Positions 1-64,000 of a DNA stretch of 64,000 bases are shown here, one piece after another. The number at the start of each line of letters is the position of its first letter. The stretch's first letter is position 1. The stretch comes from Brachypterus glaber (taxonomy: Eukaryota; Arthropoda; Insecta; Coleoptera; Kateretidae), in contig OY294046.1 in assembly GCA_958510825.1 (NCBI GenBank), positions 48,651,794 through 48,715,793 of the forward strand, given 5' to 3'. Position numbers and translations under genes: made by a program. Under the pieces are notes generated by a model. It was not told where the DNA came from. It did not search any database and saw nothing but the letters and a program-made list of their open reading frames with translations.

Positions 1-1771
1 CAAAAAATAGTGTATATACCTCAGGACTAAACGTGGCTGTTTTAGTCCCTTGCACTAAAACAGCCAGTTTAGTCCCTTGGAAGAGAGAATAGTACTCTCT
101 TCTTACCAATGTTTCGATCATGCTCCTGGCCTTTCTTTATTGTATATACCTACTTTTGCATAGCCGCTTTTCAATATAGGTAATAAAATATCCTGGAAAT
201 ATATAGAGTATTGGTCAAAACATGACCTAAATTATTTCAGTTTAATCTGGTATTAATAACACTAGGCAACACGGTTTCTTGCCCCGATTGGAGTCATATG
301 TTTTTTAACTAATTTTGGGTCGCTGAAACCGAATCTGGCCTCAGAATATTTCTATTACCTAAGTTTTCTGAGAAAAATAAGATAAAAATGTTAAAAAATC
401 ATTATTTTATCCCTCTTTTGTTCTAAAATCATGGGAGACAAAAATATTCCAAGTACAAATTTGGATTCGGCGACTCAATATTAGTTAAAAAATACCCAAC
501 TTAAAATATAAAAACTTTAAATTCATAGGTAGAATAAATAGGGATATTATAAAAAAAAATAAAAAAAATGGATAATGTGACCAAACTAAGTAGGAGTGGA
601 GGGTAAGAAGAAGGGTGCATAAGGGGACAAGGGACATTACTAGGGGGTCAAAAATGAACTAAAAAAATGTTACGTATTATGGTTCTTATGTAATAAAGTA
701 ACATTTTTATGATGTAGAACCATTAAAAAAACAAAAAAAAATACACAATATTTTGTTTTATAAATTATTTTTAAATTGGCATAATTGCATGTACTAAAAT
801 TTTAAAAATAAGACGTGCTGATTTTTTTTTAAGGTTAAATTTGGATTCTGCGCCTTTAAATTGATAAGAAAAATATATTTTTGGGCTCGGGAAAAAAGTT
901 TACACTGTGTACTTTAATTTTCTATCTTTTTCATTTATTTACTTTTTAGGAACAAACTAAGAAAAATAAAAAAATATTTGTATAAATATTTTTGTAGAGA
1001 ATTTTATAATCTACAAATTAAGTTCTATAAAGTTTTTAAAAAATTTTGATAGTTTTGCCATAAATGAGCAATTAAGTAAACTCTGCACTTTCATTTTAAC
1101 CTTTTTATTTTTTTTTTCGCGTACTTACTCTGACAGTAGGTTCTTAACATATATATTTTTGAATTCCTCGTATTTTTTTTAATATACACACATAAAATTT
1201 TCAAAATTCTACTCTTTTTTTTTAAAGATTTTGAAAAAAAAAATTCATTATTACCTGAACTTATATCTCAAAAATTTTAGGTGCTGGAATTTTTCTAAGG
1301 TCAGATTCGGATTCTACGCCCTCTAATTAGTAAGAAAAATTTACTTTCCGATCGGGTCAAAAAAAAAAGTTGCGATTTGTTGCCTAGTGTAATGGGGTTG
1401 CTAGTAATTATTAAATGTAAATTTAATTTTAGAATTATTCCGTAATATTTGTTAAATCAAAAATTTAAATTTAGGTTCAATAAAGTGAGAAAAAGTGACA
1501 CTTAAAAATTTTTACTTTTACATTTTCAGAGTAATAACATTTTTATATAATTACACAAGCGGCTGAGAATTATGCGAGAAAAAATTACCGTTTTCATGAA
1601 AATTTGCTGCCTGGAAATATTTACCACCGGGATATTGCCATACAGGGGCGATGCCGCTGGAGAAAATGTTTCCTTTGATAACAAATTTGAATGAAAACTG
1701 TGAATTTTTTCCGATAGTTCGAAGAATCATTCGGAAGATTATTTTTTAAAGATTTATAATATGTCCAACCT
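1..1771. other. AT-rich stretch without a supported gene
   Basis: No open frame of useful length and no domain is visible on either strand. The stretch is poly-A/poly-T rich and holds short paired TAGTCC motifs at the left edge (separate entry). Confidence 0.6.
24..80. repeat. Paired GGACTAAA / TTTAGTCC repeat, transposon end
   Basis: Two short inverted units built on GGACTAAA and TTTAGTCC stand side by side. The second unit recurs nearly unchanged at 36882-36905, inside the intron of SLAGGG gene 2, so this is probably one end of a dispersed element whose remainder lies left of the window. Confidence 0.5.
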
Positions 1772-2275
1772 TTGGTACACATTCTTAACTTGGCTGACAA
1801 TATAATCTTATATAAAACTTACCCCACAACCCACCACCTAAAATTTAAAAAATTAATTTTTTACCCACACAAGATAATTTAAAACTAAAATTAGGTTACA
1901 TATTAATTTAGTGATAATAAAATTTTACAATGAATTTTACATCCCCCCTCTTCTCCCCATCATCCCCCATACGCGTATAAGGCTAAGTAAAGCCCCCCTC
2001 TGTTTCACCCACTTAGAATATACATAGAAAGCTGAAATTTGGTACACATGCTTAACTCGGTTGACAAAACAATGTTAAATAAAAATTGTCCCCAACCCCC
2101 CAAAATAAAATTAAAAAAATCCATTTTTTACCCACATGAGATAATTTAAAACTAAAATTAGGTTACATACTCATCCAGTGATAATAAAATTTTAAAATAA
2201 ATTTTACATCCCCCCCTTGTCCTCCCATCACCCCCCATACGCGTATAAGGCTAAGTTAACCCCCTCTTTCTCTTT
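1772..2275. repeat. Tandem duplication, two units of about 267 bp
   Basis: The block starting TTGGTACACAT at 1772 recurs from 2039. Both copies run through a shared stretch (GATAATTTAAAACTAAAATT) to a C-rich end with CCCCCATACGCGTATAAGG. The copies differ at many positions and by small indels, so the duplication is old. No coding potential is seen. Confidence 0.75.
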
Positions 2276-2449
2276 TTATTAGATGTGAGACCTCATCAAA
2301 ATTTTTGTCAGTTAATCATATACATGTAAGAATTACCATGCATTGAATAATACATAGGGCCGGCCTTTGCTTTTCAGCGCCCTGAAGCAAGCTTCAGGTT
2401 CGGGGCCCCTATTTGAAAAAAGTTTGTATCCTACAAAACTCTGACGACT

Positions 2450-3980
2450 AAAAAAAGAAAAAATAAATTAATAGTAAAAAAACATTTTCAAGAACAAGCG
2501 TTTATTTAAGTGCCCTAAAAAGAAGAAAATAATCAAACCCATCATTTTGTTACAATTTTAAATGATATAAAATCTTGTCGCGAGAATATACACGGTGTAT
2601 TTGAAATAGGGTCGGAAATTTTAACAGGTAATTCTACATGATAAAATTTGACAAAAAGTTCCTATAAACATATGTCTAAAAATGCGTCATAAGGGAGCTA
2701 CGCCCCTTTGAAAGTGGCTAAAAAAATCGGTTTTTATTTAATAACTCAGGAACCCTTTTAGATATATTAACGAGGTTTTGCATGTGAATTAATCCTAATA
2801 AGGCCCATCTTTGTATGTAATTTTCACGTACTTATTTAAACCAGGGGTGTGCGAAACGGGGGGGGGGGCTTATCAGTTTTTTGTCCCAAACTTTTTTCTG
2901 TGAAACTTTTTTGCAATTTTATTTTTGAAATATGATTCCCCAGATCAAAATACATAAAAAAGGTACTCTTGTTGTAATACTGTAGGATTAATCGTTTTCG
3001 AGAAAAATTCATTTGAAGGTAAAATTCCACGGTTCGAGGACGAAAAATTAAATACTAAAATGTTGAAAACCAAAATTTTAATGATGCAGGGCGAATGTAC
3101 ATTTAAAACTAAGAAAAAAACCTCATATACAGGTACTTCCAAAAATGAATCCTAATGGAGCTATAGTCTCCTAAATATGCACCATTTTTAAAGGGCTATG
3201 GTAGCTTTAAAAGCGTTTTTTCGACCTACATGTATGGAAACTTTTTTTCTTAGCTTTTGATGTAGAATAACATTGCATCATTGAAATTTTGGTTTTCGAC
3301 AGTTTAGTATTTAATTTTTCGTCCTCGAACAGTGAAATTTCACCTTCAAATTAACTTTTCTCGAAAACGGTTAATCCTACAGTATTACAACAAGAGTACC
3401 TTTTTTTTTGTATTTTGACCTGAGAAATCATATTTTAAAAATAAAATTGCAAAAAAGTTACACAGAAAAAAGTTTGGGACAAAAAACTGATAAGGACCCC
3501 CCTTTTCGCACACCCCTGGTTTAAATAAGTACGTGAAAATTACATACAAAGATGGGCCTTATTAGGATTAATTCACGTGCAAAACCTCCTTAATATATCT
3601 CAAAGGGTTCCTGAGTTATTAAATAAAAACCGATTTTTTTAGCCAATTTCAAAGGGGCGTAGCTCTCCTATGACGCATTTTTACACATATGTTTATAGGA
3701 ACTTTTTGTCAAATTTTATCATGTAGAATCACCTGTTAAAATTTCCGACCCTATTTCAAATACACCCTGTATCTTGACACAAGTAATTCTAAGTAGAAAT
3801 TTATGTATTTTTTATAAAAGAAATTTACACAGAAAAATCTCGGACATTTGTATAATGTAACAAAATTATGGGTTTGATTTACTTGAAAATTTATTTTCTT
3901 CTTTTTAGGGCACTCAAATAAAAGCTTGTTCTTAAAAATGATTTTTTACTATTAATTTATTTATTGTTTTTTTTTAAGTT
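2450..3980. mobile_element. Foldback element, arms about 0.7 kb
   Basis: The left arm (about 2450-3135) is repeated in reverse complement at about 3230-3980. Matching landmarks include GGGTCGGAAATTTTAACAGG (2610s) and its complement near 3740, and the AAGGGGCGTAGCT block. A CAGGGTGTATTTGAAATAGG-type sub-terminus lies inside the arms. Short open frames here are by-products of the inverted repeat. No transposase is seen, so it is non-autonomous. Confidence 0.8.
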
Positions 3981-5502
3981 CCTCAATGTTTTATATTCAA
4001 AAAAGATGATTTCCGAAAAAAAAATTGTCTTTCGGTCTGTCTGTCGGTCTGTCTGTCTGTCTGTTCTTCTGCCTGTTCGGAAAATTTGTGAGCACGATAA
4101 TACAAGAACAGTTTGAGCTGGGATTGTTATGGACCAAAGTTTTAGGATGGGACTGTTTTTGATAAAAAATCAGGTTGGGGTAAGGGTAAAATGAGATAAA
4201 AACTATTTCTTTCAAAAACATTATTTTTAACGTTTTTTTCGTTTTTCGAAAAAATAAACTTTTCTGAAAAAGAAATCCGTTTTTGGTTTTATAAACTTAT
4301 AGGGAAAAGTATTATTTTGTTGACCTCAGTTTTTAAACTGTATTAAAGGTGGCGCCCTCTATAACTTTTTGTGTATTTTTCTTTATTTGAAAACATTTAG
4401 AAATGTCAAACTATCAGTGATACTTAGCGATCGATACATAGAAGAAGAAAAAAGGAAAGAAAAAAAGAATGCGAAAAGAATATACCTCGGAATATACATT
4501 AAGAATGCTTTTTGTGGAAAATAGTGGTTGGAGCATTTTCTATTTTAAAACTACTTGAGGATGGCTTGAAGCAAATTTGTGTGAATCCCAAGGCATGCTA
4601 GCTCTGCCATCAGAAGCATATTGACAGTAACTTTTTTAAAGACACATTTTTATAAGGTCAAAAGATCAAAATATAAAAGTAAACATCCGTCTCAAATGAG
4701 CGAGAATACTTTCTCATAAAAAGTTATGTCCAATTTCTAATATTTGGTTCGGACTTTTGGGGGGCGGGCGTTTGAGAGGGAAAGGTATTTTTTTATCTTT
4801 TCGGTGATTTTAAAATATTTATTTTATTATAAATACTAAAAAAGTTGTGTACAGAAACAATTTTTTACATTTTGGAGAGGAGGTTCATGGAAAAAATGAT
4901 AATAACCTTCAAAAATTTCCTCCATATTTCCTCCAATTTGTACACCTGAATTTCTCTGCGGTTTACCCCTGGAAATAAGATGATTCAAGCAAAAAAAAAA
5001 AAAAATTCTATGACAATACTTTCTTTTATGAGAAAGTAAAACTCGATAAATTTCCTTTAAAACAATGTCTCATACTTTAACTTTTATGCCCTGTGAGTCG
5101 AGATATTAACGTTCGAAAATTCATTAATGACAAAGTAACAAAGAGATAGATAGATAGATGTTGTCTTTTTCTATCGCGTTTAAAATAATAGCTCAGAAAG
5201 AGACAGTAGGACTTCTAATTAATTCATAATTCTGTGCTATCCATATGAATGAATTTATGGATTGAAATATATCGGATTAAGTATAAGCTTACAGGGCTTT
5301 TAAGTGTAAAACTTTGTTTTAAAGAAATTTTCTTGTACTTCACACAAAAAGTTATAATGGAGGTTACTGAAAAAAACGTCCTGTTTCGAAAAAAATTGGA
5401 CAAATATATTTCAATTCAATTCAATTCAATTTATTTCAAAATATACATCAAATACAATAAATAATAGTACAATAGACCCGCCTAAACCATGGTTTGTATG
5501 TA
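3981..5502. other. Repeat-derived stretch with CTGT microsatellite
   Basis: No gene is supported. A (CTGT)n-like run lies at 4028-4078 and resembles the one at 62920-62975. A short (ATTCA)n run lies at 5410-5432. The rest is AT-rich sequence. Confidence 0.5.
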
Positions 5503-5785
5503 CACTGATAAAACTGTTTATTTGCGTCAACTAAATATTTGGTTGGATATGGCCAATTAAATATTTGGTTGGGACAAATAAACTTTATGTGAGTCAAATA
5601 AATTTTATTTCCGCCAAATAAATTATTTTGTTCCCATTAATAAATCATTTTGCAATTAAAATATTTGTTTACATGAACTAAATATTTATTTGACTCAAAT
5701 AACATTTATTTGTCCCAACCAAATAATTTAATTGACCATATCCAACCAAATATTTAGTTGACGCAAATAAACTCTTTTATCAGTG
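5503..5785. mobile_element. MITE with CACTGATAAAA inverted ends, TA-flanked
   Basis: The ends are inverted copies: CACTGATAAAA, then TTTATTTGCGTCAACTAAAT and TTTGGTTGGATATGG. The element is flanked by TA on both sides, which suits a Tc1/mariner-type target duplication. It is 283 bp, mostly palindromic and non-coding. A related end (TTTATCGGTGTGTA) occurs near 7339. Confidence 0.7.
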
Positions 5786-6172
5786 TACTTAACATAAATC
5801 TATTTTCTGTGATTATATTTTTATTTATAATAGAACAACTAAATATAATAATAATAAGTTTATTTATTTACAGAGAATTAAAGCCAAAGTTCTTCTCTGT
5901 ATTTTATTATTATTTATTTTAAGATTAAGTTAAATATTTAAACAATTGTATTTTTTTTATACTTATATATATCGTATTTTTATTTCCAATAAAGGTTCCA
6001 AAACGACGAAAATCCATCGTCGAAACGTCACAGCAAAATTAGATAACAATTTTAGTCAGATTCAAAGCCCTATTCCCCAAAAATCAAAAAGCTAAATCAT
6101 ACAAATCGGGCAAAAACTTTCAATTTAGTAATTGCTTTTGATTAGATTTTAACCTACTAAAAGGGGTTGATC

Positions 6173-6488
6173 CAGGGCCGGCCTTTGCATTTCGGCGTTG
6201 AACTTGGCGCCCCTGTCAAAAAAATCATAACCCCTCCCAAATTTTTGATGACTAAATAAAAAAAGGGCCTCACCCCCAAAAAAAAAGCATTGTCCCTAAC
6301 AGTTTTTACCAAAAAGCTTTAAAAGCTAACGGTCTTTACCAAAAACAGAAAACACCCCTCCAAAATTATTGATGACTAAAAAAAAAGTTCAGGCTGAAAA
6401 ACTAAAAAAACGCCCCTCGACAGCGCCCCTCTAGGCTCGCAGGGGGTTCACTTTATTCATACCGAGATTCATACAAAGGCCGGCTCTG
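6173..6488. mobile_element. hAT-type MITE with perfect 8-bp target duplication
   Basis: The inverted ends are CAGGGCCGGCCTTTG on the left and CAGAGCCGGCCTTTG (reverse complement) on the right. The direct repeat GGTTGATC flanks both sides (6165-6172 and 6489-6496). Short ends with an 8-bp duplication are the hallmark of hAT elements. The 316-bp interior is non-coding. A related end with GGCCGGCCTTTGC occurs alone near 2360. Confidence 0.85.
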
Positions 6489-8532
6489 GGTTGATCTTAT
6501 ATCATATATCGTTCATGAACATTCAATACCTCCTAACTGGCATTTTTGACCAATACCTCCTAAATACAATATAAGCTAGAATAGTTTAAATGTAAGACTA
6601 AAAGATCTTTAGGGACAATAAGCAACCTTACACCAATTTATATTGCTATAAATAATAAAAATAGAGTAAACAGCAACTCTAAGAACTGTTTTTCACACTT
6701 AGGAGGTATTGCAAGTTAATGGTAGATATAATACGCATAGTCCACTCTATTATAGAAGCGCACAAAATTGTAATAGAAAGATCCTGTGTAAGATATTAGT
6801 TGTAACTATAATCAGTTGTCCAACATTAACCATAACAAAAAGTTGTTTTAATAAGGCTAATAAATATAATATATTACATTATAATAGTCCCTAATATATG
6901 CATTATAGCTCCACATATTTGACTATTAAATAAATCATTTATTAAACATCAATGCATTATATATTCATGGTTTGGATGAACAAATAAATAATTGGTTAAA
7001 TGGACAATTAAAAAGAAGTATTTAATACATTTTATTAATCATAATTAAATATTTATTTACCACAAATAGACAGTTTATTTAGTTTTGTTTGGAATATTTA
7101 AGGCAAATAGATTGTATATTAAAGGTAATTAATCAACTTGCCACAATTAAACTATAATTATCACCATTAACAATGGTCATTGTCTTAAGTAAATCAAAAT
7201 AATATGTTAAGAATAGTTTATGTACTACCAATATACTTTACAGTTTATTTCTGGAGATTAAACTGTACCCGTGTCCCCATTATGTTATAATTTTTAATTG
7301 TGAAGATTTAAATTATATTTGCCACAAATATATTTTTTTATCGGTGTGTATATATAAAAGTCTAAACTAGAAGTACAATTTTTTATTTTGGCCTTTGATT
7401 AAATGGATTTTCTGTGTTTTCTCAAAATAATATTGAAGCCTAAAGTCCTCGTACGAACGGCATTGAGGAAAGGGTACATATCAGCACGTATTTTGCCTTG
7501 AAGTTTTTGCATAATTTAACGTCCCACATTGTACATTTCAATTGAAATAAAACTTTTTTAATTCTTTTTCAAAATGTGAACAATAGATTTTATTATTTGA
7601 ATCAAACTCCTTTGTCATTTGTACGCATGAAAAATGAAGAATTCTTTACAACAAAAAAGTATTGGTTTTCTATCAGTAAAATACTTCTTAAGTATTAAAC
7701 TTAAAGTCTGAAATAACGTTTAAAAGGAAATTATTTTAGGTTTTTTACAGGCTTCACAAAAACAACTCAAGTACCCCATTAGTAAAGAAAACATTTCACC
7801 TTTTACACTACAATAAATACACTGAGGATTTGTTACAGCACCGTCTGGACGCGTCCGGACGCGTTTCAACGAGGCTGCCGCCACTGGGCGAAAGCTTATA
7901 GAGCCTTTTGTGTCTAGTTGTCATAGACAAAGAACATAGATGAGCTGTCATCTCAAGGTCATATACAAATTTACGATCCGCCATTTTGATCATAACTCAA
8001 CCGGGAAATTTAAATTAATGGCTAAAATGTACATAAACGACCACACTTAAAAAAAATATATCATCTACTGTAGAGATAAGTTATGCTCATAAAAAAGTTA
8101 CATAGGAATTCTTGCAGTGCAATGAAGATCATAATTTTTCATTTATAATACTGATAATATTCCCCTTCGAATATTTTAAGAATATGTATTGGGAATATTC
8201 TTAGCAAAATACTGTAATCATGATAAGAATGTTTAGAGTAGAAGCACTTATGCTACTACAGCAGGTTACCTTTTAAGAACATGCTTAGCATGTTTACAGA
8301 ATTATGCTAAGACCCTTTTTAAGGGAACGATTAGGATGAGGTGTGTTATCAGGGGCGCCAACTTACCAATTGCTTAAAATGTTTATCTTGCCCCGCCCGT
8401 GTACCCTGATTTGTTACCCTATTAAATTACTGAACGATTTTGTAAATTTGCTTCCCTCGCAAATGGTTAGGTATTAAATACAAGTTATTACAGTAACATA
8501 AACAAAATAACGTTATTAATTAATAATATTAA
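6489..8532. other. AT-rich stretch; GC-rich block at 7836-7990
   Basis: No gene is supported. A local GC-rich block holds repeated GGACGCGT motifs. On the - strand an ATG in good context (CAAAATGGCGGA, at 7984) opens a 58-codon frame through this block. I see no recognisable domain or splice donor, so it is left as an unassigned island. Confidence 0.35.
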
Positions 8533-9503
8533 CCCTTCGTTAGGCGCGCGGTACACGATCGTAGACCATGCTTTTTTTTAGTTGGGTAACTTTTTACACG
8601 GAGTGTTTACGCTTGCGCCCCTTTGAGTAGCTGTGCATTATGCATCAATCTATTAAATCAGTAATAATTCATACTTTGAATGGGTATAATATTGTTTTTA
8701 TTCATATTGAAACCTGCCTGGTCTACGATTGTAGACCGCGCGACTAACCACGTTACCTTTTTTATTTTTGCATTTTTTTATTTTATGTAAGTTTTTATGG
8801 TTTCTTTTTGTGAATATTGTTTTTCAAAGTTAGTTTATTAGTTTAAAGATAAATTAAAGATACAATATGTCTTTACCACCAAAAAAAATAGCAGTTTATA
8901 GGAAGACACTGGCACGAGTCTTTTTGGGCATGAAAGAGCTCATACGTAATGTTTTTGATAAATAAGGTAATTTTCTGTTCTATAAAACTAAAAATTACTT
9001 TGGACACTAAATGTGCATAAGAAGGGAAAATAAATCGAAAAAAAAATGCTCAAAATATCATAACTACGATTGCAAAGAGCACATGTACAAGGCGCATGAG
9101 TTACTAAAATATTGCATGATTTCGAGTAAAATTTTATAATATTTTTTTCTTTCAATTTAGGTGTTTTTTTATTTTTTTATAATCGTACATGTTAAAAAAA
9201 AAACAAATGTTTTAGTTTCAGAAAGTTTGTTAGGTTATTTTTTTTTTTTTACAAATTACCCTACAGATGTAAAATATATGTTAGAATTGTATATCATTTT
9301 TCTTTTACCCCTAACACTTACTAAAACAATAATAATTTGAAAAAAATATGTAAATAACTTTAAATAGAACCAAATAAATAACATAAGATATTTGGTTTTT
9401 AAAAATATAAGTATGTTTTTTTTTTAAACAAAAAATAAAATGGTCTACAAGTGTAGACCGCGCGCCTAACCACGTTACAAAAAGAGGCGCGCCTAACGAA
9501 GGG
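8533..9503. mobile_element. piggyBac-like non-autonomous element, 971 bp
   Basis: A TTAA (8529-8532) precedes the terminal repeat CCCTTCGTTAGGCGCGC. The exact reverse complement ends at 9503, followed by TAAA, one change from TTAA. A CCC start and TTAA target are typical of piggyBac. Sub-terminal blocks with GTCTAC, GTAGACC and CTAACCACGTTAC occur near both ends. A 32-codon frame from 8867 is too short for a transposase. Confidence 0.75.
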
Positions 9504-9619
9504 TAAATTTATTGTAACAACTTTTATTGAGTAACTTAAGTTGCGGAGTTCCAAAAGTTACAAAGTTACAAAGTTACAAAAGCATTAAATTTTTGATACG
9601 GTAACGAATTTTCAGTGTA

Positions 9620-11267
9620 GGGGAACAGGGGGCACAGTGAGTCACTTACTTTTTCAAAGCGCATAATTTTAAAAGTTTTGACAATAACTCAGATTTTTTT
9701 TCATACTACGTTTCGTTGATCTTTAAGCTAACCTAACTTGAAGGTTTAAATTAAAAATGAATAGACCATGATTTTTTACAAGTACTTTTTTGACAGTATG
9801 TCATTTGATTCACTGAGCCCCCAGTACGGGGTACAGTGAATCACTGCAAGGGGTACAGTGAGTCAGTATGGGGTACAGTTAATCGTGCTATTTAAATAAA
9901 TTGAGTCAATTTATTAATTTAAAAAAATGTTTATTTTAAATACCTACATAGTTAAATAAAACTCTTTGGTAACAAAAAACAAAACTTAAAATTAATTAAC
10001 GTAGGTAAATCAAAACCTTAAAAATGAAACTCTTAAGTAAGAAAAAAACAAAAGTCAAAATAAGCTAACGTAAATCAAGACCCTGAAAAACAATGTTAAA
10101 TGTATAAGTTGATTGTATATTGTATAAACCAATTTTCAAAAAAAATCATCAAAATAATTTCAAGATTTAGTTTTAGCAACCCCAAAAACCCTCATATTCA
10201 AATTTTCACAAAAATATGAAAAATATTTTAAAATATTTACCCCCTCACCCCTGCGGGGGTGGAGTTAGAATTTTTTTATTATCAGATTCGATTTCAACAA
10301 TATTAAAAACCCTTATAATGAAATTTTCTAATTTTTATAAACAAATATTGTTCTCGCTCGGAATTGTTTTTGGTGAACAATCCCGAGCGAGAACTTTTGG
10401 TAACATACCTGTATGCCAAAGTCTCTAGCTTAAAGCGCTCTTAAGTTATCGTGCCCACGAGATTTCCCGGACAGACCGACCAATCGACCAACAAACAAAA
10501 TTTTAAATGTATTCTTAAATGTATTTTTTTATTATCTTAATGTTATTTATTCCTATTTTATATAGTGTACTTTAATAATTTAAATATTTTATGTTATTCT
10601 TTCTGACTGGGTAAATTTGTTTTACAAATATTCGCACTAATAAATTACATTACATTAAGTTACAACAATTTTTTTTGCTTGAATTGATTTATATCGACAT
10701 AAAAGCCATAAAACGCAAAAATACGCAAATAATTTTTTTCACGAATACAGGGCTTTCCTAAATTTTGAAAATTTTCAAAATGGGAAAGCAAAATTCCTAC
10801 AATAATTTTAATTATAAATATACAGGAACATTTAATCATAGTTGAGGCACAGTGGATCATGAGCCACTGTGTCCAATCGGTCTTTGACTCACTGTGTCCC
10901 CCCAGTAACCAGACCAGTTCAAAGTGGACATAAAAAAACATACCAAATATCTGATAAATTTGTGTAAACACACTTATTAAGGAGTTAATAAAGAATATAA
11001 AAATGCCAAATATACTGGAATTTACGTAAAAGTAGTACAAATATACCTAATTAACAGCTTAACAAAAAAAATACTTTCATTATTTATTTTATGCAGCCAC
11101 CTCTTCGCTTCAACACACGTCACGCAGGTTTGCCGGCAACTGACCCTTTATCTAGAGAAACGTCTTCTTAGCGCGCTATTAGAAAGCGGCGTTTCTAAAA
11201 CTAATATTGGTAGAGTTATAGTCAACGATTCATTGTGCCCAATGACTCACTGTGCCCCCTGTTCCCA
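9620..11267. mobile_element. TA-flanked transposon with repeated CAGTGAGTCA motif
   Basis: The left end (GGGGAACAGGGGGCACAGTG) and the right end match over about 30 bp in inverted orientation, and TA flanks both. The motif ACAGTGAATCA/ACAGTGAGTCA recurs at least three times near 9835-9890 and again, inverted, near 10855-10900. This sub-terminal layout suits a transposase-binding array of a Tc1/pogo-like element. No intact transposase is present, and a block of another repeat family (10190-10505) lies inside. Confidence 0.65.
10190..10505. repeat. GGGGGTGGAGTT repeat unit, related to 40240-41045
   Basis: This block shares with 40240-41045 the CCTGCGGGGGTGGAGTTAGA unit, the CCCGAGCGAGAACTTTTGG block, the stretch GTCTCTAGCTTAAAGCG and the end CCCGGACAGACCGA. 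It is non-coding and is one of two copies in the window. Confidence 0.75.
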
Positions 11268-14200
11268 TACTTGCCAATATTTTCTACAAACAAATTAACC
11301 ACATAAATTTAGAAATATGTGTATAATTACAGTCTAAAATTTACAAAAAAAGCTATTTTATAAGGTAGGTAATTAAGTAATACATTATTTTTAAATATTT
11401 ACATAATATTTTATGATTTATAGGATTTATAGCAACATTACATGCAGTGTATACAATAATTTTCAAAATCAATCAAAATCTAATATTCTGAAATATTATT
11501 TTTTTTGAAAAATTCCTTGGATACGTGAGTAATGTTATAACCTTCTGCCGTTCAGGAGTATAATCTTTAAAAACATTATATATCACTAGGTATAGGTCAG
11601 GGGATCCCTCATTTAAATATTTTTTATTCTGTTTTTAATAGTGTTTTGTTTTTGGTAGGTATACGACTATTAATTTGGATTTGGTATTGTCCCTCTCGCT
11701 TGCACGCATAATGCCTTACGACGTTTTAGACCATGAGTTGAGAGGTCGCGACTGCATCCATAAAAATATTACTATGTACTATACACACTACACACAAGTT
11801 CCTGCGAACCACTTAAACTACCCACCTACCCTAACAAACCTACCTATCTAGCGCTCTATAACGAACTTCACTTTTGGGAGACGATATTTAACTCATGTCC
11901 ATATGAACTTTTTGGTTTTTATAATTTTTATGTTAGGTTTTCGAATAAAAAAAAAATCAGAAATGCTTTTGCTTAAAAGTAAAAATAAGCTGTTCGGACT
12001 AGTCATGGCATAATAGTACCTAAATACAGACGTATTTGGCATAATATGGTATAATCCATTTTATGATGGTAACTTGCGATTACGGTTTTCCACAACCGAA
12101 AATTACCATGGTAAAATGGGTGAAATTCAAAATTCGAAGGTATTTACCAATATAGCACACAATATCTCCCGGATATCCTCTCAATGTCCTCTCAATATCG
12201 CATATACCGGGACATTAGTCGTATATTCCAAGGATATCCCGAGGGAGGGGTAATACTCCCTCCGTTTTAAGTGCTTTACGTTTTTTTATGAACGAGCCCA
12301 TGGGCGTTTGCAAAGGTTAATCGTAGTACTTTTTGAAAAATTTATTATAAAAAAGGAAATATATTTCGTAGATAAGTTACTAATTATGTACAAATGTCCC
12401 CAACAAAAGTGGCTATCAAATAGCAATTCTTTTATTATTTTTTTGTAAAATTATTAGCCTAAAAAATAACTTGCACATACGTGCAAGCTGCTAATAGCCA
12501 TATTTCACAAAAAAAAAATCCAATACTGTTTGATAGTCACTTTTGTCGGGGGCAGTTTTTCATAATTAGTAGCTATCTTTAGGACAGATGTACAGTATAT
12601 CCTCAGGATATACCTTCGGGAAATCCTTGGGTTATACGGTTCGCTCGGCTTTCCGTACAAAGGTACAAAGTATATTCTGAGCATGTCCTACGGATATCTA
12701 TAGACGAAATCGTATATCCTGGGGATTCGGAAATCCCAAAACGGACATTCTAGGGATATCCATTGTATAAACCGGTCCTATCTGGGTAGATACAACTTTG
12801 TAATGACACCAGCCGGAATAGCTGTAAATTTGACTCTATAGAATTTTAGGTATTCAACAGGACATCGATAAAGAAAATGAATTTCCTAATTAATCAATTT
12901 CACACAAAAGATTCGAATAGCTGCAGGTCGAAATATTAAAATTAATAGTTTAAACTACGTTCCTTTGTCTTTTATCCTATATGTACTTGTCAACTTGATT
13001 TTCGTTCAATGAGCTTGAGGTTGAATGCATAATAGTTGCCACCAAATGAAAACTGAATTATTAAATATAGGGTAACATTTTGCTTAGAGCAATTAACGTT
13101 AGTTATGTTATGACATAAGCGTCGCACACAGGCGGAATATTATTAAATTCAGGAAAACTTGAGAAAAGGCCAAAACCATTTTTTTAATCAAATCAAAAAA
13201 TGTTTTTTATATTATTATTATTATTTATTTTAGTGAGTTTTTGGGTCCAAAAGCATTATGAGTCAAGGGTTCCTAGAAAGAGACCGGAGTAATAGGCAGA
13301 TGCTACGACAAAGCCAAAGCACGACTAATATAGTAAATGACATCAGCGTTGCCGATCAGCATTGATAAAATTTTAACTGGCAATTACTGGAAAATTTTGT
13401 TTCTTGTGGTCGTATACGGCCCTACGGCTAGTATATACAGAGTGTTTGGGAATTAGGGGCTGTCCATATATTAGGTAACGCAAATTGTACCAAAATGCAT
13501 ACACTTCATACCCCGTTTCTGGCGTTATTAAATGATGTAGAGATTTCATATTTTGGCTACCCCCCCCCCCAAATAGGGGGGTGTTAGTCCAAACCAAAAA
13601 GACCATAATATTTAATGGTCTATTTCAAATATTAAACAGCTTAACTTAAAAATTTTAAAAATGGAGGAGAAGGAAAATCATTACGACTTTCACGGTAAAG
13701 TTTTACAATTACAAAAAAACAAGCGAAAAATTTAAATTTAATTTTTTCATGTAAAATTCTTTAATTTTAGAGCGTTTCTCTAAATTAATTTTCAATTACT
13801 GACAAATTTCTGGCATTAAGCCACCATGACTTACAGATGAGTCAACGGCAGAAAACGTGTTAAATTACAGGAAGTATTTTTTACAGTGTACCTTAAAATA
13901 ACCCCCGCAAAGTGTAACTAGCAATGTTTTTCATGACATCGTTAAGAAAAGTGCTTTGATTTTGCATAATCAGTGAAAAATAATATCTACAATAAATTTC
14001 TTCACGTTTCTGAGCATGTGACATTACAATAACAGTTATTTCTGTCTACCTACGTAATTAATATACAATTTTATTTAATAATAAAGGTTTGCTGGAAATT
14101 TCAATTAGCCTTGAAGCACTGTGAACTGAAGCTTAAAAGATTCAGTATACACGAATTTCTTTAAAACATCTTAGAATCTTTTTCGATTTAATAGGGGCAT

Positions 14201-14651
14201 TCAAAATTTTATGGAACGAAAATCAGGATTACATATAATTATAAACACGAAGTACATATAAAATGGCAATCGAAATATCCCTTAAAAATAAATTTAAGAA
14301 AAATTTTTGAAGAGAAAACTTTTTAGGCGCGTTGAGGGATTTTTGGTAAGGGAAAATCTTATGGGTTCGCCATACCCCGATATACCGACATGTATACTGC
14401 CGTTTGGATACAAGATACAAGATACATGGGGCCAAATCAAGCCAATCACGGCATCGCATTCTTATGTATTACGTTCTTATGGGTGCCTGTGCATATGCCC
14501 TAAGTCTTTATGTCTTATGCCGTATGCAAATTATGTCATTATGTTATTATGCGTTATGTTTTGTTATGCAAACCTGTGGATAGGCCTTTAGTTAATCCTA
14601 TGAAAAGTCATTAAAACAACAACAACAAAAATCATGTCGGTATAATGCTGT
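11268..14651. other. Gene-free stretch with GGATATCC-rich and CCCCCC blocks
   Basis: No coding region is supported. From 12160 to 12790 many GGATAT/ATATCC motifs occur, with an imperfect inverted repeat at about 12355-12585 around TTGATAG. A GTAACGCAAATTGTACCAAAA block at 13475 matches the MITE at 37167-37372. From 14420 to 14590 lies the CGGCATCGCATT / GGATAGGCC repeat also seen at 23083-23237. Confidence 0.5.
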
Positions 14652-14769
14652 GCTATGAAAGACTCCCGTATCTCCATTTGTAGCATACCCTCGTTTTCAA
14701 AATATTACACCGAGTTGACGTGAAAACGTTGCTATGCGTCAAATGGAGATACGGGGGTCTTTCATAGCA
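14652..14769. mobile_element. Short palindromic MITE
   Basis: The end GCTATGAAAGAC followed by CCGTATCTCCATTTG is repeated in reverse complement at the other end. The arms also share CGTTTTC near the centre. It is 118 bp, non-coding, and lies 40 bp left of the Transib element. Confidence 0.8.
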
Positions 14770-14808
14770 ATCACAATTGTGAAAGTTAGGTTCTACCACT
14801 AAGCGCTG

Positions 14809-17263
14809 CACTAAGGAGTATTTAATGATTTTAGCTGGCCAAAATTCGAATTCTTAGAAGTGGCCGTACCCCCTTAATTACCTACCCTTATTAATCCTCG
14901 ATAATGGTCGCTTAATGAGCAATTAATGATTTGGTTATAAAAGCAGAATTTTGAACTATACAGGTTAGTTAAATATCTGATTTATAACTGTGTGGTTCAT
15001 TTTATTCACGAACGATTTTAGTGGTGTTCTTTGAAGCTGTGTACAATTGTTTACAACAGAAGTTTTATAGTGTTATACCATGGATGAATCTATGACAGGT
15101 ATGTACATTATTTACTCTTACTACCGTTTTGAAATATTAATCACCACAGAAGTTATGTCCCATGAAACTTAGCATTTTTTTAACGAATTTTAAACTAAAT
15201 TTTGACTTTAAAAGTGAAAAAGTTACAGTGCCTATTGAGACCCAGTTATTTTTTTGAGTTTTTCTGTGAGCTTATACTACTAGCTATTTAAAAATCTTAA
15301 TTTCACCTGCCCATTACTGCCACCTAAATTCCAATCATGTTCTAAATACATCAAGGTCCAAAGGTGGATTTTTCAACTAAATTTCTTTTTTCTAGCTGGG
15401 TCATCAGGAATGCAAACAATCTCTCGTTTGGACTTCTACAACAGTATTCAGCAGCAGCAGGCTTCGAATTTCGACGAAAAAATGGACTTAGCCGATCAAC
15501 ATTTGTTATCAAGAAATCAATACACCGAAGAACTGAAACAAGTATACAAGCGTCAAATGTCGAGGTTGAAAGCTGCTCTTAGAAATATGTGGTCGTCTTC
15601 ATCAAGAACTCATGAAAAATTTATTAAGAAGCACGGCACTTGGCTGCAAGGGAGTTTCCAAATACCGATACCGGCCACCCTATCCACTCCATCATCAGCA
15701 GGACGACCAAGAAAAAGTTTTGTCGATTCAAGTGAACGATCAAAGAGGAGAAAAACAGAACAGCTCAGGAAAGATGTGGAACCAGAAGCTATTGTTTTTG
15801 CAGCTGAAACTTGTTTAACAACAAGTGGCAAAAGAAGTGCTGCAACCGTCCTGAAAGATCTTCAATCATCTCCTAAAAGAGCGGGAAAGTATAAAAAAGC
15901 CTACCGCAGCAGCCTTGAACCTACAAAAAAATCATTGACACCGTTACAGGCTCTTTCAATATTTGCTGACGCAGGTCTAACAAAATCTCAATATGAAATC
16001 GTTCGTACAAGCGATAAGAAGAAATGGCCCTGCTACAGTATTTTGGCTAAAGAAAAAAAAACATGCTATCCTGATTCTGATTCGTTCACAGTCACAGAAA
16101 GTTTAGCTGAAGTAGACTTACAAAGTCTGTTAAACCATACTGCCGAAAGATTGCTATTGTTTTTAGAAGAAGTTATCAAGACTTTAACGGAAAGTGAGCG
16201 TAAAAATATGAAACTATATACGAAATGGGGTTGTGATGGCTCCCAGCAGACACAGTTTAATCAAAAGTTTGAGGATGACACTCATTCTGATGCCAGTATA
16301 TTTCAATGCTCAATGGTTCCACTACAGCTAACTTGTGGAGTAAATAAAAAGGTTATCTGGCAAAACTCTACACCATCATCTCCAAGGTTTTGCAGGCCAA
16401 TTCGAATTAGGTTTATAAAAGAAACTGCTGATGTAATAGCTGAAGAAATTGCTTACATGGAAAACAAAATTGCAGATCTAAAGCCAACTAAACTTCAAGA
16501 TATAGCAGTAGAACATGTAATGATGTTAACCATGGTGGATGGAAAAGTCTGTAACGCAGCAACCACCACTACATCGACAATGCGATGTTATATTTGTGGA
16601 GCAACATCTAAGCAATTTAATGATTTGGACAGAGAATGTGTTGACAAGCAAAGCACCTACAAATTTGGACTGTCAATTCTGCATGCTAGAATACGGTGTT
16701 TTGAAAGTCTCCTTCACCTATCATATAAATTGCCTTTGAAAAAATGGCAGAAAAAGCTAAATGAAGATGAGAAGAGACTCATCTCAGATAGAAAGAAGAA
16801 AATTCAAGATGAATTCAAGAGCGAAATGGGCATTCTTGTCGACATACCTAAGGCTGGATTTGGGAACACCAATAACGGCAACACAAACTTACAAAGCCTT
16901 TTTCAAAAGAAGCTGTGGAAATGCTGCTTCCTGGAGAAGTCCAAGATTCCGACACTGAAAACAGTGAAAATGAAGAATATTCTGACAATGACGAAGTAGA
17001 ATCTAATTAAATATCAAAATATATATATGTTATTTACCATAATAAAGTTTGAAAAATAATATAATTTTTATTTCCTCAACTCCTATTGAATGAAAAAAAT
17101 GTAATCCTTAAAGTACCCATCTTTCCCCTATATTGAACGCCATTGGCTTGGGTTTGTACAAAATGCATATATTTTACAATTTCTTGCCATATGGTAAGGT
17201 TTTCCGCCAATAAAAAGACATAAATAATTTTGGCCAGCTAAAATCGTCAAATACTCCTATGTG
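14809..17263 (+). mobile_element. Transib element with CGCTG target duplication
   Basis: The inverted ends are about 38 bp with four mismatches. They start CACTAAGGAGTATTT (left) and CACATAGGAGTATTT (right, reverse complement) and share GATTTTAGCTGGCCAAAATT. The 5-bp direct repeat CGCTG flanks both sides (14804-14808 and 17264-17268). A CAC start and a GC-rich 5-bp duplication are known features of Transib, the family related to RAG1. The element is 2455 bp and encloses one two-exon transposase gene and an AATAAA at 17041. The sharp ends suggest it moved fairly recently. Confidence 0.85.
15080..16999 (+). pseudogene. Transib (RAG1-like) transposase, two exons, C-terminus lost
   Basis: Exon 1 (15080-15098) encodes MDESMT and ends in a GTATGT donor. 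Exon 2 starts at 15396 after TTTTTTCTAG and joins in phase 1 to give AGSSG before the Met at 15410, about 540 residues in all. Visible RAG1/Transib landmarks are WGCDG (first catalytic Asp, about residue 287), MVDGKVCNA (second Asp, about 388), CYIC (zinc-binding Cys pair, about 404-407), then a LHARIRCFESLLHLSY block and GNTNNGNT. After GNTNNGNT the family continues for well over 100 residues including the catalytic Glu. Here it jumps to an unrelated 34-residue tail. Another frame from about 16901 gives an acidic end, SKEAVEMLLPGEVQDSD and onward to a stop at 17009, which looks like the true C-terminus. An internal deletion with frameshift therefore removed the third catalytic residue, and catalysis is unlikely. 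Confidence 0.8.
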
Positions 17264-17504
17264 CGCTGTTAAAACAAAACTGGTTTTGAAAACAACGCCA
17301 AAAAAAAAATGGAAGAAGAAGAAATGTGATTAACATAGCCCACTACGCATAGGACGTATATAGAAACTATAAGTTTTCTTATGTAATAAGTCGTGTTATG
17401 TTACTACGAAGTTTGCGCCATGGACTTTTGTGCTTTTAAAATCCTTATGTCTTATGCGCGATTTATGTATTATGGTTATGCAAGCCTCTGGATAGGCCTT
17501 TAGT

Positions 17505-18065
17505 AAGTAAGTAAGTAAGTAAGTAAGTAATTTATTAACCAATTTTTGATACACAAGGTACATGTTGGTATGTCATAATAACATCAAGTTACGATAAAAG
17601 TAAAAAATAATATGTCATTTTAATTTAGGACTTACACTAAAAGATTCACAAAACGTAGAAAATAAAAGAACAGAAAAAAACTATAGCTATTAAAAGAGTT
17701 ATTAAGTGTACAAGTTAATAGAGTAAAAAGACTTTTCCAATAAATAGGATTTAAGCGTACGTTTAAACACATTTAAGTTACTAATATTTTGAATATTTAC
17801 AGGGAGTTTATTATAAAAATATATACATCTGTAATAGGGAGAATTTTCATAAAGACTAGACTTGTGCTTTGGAAGTTGTAATATTCCCAGTCTGTCAGTA
17901 TGAGTTTCTGACAATGTTAAAATATTCAAGATATTTTTTTAAAAACATTACACATTTATAAATATAAATACACGGGACAGTTAAAATATTTTTATCTTTA
18001 AAAGTTTGTTGACAGCTAGCTCTATAACCTAAATTAAAAATAAGTCTTATAAGCCTCTTTAGAGA
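17505..18065 (-). pseudogene. LINE reverse-transcriptase C-terminal remnant with TTAC tail
   Basis: Reading leftward, the frame gives LKRLIRLIFNLGYRASC, then LTVPCIYIYKCVMFLKKY, a frame change, then SLYENSPYYRCIYFYNKLP and NVFKRTLKSYLLEKSFYS before a stop near 17707. This order (gLTLP.lYiyecl, then LYNKLP, then FKk.LK.yLl) is typical of the end of a CR1/Jockey-type ORF2. The 3' region closes with a (TTAC)n tail at about 17505-17530. The copy is 5'-truncated and frameshifted. The exact clade cannot be decided from this piece. Confidence 0.65.
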
Positions 18066-19142
18066 CCTGAAATTTAAAATATAGGCTTATGGTGACTATT
18101 AAAATAAGACATACATAAAATACCGAAAAATACTAGCTGTGAAGTCCAAAATAGGCACATCATGATTTTCTTTTGTTTTCATAATATCTTTTGACTGGAT
18201 TGACTTAGTCACTTTGAATTTAAAATATAAGCTTATGGTGACTATTTAAACAGATTCTATCTAAAAAATGCTCGTGATGTCCCGGCGAGGGCAGGGAGCA
18301 GTCATTATTTTGAAAAAACGCTTATTCTTATAAATTTTTAATCGTAGGGATTTGAAAATTGGTATGTAAGGACATAATTACAATTGAAAATCGACGAAAC
18401 CAAAAAACAAGATGGCTGACTTGTCAAAATTACATTTTTTTAACGGAAAGTCGCAGAAACATGCAATTTGGTATGAGGACTGAACAACTGAAAATCGACA
18501 AAATGAAAAAAAAAAGGTGAAATCTTGAAAGGAGGCGGGCAGCGACGATGTTCACCTCTTAAGTCTTTGCCCAACATAAAAAAAATAGATTTTGATGTTT
18601 TTGATACTACAATTAATTTTAAAATTAAAAAAAAACTGTTATTTCATAGTTTTAAGTTTTCACTTCTGTCGGCAGTCCCCATGACTTTTTTTTTAATTTT
18701 ATAAGGTTTTTTTAGATTTTTTTCACATCTCATAAAAACCTACTTTATTGTTATAAAACAACCAATAAAATCTTCTTAAAAAGTTAAGTGTGTTTTAATA
18801 ATTCTAAATTAACTAAGAATTTTACCAATGAAATGTCAGAATTATTGTACTGGTTAAATTCAACATGGTAATCTCAATTCTTAGTGTTACTATTACCTTA
18901 GGTAAAAAAGCTTATACGGTTACTTTACCCAATAATTAACTAACTAAAAATATAACCAATTAGATGCCATATTAATATTTTCCTGATAAAATCCAAATTT
19001 TAGTAAATCAAGTTAACAAATTATCCAAAAAATAGTATGGGCTCACTATAAGAGTTAAGTAATACAAGAGGAACAGAAAACTTGAAGAAATTCTTGAAGA
19101 TAACCTATACCGTTTTAATTTTAATAATTTTTTATCAAAATT
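18066..19142. other. AT-rich stretch, no gene seen
   Basis: No supported coding region. A block near 18780-18960 with AATTCTTAG and TTGGTTAAATTC resembles pieces near 44500-44610. Otherwise low-complexity sequence. Confidence 0.5.
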
Positions 19143-19229
19143 AGCCCCTAGCACAAGCTTAAGCTTATTTGGGGCTCTCCATGACTTTGTAGCAATTTCA
19201 AGTCAATAAATAAATAAATAAATAATAAA
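19143..19229 (+). repeat. 3' hairpin repeat with AAATA tail, copy 1
   Basis: AGCCCCTAGCACAAGC pairs imperfectly with GCTTATTTGGGGCT in a hairpin, and a short spacer leads to (AAATA)n. The same hairpin and tail occur inverted at 35563-35660 and 59841-59941. Hairpin plus simple tail suggests the 3' end of a LINE or its SINE partner. Confidence 0.65.
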
Positions 19230-19783
19230 TTTGTCTCAATTCATTTCATAGGTTACATTTTTAGTTAAGTGTTAGTTATTTGGTAAAACAAATTTTAGAT
19301 TAATAAATAAAAGAAAGTCCAAATAAATTACATGCCGATTTTGATCACTGTTTTAAATAATATAGATTTATCAAAAAAATCCAATAATAAAGTTAGAAGT
19401 TTTAACTCTATAAGTGCACTTAAAATCATTGAAACTTATTCAATATAACAGTATATAAAAGTATTTGTAAAGAAACTTTTATAATTTCCCACATTTCTAA
19501 TTTATAAGTGGTCATAAAAACATTTTCTGAAAATTTCTGGACAAAAACCTTGGATGAGTACCTACTTATATTTTAATAAAAAGAAGCCCTTAACGAAATA
19601 TTTTTATCATTAGGGATTGTTCACTCTGGGAATAATGCAAGCGTGGACAAAAACACTCTCCCTTGAAAATCGATGATAAATAACAAGCCGTGAAGAATTG
19701 GGGAGAGCTGGAAAAAAGTTTTGTACACTAGAATATTCCTTCTAATTTATTATTCCATCAATCTATTTTCTAATCATCGTACA

Positions 19784-21473
19784 GCACGGTGCGGTGGTGC
19801 GACAGTTTAAATCAACTTCAAATTACCCCATTTATGTTTCTATACGTCGATTCTATGATACTTTAGGATGATTTTAACCAAAAATAAAAAAATCTATCTA
19901 GCACATTTTTTTTATTAAGCAAAAACCCCGTATGTTGGACACTTACCTTGTATTTGACTATTCACTAAATATTTACTCAAATTATTATTATTTTTTTTGT
20001 TTTGTTACGTGAACTGCAAAATTATCGTCATAAAAAAATTAAATTTATAATAAAAAACCCCTTATACCTGGTGACACAAGAAGTATTGCCTACGAATTAT
20101 CCCCGTAACTATAAAAGATAACTTTTTGAAATTTACAGAACTTGTATGAACCGTAAATACCCCCATTTTAGCATAGTCATTATAAAAATATCACTTCCGG
20201 TCTAAGCGGAAGTGATACCAACTTTTGATTTTTAAATAGAACCCTATTCATTTGCTTACATTTTTAGATTCTTTTTTAAATTCTCTTTTCATTCTGAATA
20301 TTTGCTTTAAATATGGCGCCACAGGAGTCATTTTACATAAAAACAACATGGCGGTCCTATGACGTCCATATTGGAATATTTTTGAAACTTGACATTTTAA
20401 ATATTTTAATAGTAGGTTAAAAATTTACCGTTTATCTGAAACTGATTGTCTTTTGTTTTTATGAAAATGGCGTTATTTTATTTATTTTTTTAAATCTTCA
20501 ACTTAAACGCCATTTTGTGCTAATTTTTTAAAAGAAACGACGTATTATTGATTTCACTAGATAAAAAAATTAGGTATACTCTACAAGAAAAACGTAGAAA
20601 TACTCTAATAACGTTGGCCCTTTTCGGGGAAAATGTCTATATTCCGTTGGTATTCAATAAGCTCCCAACGGAATATGGCCATTTTCCCAGAAAATTGCCA
20701 ACCCTATTAGGGTGTTTGTATTTTTTTCTTTGAGTATACCTGAATTTTTAATTTAGCGAAATCAAAAAAAGGTCATTTCCTTTAAAAAAATTAGCACAAA
20801 ATGGCGTTGAGGTTGATGATTTGAAAAAAAACTTCAAAATAACGCCATTTTCATAAAAACAAAAGGAAATCAGTTTCAGATCAACTTTTAGCCTACTATT
20901 AAAAGATTTAAAATGTCAAGTTTCAGAAATATTCCAATATGGACGTAATCGTACTCGGACCGTAATCGGACCGCCATGTTGTGTTTATATAAAATGGATC
21001 CTGTGGCGCCATTTTTAATGCAAATGTCGACTTGTGATATATCAATAAAAAGATAATTTAATACCGGAAGTGATATTTTTATAATGAGCATGCCAAAATG
21101 GGGGTATTTACGGTTCATACAAGCTCTGTAAATTTCAAAAAGTTATCTTATATAGTTACGGAGATAAATCATAGGCAATACTTCTTGTTTCACCCTTTAT
21201 AAGGGGTTTTTTATTATTAATTATTTTTTTTATTATTTTCCAGTTCACGTATATTGAACAAAATAAAACAAAAATAATAATAATAGTTTCAGTAAATATT
21301 TAGGAAAATACAAGGTAAGTGCCCAAAATACATGGTTTTTGCTTAATAAAAAAAAATGTGCTAGATAGATTTTTTTTATTTTTGGTTAAAATCATACTCT
21401 CATAGAATCGTCGTATAGAAACAGAAATAGGGTAATTTGAAGTTGATTTAAACCGTCGAACCACCGCACCGTG
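19784..21473. mobile_element. Foldback element, 1.7 kb
   Basis: CACGGTGCGGTGGT at the left end is inverted as ACCACCGCACCGTG at the right. Matching inner landmarks include the TGTGCTAGATAGATT block, CAAGGTAAGTG, GGAAGTGATA and, near the centre (20640-20665), TATTCCGTTGG and its complement. The arms are about 0.85 kb with many substitutions. It is non-coding. Confidence 0.8.
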
Positions 21474-23012
21474 ACAGAGTGATATTGGTACACTGACGTT
21501 TTGGGCTACTGGCCCTTTTCAGTACCAAGAGTCATCTCTGTACGCTGATTAAAAAAAAACTATATAATATCATTAATATGAGATTGGACTTTTTTAACAT
21601 AAATTTTGTAGATTAATTTAATTTTAGCAAATTGACCCATCCCCATTAATATTTTTAAAATTTTGTTTAAAATTAAAAATTTCTGTCTTTATTCCTTCCA
21701 ATATAAATATAATTTATTTAATTTTGAATATCGTCATTAGACAATGCCTACAGGTATATATCATATATGAATTTTATTATAAACGTATTGAACATCCAAT
21801 AGTTTTTGTTTTTCTGAAGATTTATTTTTATTATTTAGTTTCAAATAGATAGGAAGTTATGATCCTGTACAAGTGTACTTTAATTTTTGTTAAAAACACT
21901 ATAGTTCTAAAGTTACGTACTTTAATATTTGACATGAAATGTTTATTTTTTAACAAAAATTAAAGTACAATTGTATAGGGTAACAACTTCCGATTTCCTA
22001 TCCATTTGTAACTGAATATTCAGTTTACGAAAGTAACACGTGATGTCACTCTGGCGTGATCATTCACTATAGAGTCTAATAGGCGTGATATGGGAGAAAA
22101 ACCACGTTGTGACTTCAAAGTGAAATTCACGAATGTTATCTGGGAAATGGGATGCAAGGTTTTTCCACTATAACTGCAGAACCTTTTATCTGATCGACTT
22201 GTTTTGCAGGCACCGTTTGGTCGAAGGATACAAACATTAAATTTTGATTAAAAAAATATATATATATATATATTTTTTTTGTACAACATTGTTTTAATTT
22301 TATTTTTTTCTAAAACCTATTTTTTTTTTAAACGAAAAATATTGAAAAAAATAAAAATACTTTTTACCTCTTGGACCCCTTTCTTTAGCCGAAACATTTG
22401 AGTAAGAAGTAGTCTATGGTACAAATTTAAAGTCTTTAGCCATAGCGTTCACTGCTCTTCTTCTCCAAAATGTTACCTATGGGAAAGTATTGTGGCGTCC
22501 TCAATAGATTTGTTGAAGAATATGGAGGTTTTGTGATTATCTGAATTTACATCTGACTGAATTAAAGAAAAAAGGGGACTTTAAGTTGTGTACTTGAAAA
22601 GGAGAAAACTGAAGTGCCGTAAAATGTATGAATACCGGAGAATTACAAATACCTTTAATATAGGTCCTATTTTAGGATATCCTGGACATAAAATATGAAA
22701 ATTGGTAGATTTTAATTTGAATAAAACCAGCAAATACTTATTTTTGAGGAGCTTTTTAAAATTTATGCCAAACCTTAACTTCATTAATTAATTTAATCGA
22801 TTTAAGTAATCAGAAAAATAGTATATTATGATCCAAGGACAAGAAATAATGTTTCTCGGTCGCATGCGGAGATTGTGAATCGAGGCGTAAGACCGATATT
22901 TCTCGTCCGGTATCATACGCTATTTTTTATTCGCTTGTAAACAAATTTTTAACAAAAAAAGGTAAAAATAATAATTAAAATTAGTTTTAATTTGGTTCTG
23001 TCAGTTATCTGA
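21474..23012. other. AT-rich stretch with (AT)n run
   Basis: No gene is supported. Near 21840-22010 an inverted pair around AAAATTAAAGTAC is visible. An (AT)n run lies at 22254-22275. Confidence 0.5.
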
Positions 23013-23312
23013 CAATTTTCCATAAGGGACCGCAAAAGTACTTTGGAGGGCTGCATCCCGCCAAAGTAAAACAAAAGACTAAATGCCTATCCAGAAGCTT
23101 GTATAAGAACATAAAACATAAGAATGTGATGCCGTGATTGGCTTACAAAAAACATGGCGGCACATCAAGCCAATCACGGCATCGCATTGTTATGTATTAT
23201 GTTCTTACGCGAGTCTGTGAATAGGCACTAACACAACCGCTATGCAATTTTCCATAAGGGACCGATAAAGTACTTGGGCGGGCTGCATCCCGCCAAAATA
23301 AAACAAAAGACA
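23013..23312. repeat. Direct repeats (about 69 bp) flanking a palindromic MITE
   Basis: AATTTTCCATAAGGGACCG through GGGCTGCATCCCGCC to AAAACAAAAGAC occurs at 23013-23082 and again at 23243-23312 in the same orientation. Between them (about 23083-23237) lies a palindrome whose arms share CCTATCCAGA, ATAAGAACATAA and GATGCCGTGATTGGCTT. The palindrome is a MITE; pieces of it recur near 14420-14590, 17450-17505 and 47790-47870. Confidence 0.75.
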
Positions 23313-23589
23313 AACTTTTAAGAAAAGTGTCACTTTTAACCTAACATTTATAAGCAAAAAATGTCACTTTGGAACACAAGCGAATGAATATATAATTTAA
23401 AATATAATTTTTTCTTCTAAATTAAATATAAAATATTAAATATTAAATACCTGCGATAACGCTGCACTTAACTTATATGAAAAACCAAGGAAAAATCAAG
23501 TTTAATAAAAAAAGATTTTTGTTCGAAAAAACTTCCATAAAACTTGAAAAAAAGTTAAAGTTTGGTAATACAGTTTGGGAAGAATATGG

Positions 23590-24430
23590 AAAGGATTACT
23601 CAGGGCCGTAGCGAAGAAGATTTCGTGGGGGAAGGGAGAAGGTCAAAAATGTCAACTTTTTTAGCGTAGAAAAGTAACTTTTTTCTCCGAAAAAAAGTAA
23701 ATGACTAAAAAAAGTGCAACTTTTGTATTTTAAATCCATGAAATATGCATTTTTTTAGATTTCAAGATAGGTAGAGTTCATGAAAAATAAGAAACTTTGA
23801 AAATATCAGTCTGTCCGTCCGTCCGTTCAATGTCACGATTTTTGTAGACACGATAACTCCAGAACGAATTATCCAATCGACTCGAAATTTTCAGGAAAAA
23901 TCAAGTTCTATGAGGGGAAGATCCCTATTTTTCAAAGTAATCCCCCCAAAAACAAAACAGTTATGGTGGGTTAAACTAAAAAAAAAATTAAAGGTATCAT
24001 TTTCAAAAGAAAAAATAATTTTTTCGTTTTTCGTAAAAAGAATAGAAATTACATTTTTTGAAAATTTTGAAAAAGTTTTTTTCGATTTTTATTTTGAAGA
24101 TGTTTTTTAAGTGTTTTGTTTTTCAAAAAAAGATCTTTTTTAATTTTTTTATATCATTTTTTATTATTTGGGAAAATGCAATATACAATTTACTGTGAAT
24201 AATATATAATGGAAAGCGTTTTTTTTAATTTTTTTAATTTTTTTTTCGTTTTTCGCAAAAAGAAAATAAAAAAAACTGAAATTTTTTTTAAGTGTTTTGT
24301 TTTTCAACAAAAGTTGTTTTTTTTTATTTTTTTTATATATTTTTTTTGATTTGGGAAAATGCAATATACCATTTACTGTAAATAATATATAATGAAATGC
24401 GTAGCATTACATATCTTCACGGCTTGTTAA
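23590..24430 (+). repeat. Dispersed repeat with poly-T/poly-A core, copy 1
   Basis: The block begins near a GTCCGTCCGTCC run and holds TTTTCAGGAAAAATCAAGTT, GGGGAAGATCCCTATT, long T and A runs around TTCGTTTTTCG and AAAGAAAA, then AATATATAATGGAA near the end (twice). The same order occurs at 38270-39270. It is non-coding; the lysine- or phenylalanine-rich frames come from the homopolymers. Confidence 0.65.
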
Positions 24431-25120
24431 GCTTTAAGATGGGGTCCGCTTTACATTATAAATTGTGCCCGAATATGTAAGTAAGTAAAGGTTCCTTGTT
24501 CAAAATTCTCATCTGGGATTACATTTTGCAACACTTTTATTTTATTCTCTTTATTCCTTTTTCAAAAAAGTGTTTTTTGTTTGCCTGGAAATTTTGAAAA
24601 ATGTAAAAGGGAAAGTTTTATTTATTTAGCAGCAGTATTTTTATAAATCTGAACTATACTGATATCTCTTGGCAATCGATTAAATTTCTATTTTAAGCGG
24701 AGTGAATTCTGTAGTAGAATACAGATATTTAAAAGTTAACAACTTTATATCGTCTAATTTTATTCTCAGCCATGAGATGGAGCACCTATCCACATTTTTT
24801 AAAACTATAGGTAATAGTTATATAATATTTTTTATTAAAAATGTAATATACTAAGAGGTCTGTATACATAATTATTTTAATATCTAAACTTTTTTTCAAA
24901 GAAAATTTTATTAAAATTATTTTTTTTAGACGTTGTCAGTGAAGAAAAATATAATACTAAAACCGAACTTTGGTATGCAAAGAAATGTCCATGTCTAGTT
25001 TTTAATAATATGGATAATAACATTTCATTATAAATAATAACAATTATCCTGACCTTCGTTTATGCAATAAAATCATAAGAAAATGTTGATTTTAAAATTA
25101 TTTCCTCTTAAATAGATATA
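24431..25120. other. Upstream region of SLAGGG gene 1
   Basis: No coding feature or clear TATA box is visible. It is the presumed promoter side of the gene starting at 25121. Confidence 0.4.
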
Positions 25121-25935
25121 ATGCTTTTTATTTGCGTCTTAATACTAGTTTTTAGTTTTAGTGAATCAAAACCAGCAGAAAATATTAAATTAATAACAAA
25201 GTAAGTTATTTTTAATCAAATTTTATATAAATAAGTTAAGAATTGACAGTCTATAAAAATATATATATACGGCACTTTTGTCGGTTAATAGCCGAAAATA
25301 TATATATTAGAAAGTAATCTATCTGTCGTTAAAATCAAATAAACAGGAAACAGTGAATAGTACCATTTCATCGTTTTTGGGAATCATCAGCACTGTGTAT
25401 CCTTTATGTTCTTAATATTTAAATAAAACTTTAGATAGATATAAAAGTATGGTAACATCTATTAATGTGGTCAAGTGAACAGATAACAGTGACCATATCA
25501 ATACATGGAACCATATTTTTATATCTATCTAACGTTTTATTTAAATATTAACAACATACAGGATACACAGTGCTGATGATGACGAAATGGTGATATTCAC
25601 TGTTTCCTGTTCATTTGATTTTAACGATAAATAGATAACTTTCTAATATATATATATTTTCGGCTATTAACCGACAAATGTGCAGTATATATATTTTTTT
25701 TTATAGACTGTCAATTCTTAAGTTATTTAACTTTGCTTAACCTGCTAAAGGATCATAAAATGGTATAGATCCGTGGCATTTTTAATGCAAGTTACTGTAC
25801 ACTCTAAATTGTGGCGGTTTGCCTTTTGGGAACAAGTGAACATAACAGTGACCACATCAATAGATGACACCATACTTTTATTTCTATCTAACGTTTTATT
25901 TAAATATTAACAACAACTTTCTAATATATATATAT

Positions 25936-25978
<43 letters not shown>

Positions 25979-27302
25979 TATATATTTTTTTTTTTTTCGG
26001 TTATTAACCGACAATCGTGCAGTATATATATTTTTTTATAGACTGTCAATTTTTAACTTATTTAACTTTGCTTAACCTGCTAAAGGATCATAAAATGGTT
26101 TAGATCCGTGGCATTTTTAATGCAAGTTACTGTACACCCTAAATTGTGGCGATTTGCCTTTTGGGAACAAGTGAACAAAACAGTGACCACATCAATAGAT
26201 GGCACTATACTTTTATATCTATCTAACGTTTTATTTAAATATTAACAACATACAGGATACACAGTACTGATGATTCCCAGAAAAAATGAAATAGTACTAT
26301 TCACTGTTTCCTGTTCATTTAATTTTAACGACAGATAGATAACTTTCTAATAAGTTTTATATAAGCCGACAGGGAGCTTTTATTAAAAGCTATGTTGGAT
26401 TTCAAGAATGCCGAGGTTAAAAAAAAAGATAAAAAAATAATTTTAATTTACGTAGAATTTAGTTTTAATTTTCTTATGCTCCATAGACAGATTAGCACAG
26501 AAGACATTTTTCTTTGTGATATCCATGTATTTGTTGCGGTGTATAATCTGTGCTGCTGGCACTACTATTTTTGTTTTTTTTTTCTAGCGCTTCTGACAAT
26601 AATAATAAAGAAACTCAAGAAGTAAGGAAGGCAAAAGCAATAAATGGTACAGCAGTAACTAACATATTGCCGGACAATCAAAAGTTTTTAAAAAAATTAC
26701 CATTATTCAATAACAATGATAATATAACAAAAATCAATAGTAATAATTCTGATAGACATACTAATATTATAGAAAATTTATCAAACTTTAATTTAAAGAT
26801 AAATAATAAAAGCATTGTTGATCCTGATATACATACATATAGATTTGAAAGAGGAAAATACAACACTAGTAAAAAAGTTTATACCTCAAAAGAAAGTACG
26901 CAAAAGAGTATATTAGACAAAATCTATATTTCAGCGCCGGAGTTATCTCCTATAAAACCAAATATATCACAAGAAATGAATATCACATGGAAAGTAACTA
27001 CTTTCTCGCCGCTTATTATTAACGTATCAAAAACCTTGAATGATGTAGAATCGAGCACTATTTTGGATGATAATATTACAGAGTTACCAGAAACAACAAT
27101 AACTACCAAAATAGACGAAGATGATAAAACAGAGAGAAACATAACAACCGTGAACTATGATAAAACAGATAACGATATTACAACTAAATATTTTGACAAC
27201 CAAGAGAATAATATTACAACGGAAGACTATGATTACGATAGTGTTCAACCGAGAATTTCCAGCGCCGCTATCGCTTCTCTAGCCGGTGGAGGAATTGGTT
27301 AA
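25121..27302 (+). CDS. SLAGGG family secreted protein 1
   Basis: I do not recognise this gene. Exon 1 (25121-25200) encodes a signal peptide, MLFICVLILVFSFSESKPA, and ends AACAAA before a GTAAGT donor. Exon 2 (26588-27302) follows TTTTTTCTAG and joins in phase 2, giving 264 residues. The mature part has no Cys, is rich in Asn, Thr, Asp and Lys, has many N-x-T/S sequons, and near residues 210-250 repeats the pattern NITT followed by acidic and Tyr residues. It ends SSAAIASLAGGGIG, the C-terminal motif shared with five other genes here. Terminal Gly after Ile would suit C-terminal amidation (inference). The intron is 1.39 kb of repeats. A decayed copy of this gene's end lies 1.1 kb downstream. 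Extracellular location is well supported; function is unknown. Confidence 0.75.
25229..26350. repeat. Inverted and direct repeats in the intron of gene 1
   Basis: 25229-25729 is a foldback: AGTTAAGAATTGACAGTC and the GCCGAAAATATATATATTAG block are inverted at the right. From about 25700 a unit with CCTGCTAAAGGATCATAAAA and TTGCCTTTTGGGAACAAGTG is directly repeated about 305 bp later. Between the direct copies lies an (AT)n run (25921-25985). Confidence 0.75.
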
Positions 27303-27637
27303 GAAAGGCTATTGCACCCTAAATCAAAGATTGCTATTATGTAATAATTTTGTGATAATTAAGGATTAATTTTACATTAAAAGACTCAAAATGATGATCT
27401 TTATTAAGGTATTTGTATTTGCAATCTTCTTTGATTTAACAAGAGTATTTGATACAGTTGACTCTTATATTTTTAAAGATTAACGTTGATTGTTTTGGTA
27501 AACGACATGGTAATATCAACTGCATAACATTATTTTTATCAAAAAGTTAAAAATAAAAGGCATTTTTTAAAAAACTTTTTACAAGCGTTTTTATCATTTA
27601 TCTGCTCATAACTGAGTTATATTATTTTGTAAAATTT

Positions 27638-28361
27638 TACAGAGCGGTCCAAAAGTCACCCCCCCTCTTAACTTTTGAACCAGTTGAGATATCGACTTCA
27701 AACTTGGAACTTTTAAATAAGACAACTTAAACTATCTTTTAGCATATATTTAATACTTTTAGCTCTTAAAATGTGGGCAGGGGACATGGGGGCACATTTT
27801 TTTTAAATGGAAAGGGGGGTCGTGTAATACATCATTTTAAAGCTTATAAAATTCTCCATTTAACTCCATATTTTTAAATTTAAAAAGTCCAAATTTTTTG
27901 GGTTTAAAATGGGGTTGAAAATGGGTATTAATATCAAAATTCCTCTAAAAAAACAAATAATTTTTTAAAAATGTCTAATTTCATCATAAAAAAATGTTAA
28001 TTATACTTTTAAACTAATTTTAGTTGACATAAATAAAAATTTATAAAAAAATCGAATGTTTTAGCACAAAAAATTGAAAAATCAAAACCTTAAAAAACAT
28101 TTTTAAATAATTTTAAAATGTTAGTTTAAATAGAGAATTTTAAAAGCTTTAAAATGATGTATCACACGACCCCCCTTTCCATTAAAAAAAATGTCCCCCA
28201 TGCCTCCCTGCCCATATTTTAAGAGCTGAAAATATCAAATATATGCTAAAAGATAGTTTAAGTTGTCTTATTTAAGTTCTAAATTTGAAGTCGGTATCTC
28301 AACTCGTTCAAAAGTTAAAAGGGGGGGGGTGACTTTTGGACCGCACTGTATTATATTAAAA
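27638..28361. mobile_element. Foldback MITE with ACAGNGCGGTCC ends
   Basis: The ends are ACAGAGCGGTCCAAAAGTCA (left) and its near complement, ending TGGACCGCACTGT (right). Matching inner blocks include AAGACAACTTAAACTATC and TCTTAAAATGTGGGCAGG. It is 0.72 kb, non-coding, and separates gene 1 from its decayed duplicate. Confidence 0.8.
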
Positions 28362-28415
28362 TATGTATGTAAAATAAATAGGTATTAAAAAAATCATATT
28401 GTTTTTTTTAAATAT

Positions 28416-28521
28416 AGAATTTACAGCAGTGCAATCTCTACACATTCTGTAGAAGAAATTCGTTAAGAAACATTATTATTTGTTTAAATCAAAGATTACC
28501 ATTATGTAACCATTTTGGGAT
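28416..28521 (+). pseudogene. Relic of a SLAGGG last exon and 3' flank
   Basis: AGAATTTACAGCAGTGCAAT at 28416 onward lines up without gaps with gene 1 from 27252 over about 106 bp, covering the last 14 codons and the 3' flank. Shared blocks include GTTAAGAAA at the stop and TAAATCAAAGATT and ATTATGTAA after it. The relic reads SSAISTHSVEEIR then stop where gene 1 reads SAAIASLAGGGIG then stop. The motif glycines are lost, and upstream there is only transposon. This is a dead duplicate of the gene 1 3' end. Confidence 0.65.
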
Positions 28522-29694
28522 ATACAGGGTGTTCCGTGAGAAAAGGAAAATATTTTTAAGATGTGTTCTAGAGGTCAAAATAAGAAAAATAGTTCCCATA
28601 AACATATATCCAAAAACGGCTCGTAAGGGAGATACGCCCCTTCAAATGGGGCACCATAATTTCGATTTATTATTAATAACCTAGGAACCCTTTGTGTTAT
28701 ACCATCGAGGTTTAGCATGTGATATATGTTTTATAAGGCCTATCAGCCCATGGCATTTGCATGTAGTTACTTCAACCAGGGGCGTCCGTAATGGGGGGTC
28801 TTATCCCTTTTTTGCCCCAAACTTTTTTCTGCTTAACTTTTTGTTGGTTTATTTTTAGAATAGTATTACACAGGTATAAAAAAATTAAAAAGGTACTTCT
28901 TGTAATACCATAGTATTAACCGTTTTCGAGAAAAATACAATTAAAAATAAAATTACATTTTTCCAGAACCAAAAATAAAAAACAATAAAATGTTAGATAA
29001 TAACCAGAATTTCCATAATGCAAGGTGATTTAACATCAAAAGCTAAGAAAAAAAGTTTTATACATTTAGGCCCAAATATCTTTTTTAAAGGTTACATGGC
29101 CCTTTAAAAATGTTGGAATTTTTTGGACCGTACCACCCTTAGCATTGATTTTTGGAATTACGTATATGACGACTTTTTTTTCTTTGTTTTTGGTGTACAG
29201 TAACCCTACACTATTAAAATTTTGGGTTTTAACATTTTAGCTTTTAATTTTTGGTTCTCGAAACTTGTAATTTTGCCTTTAATTGTATTTTTCTCGAAAA
29301 CGGTTAATCCTAAAGTATTACAGCAAGGGTACCTTTTTGATTTGTTTTTACCCAAGGAATACTATTCTAATAATAAATCCACAAAAAAAAACAGAAAAAA
29401 GTTTGGGGCAAAAAAGTGATAAGACCCCTCATCTCGCACGCCCCTGGTTTAAGTAACTACATTCAAATACCATTGGCTGATAGGCCTTATTAAGAATAGA
29501 TCACTTGCAAAACCTTGTTGCTATAACACAAATGGTTATTAATTAAAAATTGAATTTTTGGTACCCCTTTTGAAGGGGCGTAGCTCCCTTATGAGTCCTT
29601 TTTGGACATATGTTTATGGGAACTTTTTTTCTTATTTTGACCTCTAGAAAACATCCTTTAAATATTTCCCTTTCCTCATGGAACACCCTGTATT
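28522..29694. mobile_element. Foldback element with ACAGGGTGTTCC ends
   Basis: ATACAGGGTGTTCCGTGAG at the left is mirrored by CATGGAACACCCTGTAT at the right. Inner matches include the CGTAAGGGAG/CCCCTTCAAA block and CGTTTTCGAGAAAAATACAA. Arms are about 0.55 kb. It resembles the 2450-3980 foldback in layout and several inner blocks, so both belong to one superfamily. Non-coding. Confidence 0.8.
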
Positions 29695-29865
29695 ATAAAC
29701 ATTTATGTTCAAGTTTACATAATATATGACTGTACCTTTTTTGTATCTAAACAATAAATAAATAAGTACATGTTTTATTATTTAATATGATATATGAAGC
29801 CTTTGGAATAAAAATAAACAAACTTAATTATTTATCTAGTTTTATTATTATTATTATTATTATTT

Positions 29866-30760
29866 TTTTTTTTTTAACGCAAAGCATCTGCTAGTCAGGC
29901 CTCGCTCGTATCTCCGACTTTACGAGCAGGTGAGCCAGCAAAATCAATGACTACTCCACACACCGTGAGGTAAGTAATTATTGGGTCCGATTGTCATGCG
30001 CTCTGAGTATATTCCGTGATCCCAGAATAACGGCCTTCTGCATATTTCCGGATAAGAGCTCTGCTCTTTTGGAGCATGCCGGTATGGTCTTAAGTGCAGA
30101 GAGAAATGTTTGCCTTGTACCACCAAGAGAACCAATAATGAGGACCACAAGCTTAACAGAATAACCCGGAGTTCGAAAAGCAGGTCTTGATATTTCGTCC
30201 GTTTTTCCTCCTCTTTTAAGACTATGTTCGTTTCGGCAGGAGCCGAGAATTCAATAACGAACATTGTCTTAAGATCTTTATCGAGGAGGACTACATCAGG
30301 CTTATTGAATCTTATTTGCCTGAGGGTGGAGAATGAGTAGTTCCAATAAATTCGGCACCTCTCATTCTCCACAACGGACTCAATATCGTCTGGAGCATAG
30401 GGCCTTAGGTGAAAGTATTGCACACGCAAGGCCGCGTTATGTCGTCGTATATAGGCGGAGACGGCATTTGTAAATATGTTGTAGCCTGCGTTTAGACATG
30501 TTATCGGCCTGTAGTTTTTGGGTTCAGACAAATCTCCGTTCTTAGGGAGTAACACAGTTCGCCCCTCGACGAACCAGGAAGGTATTTGCTGCTCCTCATT
30601 TAGCCATGAATTGAATATTTTGGCTAAATGTTGGTGGGTTGATGGTAACTTTTTCCACCAGTAGTTGTTAATGCCATCTGGGCCTGGAGCAGCAAAGTTC
30701 TTAGATCCCTCAAGAGCTTTTCGAACTTCTTCCTTGGTTATCGGCAGGCGCTCATCCCCT
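29866..30760 (-). pseudogene. Dong/R4-like LINE remnant, internally deleted
   Basis: From about 30756 leftward the frame reads DERLPITKEEVRKALEG, then FAAPGPDGINNYWWKKLP, EGRTVLLPKNGD and PKNYRPITCLN, which is the start of a LINE reverse transcriptase. It then jumps to YFHLRPYAPDDIESV, RIYWNYSF, NKPDVVLLDKD and VIEFSAPAETNIVLKEE, a PD-(D/E)xK restriction-like endonuclease domain. After a frameshift near 30165 it continues IIGSLGGTRQTF and ends NILRAHDNRTQ at 29978. The polymerase core with its Asp-Asp pair is missing, so the copy is dead. The 3' end runs into poly-A and (AAT)n on the - strand at 29842-29875. A C-terminal endonuclease of this type and TAA-repeat targeting are known for Dong elements of the R4 clade. 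Confidence 0.75.
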
Positions 30761-30765
30761 TATCC

Positions 30766-30860
<95 letters not shown>
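30766..30860. repeat. (TTA)n microsatellite between two LINE remnants
   Basis: About 31 perfect ATT units. It is both the 5' border of the LINE remnant on its left and the 3' tail of the one on its right. Long Tyr, Ile or Asn runs in translations here are artefacts. Confidence 0.95.
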
Positions 30861-31429
30861 TCCATTTAGTATTTTAATTCTCAGCTAATAGCTGGAATAC
30901 ACCTATTCCTTATAGTTCTCAAGGGAATTAGGTTATTAGGAGTGGGAAGGGATTTCACCCTATCCCACCCGTTTATTTAGGTAATTGTATTGTTTAAGAA
31001 CTTTCTAACAATGTGGCATGTTTGTAAGATTGCTATTCTTTGCAAGTTACAAACAATATGTTCTTCAATATCCAATTTTCCTAGATGTTTAACTAAATTT
31101 TTTGACACAACTCCAATAGCAGATATAATAACTGGTACTATTGTGGTTTCCCGAACTTTCCATATATGCTGTAATTCAAGCGCCAGATTAATATATTTGT
31201 TAATTTATTCTGTTTCTGTTTTAATTAGGTTTTGTGACAGTGGGTATCCTACGTCAATAATAAATGCTTTTCCATTGGATTCCTCAATCACCACAATGTC
31301 TGGCCGATTATGATCAACTGTATGGTCAGTTATGATAGGTATGTCCCAATATATGAGGGTTTCGTTAGACTCGAGTACTGTAGCAGGTTGATACTTATAA
31401 TATGGCGCTGGATTCTCAATAAGTCTATA

Positions 31430-31435
<6 letters not shown>
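30861..31435 (-). pseudogene. Second endonuclease-type LINE remnant, nonsense-broken
   Basis: From about 31430 the frame reads YRLIENPAPYYKYQPATVLE, then LIYWDIPIITDHTVDHNRPD, IVVIEESNGKAFIIDVGYP and LSQNLIKTETE, then a TAA stop at about 31203. It continues in frame INKYINLALELQHIWKV, TTIVPVIISAIGVVSKNL and HIVRKFLNNTIT to a stop near 30979. The RPD...IIDV pattern is a restriction-like LINE endonuclease with its C-terminal tail. It differs clearly from the left-hand remnant, so two families are present. The upstream reverse transcriptase is absent. The 3' tail is the (TTA)n array at 30766-30860. Confidence 0.7.

Positions 31436-31522
<87 letters not shown>
31434..31522. repeat. (TTA)n microsatellite at the 5' border of the second LINE
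   Basis: About 29 ATT units. The LINE coding remnant begins directly at its left edge, so the insertion lies inside a TAA-type array. Confidence 0.95.
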
Positions 31523-31523
<1 letters not shown>

Positions 31524-31654
31524 CATGACAAGATTATTTGACACAGATTAATTTTTATAACGATTAAACATAATTCTTTTGGTTTACGAGATAGATTTAA
31601 CGATTGTTTTACCATTTAAAAAAAAAAGATAATATGAAGTAAAAATAAAGTATA

Positions 31655-32898
31655 TATTTTGGGTCACGGATTTGGATGATTATGTTTTTTGTGTAGCCCA
31701 CCGATGTTAGAAAAAAACCTAAACAGGATTTTTTCAAAAACCCCCCGTTTCGAAAATATGATTTTTTAAATTTTTTTCAACAATTTTAAAATTCTCGAAA
31801 ATGTAACATTGGCGTGCAATAACTTAAAAACTATTTAACCTAGAGAACTGTGGTTTTCAACATTAAAAAAATCATATTTTTTTCTATCAAATTTTATCAA
31901 ACTAATTTTGACATTTTTTTGTTTTTTCAAGATGGCCGCTAAAAATTTTAAGGCCATTTTTCTCAAAAACTCCATTTTTTATTTTCTTGAAATTTTTAGG
32001 ATCAACTACTAATTATGTGTACTTTGTATCTAAAAAATTAAAAAATAGGACTTTTTTGTTATTTTTTTGCGAGAACCAATAATATGGCCAAAAAATAGAA
32101 TTTTATCAACTTTTTCGAACTTTATTCGCAACAGGTGTGGAAAAATTCTCGTTTTATGGTTAAAACTACTGTCTGCATGTCCTGTTTAATGTCCGTTTCA
32201 ATAAATTTGTAATGTATACAATAATATTGTATAACAATATATTATATTGTTATGATATCCGCGCCGATCCAGGCCTGACGACATGGGTCACGGATTTGTC
32301 TGATTTTTTTGTGTGTAGCCCACCGATGTCTAAGAAAAATCTCCACGGGATTTTATTCAAAAACGTCCCGTTTTGAAAATATGACTTTTTTAATTTTTCT
32401 TAAAATTTTTTGAATTTGTCAAAAATTTGACATGCAATAACTCAAAAACTATTTTCAATATTATTGTATACCTTACAAATCTATTATTATGAAACCGGCA
32501 TAAAATAGGACATGCAGACAGTAGTTTTAACGAGAAAAAGATCATTGATTGAATGAATAAAAAATGGAGTTTTTGAGAAAAATAGCCTTAAAATTTTTGA
32601 AAAAACAAAAAAAACTGTCAAAACTAATTTGATTAAATTTGATAGGAAAAAATATGATTTTTTTTTAATGGAGAAAACCGCAGTTCTCTAGGTTAAATAA
32701 TTTTTGAATTATTGCACGTCAATGACTCATTTTCGAGAATTTTAAAAATTAAAAATTAAAAAAATCATATTTTCGAAACGGTTTTTTTTTAACCCGTGGA
32801 GGTTTTTCTCTAACATCGGTTGGCTACACATAAAAAAATAATCAGCCAAATCCGTGACCCAAGCCCTCAGCCCTGTCTGAATCGGCTCGGATATCATC
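31655..32898. mobile_element. Complex foldback with three copies of one terminus
   Basis: GGGTCACGGATTTG with GTAGCCCACCGATGT occurs at about 31659 and 32284 in the same direction and once inverted near 32800-32865. The outer arms pair over blocks such as GACATGCAGACAGTAGTTTT. Short ends with GATATCC and CCGATCCAGGC (32246) pair with a block ending at 32898. This looks like one foldback with a partial duplication of its end. Non-coding. Confidence 0.65.
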
Positions 32899-33080
32899 TT
32901 AAACCAAAGACTAAGTATAATTTTTAATCTTTGCTTAAACATTGGATGCTATATCATGGCAAACTACAAGGTTCCGTGTTAGGTCCCTTGCTATTCCTGT
33001 TATTTAACAACGATTTTCCATATTTCATTAAGACAGTATATACTATTCCCTTATACCCAGAAAACTAAAATAGCTCGAAA

Positions 33081-34699
33081 CTAGTGCACTAAATTCGACC
33101 TATTATTCTCGTCTAGAAACATCCTTTAAATGCTCCCAAATGCACACAACTAGCCCTAACTAACCTAGCTCGCATTTTTATACCTATCCTTTGATCCATT
33201 TAGAAACCTAAAATAGCATGCTATTTTCTTCATATAATAGATCGAAAATATCGACCTAAAATAGCTCCTGAATAGCATCCAAATAAGTTTAAAAATACCA
33301 TACTATTTATGACCTAAATTAGCTCGAAAATATCATGCTATTTTCTACCTAGTTTAGCAGTATATTTTTGATCTAATTTTTGATCGAAATAAAATAGGTG
33401 ATAAACGCAAAAAAGGTTATTATATTTGTTTGTGGTTCAGACTTTTATCACAGCACACTTTAGATAACTTTTATTGAAAGTTTAAATTTTCACATTCATG
33501 TTCTTCCTCACTACTTTTGTTTTCACTCTTATTTACACAAATTTTTAATATCATTTTAACTCTCATTTTCACTATTATTCACTATTTCACTGCTCCTGCT
33601 TTCACCACAAAAGCTCTCTTCTACCACTCCTGTGTTCTTCTAAAACTTCACTGCATTTACTAAAGTCATTTTTACTTTTGTTCTGTACTTCTTTACTTCT
33701 TAAAGAAGCTAAATAATCAAATTTCTTTTTTTTTTTCGACGATTTTTGAAAGACCAGAAAAGAATTTACAATTCTTAAATTTGCAAAGCGACGTGCATCC
33801 ATTCTGAAAACTTTAGTAATAATAAAATACTATTTTAAAATATATGCTTGCATTTAGTGCAAAAAATAGAAGCATTATTAGCAACCTAAACTAGTGCACT
33901 AAATTCGACCTATTATTCTCGTCTAGAAACATCCTTTAAATGCTCCCAAATGCACACAACTAGCCCTAACTAACCTAGCTCGCATTTTTATACCTATCCT
34001 TTGATCCATTTAGAAACCTAAAATAGCATGCTATTTTCTTCATATAATAGATCGAAAATATCGACCTAAAATAGCTCCTGAATAGCATCCAAATAAGTTT
34101 AAAAATACCATACTATTTATGACCTAAATTAGCTCGAAAATATCATGCTATTTTCTACCTAGTTTAGCAGTATATTTTTGATCTAATTTTTGATAGAAAT
34201 AAAATAGGTGATAAACGCAAAAAAGGTTATTATATTTGTTTGTGGTTCAGACTTTTATCACAGCACACTTTAGATAACTTTTATTGAAAGTTTAAATTTT
34301 CACATTCATGTTCTTCCTCACTACTTTTGTTTTCACTCTTATTTACACAAATTTTTAATATTATTTTAACTCTCATTTTCACTATTATTCACTATTTCAC
34401 TGCTCCTGCTTTCACCACAAAAGCTCTCTTCTACCACTCCTGTGTTCTTCTAAAACTTCACTGCATTCACTAAAGTCATTTTTACTTTTGTTCTGTACTT
34501 CTTTACTTCTTAAAGAAGCTAAATAATCAAATTTCTTTTTTTTTTCGACGATTTTTGAAAGACCAGAAAAGAATTTACAATTCTTAAATTTGCAAAGCGA
34601 CGTGCATCCATTCTGAAAACTTTAGTAATAATAAAATACTATTTTGAAATATATGCTTGCATTTAGTGCAAAAAATAGAAGCATTATTAGCTACCTAAA
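33081..34699. repeat. Recent 810-bp tandem duplication
   Basis: CTAGTGCACTAAATTCGACC starts copy 1 at 33081 and copy 2 at 33891. By eye I count only a handful of substitutions and a one-base change in a T run between them, about 99% identity. The unit holds repeated CTAAAATAGC motifs and palindromic ATAGCATGCTAT sites on the left, and a compact A-rich - strand frame on the right. Confidence 0.9.
33602..33802 (-). other. 66-codon open frame inside the duplicated unit
   Basis: The frame starts MDARRFANLRIVNSFLVFQK and is Lys/Ser/Glu-rich. An AATAAA-like site lies about 0.1 kb downstream (near 33475). In copy 2 (34612 leftward) the A run in the KKKKK region is one base shorter, which shifts the frame. 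No domain is recognised. It may be chance or the last piece of a dispersed gene. Confidence 0.25.
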
Positions 34700-35087
34700 T
34701 TGAGACGATATAGGCAGTGTTACGGACTTAAAATGGTTCATTTATATTTCGTTCTTAATTAAACCAATATAGACCATATATTTTCGACATAAAGTTGGTC
34801 ATTGTTAGGTCTTCCCAAATTTTATCAAATAAAGGCGTATATTATCGAACCAAAATAGTTTATTAATTTACCGTCTAAAACTAGGGAGCATTTAGTAATA
34901 AAAATGGAACTTATAATAATAAGACCTTAAACTGACATAAAATAGCATACATATTTCGATTTAATTATGAGTGCTTTTAGACGTACAATTATAGCGTCCA
35001 TTTTTCATTCAACTTTTGAGAAATATTTTGAAAGTCTCAATAATTTCTTCCATTTTTCTTGCTAACAAGTTTAGGATGTTATTATAT

Positions 35088-35153
35088 ATAATGTCCCAGA
35101 AAATCAGCTTGAGAGTCTAGTATACTCTCAAGCTGGTTTTCTGGGACATTATA
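35088..35153. repeat. Near-perfect hairpin, 26-bp stem
   Basis: ATGTCCCAGAAAATCAGCTT followed by GAGAGT pairs with its reverse complement across a short loop, with a single T/C mismatch in the stem. Flanking TATA on both sides extends it. A transcript would fold into a stem the size of a small-RNA precursor, but a tiny MITE is equally likely. Confidence 0.85.
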
Positions 35154-35562
35154 GATGAGTTATACTATTTTGTAAAATTAAACCTTAATGTAAACACTGA
35201 TTTAAACTGGCTCGTTTTCAAAGGTAGTATTTAGGTTAGTAAACTTTGTAAATAAATTATCAATTTAAAATAATGTACTAAAAACATTTCTATTGTTTTT
35301 TATTTTGAAATAGCATTGTAGTTGTTTGACCTTTTAATGTTTGCTATTTAGTAAATTTTAATTATTTGTATTTGAAATTTTAATTTTACTAGCCGTGAAG
35401 ATCGTTCTGTCTAATTAGACATATATTTATATATTATAAGAGTTTTTTGCCGATTTTTGCTATAGCTACAGTTTATAGTATAGCATTTGGCACTGGTGCT
35501 GCTGTCCAATTCTTAATTTATAAATATAGACACCAGATAATCCACGAAACTGTAAATTAACT

Positions 35563-35660
35563 TATATTTATTTATTTTATTTATTTATTTATTTTTTAGT
35601 CACACAGTATCATGGAGAGCCCCAAATAAGCATATTGCTTGTGCTAGGGGCTCCCCATTG
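35563..35660 (-). repeat. 3' hairpin repeat with TTTA tail, copy 2
   Basis: GGAGAGCCCCAAATAAGC pairs imperfectly with GCTTGTGCTAGGGGCTCC beside a (TTTA)n run (35563-35596). It is the inverse of copy 1 at 19143. Confidence 0.7.
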
Positions 35661-36275
35661 ACAAATATAATATAAAAAGATCCAAGTGGATACGGGTGCA
35701 AGAGCTAACTTGTTACTATACAATTATAGAGAGCGATTTAACGGTTAAAAGAATCAGTTACTTAAAATAATTATTTAGCGTTAACTATTCAGTTATGCTA
35801 TTCAGTATAATCATAATAATAATTAAAATAATATTATAGAATCAGTTCTAATCCAATTAGGCTCTCAGAATTACGCTAGTTGTTACTCTACTCGTGCGTA
35901 ATTCCTCTTTTTATACGTAACTGGATTCTTATAAATCTTTGTACGTAATATAGTACTACGTAAATTCAAATAAGAAAATCTGATAAATGTGGGAAACTAA
36001 TAGATTAAGTTTTATTTTTTTCCTCGTAAAAAAGGAAAAGAAAAAAATAAACATAAACTGTTTTAGCATAAAACTAACACATCCCTACTAGTAGCATTTT
36101 CCTTTATAAACAGTAAAAATAGTATTAACCAAAAGTATTACCTACCAACCTATAAAATAAAGTGTACTTAACGGTATCAACATACTCGTTGAAATAATTT
36201 GTCAATTGACCTTGATTAAATCAAAGTAAAGGAAATAAAATTCAAAGGCATCAATAGCTGTACGGGCACAGTAAA

Positions 36276-37846
36276 ATGCATGTGATTTTAGTATTGTTTT
36301 TTATGTTTGTATGTACACTTTCAAAACCTGTTGATATTAAAACCAATGTTTATCACACCAAAAGGTAAGTAATTTTAAATAACACTTTTTTTGCACGACC
36401 AAGACTAAAACCTAATTTTACGCTTTCATTTTCGGGACTAAACTTGCCGTTTTTCTCCCAAGGGAATAAAAATCACGGCAATCTTGATAATACTCGATAA
36501 TATTAAAATATTACACTTACTATGTACTTTGCTGGTTCAAAAATTAGGTTTGGTGATGTTTTGTAATAAATTAGTGATTCAAACTAATTTATTTGATTTT
36601 AACAAAGAAAACCTTTAAAAATAACATTGTTAACAATTTATACATAACTTAAAATTTATCATCTTCGTCCATTTTTTTGACGTTTGTGTCAACCATATAA
36701 AAAAACAATTGAAATCGCGATAGCCGTGAAACTGACTTTTCGAAATTTACAGGCATATTCATTAAATTACGAAAATAAAACAACCGATTTTAGCCGCATG
36801 GTTTTTAATTTTAATTTTTTCTACCTACCTAAATTATGTTTGGTCCTCGCTGCGCTCGCTCAGGAAACACTCATGCAGCGGGACTAAAACAGCCAGTTTA
36901 GTCCCTTGATATATAAATAACTATTTTATTGCTTTAATTTGAGAAATTAGTTTTATATAATTTAATAAACAATTGATAAAGGTCACTTGATTTTTCCAAA
37001 AAATTTCTTGAACTGCAAAGACATGACATTGCAAAAACATTTGCTATTTGCCATTGGATAAAAAATGAACATGACAAACATTATAAATTAATTATTTATA
37101 ACATAAACAATATTTATTAAAATGGCCAGTATATAGGTACAAATTTTGATAAGGTACTAGCGCTTAGGGAACGTTCAAGAATTACGTAACGCAAATTGTA
37201 CCAAAATTTATACACCTCATAACCTGGTTCCCGCGTTATAAAAGGCTGTAGAGATTTTATATTTTGGCTACCCCCCTAATACAAGCCCTATTTGGGGGGG
37301 TAGCCAAAACATGAAATCCCTACAGCCTTTATTTTTGATATAATTTGCGTTACGTAATACTTGAACGTTCCCTTAGTCATTGATATACAAATAATAATTT
37401 TTTTAATTTTTAGCGTTTTAAAATCTTTGGAGACAACAAAAAATAGTTCATTATCTAAAAGTAAAGATTATCTCATTAAAATCAACCTAAATCCTTCCAA
37501 TGAAGAAAAAAATCAAAATTATACTAAACCAATAAAAGAAGAAGAAGAAAGAACAGTTTATTTTAACCTAAGGGATGCAAAACCTTTAAAAAAAGAAGAT
37601 AAAATTCGAACTGATGTAAATAAACAAAATATAACAGATTTAAATAATTCAAAAATTGATGATGGAACAAGACCAAATAATTGTTCGCCAACGGACTTAA
37701 CAACCGAGAAGCCATCCGCAACAACGATAAACTACGAAGACATAAATAGGATATTCTCGTTTGAAGGCCCTGAAACTCCTGAAAGTATTGACGATAGAAT
37801 ACCGACGGCTTTGATAATATCTCTAGCAGGGGGAGGCCCTGGTTAG
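36276..37846 (+). CDS. SLAGGG family secreted protein 2
   Basis: This gene is not recognised. Exon 1 (36276-36364) encodes a signal peptide, MHVILVLFFMFVCTLSKP, then VDIKTNVYHTK, and ends at a GTAAGT donor. Exon 2 (37414-37846) follows TTTTTAATTTTTAG and joins in phase 2, as in gene 1, giving 173 residues. The mature protein is Lys/Glu/Asn/Thr-rich with one Cys and contains YFNLRDAKPLKKEDK, which resembles FKVRDALKP in gene 4. It ends ALIISLAGGGPG, the most divergent member of the C-terminal motif: Ile-Ile replaces Ile-Ala and Pro precedes the last Gly. The intron is 1.05 kb and holds a TAGTCC repeat block and a MITE that ends 41 bp before the acceptor. Secretion is well supported; the role is unknown. 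Confidence 0.72.
36391..36907. repeat. TAGTCC-type element in the intron of gene 2
   Basis: GACTAAAACC and GGGACTAAACTTGCC on the left and GGGACTAAAACAGCCAGTTT (36882) with AGTCCC on the right bound this block. The right end matches 54-77 at the window start. The interior is non-coding. Confidence 0.45.
37167..37372. mobile_element. MITE just before exon 2 of gene 2
   Basis: The ends are inverted: GGGAACGTTCAAG, then ATTACGTAACGCAAATT, with matching inner blocks TTTTGGCTACCCCCC and CTGTAG. TTA flanks both sides. It is about 206 bp. Related sequence lies at 13455-13580. Confidence 0.8.
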
Positions 37847-38269
37847 TTTTTTTCTTATTATTATTTGTTAAACATACAGAGTGGTTCAGAAATATGTAGA
37901 TTTCTTAAAGTGTGATATAATATAAAAAAGGAAAAAAATAGGCCCTAAATGGCTTCTAACGGAGATAGCTTTAACAAGTTTCAATACACTTAGTGTCTAT
38001 TTTTGTAATTTTTCATTTTCAACTTTTTATTACAGAACTACCCTTAAAAATTAATAACTGTATAAGAATATTTATTATTTAATTTTAAGTAAATTATTTA
38101 AAAGTTATTGTTTTTAGAGTCTGAGTTTAAAGAAATTTATTTATTATGTATAATTTATAAATAAATTATTTTTTTATTTCTTATGATTTTTTTATTATTA
38201 TATTATTCACAACATCTGCGCTAGAATAGTATATATACGGTAGTTTCGCATTTTTAAAAATCAAAACGA
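37847..38269. other. 3' flank of gene 2
   Basis: No coding feature. AT-rich, with AATAAA near 38159 as a candidate poly-A signal and an ACAGAGTGGTTCAGAAAT transposon-like end at 37876. Confidence 0.4.
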
Positions 38270-39270
38270 TACTCAAGAAGGAATAATCCGATTGACTTAA
38301 AATTTTCAGGAAAAATTAAGTTCTACAAGGGGAAGATCCCTATTGTTTTTAAAAGTCCAAAAAAATCAAAAAAAGCTGAAAAAAAAATGCGATTAACTTT
38401 TTCAGGAAAAATTACTTTTATTATAAGGATCAATTCTACCAATTTTTAAAGTAATCCCTCACCCGAAAACAAAAAATTTCATGGGGGGTTAAACTTTTTA
38501 AAAAAATAAAAAAAACTATAATTTTTATTTTTTTTTTGATTTTTTTTGAGATTTTTTTTTTCAATTTTTTTTTCGTTTTTTGCAAAAAGAAAAAAAATTG
38601 AAAAATTTTGATTTTTTTTTGAATTTCGCTTTTCAAAAAAAAAGATCTTTTTAAAAAAATTTATTTTTTATTTTTTCTTCTGAAAATTAGTTTTTTTTAT
38701 TTTTTTTTTTTTTTGAAAATGTCCAAACCCAAAAACAAAAAATGTTATGGGGGTTAAATTTTTTAAAAAGTCCAAACGAAAACTATAATTTTAATTTTTT
38801 TTTTGAGAAAAATTTTTTTCAATTTTTTTTTCGTTTTTTGCAAAAAGAAAAAAATTGAAAAATTTTGATTTTTTTTTTGAATTTCGCTTTAAAAAAAAGA
38901 TCTTTTTAAAAAAAAGGATTTTTTATTTTTTCTTCTGAAAATTAGTTTTTTTTTATTTTTGTTTTTTTTTTTGGAAAATTTGTCTTAAAAAAATGTATTT
39001 TTTATTTTTCTTCTGAAAATTAGTTTTTTTTATTTTTTTTTTTTTGGAAAATTTGTTTTGTTTTTTGCAAAGAGAAAATTAAAAAACACCAAATTAAAAA
39101 AAATTGGAAAAAATTTTAATTCTTTTAAATTTTGTTTTTTTAATTTTTTTTTTCTAAAAGAGGATCTTTAAAAAAAAGTTATATTTTTTTATTTTTTGAA
39201 ACTTATTATTTGGAAAATTGCTTTACTGTTAATAGTATATAATGGAATGCATAGCATTAGATATCTTGTT
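38270..39270 (+). repeat. Dispersed repeat with poly-T/poly-A core, copy 2
   Basis: Same order as copy 1 at 23590: AAAATTTTCAGGAAAAAT, GGGGAAGATCCCTATT, then long T/A runs. In this copy the block with TTCGTTTTTTGCAAAAAGAA, GAATTTCGCTTT and CTTCTGAAAATTAGTTTT is tandemly repeated about three times. It ends with AATATATAATGGAA-type sequence. Confidence 0.7.
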
Positions 39271-40239
39271 TAAATACAGAGATACAAAATATTTGAGTTG
39301 TTCCTTGTTCAAAGGGCATGCACTGCATGCAGTCTAAAAATAAAATAACTTGCTTACGAAAATCAAAATTTAATAATTCATCAACAAATTAAAAAAAATA
39401 AATAAAAATTGTGATTTAGTGTAAATTATTTCTGTTCTGGTTCTAAAAGGGCTAATATCAAAAAATTTGAACGGATACACTAAGTCAAACATTGCCGTTT
39501 TAGCAGTTTAACAGAAATGTTTATTGAAAACACACATCGGACTTTGTCGCTTAAAAACTATCTATATCTTACTAGCATTGATATTTGCCTTTTTAGGTTA
39601 TATAGATCTGAAAAAATGTAGTTTGGCGGTATAACTCATAATAAGGAAATAGTGACATTGGCCCTTTTAGATCCAGGCCACAGATTTAATTATTAGTGTT
39701 TTTCTATAAAAAAGTCAAATGGTGCTCTTTTTTCATGGAGGAAAAAAAGGAAAATACCCAAACAAACTCATAAACACACAAACATTAAACCACTCTTAGA
39801 TCCCGAAAAAAAACGTGTAGAATTCAAAGAGGTAAAGACGAAAATAATCTTGTAAAAATGTTAAGTAGAAGTTAATGTTCTGACCCACTACTTGAGTTAC
39901 CAAGTTTAAAGCAAAAATCTTATAATTTTTTAATAAACATTTATATTTATTATGTACAGCTCGTCAAACGTAGGAAGAGACGTGGAAATGTAAGAGAAAG
40001 TATTCGGAGAAAGAAGGATAGGCGTTACGCGCATCTCTAACAACTGGTGAATTCAGCCGCTGTCCAATGAGCACTAGGGGGGCGCGTCCATTTTTAAAAA
40101 CTCAGGTCTCTTCCTATGTTTAAGGAGCTGTACATACATGGACGTCCCAAGGGCACTCGTATTAGGTGTGAAACATCAAATTTTGCAACTTATCTGCCTC
40201 AAATTTAAGAACTTTGTCGTCACCTCTAAAAAGCTTTAC
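39271..40239. other. Gene-free stretch
   Basis: No coding region, tRNA or clear element end is seen on either strand. Confidence 0.5.
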
Positions 40240-41045
40240 CCTTTATTTTGATGACTAGATATAGAAATACACTGCCCAGTAAAAGAGCTTTTCCATTTTT
40301 CACCTCCGCACGTAAAATGGATTTTTTATTATCATATTCACTTTCAGTAACCTTAAAAACCCCAATATACCAACTTTCACGAAAACTACCTCCCGCCCAT
40401 CAGGGGGTGGAGTTACAAAAAAATTATTTTAAGCTTTAGTTTTAGCATCCTCAAAAACCCCAATATATCAACTTTCAAGAAAGCTATCGCCCGCCCCTCA
40501 GGGGATGAGCTTGATTTTTTTTATTATCAGATTCACTTTCATCAACCTCAAAAACCCTAATATACCAATTTTCACGAAAACAAACCTCCCGCCCCTCAGG
40601 GGGTGGAGTTAGATTTGTTTTTTTATCAGATTCACTTTCAGTAAGCTTACAAACCCCAATATACCAATTATCACGAAAACTACCACCCGCCCTCAGGGGT
40701 TGAAATTATAAAATCCCTATATACCAATTTTGACGAAAATATTAAAAATATAAAAAATATTTACCCCACATCCCCGCGAGGGTAAAGTTAGATAAATTTT
40801 ATTATCAGATTCAATTTCAAAAATCCCTATGTAGCAATTTTTAAATTTGTAAAAAAAATGTATTTTACCCCCCTTGACGCACCCCAGTGTTTACCAAACA
40901 CAATCCCGAGCGAGAACTTTTGGTAACATACCTGTATGTCAAATTTTAAGTCTCTAGCTTAAAGCGTTCTTAAGTGATCGTGTTGACAAAATTTCCCGGA
41001 CAGACCGATCGACTGACCAATCGACTGACCGATCGAGCAACAATT
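40240..41045. repeat. Tandem array of a GGGGGTGGAGTTA unit of about 90 bp
   Basis: About six imperfect units carry TTTATTATCAGATTCACTTT, then CCCCAATATACCAATTTTCA, then CCCGCCCCTCAGGGGGTGGA. The array ends with CCCGAGCGAGAACTTTTGG, GTCTCTAGCTTAAAGCG and CCCGGACAGACCGA, as in the block at 10190-10505. Non-coding. Confidence 0.75.
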
Positions 41046-41697
41046 TTTTTTTGCTCGAAATTGATTTATATCTAATAAAATGTCATAAAACCTCGAATTC
41101 CCAGCTATACGGCCCCCTCAAAAAGGTCAATACATCTGAAAATTGTTAACAACTATACTGCCCATTTTTTTTTCAACTGGCCCTACCTGAAAGAAAAAAT
41201 CTTAACATCTGGCAGAAATTTTAATGACTAAAAAAGGAGGTCGTCAAATTCCCAATTATACGACCCAATTTTCTAGAAAAACCTTTATCACTGGAAGAAA
41301 TTCCGAGGACTAAAAAAAGGTTATCACCAACTACAAGGTACAATTTTTCCAACTACCTAACTTTAGGGGGTATCCCACTCCCACATACCCCCAATGGCGA
41401 CGTTCCTTATTATGTATATTTTTTTTATGCGAGTAAACAAAAACAATTGTATTTTCTAGCTGGCCTTGGCAAACACAACATCCATAATTAAGTGAGAATC
41501 GCATTATTTTAAGATTTTTTTTTAGATTTTATTTTTATATTATTAATAATTTTATTATAAATGTGTAGGTCTACATGCATCTGTCTAAAACGTAATTTGT
41601 ACATTTTTCAAATGACAAGTTTTTTTTAATACTAAAAATTTAATTTTAGAACATTTATTATTTTATTATTATTTTTTATTTTAGTAATCTATAAATA
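41046..41697. other. Gene-free stretch
   Basis: Nothing beyond AT-rich sequence and a few C-rich words is visible. Confidence 0.5.
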
Positions 41698-41852
41698 TAC
41701 AGGGTGATCAGTAACTGCCATTCCAAAATTTCAGAGGTGATTCTACATCTAAAAATATGAAAAAAAGTTACCTTTATAGGAACTTTTTTTGATACTTTTG
41801 GATGCAGAATCACCTCTTAAATTTTGGCATGTCCGTTATTGATCACCCTGTA
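41698..41852. mobile_element. Short MITE with ACAGGGTGATCA ends
   Basis: ACAGGGTGATCAGTAACTG is mirrored by GTTATTGATCACCCTGT. The inner pair AGAGGTGATTCTACATC matches its complement. About 155 bp, non-coding. A lone end of this type (ACAGGGTGATCAAAAA) lies at 60293. Confidence 0.8.
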
Positions 41853-42067
41853 TGTAAAGTTATGCAAAATTACATAAAGTTAATAACATTATTTTAACAA
41901 AAAGTCATGTTTTGCAAAAACATGTTCTTTGGATATAATAGGATTTAAAGATAGGAAAGGTAAAATTAAAAATATATTCAAAATTTTTCGTTTATTTTAT
42001 AAACAAATCAGTGTGACCAAAAAGGTTTGTTAAAGAAAGAAAATTAAATAAAAAATTAATGTTACAT

Positions 42068-43019
42068 TAGGGTGGAACTTATATTTTTTTGTTAGCTAAA
42101 AATTTTATTTAAGTGTAGAAAATTCCAAAAATATGAGAGTGATTCTCTAAGGGTGATAATGGGGACCCTAAAAATAAAATTACCATAAATCGTAAAAAAT
42201 CGTAGAGAATTGTCCGTATTTCTTATGTGAAAAATTTTAAGGTATAAAGATATATAAGATATATATAAAGATATATAAGTTATATATAAAGATATCTTAT
42301 TTTTTTCCTTTTGAGCATACAAAATTATGTGCCTAATTTCAAAACGATCAAAAGATTCTAACCCGCGCCGAAAATCCGCCAAAGTTGCGCCTAATACACT
42401 AATATTTACGAATTTCTACCATAAATATAAGTCAAGAGGTAAACAAACATTTTAAAAATGTATCGTACTGAACTGAACTTATTTTTATTTACTGCATTCT
42501 AATATTTATTTATAATATTAAAATGATTTAACTAAAATAAAACGAGCTAAGAGCAAAATATTTGGGAGCTCTTATTTGGTGCTTAGCTCCTTTTGTTTTA
42601 GATAAATCATTTTAATATTATGAATAAATATTAGAATGCATTAAATAAAAATAAATTCAGTACGATCTGATACATTTTTAAAATTTTTGTTTACGTTTGA
42701 CTCAAACTTATGGTAGAAATTCGTAAATGTTAGTGTTAGGTGCAGCTTTGGCGGACTTTCGGCACGGTTAGCATCTTCTGATCATTTTGAAACTTGACAC
42801 ATAATTTTTTATGCTTAAAAGGAAAATAATAAGATTTCAAGTTCTTTAAATTGTTTACTTATACAAAAATTACAGACTATTTTCAACAATTTATTACCAT
42901 TTATGGTAATTTCAGAACTTTAGGGCACCCATTAGCACTCTTAAAGAGGTTTGATCACTCTCGTATTTTCAGAATACCACCTAAATGAAAACTTTAAGAT
43001 AGTATAAGGTCCACCCTAA
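42068..43019. mobile_element. Foldback element inserted just after gene 3
   Basis: The ends are TAGGGTGGA and TCCACCCTAA in inverted orientation. The direct repeat TGTTACA(T) flanks both sides (42060-42067 and 43020-43027), a 7-8 bp target duplication. Arms pair over about 0.35 kb, with a centre near 42560 around GAGCTAAGAGC. The right boundary lies 8 bp from the stop codon of SLAGGG gene 3, so that gene's 3' untranslated region is largely element sequence. Confidence 0.85.
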
Positions 43020-43035
43020 TGTTACATATGTATAA

Positions 43036-43407
43036 TTATTTTCCCAAACCGCCACCAGCCAGTGACGCAATAGCAGCTGATCCAATGAACGGAAATGATT
43101 CAATTTGTGGTTTTGTTGTAGCATCTGTAATATTGGGATTGGTTGTTACTGGACTTAAAAGAGGAGGAAAATTTAATGGACTTTCAGTCGTTGGAGGTAC
43201 GGGGTCCCATTTTACTGTTTTTTTGCTAAAAAGAATTGGGACAGAGGAAGAATTGGGATGGTTAAAGGTACCTTTTTTGACAAAATTTATGGAAGGTTGA
43301 TTTTTAAAAACTGGATGTATGATGGCGTGTTTTCTTTGGAAAAAGATCTGTAAATAAAATATTGCTAATGACCTTTTTAAGTAAAAATTATATTTATTAC
43401 ATAACAA
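43036..43407 (-). CDS. SLAGGG family secreted protein 3
   Basis: This gene is not recognised. One open exon of 123 codons starts at the ATG at 43407. Residues 1-28 look like a signal peptide: a basic start, a hydrophobic core and a polar end (KRSLAIFYLQIFFQRKHA). The mature part is Pro/Ser/Thr/Asn-rich without Cys and contains KKTVKWDPVPPTTESP, which resembles the KW..IP pattern in gene 5. It ends SAAIASLAGGGLGK. No intron is needed. The codon CAG before IFF sits where genes 5 and 6 have their splice acceptor CAG, so an upstream exon cannot be fully excluded. A foldback element lies 16 bp downstream. Gly-Lys before the stop would suit carboxypeptidase trimming and amidation (inference). Confidence 0.7.
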   Translation of the reverse strand: MLCNKYNFYLKRSLAIFYLQIFFQRKHAIIHPVFKNQPSINFVKKGTFNHPNSSSVPILFSKKTVKWDPVPPTTESPLNFPPLLSPVTTNPNITDATTKPQIESFPFIGSAAIASLAGGGLGK

Positions 43408-43427
43408 TTGATATTACTAATTAAGTA

Positions 43428-43753
43428 CAGCGTGTTTCAGTGCCGATTACTCAAAAACTAAAAGTGATATTTAAGATCTATAAATAGCATGGTGTAGATA
43501 TAATGTTTGACTATATTTTCTCATAAACTAAATTCTGAAATATTCTACGGTCCCATGGTATTCGCAAAAATACTTTTTAAGATTCTAGCCGTCGAAAAAA
43601 TATTTTAAAGCGTCGAGACGCCTATGCCATGGGGCAGCGCGAGGTATAGTTTATGACAAAATATAGTCAAACATTTTATAATTACTATGCTTTATTTAAA
43701 TAGGTCTTTTATTTTTTAAATAATTGACCTTGGGAGTTTTAATTGAAACCCTG
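43428..43753. mobile_element. Non-autonomous element between genes 3 and 4
   Basis: CAGCGTGTTTCA at the left mirrors TGAAACCCTG at the right, both TA-flanked. Inner pairs around TGTTTGACTATATTTTGTCA are inverted. Non-coding, about 326 bp. Confidence 0.6.
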
Positions 43754-43818
43754 TATGTAAATGTGCACTAGATTTTTAATATAAACTAAGTATTTTACAA
43801 AACCTAACTGAAATTTAT

Positions 43819-44349
43819 TTATTTTCCCAAGCCGCCTCCAGCTAATGAAGCTATTGCAGCTGATGAAATATCAGATGGGGGGAGAGGTGTTGTAGTACGA
43901 GGCATAAAAGGGGGTAATGGTGGCAATGTCAAAATAGCTTTTTGAGTAGAAGAAATATCACTTAAATGAGTTTTTGAAGGTGCAGGTTGAGAAAAAGGAG
44001 GAGTTTGAGTCAAAATAAAAGGAGTATTAATTTTAGAGTTTGCAAGGTCTATTTTAGGTGATGGTTTAGTAGGAGAGGTACGATTAAAAGAAGAGAGAAT
44101 TGAAGTTGCATCTTTTGGAAAATTTAAGTTTAACTCTAAGTTAGGTATTCCCTTTTTTGACATATTAGGAAAAAGTGTTCTCTTGGCTGGAAATGCTGGT
44201 ATAGAAGGCTTTAAGGCATCCCTAACTTTAAAAGATGTAATCAACGGTTTTAATTCTTTAGTTGGAGGAGGATTGGCGTTGTTTCTATGGATAAATATCT
44301 GAAAATAAATTATTAACATGGTAATTATAATAATATTTTTTTTGGGCAT
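43819..44349 (-). CDS. SLAGGG family secreted protein 4
   Basis: This gene is not recognised. I start at the ATG at 44349 (176 residues) because it gives a classical signal peptide, MPKKNIIIITMLIIYFQIF followed by IHRNNA. An in-frame ATG at 44418 would add 23 hydrophobic residues. The mature part begins NPPPTKELKPL, is Pro/Ser/Thr/Lys-rich, has no Cys, contains FKVRDALKPSIPAFP (compare gene 2) and a Pro-rich stretch before the end, and closes SSAAIASLAGGGLGK. Signal region and CAG-ATH junction match gene 3, 0.4 kb downstream on the same strand, so the two look like a tandem pair. An AATAAA overlaps the stop region. Secretion is likely; function unknown. Confidence 0.7.
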   Translation of the reverse strand: MPKKNIIIITMLIIYFQIFIHRNNANPPPTKELKPLITSFKVRDALKPSIPAFPAKRTLFPNMSKKGIPNLELNLNFPKDATSILSSFNRTSPTKPSPKIDLANSKINTPFILTQTPPFSQPAPSKTHLSDISSTQKAILTLPPLPPFMPRTTTPLPPSDISSAAIASLAGGGLGK

Positions 44350-44418
44350 ATAATGTAAAAATAGTAAAACCAAATCAATTGACAAATCTATAATAACAAA
44401 AATACACAGAAAAAACAT

Positions 44419-45795
44419 AAGAAAATAAATTAAATTAAACGTTAAATTTAATGCAAATAAATTATGTTTGGTTTAACTAATAATTAACGCTAAACTAATG
44501 GATAATTTGCTCAGACATTAGCACTAAACTAACTAGGAATTTGACACATGAAATGTCATAAATATTTGACACATTTTATTTCATTGGTTAAATTCTTAGG
44601 GTTAATTTATACAATTATTAAAATTATCACTATAGTACAGGTAAATTAAAGCAAAAACTGTAAAATAAAAGAAAAAATTTGTCCACTCATGAAACTTTGG
44701 TTATAACTTCATATAAGCAGTAGAATTAAAGATCTGATGAGTCCCTAAAATTTTAAGCGGTGGAACATTGTTTTTGGGAGGGGGGAGGGGGTTGAAAGTT
44801 TCAAAAATTAAAATTGAGTGAAATAAGGCGAGTGAGGTATCATTTTAGATGTTTTTTTGCATGCTGAATCGAATGAAACAAGCTTTAGATCAATCAAATT
44901 ACTTCTAAACAAGTTATGACAGGTTTTGTAGAAAAAATACAGAAATTGTGTAATTAATGGTTCAACAGTATGTATTCGGGTAATAATATTTGTTAAAGTT
45001 ATATGGAGCTCTCTACAACTAGAATTATGAAACAAAAGACATCTACCCTATCTCTATCTCATTTGTGCTACACTTTCCAGCCAACCAAATAAATACTGTA
45101 TTTGTTTTTCATACAACAAATACAGTATTTATTTGGTTGGCCGGAAAGTGTAGCAGTGAGCCGCACGAACGAACATAGCTAAAGTGAATCTGTAGAATAA
45201 GATAATTCTACTAAAATTTAGATGGAGCCAGTAATTTCTTTTTTAAAAATAGTATAGTTACACTTTTCATCCGGCCAAGTAAATATTGTATTTGTTCAAC
45301 AAAGAACAAACTCAGAATTTGTTTGGTTGGGTGGAAGTGGGAGTGTATGTATGTCTTCTATCCTTTTTGGGTAGAACTTTTGTCCCTGTCTAATCTAACG
45401 GGAGAAATCTCCATTAAAGTTGGTTTTAATACGTTGATAGTCCCGTGAATCATATGTGATTCATGATACGTTTACTCCAAACGTCCATGAAGCATATGTG
45501 ATTCATTTCCGTTAGTTTTATTTTTCAACAATGTAGCATATAGTCTAGTAGTTTTATATAAATTTCCAATTTTCCTTTCCTGTTTTCCACAGGAGGGGGG
45601 GGAATATCGTATATATGTATTTTTTTTTAATGACCCATTTATTATACAGTAAATATGCATTTAAACTTGAAAATATGTATATTGATATATATTGAAAACA
45701 TGTTTATTGACGCAATAAAAGATAATTTATAAAATTTTTCCAAAATTATTGCCTATTTTTCCAGTTTTCATATTTTTTATTCAATTTTACATGAT
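44419..45795. other. Gene-free stretch with hairpin and element copy
   Basis: No gene is supported. At 44637-44780 lies a single-arm copy of the foldback at 45796-46755 (shared AAACTTCATATAAGCAGTAG-type block). The hairpin at 45067-45155 has its own entry, and a weaker relative lies at 45250-45340. Confidence 0.5.
45067..45155. repeat. Long hairpin, about 40-bp stem
   Basis: GCTACACTTTCC then GCCAACCAAATAAATACTGT and ATTTGTT pairs with its reverse complement ending GGAAAGTGTAGC, with one mismatch and an 8-base loop. A related, more diverged stem follows at 45250-45340. Confidence 0.85.
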
Positions 45796-46755
45796 TTTTA
45801 CAGGTAAAATAAAGCAAAAACTTAAAATAAAAGAAAAAATTTTTCCACTCATGAAACCTTAGTAATAACTTCATATAAGCAGTAGAATTACAGATCCGAA
45901 GAGTCCCCAACATTTTAAGGGGTGGAACATTGTTTTTTTGGGGGGGGGGGGGGGCAAAGCACAGTGGTCCCAAAATAAAAAAAAAAGTTTAAAAAGTCTG
46001 ATTTTTTGCATAGTGCCATTTTTGGCACCGCTGACTACGAAAAAAATAGTGAAAAAAATGAAAAAAAAAATTGCGACATTAGGGTGGCTCAAAAAATTTA
46101 AAAATGTCTGATTTAGCTGAAATTTGGCATAGAAGCTTCTTTTGGTAATAATAATACCGAAAATTACTCAAAAACTTAAAATTCAAAATGGCGGAATAAA
46201 TATGGCCGATTTATTTTTTAATTTTGCCAAAATTAACGAAAATATGCCACAAAACAAAAAAAGAATTGAAAGGAAAATAAGGCATAACAGAATGGGTTGA
46301 ATCTCTTAATTTTTGTTTGATTTTTGCAATATTTTCGTTAATTTTGGCAAAATTAAAAAATAAATCGGCCATATTTATTCCGCCATATTGAATTTTAAGT
46401 TTTTGAGTAATGTTCCGTATTATTATTACCAAAAGAAGCTTATATGCCAAATTTCAGCTAAATCAGACATTTTTAAATTTTTTGAGCCACCCTAATGTCG
46501 CAATTTTTTTTTTCATTTTTTTCACTATTTTTTTCGTAGTCAGCGGGGCCAAAAATGGCACTATGCAAAAAATCAGACTTTTTAAACTTTTTTTTATTTT
46601 GGGACCACTGTGCTTTGCCACCCCAAAAAACAATTATCCACCCCTTAAAATGTTGGGGACTCTTCGGATCTTTAATTCCACTGCTTATATGAAGTTATTA
46701 CTAAGGTTTCATGAGTGGACAAATTTTTTCTTTTATTTTTCCTATTTTACCTGTA
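45796..46755. mobile_element. Foldback element, nested palindromes
   Basis: TTTACAGGTAAAATAAAGC at the left is mirrored by ATTTTACCTGTA at the right. Arms share CACTCATGAAACC, AACTTCATATAAGCAGT and CCCCAACATTTTAAGGGGTGG. The inner part (about 46077-46498) is bounded by CATTAGGGTGGCTC and GAGCCACCCTAATG and is itself palindromic. Open frames on both strands here mirror each other and are not genes. Confidence 0.8.
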
Positions 46756-47059
46756 CTACTAAGATTATCACTAAAATTATCAACAGTAATATCACAAGAG
46801 GTAATGAAATTTTCGATAATTTTATTATGGTCCCAGAAAATAGTCTTGCTCAGTAATTTTTTGAGTATATTTTTCGTTATGAAAAATAAACGAAAAAAAA
46901 AAATACTTTAGAGCAAAATTAATTTACGAGGCCATAATAAAATTTTCTGAAAATTTCACTGCCTCAAGTGGTATTTGACTTGACTATTTTACGAACCATC
47001 TAGCAAGAAAAGGCATTTTTAAACAAATGTTTATTACATATTTAGTTTTGCGCTTCCAG

Positions 47060-47287
47060 CCAATCTTTTTAAATTTATAAAAAGCGCGGGCTAAATACAA
47101 TTGCTATAAACTCTGAAGCAAAGGAAAGAGCTTCTGTCAAAAGTTGATTTGTGGTTTTTAAGATAAATTACTGTTAAAATTTAATATTTAATGTGAAAAG
47201 TGATAAAATAAGCTTATTAATTGTTTGCATTAGCTAAGAAAAATGGAAAAGTATGGATTTACACTTGTCAAATTCCTAGAGAAAGGT
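47060..47287 (+). promoter_or_regulatory. Candidate promoter and short first exon
   Basis: CCAGCCAATC (47056) precedes TTTATAAAAAGCGCGGGC (about 47076), spaced like a CCAAT and TATA pair. About 170 bp further an ATG at 47243 opens MEKYGFTLVKFLEK and meets GGTATTT, a possible donor. I cannot find the next exon. It may be a solitary promoter of a lost element or the start of a gene with distant exons. Confidence 0.3.
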
Positions 47288-49599
47288 ATTTTTTCCTAAA
47301 TTAACTTGGCCTTTATATTTTTAAAAGTTGATCAAGAATTCCGTGATTTTTCACTTGTGAAATTATCAGTGTAATTTGGATTTGATTGGTTAAAAGTCAA
47401 AAAATAAAGGGTCTATTACAAGTTTGTAAAATAGTCACTAAAATTTATTACTAATTTAACTTAAAAAGCGTCATCTATTGCCTTAAAATTTAACATTTAA
47501 TTTTCTTAAAAATATTCGTAAAATGTGAATTCGAACGAAATAAAAAATACTTTATGAGAAAGTACAGCAAGAAGTAACAGTTCTGTTCAAATACAACTAT
47601 GAACAGATAGTTCTAAACTGTTATAGCCACAGACGGCAAAAGTATTATGATACCATTTATACTCCGTCCTTTTATGCAAGAAAGTAAGGGACGCGGCCCA
47701 TTTCACACCACAGAGTGCATAAATAGCATAATTATGCATAAATCGTAGTGTATCAAAAATTTAACAGATGTCGGTATTGTTAAAAAAGTACAATGCGATG
47801 CCAGAATTTGCTTGATGTGTCTTCATGTATCTTGTTATGGTTATTATGCGAGCCTCTGGATAGGCCTTAAGTTGTGATTGTAACCTAAAAATTTGACGTT
47901 TTCCTTTACGTTTGTACAATATGTAGAATATGCTAATTTACTGTGTGTATGAAGAATAAACCAAAAAAGTACCTTTTTCAATATAACATTAAGTATGTAT
48001 AATTATTTTATTATGTAACTTTCTCTTCTTTTATTAGCTTTAACGACCGTTAGTCATTGTCATAGACAAAAAATGTCACAATATTTTATACGTTAAAAGG
48101 TACGAGATTTTAACCAATAATGTAGCTTAAAAATAGCGAGAATTTTAAACTACTATCTTGCATAATTTGACGGACTATAGTCACGTAATTTTAAATTAAG
48201 TGTTAATTTATTGATTTAATATAAGAAAATTAGTAGGTGGCACTATTCCTCCTTCTGAATGAAAAACTAACCTTAATTTTAGTTAGTTTAGTGTTGATGA
48301 TTGGATAAACTAACTTTTAGTTAGTTTAGTGTTAATTATTGGGTAAATCAAACTTTAAATGTTAAATTTAGTTGTGATTTGTTTTAAATTTATAATATAT
48401 TTAAACTTTAAAATATATTATTAATTTGCAATTAGGTATACCTACACAAAATAAAGTTTTTAATTACTTGTTTAATTTTAAAATAAAATATTTTAAATTT
48501 GATTAAGTATTAATTTCCTTATTTAAAATTATGTATAACTTAACCTTTAATTTGAATAAGCTTCCTAGGAATATTATTTTAAATTAAAACGATAGATTAA
48601 CTTTGAATACACCTAAGTATTTATAATTTAATTAAAACTTATAATGATTATAAATTTAAAAAAATATAGAAAATATCATATTTTTTAACCTATATGAAGT
48701 TATGACAGTTGGTCATAACTATGATATTTAAAAATTTAATATTAAGTTAAAGTTAAACACGATTTAAAGTAATTAACACTATAAAAATTGACCAATTAGA
48801 CAAAAAAATAAGTTTCATGGTATGAATAACTATAGTTTAAGTCGTGGTTTAAGGACACTTACATAAATTAACAATTTTTTTTTTACTTGAAAGGAGTTGT
48901 GCTTAAATAATAACATTCTAAGACAGTCGTAGAAAAAACCTTTTTTTGTGTTGCTATTAACTATAATTTTCTTACGTATTTTTGGGGTCTGAAAACAAAT
49001 TTAATTTTAATAATGAAAAAGTTCACTGACCCACAAAGGTCCTTGTTTCCTTTTTATGGTAAAGGGTTTCATCAGATTTTGTTGAATTTTGGATAGGTAT
49101 GTTATAGTTCTCGATATTCTGATAAAAAATGTCTACAGACACAACTTTATACAAAAGATGGTATAATACAAACTTAATACTTTATATGCTCAGGACATTG
49201 TGCTGACTTTCTGTTCAAAAGTGTCTTCGGAGACAACTCACAAAATACAATAGTCCGGTGGAAATTTCAAAAAAAAAAAGATTTCTATTATAAACAAAAT
49301 GTTTTGATGGTTTTTAGATAATTCGAGTTCGCTGATTCCAAATCCGGCGGGTGCCACCTCGTATCTGTTGAGGAATTTGAGATAATTGAGGTCAAAACCA
49401 ACTATGGCCGAAATAATTTATAACCAAATAAACAAAATTATATGTTAAATTAAACTGTCATAGGTATAACATACCTATTTTTTAGGTATAACAAAAAATC
49501 TATCTATCTACATTATTTTTACCAACCCAAACTGACATCAATCCCACGGTAATACCCTTACATAAAATTAAAATAATGTATAACGATTTTTGCTGAAGA
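47288..49599. other. Gene-free AT-rich stretch
   Basis: Near 47790-47870 lies a piece of the GCATCGCATT/GGATAGGCC repeat. 48240-48860 is rich in TTAGTTTAGTG and AATTAA words. At 48970-49010 a TTACGTATTTTTGGGG block resembles an arm of the 55849-57311 element. No coding region is seen. Confidence 0.5.
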
Positions 49600-49705
49600 G
49601 TCATACGCGGTAAAGACCGTTCGCGGTAATGGTCTTCGCGGTAAAGGACATGCGCGGTAATGGCTTGTCGCGGTAATGGACAGCGCGGTAATGGTCTTCG
49701 CGATT
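49600..49705. repeat. Minisatellite of CGCGGTAATGGTCTT units
   Basis: About six imperfect 14-16 bp units, each starting CGCGGTAA, lie head to tail. GC content is much higher than around it. Confidence 0.85.
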
Positions 49706-49756
49706 GTTTTTTCGCTATAAAAAAAAATCCGGCGCCCTCCAAAAATATAGAAAAAT

Positions 49757-49757
49757 A

Positions 49758-49852
<95 letters not shown>
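49757..49852. repeat. (TTA)n microsatellite
   Basis: About 32 ATT units. Unlike the arrays at 30.8 and 31.5 kb, no LINE sequence is seen at its borders. Confidence 0.95.
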
Positions 49853-49853
<1 letters not shown>

Positions 49854-50199
49854 GTATTAACATAAATTAGAGTTAAGGTAAAACTTATATAAACACTATA
49901 TAAAAAAATGAGAAAAAAGTACAGAATGTGATGTAAAAAATATTATTATTATTAACATAAATAAAATATAGTCTGGTTAAGGGCAATTAACATTTTATTT
50001 TTTTGTGGGTCTGTGTTATTTGCTGCATTAATAAAAAAGTGTCTAACTTTTAATATGTTTTAATTTTCAATAAGTAATTTTAATAGATATAATGTTTAAT
50101 AATAAATATGCTTGTTTTAGTGTATGTGGCGGTTAGAATGAAATAGAACTTGTTTGAATTACCCGTATCTTTTAGCTTGTTATAAACATTTCTATTTAA

Positions 50200-50691
50200 T
50201 TAGCCAAGCCCTCCTCCAGATAAAGATGCAATAGCTGAACCACTAATACTATGTGTATTTACTTCATTCTCCAATTCTGGAAATCTATTGGTCACAGAAG
50301 GGGCAGTTGTGGTTGTAGGCATAGAAATATTAGTAAAAGGTTTGTTTAAGCTCTGGACAGGAACTGCTGGTATTACAGACCATTTACTTTGAAACTTCTT
50401 TTGTAAAAAAGGTTTAATAGTAGAGTTTGTCCTTGTTAACGCCTTAGGAGTAGTAATAGATGGACTGATGATTACCCACTTTATTGGTTTGCTAAAAATT
50501 GTGTATGGTTTTGAAGTGGTGGTTGTTATTTTGGTGATTGTTTGAAAGTGGTTGATAGGTGTTGTCCATTTGCTTTGGAACTTTTTATGAACATAAGGAA
50601 TGATGGTTGATTTTTTAGGAGTGGATTTTAGAAAAGATGGTATAATATTCCATTTAAATGTTGAAATGTTTCTTTCAAAGTTTTTATTTAT
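50200..50691 (-). CDS. SLAGGG family protein 5, last exon
   Basis: This gene is not recognised. A 163-codon open exon follows the acceptor AATTTTTTCAG and reads INKNFERNISTFKWNII at its start. An in-frame TAA just before the acceptor means it must be spliced (phase 0) to an upstream exon. The region contains an internal duplication: KWNIIPSF then STIIPYVHKKFQSKW, followed about 58 residues later by KWVIISPS then STIKPFLQKKFQSKW. The end is TTTTAPSVTNRFPELENE, then SGSAIASLSGGGLG and stop, with Ser replacing Ala in the motif. TTTTAPSVTNRFPE closely matches TTTPAPAITSRFPE in gene 6. No signal-peptide ATG is visible between this exon and the gene 6 exon, so exon 1 is farther away or shared. Confidence 0.65.
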   Translation of the reverse strand: MNKNFERNISTFKWNIIPSFLKSTPKKSTIIPYVHKKFQSKWTTPINHFQTITKITTTTSKPYTIFSKPIKWVIISPSITTPKALTRTNSTIKPFLQKKFQSKWSVIPAVPVQSLNKPFTNISMPTTTTAPSVTNRFPELENEVNTHSISGSAIASLSGGGLG

Positions 50692-50701
50692 CTGAAAAAA
50701 T

Positions 50702-51231
50702 TAAAATAATAACAGGTCTTACCTAAATTTATTCTAGTAATAAATAAACCAAAATATATTAAATTTTTATAAATACGTGATAAACATTAATATGTGCTTT
50801 GGTATAAAATGTATTAGTTAAATAATTTAAAATTAAAATGTACAAAACGATTAAACTAATCTTTGAAATCACAAAGTGACTTTGTGCTTTTAAAAATGGA
50901 AAACTCACAAATTTATTGAATTAGTATATTAAACAGATCTTCACAAAACATATATCAGGATTTTTTGCGAATTAAATTTGTGAATTTTGAGTCATCCAAT
51001 AATGGGTTTTAAATGTTTGCTAATTTTAAAAATGAACTATTTTTTCATTCAGCTATTTCCTAAAACCAATATTTATTATTCTGGATAAAATCCTATTTAA
51101 ACTAGAGAAATTAATTTTGGAATAAGCAAATTGTCACTTGTGTAAGCAAAGTGATTTCTAGAAGGTTGCTACTCTAAATAATAATAAATGAAATGATTTT
51201 TCTCATAAATGATGAAAATTTTATTTATTTT
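50702..51231. other. Spacer between SLAGGG exons 5 and 6
   Basis: All - strand ATGs here give fewer than 15 codons and none meets a good phase-0 donor. Nothing else is recognised. Confidence 0.5.
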
Positions 51232-51525
51232 TTATTTTCCAAGTCCTCCCCCAGCAAGAGATGCATAAACAGCTCCCCCTATAGCAGGAAATAGAGAATT
51301 TTCATTTTCTTGAGTGGGTTCTTCGGGAAATCTGCTAGTTATAGCAGGAGCGGGGGTGGTTGTCGAGTTAAAATCAGTGGCCAATGTTGAAACTAAACTG
51401 GTTGAATTTAAAGTGGGCATAGTTGGTTTAATTTCAAGGGGCTCTATGGACTGGGTTGGTTTTAATGAAGTTGTTGAAGCTGATGAAGATGACAATGTTG
51501 TGGGTGGAAGGATGGTGGATGAAGT
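51232..51525 (-). CDS. SLAGGG family protein 6, last exon
   Basis: This gene is not recognised. A 97-codon open exon follows the acceptor GTAATTTCAG (phase 0) and starts TSSTILPPTTLSSSSASTT. It is Ser/Thr/Pro-rich, has no Cys, contains TTTPAPAITSRFPEEP as in gene 5, and ends GGAVYASLAGGGLGK, with AATAAA signals directly after the stop. An in-frame TAA precedes the acceptor. Just upstream, an ATG at 51556 opens MLLVFFFVIS but is out of frame by one base, so the gene is either spliced to a distant exon or carries a frameshift in a formerly intronless signal region. Exons 5 and 6 could also be alternative last exons of one transcript. Confidence 0.6.
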   Translation of the reverse strand, partial: TSSTILPPTTLSSSSASTTSLKPTQSIEPLEIKPTMPTLNSTSLVSTLATDFNSTTTPAPAITSRFPEEPTQENENSLFPAIGGAVYASLAGGGLGK

Positions 51526-52123
51526 CTGAAATTACGAAGAAAAACACTAACAACATGCTATTGAGATAAAAGATATACAAAAAATGTGATTGAATGGGAT
51601 TGATTTATATATTAATAAGAAGTTCTACAACTAGCTAAAAAGAGACTGGTATGTCCACACTGTTTCCATCCTTTTTTAATAAACTCTTGAGCAAATAAAG
51701 TGTCTCACCCAATGAATTAGAGTGGGGGATTCAACTATCATATGGTGTTTGTTAATTTCTACTATTAGCTTGTTTTTCTTAATTTCTTTATTATATAGAT
51801 AATTTTATACTTTATAAACAATTTTAAATTTACAGTCATTCACATTTGCCAGTCCTAAGTAAATATTCTTGCCATATCGCACCTAGATAGTGTGAAAATT
51901 TTGGATCCTAGTGGGCCACAGTGTTTGACATCCATATTTGCCAATCGTTCAGCATTCATATTAACCCACTCTAATTCATTGGGCCCAGCAAAAAATTTAC
52001 ATGCAATTTCAAATCTTTAACAAAAACCGAGTTTTTTGGCCCCTAAGAGAATAATTAATATTTAAAATTCAAATAACTAAATACTTACTAATTATAGGGA
52101 GTACTGTTATTTTATATTATATA
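51526..52123. other. Gene-free stretch right of gene 6
   Basis: No supported signal-peptide exon was found on the - strand. A short frame near 51960-51880 is not assignable. Confidence 0.4.
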
Positions 52124-54918
52124 AAAAGTGGAGTCATATAACCGGAAATTTTTATGAAAAAGGAAAAATCTGGTAATAGCGCGTTTTTTTTCTAATTTAT
52201 TTTAGACATCCAAAAGAGTGTGTAACTCGATTTTTTCATTCTGTGCAGGGCAGAAGCCATTTTTTTTTACTTAAAAAAAATAATAATTTTTTCGTGTTTC
52301 CGTTTTAATTTTTTTTCAATTTTCTCGGCTCCTATGGGTCCGATTGCGAAGATTTAAAAAGTGATATCTTCGTTATACAATTCCCTTTAAAAGTATTAAA
52401 AAAATCCAACATATTTTCATAACTACAAAAAAAAAATTAAAACCGTCGCTTTTGGTATTTTGTATTTTTGTTTGTTTGTAATTTTGTCCAAACAAGAGGA
52501 AAATTTGTAAAAGTATACTTCCCATAGCTAAAAACAAGTGAACTAAATTTGGTTTTAAAATATTGCTTAAATCGGTGCATGTGCTTAATTTTATCAAAAA
52601 ATTGATATGCTCGCCAAGTCAAAAACAAAGATTTTAATACTGTTTGGTGATTTTACATTAAAAACCGAGAAAGAAAGTTCTATACACCTTGGTCCAAAAA
52701 TCATTCCTAAGGAAGTTATGCCCTTCTAAATATGCCCTATTTTTAAAGGCATGGTGTATTTTATGAATGACGTAGCTCCCTTAGGAATGATTTTTGAGCC
52801 AAGGTGTATAAAACATTTTTTATCAGTTTTTAATGTAAAATAACCAACTAGTATTAAAATCTTTGTTTTTGACTTTTTAATTTTTTAATTTTTTATTTTT
52901 GGTTCTTGATGGGTAAAAATTTATTTTTTTAATGCATTTATCTTCAAAACGGTTAAACCTGCGATTTTACACTACATACACTTTTTTGTGAATTTTTACA
53001 TAAAAAAGTATATTTTAATAGGAAATATTCAAAAAAAGTATTTTTTGATATAAAAAGGGAAAAATAAAAAAAATATTTCTTGTAATATAATTTTTTTTAC
53101 ACTACATTAAAGTACATATAAAAACCTACAATTAAAAGAAAAAAGTAGGGCCTACGATACTTTGCCCAAAAATGGCTAACAAATCAACTTTTTTATAAAA
53201 TTAAGCACATGGACCGATTTAAGCAATATTTTAAAACCAAATTTAGTTCACTTGGTTATAGGTGTTGGAAGTATACTTTTACAAATATTCGTTTAAATAT
53301 ATACATTTTGGACAAAATAACAAAAAAAAAAAATACAAAAAAGTACCAAAACGGTTTTAATTTTTTTTTTTGAGGTTATGAAATTGTGTTGGAAACTTTT
53401 TAACACTTTTAAAGGGAGTTGTATAACGAACATATTAATTTTCAAATCGACGCAATTGGACCCATAAGAGCCGAGAAAATTAAAAAAAAAAACTAAAACG
53501 GAAACACGAAAATTTATTTTTTTTTAAGAAAAAAAAGATGGCTTCTGCCCTGCATATACTGGAAAAAATCGAGTTACAGACTCTTTTGGATATCTAGAAT
53601 AAATTAGAAAAAAAAACGCTCTATTACCAGATTTTTCCTTTTCCATAAAAAATTCGGCTTATAGGGTAGGTACCCCAGTTATAGCCACCTTAAGAAAAAT
53701 TCTGTATTTATTTCTTTTTATTATGTTCCATTATAATGTTAAGGTTGCAAGTTTTGGTTTTTCTGAAACTCACAATATATCTCTACTATAAAATAAATGT
53801 TTAAACAATATAACTTCAGCTGATATGTTATAAAATAAAAAACAAACAAAATAATACTAATTCTCTAGTTTTAGCCACCCAAGCACCGGTTTTAGCCATA
53901 AAAATTCACCAGATATAGCCACCATGAAAAAAAACTAAAAAGATGTTAAAAAAAATTATTTATAATTTTGTAACAGTTTTAGAACATTTAAAATTTATAG
54001 TTTTTTAAAAATATATACATCTTAATCAATATTTAAAATGATTTCGTTTTTTATTACATTTTTTCTTACATACATCTTTTCTTGGATAATTATCCGATAA
54101 TTATAAATATTTATTAATTTTATTTATTTTTTATTTATTTGTTTAGAGTCTTTTTGGGATCTGAACCAGCTGGTAGTTTATACCATATTCGACACTATAA
54201 GTTTTACACAAAAATTTACATGTATGTTACAATTTCACATTGTGACATGTTTAGTTTTCAGCTTCAGTCTTTAATCATTTGAGTCATTTTGATGGCCCGT
54301 TCTCGACTATATTTTGTATAATACTCCTCCTTTTTTAATTTAAATGTATTATTGGCTAATATTTAAAGGTGGTTTTCGCTAAAATCTTTATTATTTGTAT
54401 AGTAATTTTGACATATTGATATTTTTTGACATTGGCTATAACTAGTACTACTTAGGTTGCAGTTTTAGCCAATTCTGTGGCTATAGCTAGAAAGAGAAGC
54501 ATATTAGTGTCCCAGTTATCGCCATGCAAATTTAAGAATAAATTCTGCAAAATATGTATTAAAATATTAATAAAGTAACTGTTTAATGACTTACCTTTAA
54601 CTTGATATAAATGTTTTACGAATTTAACTTTACCTGAATTAGATATTTAAAATTATTTTTCTGGCGGTTTCTTAAAAATAGTCATAAGAAATTACATTTT
54701 TTCAACATCAAAATTTTAAATAGGCGCTGTATTCGATTCGCTACAGTTAAAACTTATTTAACATATTTGTTGTCCCAACTTTTATCATTCAAATCGATTT
54801 TAAACGATAATTTTGATCTAAAGTCTCCTATTTCTTAGCTATACCCAAAAAACTACTCTGACTGGCTAAAACCGGTGCAGTGGCTAAAACCGGTGATCCT
54901 ACCCTATGACTCCATTAA
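52124..54918. mobile_element. Foldback element split by a second transposon
   Basis: The left arm begins AAAAAGTGGAGTCATATAAC and runs to about 52890. The right arm runs from about 52900 to 53663, reading CGCTCTATTACCAGATTTTT, and its last piece TATGACTCCA resumes at 54905 after an insertion. Joined, the arms pair end to end. Open frames in the arms are mirror images and not genes. Confidence 0.8.
53664..54904. mobile_element. TA-flanked transposon nested in the foldback
   Basis: Ends are GGGTAGGTACCCCAGTTAT (left) and GGGTAGGATCACCGGTTTT (right, reverse complement), with TA on both sides. The words GTTTTAGCCAC or GTTATAGCCACC recur at least six times, mostly near the ends. It is 1241 bp with no transposase, and looks like a Tc1/pogo-type non-autonomous element with binding-site arrays. 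Confidence 0.8.
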
Positions 54919-55042
54919 AACCTGAATTTATTTTGCAAGGCTACAAAGCTGGACGAAGTCTAAATTTGATACAAAAAAATATACTCGAGTTTACCTTGTA
55001 ACACACTGTAAATGTTAAATTATGCGAATCAAGATGACTTTA

Positions 55043-55645
55043 TATTAGCCAATTTTTTGTGGAAACACCGGTTAACCGTACGGTTTTATCCCCACCACTA
55101 AATTCGTATGACCGACAGTTCTCACAAAAACGCATTGGTTATTTTCTTGATGTTTTGACAAGTACCTAACCTAACTTCTCCCAAAAAACTGATAAGGTAT
55201 ATATTTTTTATATTTCCTTTCGATAAGATATGATGAAAAAGCACTTAAACTACATTTACAAGTTTATTTGCTCATGGGGAAGGTACTAAACAACAATGAT
55301 AGGTTTAAATAGTTTTTTATATAAGAATTTAATTTTAAACCACATAAACACTTAGAAGTTAGAAAATAAAAGTTGAAATACCTTACCTAGTCTATTTTTT
55401 ACATTTTGCATACAAATCGAGAAAAATTCCCACAGGCCTGTAAATTATGGTGTAAATAAACAATTTATAGGTTAAGTTTTTACGGTTAACCGTATCTAAA
55501 AAGTCCAAACCTGTGTTAGACGCGGTTACTGCCGGTTAGTGACGTCATCGCTTCCCCTCACTTACCGTATGTAACCGATTCTCACAAAAACGAGTTTCAG
55601 TAACCTGGTTAGTTCCGGTGACCCGACAAAAAATTGCCAATTAAC
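55043..55645. mobile_element. Non-autonomous element with GCCAATTTTTTGT ends
   Basis: TTAGCCAATTTTTTGTGG and CACCGGTTAACC at the left pair with CCTGGTTAGTTCCGGTG and ACAAAAAATTGCCAATTAA at the right. CTCACAAAAACG occurs near both ends. Non-coding, 0.6 kb. Confidence 0.65.
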
Positions 55646-55848
55646 TCATCAAGCTGCTAATAATAGTCAAATGATTATCCTTTCACTCACTTCAAGAGTC
55701 ATTTAAATCCATTAAGTGCATGCACTAGTGGTTTTCGAAATATTTAGATTTGAAATTGCATGAATTTGCAAAGAAGATTATTGAAAATATTTAAATAAAT
55801 TATTTACATAAACACTAATTAAATATGTATAATTAATTACACAGGCCC

Positions 55849-57311
55849 ACAAATATAAAAACTTAAATTCCTCTTAACCAGACTACATCGTTTTTACGTA
55901 TTTTTGGGCGCTGAATATTGGATGAGATCTTCAAAGTTTTTCTTCACCTAAGCTATAAAATTTTAAGAGTTGTGCCCGAAAACACTTTTGATTAAAAAGT
56001 CGGTAACTAGAATATATTCAAATTTCAGTCAAATCGTCGTATGAGAACAACAAGGTTTCAACTGCATAAATTATAGATTTGAGTTATGATTAATCAAAAC
56101 TTTAAAATTATGAAACTTACCTTAAATTTCATAATTGAGTGGTGTATTATACTGGAATGGGCTTATAATAGGATAAATTAGTACACATTGTATTGATATT
56201 TTAAATGTTAGCTAAAATAAATAATCAGTTGGAACTTTGATAACCCAAAAATCTATGAAAAGTAGTAATACAACAGTGTTCTAACCGTTTTGCATTAAAT
56301 TTACATAAACAGCCAAAGTTTGTTTTAATAATTTATTCATAAATACGATATTTTGCAAAAATTATTATTAATCATAATTAAAATTGATAATTAATAATTG
56401 TTTCGCACAAGTATTCCTCAACAACCTCCATAATTTTGGTAAAAATGACTAGGATCACTCGATCAGTTGTTGCTTTGTCTAGTGTTTTGGTGCTTAGCCC
56501 TTTGGGTTTCTGGTAGTTTTCGCCCAAACCAACCATCCACCAAAACACACTAACACACAAAGTAGACAAAGCAAAAACCGATAGAGTGACCCTAAAAATG
56601 AGAGGCCAAACTATTTATGCATTAGTGACATCGATGTGACTTAAGTTAATTTTTATTAACGGAGTACCTGATTAAGAAATTCAAATTAAACTTTATTATC
56701 AGTTAGAACATCGTTGCACTAAAAAAATTTAAAAAAATGCAGATAGAACATTACATGTTTGCATTACATGTTTGTTTAACCTCGTACTATTCTACTTAAT
56801 TAAGCATCCCCTAAGTCCAGGACTTGTGTGGGCTAGTAGTAGAGGGAACCACCGGCTTATACTGACTTTCGAACCAGTTTCTAGGGAGTGTCCGTTTCAC
56901 TTATCGCATTCGCCAAATTTCAATTATTAATTAACTGAAAAAGGCAAATCGTCGCCAGTGAGAATCGAATTCACGATAGTAGACTTGCTATGCATACGCG
57001 CTAGCCACTACGCTATGCCTCCCATATGGTTTTATTGTAAATAAAATGGGATATGTTCATAATATTTTTATATTTTAAGTACAGGCAAAAAGGTAGTAAA
57101 ACGCTCGTTTCAAAAATGCAAAAAAGAGAAAACCCGAAAAAATGTTAGTTGAAACCTTGTTGTTCTGATACGACGAAATCTCTCCGAAACAACTATTCCA
57201 TAAGTGGGGAGCGGTCACCGAGATTTTTCATTGTCAAATTCGTTTTCGGCGCACAAAAATACGTAAGAAAAAAATAGTCTGGTTTGGAGACTATTTTTTG
57301 TGGGCCTGTAT
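55849..57311. mobile_element. Element with ACAGGCCCACAAA ends, SINE nested inside
   Basis: ACACAGGCCCACAAATA at the left is mirrored by TTTTTGTGGGCCTGTAT at the right. The arms share CCAGACTA, TACGTATTTTTG, CGCTGAA-type words, and further in GAACAACAAGGTTTCAACT. A 66-codon - strand frame near 56378-56575 lies inside and shows no domain. A similar right end lies at 49967-50020. Confidence 0.65.
56782..57023 (-). mobile_element. tRNA-derived SINE
   Basis: Reading leftward, GGAGGCATAGCGTAGTGGCT contains an A-box match (TAGCGTAGTGG) and GAATTCGATTCTC at about 56972-56960 is a B-box match. The spacing of about 40 bp is that of an RNA polymerase III promoter in a tRNA. The cloverleaf does not close at the acceptor stem, and about 180 bp of unrelated body follows, so this is a SINE and not a tRNA gene. 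Confidence 0.65.
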
Positions 57312-57653
57312 TATTAATGAATCACAGTAGTAGATATAGTTTTATTGATCAAACCCTGCACAAACTTTTAGACATATTATTTCTAATTTAGGATGTTTTT
57401 CTTTTTAATCTAGTAGTAGAAATTACCATTCAATCCTATTTTTGATTGATATAGGCCAGACATATCTAGGATTAATATAAGCATATAGAGTTATTGATTT
57501 AATCCTAAAAGTTACTGTCCTTTTAATAAAATTTTGAAGCAACTTTATTTATGAACCAATTAACCCTACTTTTTTATGAAATTAATATTTAATTAGTTTT
57601 TAATAGTTTTAAAAGCATATTTTTATAATTGATTTAATTTTATTATAATTTAC

Positions 57654-60600
57654 CTGATTTTTGGGTTCCACTTTTTTATTTGCATCTTCCGAACTAAATT
57701 TATTAAAAATTCCTGGAAGTTTGCTTTTATTTTCAACATTTTTGTCCGATTTATTTAACTCGTTTTGCTGTTTTGGTATGTTATTAAAAAAATGGTTTGT
57801 AGGTAAAATTTGACTTTGAATATGACCCAGTTCAGGATTATGTACATCATATAAATGTTGACTGGTTTGCTTATATTCTGAAGGACCTCCAGTGTGCACT
57901 ATATAACTGCTTTGCTGATATCCTTGCTCCCCAGCATTGTAATTGGTATGGTAGGCTTGCCCATTTGGCGCAATATACGAATATGAACCAGTTACTTCTA
58001 TTCCTTCAGGCAATACGTGTCCTGTTTCTGTTCTATCGATGCCATTTGTGGTTTTAAATCTAGAATAATTATTAAAATTTATATTATTAAGGAAAGGTAC
58101 TTTTATATTGTTTAGATTTCCAAAAAGTTTATAAAGGTATTTCTTAAACTAAATTTTTCACATTTTTGCAAAACTTTGCAATTTTTCTAAAAATTTCTTA
58201 TCCTAGTTTATTACACACTGTGTAACACAAAGATGATAAAAAATGATAAAGTGCAAGAGTAGCAAAATATTAAATTTCTATAAATGTTGTCGGGGCGAAC
58301 TTTTGACACGCTGTGTATAATTCGATGAAAAACACGATCATATTCGTGTTTTTTTTATCTAGGGTAATTTTGATAGATTTGAAGATTTGAAAACTAATGA
58401 CAAGAGGTCCTTTACTAAAGTGTGAAGTGTATAATAAATATGTGCCTACCTACTGATTTAAATGCAATAATTACGCAAAGTTACCATGTTTCTTATACGA
58501 AGATGGTTGTAACAAATGAAGGGGTCAGGGGAAAAACGATCACAGTCCAGGACTCTGATCGTTTTTTTATGTTATAAAGCAGCCCAACAGGCTTAGTGCA
58601 TTTACAATCAAAAATACGTTTCCTTAGTTACCGATGCGAAACTATGGACTTTAATTGTTTTTATGGTATCGCTCGGACTCTGACCGTTCTTACGCTTATA
58701 TCGTTTCTATTTAAATTCGTTACAGCGACTGTAATTGTTTTTGCTTAAAACCGACATAGTCACCTGAAAGCTTGGGTCGCGAACTACAAGATGGTGTATA
58801 TAACGAATTTTCGACAAAAATGGACTATGATCGTTTTTCCCCTGACCCCTTCAAATATAATTATTTTGATTAATTGATTTTTAAAACTAAAAAATTGTAT
58901 TTTTTAGTTTTAGTAGGATAACATGTGTAAACATTTATAATTTTTTCATAACTGACTTAAAATTGCGGATTACTCACGACTGCTGATTATTTAACTATTT
59001 AAAACAATATATGACAAATAACTTATGTAACCAAAAGTTAATCTTAAAAATATTTGATATAATAGGATTATCTTGTCAGTAATGGAAATTCCAAATAATA
59101 TTTAGCAATTTGAAAGATTGCAACAATAATCAACAATGTGAACATCTAATTAACTAATCACGGTAGGCCAGAACAAACTTCTAGTTCAACTTTTTGTCAA
59201 CTGTCAATTCATTTTATATTATTTATAAAGTTTCTAGGGTTTCACCAGATTCTAGAAACAAAACTTCTCGTCTTAATTGTCAAGAGCTTTGATTTTCAAG
59301 ACAAATACATTAAGATCTTGTCTTGACCATTTATCGATGAATAACTTTTTGTCTCATCTAGCGAGAGTCTTAATTTTCAAGACTCTCGACATTCTGCAGT
59401 GTCGGTCGACCTTAGTATCACGCGTCAAAACATCCCCATAGTAGGATAGATAAGTTTTTATTATTGATAATAATACTTTATTTCCATAACTTGTGTGTGA
59501 GGAACTTAAAACTTTTAATGGTAGAGTCTTGATCAAGAGTTTCAGGTCTCTTATTTTGATTTGTTTTTAAAATCGAGAAAAGACAAGCAATTTCGATTTC
59601 TATATTTTGGTGAAACCTTAACCAGAACAAACTTAGTTTAACCTCTATCAATATAAAAGCAAAAATAAAAAAGAATATTTTGGTAATATAAAAAAAATAT
59701 GTCAAAAAATGAGAAGAAGATTTCTATAACTATATAAACTATTGTGCTAAATTGTTTAACAATATCCCTTTTAGAATACTTCTCAGTTTATAACTTAGGA
59801 ACGGTTTAACTTATTGAAATTTTCACTATAGAATAGCCAATTATTTATTATTTTATTTATTTATTTATAATAGGTTTGATACAGTGCAGAGTCATGGAGA
59901 GCCCCAAATAAGCTGTTGCTTGCGCTAGGGGCTCTCCATTAATTTTGACAGACATTACTAACATTATTTTCTTTCATCCTTTCATTAGGTACATAAAAAA
60001 ATATTTAACCAGGGGTTTATACATATGGTACTCAATTACTATACAAAACCGTACTATTTCAGTTTGCTTTTGGTTTTAAATCGATAGACACATCATAAAC
60101 AAAAATTTTATAAAAAGATCAGACTTGGAAAGAAGCTAAACTTAAAGTTTGTTACAAACAACCGTGTAATATTAAAAAGTAGTAATTTAGGAAATATGTA
60201 TGTATTATGACAAACGTTTATAAGTTATGTATGCGTATTTATAGATAAGAAAAGAATTTTGGTTTCCGTATAAAGATTTGTACAGGGTGATCAAAAAAGT
60301 AGGTATGTGTGATATTTTCTTGTGCTAGGCACTTGTTTCAAGTATAAAAACAATTGATATAAATCTATTTCACTAATTTCAAAAATTCAATAATTTGTTT
60401 TAAGTAGGTACTTGTTTTCAAGAAACATAAATACTATTTTTCAATATTTTTATTATTTAAGTAACCTTGTTTTTGTGGGATGTAGGACCAGTGGTTTAAA
60501 AAAAAACGCTTTTTTATGCATTCTAAAAAAGCATTTTTTTTAAACCACTGGTCCTACATCCCACGAAAGCAAGGTTACATCATTACTAAAGGACATTATA

Positions 60601-62456
60601 GCTATTAACATTTTTATTATTTTAAATACTCAGTATATTAAGTACATAAATTAAATGATTTGCTTGATTGAAATTAAATACCTATCTTACTTAATTTATT
60701 GTTTAAAGATTTCTAGAAACTTAGATGAAAGATGGTAGTACTCAATACAAAAAATAGTAGATTACAGGTCTACTCGGAAAAGAGTACTTTTCCGAGACAT
60801 TATTAATCGGCGAGGCACGAAGTGCCGAGACTATGTATAGGTCCAGGAAAAGTACCATTTTCCGGGAGACCTGTATACTATTTTATTCGCAACTGATCTT
60901 ATTTAAAGATAAAATAGTATTTTTTTTTAAAGCTAGATGTTTGAATTCAAATGAAGAAAATAATACTATAATACTTTGTTTTTTAGTTTTTTTCATATTT
61001 ACCACAAATCATTTTCCTGCATTTCACAAGAGAAGCACAATCATATAAAACTGAAGTTTTACATACGCGTTACCCAAAATAAACAACCACAAAAAGCATT
61101 TGTTGATAGATCACAAGGCACGGTTTATAACATTTACTATCCTTTTCAGTCTCAAAAGTAAAAAACATTGAATAAAACTATACATTTAGGTTTTTTAAAC
61201 AAAATGTATTAGATTATATTCGTGTTTATCAAAGTAATTTGGTGTTTATCATGACAACAGCAGTTCAGCCATTTTGATATTTTAATTGGTGGCGCCATCT
61301 AGCGGAAATTAATGATTTGTAATGCAGACCAGTAAAAATTAGTTTACTGGTCTCTATTTTTCGTTACGGGCGTCCAGGCGTGAAAACAGAAATCACGTAT
61401 TTAAGTTGAATACGTATCTTACTTAGACCAATAGGTTAAAAATTGAGTCTGCTAAGAGTGCTTGGTTTGAAATAGTATATTACATAACTAGTGTGGAAAG
61501 TGACATATTTCAAGCGAGTGGGAAGGTTTACGAACGAGCTGTCAGGCGAGTGATGAAACCCCACGAGTGTATGAAATACACTTTACAATGAGTTATGTAC
61601 ACTATTTTTCCTACGATCCCGAAAAAAGTTTCTTATTTTAAAATTTTCTAATTTTTATTAATTTTTAAGAGTAGCAAAGTACAAAATAATTATAAATAGC
61701 ATACAAATTTGTATATGTAGGTATGTCAAACAGGAAATATGATTTTCATTTAGCTTTAGTATTCTTGGTTTTATATTTAATACAATACATAACTGTTTAA
61801 TGGGTTGCCTATTCCTAAATAAATTCAAACTTGAGTTTGCTTATTAAATTAGATTTCTGTGGTTATGCTGCCATATAAGACTAAATAAAATATTAAGTAA
61901 GATCTAGACTGTCTAGACTAGAAAGTAATGGTCAAAATATAGTTTCTATTTTTGATATGAAAAACAGAAATATTTTGATTAAAACACTTAAAAGATATAA
62001 AAGGCTGTGGTGAAAGGTGGAAAATGGTTTATAAAACAAGGTGAATAAAATTCGTAGAATCTACGAGGTAAATATCTAAATAAAATTAGGCAAACCTCCA
62101 TACATAAATATCACACGAGTGTGATATAAAAATATCAAACTAGTGCTATATGAGGCGTTTTCTAAAGAACAAAAGAGTGTGCTAAATGTAATTTTCATAG
62201 AGGATCGTAGGAAAAATAAAATTTCTAACATAAATATCTAACAAGAGTATCACAAATACTTAATATTACAATTTTGTTCTCTCTGACAATATTTAAACTA
62301 TTTTGACAGTGTAGTATATAAATAATGTACTTACTGAAAGTGATATCCATTAGAATCCTGAGTATTCACATAATGCACAATTTGATCCTGATTTGCACTA
62401 TACTGACAATTTACTTTTATATACCACAGAACATGAATTAAAAATATGAATTTCAT
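57654..62456 (-). CDS. RR-1 cuticle protein (CPR family), 3' end open
   Basis: Exon 1 (62456-62335) starts with the signal peptide MKFIFLIHVLWYIKVNCQ, then YSANQDQIVHYVNTQDSN, and ends before GTAAGT. Exon 2 (58059-57654) follows TTATTCTAG in phase 2. Together residues 37-89 form a Rebers-Riddiford domain: GYHFQFKTTNGI, E-T-G-H, then VTGSYSYIAPNGQAYHTNY and AGEQGYQ. This fold binds chitin in cuticle. A 87-residue Gln/Asn/Lys-rich tail follows. Exon 2 ends at a strong donor, CAG before GTAAAT, in phase 0 after 176 codons; reading on would add VNYNKIKSIIKICF and stop at 57609. A further exon is therefore likely but not identified. The intron is 4.3 kb of repeats. The gene is transcribed toward SLAGGG exons 6 and 5, whose acceptors are also phase 0. 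Confidence 0.85.
58517..58853. mobile_element. MITE in the cuticle gene intron
   Basis: TGAAGGGGTCAGGGGAAAAA and CGATCACAGTCCA at the left are mirrored at the right (TGGACTATGATCG, then TTTTTCCCCTGACCCCTTCA). Interior CTGATCG/CGATCAG words are repeated. Non-coding. Confidence 0.8.
59841..59941 (-). repeat. 3' hairpin repeat with TTTA tail, copy 3
   Basis: TCATGGAGAGCCCCAAATAA pairs with the GCTAGGGGCTCTCCA block after a (TTTA)n run. It is the third copy of the family at 19143 and 35563. Confidence 0.75.
60465..60577. repeat. Perfect long hairpin, about 35-bp stem
   Basis: GTGGGATGTAGGACCAGTGG and TTTAAAAAAAA pair with the exact complement ending CCACTGGTCCTACATCCCAC, around a loop with TTTTTTATGCATTCTAAAAAA. 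Outer AACCTTG/CAAGGTT words extend it. Confidence 0.85.
60771..60875. repeat. Palindrome-rich block with GGCACGAAGTGCC
   Basis: ACTCGGAAAAGAGTACTTTT with CCGAG is a palindrome, GGCACGAAGTGCC another, and ACAGGTCT at the left mirrors AGACCTGT at the right. Probably a small mobile element. Confidence 0.6.
60940..61161 (+). other. Possible broken small secreted protein gene
   Basis: A frame near 60970 reads ILCFLVFFIFTTNHFPAFHK, like a signal peptide, and an ATG at about 60951 reads MKKIIL but is out of frame by one base. A second frame, offset again, reads FYIRVTQNKQPQKAFVDRSQ then GTVYNIYYPFQSQK and stops at 61161. The composition looks protein-like, but no intact frame or splice solution is seen. 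It could be a decayed gene or chance. Confidence 0.25.
61600..62218. mobile_element. Element with TTCCTACGATCC ends
   Basis: TTTTTCCTACGATCCCG near 61605 is mirrored by GAGGATCGTAGGAAAAAT near 62200. CGAGTG-rich sequence flanks or lies inside both sides. Non-coding; boundaries uncertain. Confidence 0.45.
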
Positions 62457-62750
62457 AGTAACTATAATCGTAATGAATTAGTATTTGCTGCAACAAGAGA
62501 AAAACCTTGTTCTTATGAAGGAATACAAATACTGCAGGTCTGTACTGTTTTGCAAATAACAAGTTAAACTTTAATAAAAGCCAAAAGCCAAAAAATAAAA
62601 GAAAACAAAATAAAACAAGGATATCTTGTTTTATAGCCACTTTGCAAAGAAAAATAAAAGAACCATATCAATTATGCTAATTATGGATTTCACGTTCTTT
62701 AATAACCAAAGGTCTGTTTTTTTAATTTTAAAATTTACGAATTTTAGAGA
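62457..62750. other. Upstream region of the cuticle gene
   Basis: The presumed promoter side of the gene starting at 62456. No convincing TATA box or other motif is seen. Confidence 0.35.
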
Positions 62751-62752
62751 TA

Positions 62753-63813
62753 GTCCAGGATCTAGATACATTTCTGTGTCCAATTTTGTGTTGAAACAAT
62801 GTTTGTTCAAGGATGCTTGGATGGGGTCAAAGTAAGATTTTACAGGTGGAAACACCCGTTATTAAAATCGGCCGATAATGAAACGTAGAGAAAATATGAA
62901 AAAAGTGTTAAAAAAAGTCTGTTTGTCTGTCTGTCTGTCTGTCGGTCTCTGTCTTTCTGTCGGTCTGTTTGTAAACCTTATAATTTTTGAACGGAAAAGT
63001 CCGATGTAAAAAATTCTTTCAACAAACGATTCAGTACCTTTTCTGTTTGCGTCACAACAAATATGCCCAGGCAGCACATAATAACAATTAGATATCCAGA
63101 GGATATACTTTCTGGATATAGAGTATATCCAGTGGATAGCCTGAATTGACATTAGATATCCTATGGATATCCAAAAAAGTCCGCCTATATCCAGGATATC
63201 CAGTGGATAATGTCAATCCAGGCTATCCACTGGATATACTCTATATCTAGAAAGTATATTCCCTGGATACCTAATAGTTATTATGTGCTGTCTGGGTGGT
63301 TAACATTAACATAGGGCAAGGTGGGTAAAATGAACAAAAACTATAAGTTTTTTTCCATATCTCACTTATTATTTATAGCAGGACAATTTTTTTGCATAAA
63401 TCAAAATAATATTTAATTCCCTACAAAAACATATGTGATCATTTTAGTTTCATATAGGCATTTAAATAAATTTTTACATGTTTAATTAGATGTCAAATTT
63501 TGACATTAGTAAAATTGCAATCATAGGTAAAATTAATTTCAATTAATTTTTCTCTTAATAAATTTTTGATAATGGTGCGGCTAGAAAAGCTATATAAGAA
63601 AAAACAAAAGGATATGGTCCAAAAATACAGGAAAAGTGAAGTCAACTTGATATCTTATTTTATAAACCTCCTCATTTTTCCAGCCGTCTAACATTTTCAT
63701 ATTTTTTTTTTTTAGTGGCGGATGCCGAATAATTACAAGAGTGTAAAAAACGTTTTTAAATCAAATTTGACCGAACACAAAAGTGGACACAAAAGTGTAT
63801 CTAGATCCTGGAC
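62753..63813. mobile_element. TA-flanked transposon with about 40-bp inverted ends
   Basis: GTCCAGGATCTAGATACA with TGTGTCCA and TTTTGTGTT at the left is mirrored almost exactly at the right, ending GTATCTAGATCCTGGAC. TA flanks both sides (62751-62752, 63814-63815). A CTGT run (62920-62975), a nested MITE and a short frame MVRLEKLYKKKQKDMVQKY (63572) lie inside. No transposase domain is certain. Confidence 0.75.
63066..63296. mobile_element. GGATATCC-rich MITE nested in the TA-flanked element
   Basis: CCCAGGCAGCACATAATAAC at the left is mirrored by GTTATTATGTGCTGTCTGGG at the right. The arms repeat TATCCAGTGGATA and GGCTATCC words. The 231-bp element is nearly a perfect palindrome, so probably young. 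Confidence 0.85.
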
Positions 63814-64000
63814 TAATAAGGTGTCGGACCGACACCGACACTGTCGGTGTATCTTAAAGGCGACCCATAAATGCAGAAGCTGTTTAAACCCATCATCATT
63901 GTCATTAATAACAGAAATTTATAAATTTACATTCAAGGAATTTTATCGAGTGACTTTCCGACCCGTTCATCTAGTTATTAGTCTCAAGACTGGTCCAAGG
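63814..64000. other. Right edge of window
   Basis: Only a short palindromic block with ACCGACACCGACACTGTCGG is visible. No gene is seen. Confidence 0.5.

What the first reader, a model, noticed from the sequence alone, without database searches (positions are those of the whole stretch)
25121..51525. A six-member family of secreted proteins defined only by a conserved C-terminus, SAAIASLAGGGxG(K)
Seen: six intact open exons on both strands end in SSAAIASLAGGGIG, ALIISLAGGGPG, SAAIASLAGGGLGK, SSAAIASLAGGGLGK, SGSAIASLSGGGLG and GGAVYASLAGGGLGK. The upstream regions are low-complexity and share little, yet the last 12-14 residues are held. Four members have a visible signal peptide. I know of no named family with this signature. 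Inference: the C-terminus is the functional part and the rest is a spacer or pro-region. The cluster expanded locally into pairs (1/2, 3/4, 5/6).
Basis: partly seen in the sequence, partly recalled or inferred. Interest (0 to 1): 0.9.

Follow-up and report, generated by a model that had tools for sequence, protein, structure and literature searches.

The report
Beetle cuticle gene, interchangeable tail exons
The six "secreted proteins" are mostly, on present evidence, alternative last exons of one beetle cuticle-protein gene with a chitin-binding head, and they share a short, exactly placed C-terminal tag that other beetle cuticle proteins also carry and whose job is unknown.

Summary
The six C-termini are real, but they do not define an unnamed family. 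The motif is the C-terminus of Rebers-Riddiford (RR, Chitin_bind_4) cuticle proteins of beetles: 13 of 15 proteins listed by a profile search end in it (the profile held the motif and two of the 15; without those two, 11 of 13), from eight named beetle species. Brassicogethes aeneus has two proteins with an identical 111-residue head and unrelated tails, both ending in the motif; one tail best matches window exon 43819-44298. The other two exons (plus strand) belong to two-exon genes with their own signal exon and no detected RR domain. Pattern searches found eight such exons in this genome: six here, one 41 kb past the window, one on another contig, the latter two in RR genes. 21 of 21 motif-bearing ends stop at G, GK or GR, which suggests, untested, C-terminal amidation. 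No transcript was examined.

The parts
62335..62456 (-). Exon 1 of the RR cuticle gene: ATG, signal peptide, start of the RR domain; donor CA|GTAAGT, phase 2
   Evidence: aligns with B. aeneus P0001 residues 17-46
57654..58059 (-). Exon 2: rest of the Chitin_bind_4 (RR) domain and linker; donor CAG|GTAAAT, phase 0
   Evidence: Pfam PF00379 E 1.5e-11 for the frame, 3.6e-14 for a spliced isoform
51232..51525 (-). Alternative terminal exon T51 (97 aa), ends GGAVYASLAGGGLGK
   Evidence: phase-0 acceptor
50200..50691 (-). Alternative terminal exon T50 (163 aa), ends SGSAIASLSGGGLG
   Evidence: phase-0 acceptor
43819..44298 (-). Alternative terminal exon T44 (159 aa), ends SSAAIASLAGGGLGK; best match of the tail of B. 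aeneus P0001
   Evidence: phase-0 acceptor; 37% identity to P0001 residues 91-219 in tblastn, E 5e-15 with the tag included and low-complexity filters off; z 11.3, and 3.4 without the last 18 residues
43036..43347 (-). Alternative terminal exon T43 (103 aa), ends GSAAIASLAGGGLGK
   Evidence: phase-0 acceptor
25121..25200 (+). Exon 1 (signal peptide) of plus-strand gene W27, donor phase 2
26588..27302 (+). Exon 2 of W27 (264 aa protein in all), ends SSAAIASLAGGGIG; no Pfam match above a curated cut-off
   Evidence: phase-2 acceptor
36276..36364 (+). Exon 1 (signal peptide) of plus-strand gene W37, donor phase 2
37414..37846 (+). Exon 2 of W37 (173 aa protein in all), ends PTALIISLAGGGPG; no Pfam match at E up to 1
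   Evidence: phase-2 acceptor

Best explanation
This is part of a beetle cuticle-protein cluster. One minus-strand RR (CPR) gene has a signal peptide and a Chitin_bind_4 head on two exons and splices, in phase 0, to one of four alternative terminal exons spread over about 8.5 kb. Each gives a different tail, rich in proline, serine and threonine, and all end in the same tag, SAAIASLAGGGLG(K) with small variations. Two neighbouring plus-strand genes make secreted low-complexity proteins with the tag and no detected RR domain. Most likely working (inferred): the head binds chitin; the disordered tail sets spacing and partners and is swapped by tissue or stage; the constant tag is a free, exposed terminal element that docks the protein to a shared partner during cuticle assembly. 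Shown: the exons, phases, RR domain, tag, its presence on other beetle RR proteins, and two B. aeneus proteins with one head and two tails. Inferred: splicing in this species, chitin binding, the tag's role.
For: RR head found and spliced in silico (PF00379 E 3.6e-14). The four minus-strand terminal exons have a phase-0 acceptor at their start, as the head's donor requires; the two plus-strand ones accept phase 2, as their own exon 1 donors require: 6 of 6. tblastn with three RR queries found no second RR exon in the window. B. aeneus P0001 and P0002 are identical for 111 residues, then unrelated (z 0.0 without the last 18 residues), and both end in the tag; P0001's tail matches T44 best. Aethina tumida P0003, with a similar head and a T44-like end, is named 'isoform X3' by its source. 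13 of 15 proteins listed end in the tag. The two other tag exons found in this genome both follow RR exons.
Against: No transcripts of this species were available. The signal-exon scan lists, besides the RR gene's exon 1, three other ATG frames on the minus strand between 43 and 64 kb; two of them (61185 and 45852) have a phase-0 donor and could in principle serve tails. 45852 scores higher in hydropathy (2.97) than the RR exon (2.48); against it, its donor (CCT|GTAAAA) is weak and it lies in a stretch present three times in the window. 61185 is not repeated in the stretches held. Identical heads in B. aeneus could come from very recent tandem copies. T44 has an in-frame ATG with a hydrophobic run before its acceptor. 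At T51, T50, T44, T43 and W37 other AGs in other phases pass the same crude filter. Poly(A) signals are uninformative in this AT-rich DNA. The tag's role has no direct evidence; the fold model of P0007 leaves it at pLDDT 31-39.
Confidence: 0.75

Rival explanations
1. Six independent genes, each with its own signal peptide, sharing only the C-terminal tag.
For: Two of them (W27, W37) do have their own signal exon; T44 has an in-frame ATG and hydrophobic run before its acceptor; two other phase-0 ATG frames, 61185 and 45852, exist on the minus strand.
Against: 45852 lies in a repeated stretch and both candidates have weak donors; two candidates could not give four genes; similar tails in B. aeneus and A. 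tumida are attached to an RR head; acceptor phases match the RR donor, 4 of 4.
Confidence: 0.15
2. Tandem gene duplicates whose RR heads were lost or missed between the tail exons, not alternative splicing.
For: The neighbourhood is an RR cluster with further RR exons at three places past the window, so duplication is common here.
Against: tblastn with three RR queries found no further RR exon in the window.
Confidence: 0.1
3. About the tag only: it is a C-terminal amidation signal. Terminal K or R is trimmed and the exposed glycine is turned into an amide, giving ...GGGL-NH2, a processed end on a structural cuticle protein.
For: 21 of 21 tag-bearing C-termini (8 in this genome, 13 database proteins) end exactly in G (15), GK (5) or GR (1). 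That G, G-K and G-R suit the peptidylglycine amidating pathway is recalled, not from a call.
Against: The 13 database ends come from a search whose profile held the tag. The GGG and AIASL parts are not needed for amidation, so the motif must do more; a plain small-residue end with an optional base fits too. Two paper searches for amidation with cuticle proteins (3 and 1 papers) and one for the enzyme with cuticle and epidermis (1 paper) showed nothing on the point in titles and abstract starts; those papers were not opened.
Confidence: 0.25
4. About the tag only: it is a variant of a common C-terminal segment of RR-1 proteins (IP-x-A-I-x-x-[AS]-L, recalled), kept by descent, with no special function.
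For: The RR gene in L020 continues as PPPIPPAIQRALEWLAANPEPEQK after its RR region, which can be laid by eye on GIPSAAIASLAGGGLG.
Against: Too few residues to test. The tag is kept on tails that are otherwise unrelated and on two proteins without a detected RR domain, with differing codons, so selection seems to hold it.
Confidence: 0.2

Closest known systems
RR (CPR) 'cuticle protein CP14.6'-like proteins of beetles (PF00379)
   Same: Signal-like N-terminus, Chitin_bind_4 domain, and the same C-terminus, IP[SG]AA[IL]ASLAGGGLG (P0007, P0009, P0011-P0014). The name CP14.6 is the source's for P0009, P0011 and P0014.
   Different: Those listed have a short tail; the window gene has four alternative long tails. 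W27 and W37 have no detected RR domain.
Brassicogethes aeneus P0001/P0002 and Aethina tumida LOC109604649 isoform X3 (P0003)
   Same: Homologous head (for B. aeneus); P0001 and P0003 carry a T44-like end; P0002 a second tail on the same head
   Different: Only two tails seen in B. aeneus; exon maps there were not available
CPF/CPFL cuticle protein families
   Same: Precedent for cuticle proteins that share a C-terminal motif while the rest differs (passages of PMC12426002 and PMC13405353)
   Different: They are separate families; that their C-terminal motif differs from this tag and that they lack the RR domain is recalled, not compared here

Membership tests
CPR (RR) cuticle protein, for the minus-strand gene | Chitin_bind_4 (PF00379) domain above the gathering score | tested here: met
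   53.2 bits against a cut-off of 25, for the T51 isoform spliced in silico
CPR (RR) cuticle protein, for the minus-strand gene | Signal peptide, secreted | tested here: met
   Hydrophobic N-terminus MKFIFLIHVLWYIKVNC on exon 1; by hydropathy only, no dedicated predictor
CPR (RR) cuticle protein, for the minus-strand gene | Binds chitin, located in cuticle | not testable with these tools
   needs protein
CPR (RR) cuticle protein, for W27 and W37 | Chitin_bind_4 domain | tested here: not met
   no PF00379 match at E up to 1 for either spliced protein; no RR exon by tblastn between their exons
Alternative terminal exons of one gene | One 5' head spliced to each 3' exon | tested here: inconclusive
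   sites and phases fit 4 of 4; two-tailed head in B. aeneus; two other phase-0 ATG frames; no RNA
Alpha-amidated secreted peptide or protein | C-terminal Gly, or Gly followed by K/R | tested here: met
   21 of 21 tag-bearing C-termini; 13 of them come from a search whose profile contained the tag
Alpha-amidated secreted peptide or protein | Amide found on the mature protein | not testable with these tools
   needs mass spectrometry

The most novel reading that the evidence does not exclude
One chitin-binding head with a cassette of swappable tail exons, every tail capped by the same tag, and the tag matured to a C-terminal amide: a class of amidated structural cuticle proteins in which amidation protects or docks the free end during assembly, with W27 and W37 as head-less partners that compete for or bridge the same docking site.
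Probability: 0.2. Interest if true: 0.75.

Novelty: new variant of a known kind. Interest (0 to 1): 0.45.

Why it matters
Cuticle genes are usually counted as one gene, one protein (my understanding). Here one RR gene can probably make four proteins with very different tails, so gene counts would understate what the cuticle can vary. The tag is short, exactly terminal, and kept on otherwise unrelated tails, which makes it an easy handle: one antibody or one peptide assay would test a whole class of beetle cuticle proteins. Two text searches for pieces of the tag (10 papers and 1 paper) listed no paper on cuticle; they were judged by title and abstract start, and figures and supplementary files were not searched.

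Tried and rejected
Rejected: GPI-anchor signal (too short and glycine-rich; from knowledge, no predictor run). Chance (see observation check). Recent DNA copying of the tag: codons differ in 208 of 293 pairs; blastn between the ten exons gave four short matches, three of them at the tag, the best T43/T44, 46 bases at 85%, so recent kinship of that one pair is not excluded. Poly(A) signals as support for four 3' ends: base rate too high, 1.57 per 300 bases. Fold of P0007 with 13 sequences: mean pLDDT 59, tag helix at pLDDT 31-39, so no structural claim. One solved RR relative exists, 9l0p_A (E 1.3e-15), not followed. The first exon of the L017 and L025 genes was not found. A whole-genome count of PF00379 was wanted and never obtained. 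Rfam: no match in the window. Paper searches for alternative last exons or C-terminal motifs of cuticle proteins (9, 25 of 26, 10, and 15 of 233 listed) and passages of four papers showed no description of this tag or of such a tail cassette.

Own errors corrected: one search read only the first record of each locus file (redone); one search cut one exon of W27 a base short (redone).
Full report
What was claimed. Six exons between 25121 and 51525 end in SAAIASLAGGGxG(K), read as a secreted family defined only by its C-terminus.

Observation. All six ends are there, each directly followed by a stop. Three pattern searches of the whole 648 Mb genome returned 11, 18 and 9 matches. The tool's control, the pattern read backwards, gave 191, 15 and 40, so the raw counts are no evidence. 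Reading all 38 matches in frame, 15 fall on eight distinct exons with frames of 69 to 251 codons that end in SL[AS]GGG[LIP]G(K): the six of the window, one 41 kb past its end (C4:48757417, L009/L017) and one on another contig (C17:24381577, L011/L025). The other 23 have frames of 8 to 73 codons and none ends so. In the eight copies 208 of 293 pairs of identical residues use different codons: the protein is held, the DNA is not. Divergent tags would be missed by these patterns.

What it is. A protein search with the frame of exon 43819-44298 gave one protein with E up to 10 among 759 candidates, from the beetle Brassicogethes aeneus: a Chitin_bind_4 protein ending DISSAAIASLAGGGLG. A second search, with that protein, gave itself and a sister, P0002. 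The two are identical for 111 residues and then unrelated, and both end in the tag. That pointed to a missing head in the window. A spliced isoform has PF00379 at 53.2 bits, cut-off 25.

Gene models. The head ends in a phase-0 donor (CAG|GTAAAT). The four minus-strand tail exons have phase-0 acceptors at 51525, 50691, 44298 and 43347; the two plus-strand tail exons have phase-2 acceptors that fit the phase-2 donors of their own signal exons at 25121-25200 and 36276-36364. At T51, T50, T44, T43 and W37 other AGs pass the same simple filter in other phases, so the phase argument alone is moderate. The scan for signal-peptide exons on the minus strand from 43 to 64 kb lists the RR gene's exon 1 and three other ATG frames. 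Two of those, 61185 and 45852, have phase-0 donors and are possible rivals; the second scores higher in hydropathy than the RR exon but lies in a stretch present three times in the window. tblastn with three RR queries found no second RR exon in the window. The simplest model is one head with four alternative terminal exons.

Tails. With the last 18 residues cut off, 23 of 28 tail pairs score below z 2. The exceptions are T51 with T50 (3.9, a shared TxRFPE stretch), T44 with the tail of B. aeneus P0001 (3.4; 11.3 with the tag), and T50 with T43 (2.9), W27 (2.6) and T44 (2.1). T44's match suggests that this tail type is older than the split between the two beetles; the matched part is proline-rich, so this is not proof. 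A. tumida P0003 has a T44-like end and also an RFPE stretch, and its source calls it isoform X3.

How widely the tag occurs. A profile of five sequences with head and tag found 15 proteins at E up to 0.1 among 7995 scored candidates (only those sharing most words were scored). 13 of 15 end in the tag; two of these, P0001 and P0002, were in the profile, so 11 of 13 others. P0004 ends in a divergent AAIITLQGGLG and looks like a fused prediction; P0010 lacks the tag. 12 of the 13 carry species names, eight species, all beetles to my knowledge; P0015 has none. The profile contained the tag, so the count is biased, and it does not show absence outside beetles. In the window's own genome the RR genes in L020 and L026 end, as read by eye, without the tag.

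The setting. Further RR exons lie on the same contig past the window at L014, L017 and L020. The L017 gene, ending GEHIPPAAGTDKKTPKLGIPSAAIASLAGGGLG, resembles B. aeneus P0007 and A. tumida CP14.6 isoform X2 (P0009) by eye. P0001, P0002 and P0007 are listed with the same longest-contig length, as are P0003 and P0009, which is compatible with the same linkage there.

The tag. Of 21 tag-bearing C-termini (8 here, 13 from the database) 15 end in G, 5 in GK and 1 in GR, nothing beyond. This is the pattern expected of a C-terminal amidation site (recalled knowledge). It is a suggestion only: the rest of the tag needs another reason, and three paper searches listed nothing on it. The fold model of P0007 leaves the tag at low confidence.

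Verdict. It is a known family with two features for which I found no description: an alternative tail cassette and a constant terminal tag. Searches behind that statement: (listings), and passages only of PMC12426002, PMC2932725, PMC4335487 and PMC13405353.

Noticed in passing
window 15284-16999 +: 571-codon open frame with a CYICG stretch that reminds me of Transib-type (RAG1-like) transposases; recalled, Pfam gave only one weak match below its cut-off.
   Followed up: no
window 29944-30759 -: Reverse-transcriptase-like fragment (PGPDGINNYWWKKLP...) of a non-LTR element, by eye; no Pfam match at E up to 1.
   Followed up: no
window 30766-30860, 31435-31522, 49758-49852: Three perfect TTA/TAT arrays of about 30 copies each.
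   Followed up: no
window 40322-40703: Tandem repeat of a 98-base unit, 3.8 copies, containing a CTCAGGGGGTGGAG stretch.
   Followed up: no
window 45733-45912, 44636-44748, 46651-46739: A dispersed repeat, three copies in the window, that carries the hydrophobic ATG frame at 45852.
   Followed up: partly
L026 2808-2927 and 5803-5928 (C17): RR paralog next to the tag-bearing L025 gene; its last exon as read by eye has no tag, so the tag may be lost or gained between neighbours.
   Followed up: partly
protein P0004 (Abscondita terminalis): Three RR-like stretches in a row with tag-like pieces before each new one; looks like neighbouring genes fused by the annotation.
   Followed up: no
protein P0008 (Cylas formicarius): Named 'putative mediator of RNA polymerase II transcription subunit 26' by its source, but it has PF00379 and the tag: probably a mislabelled cuticle protein.
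   Followed up: no
T51 51232-51525, T50 50200-50691 and protein P0003: A second shared element, T-x-RFPE, in the tails upstream of the tag.
   Followed up: partly
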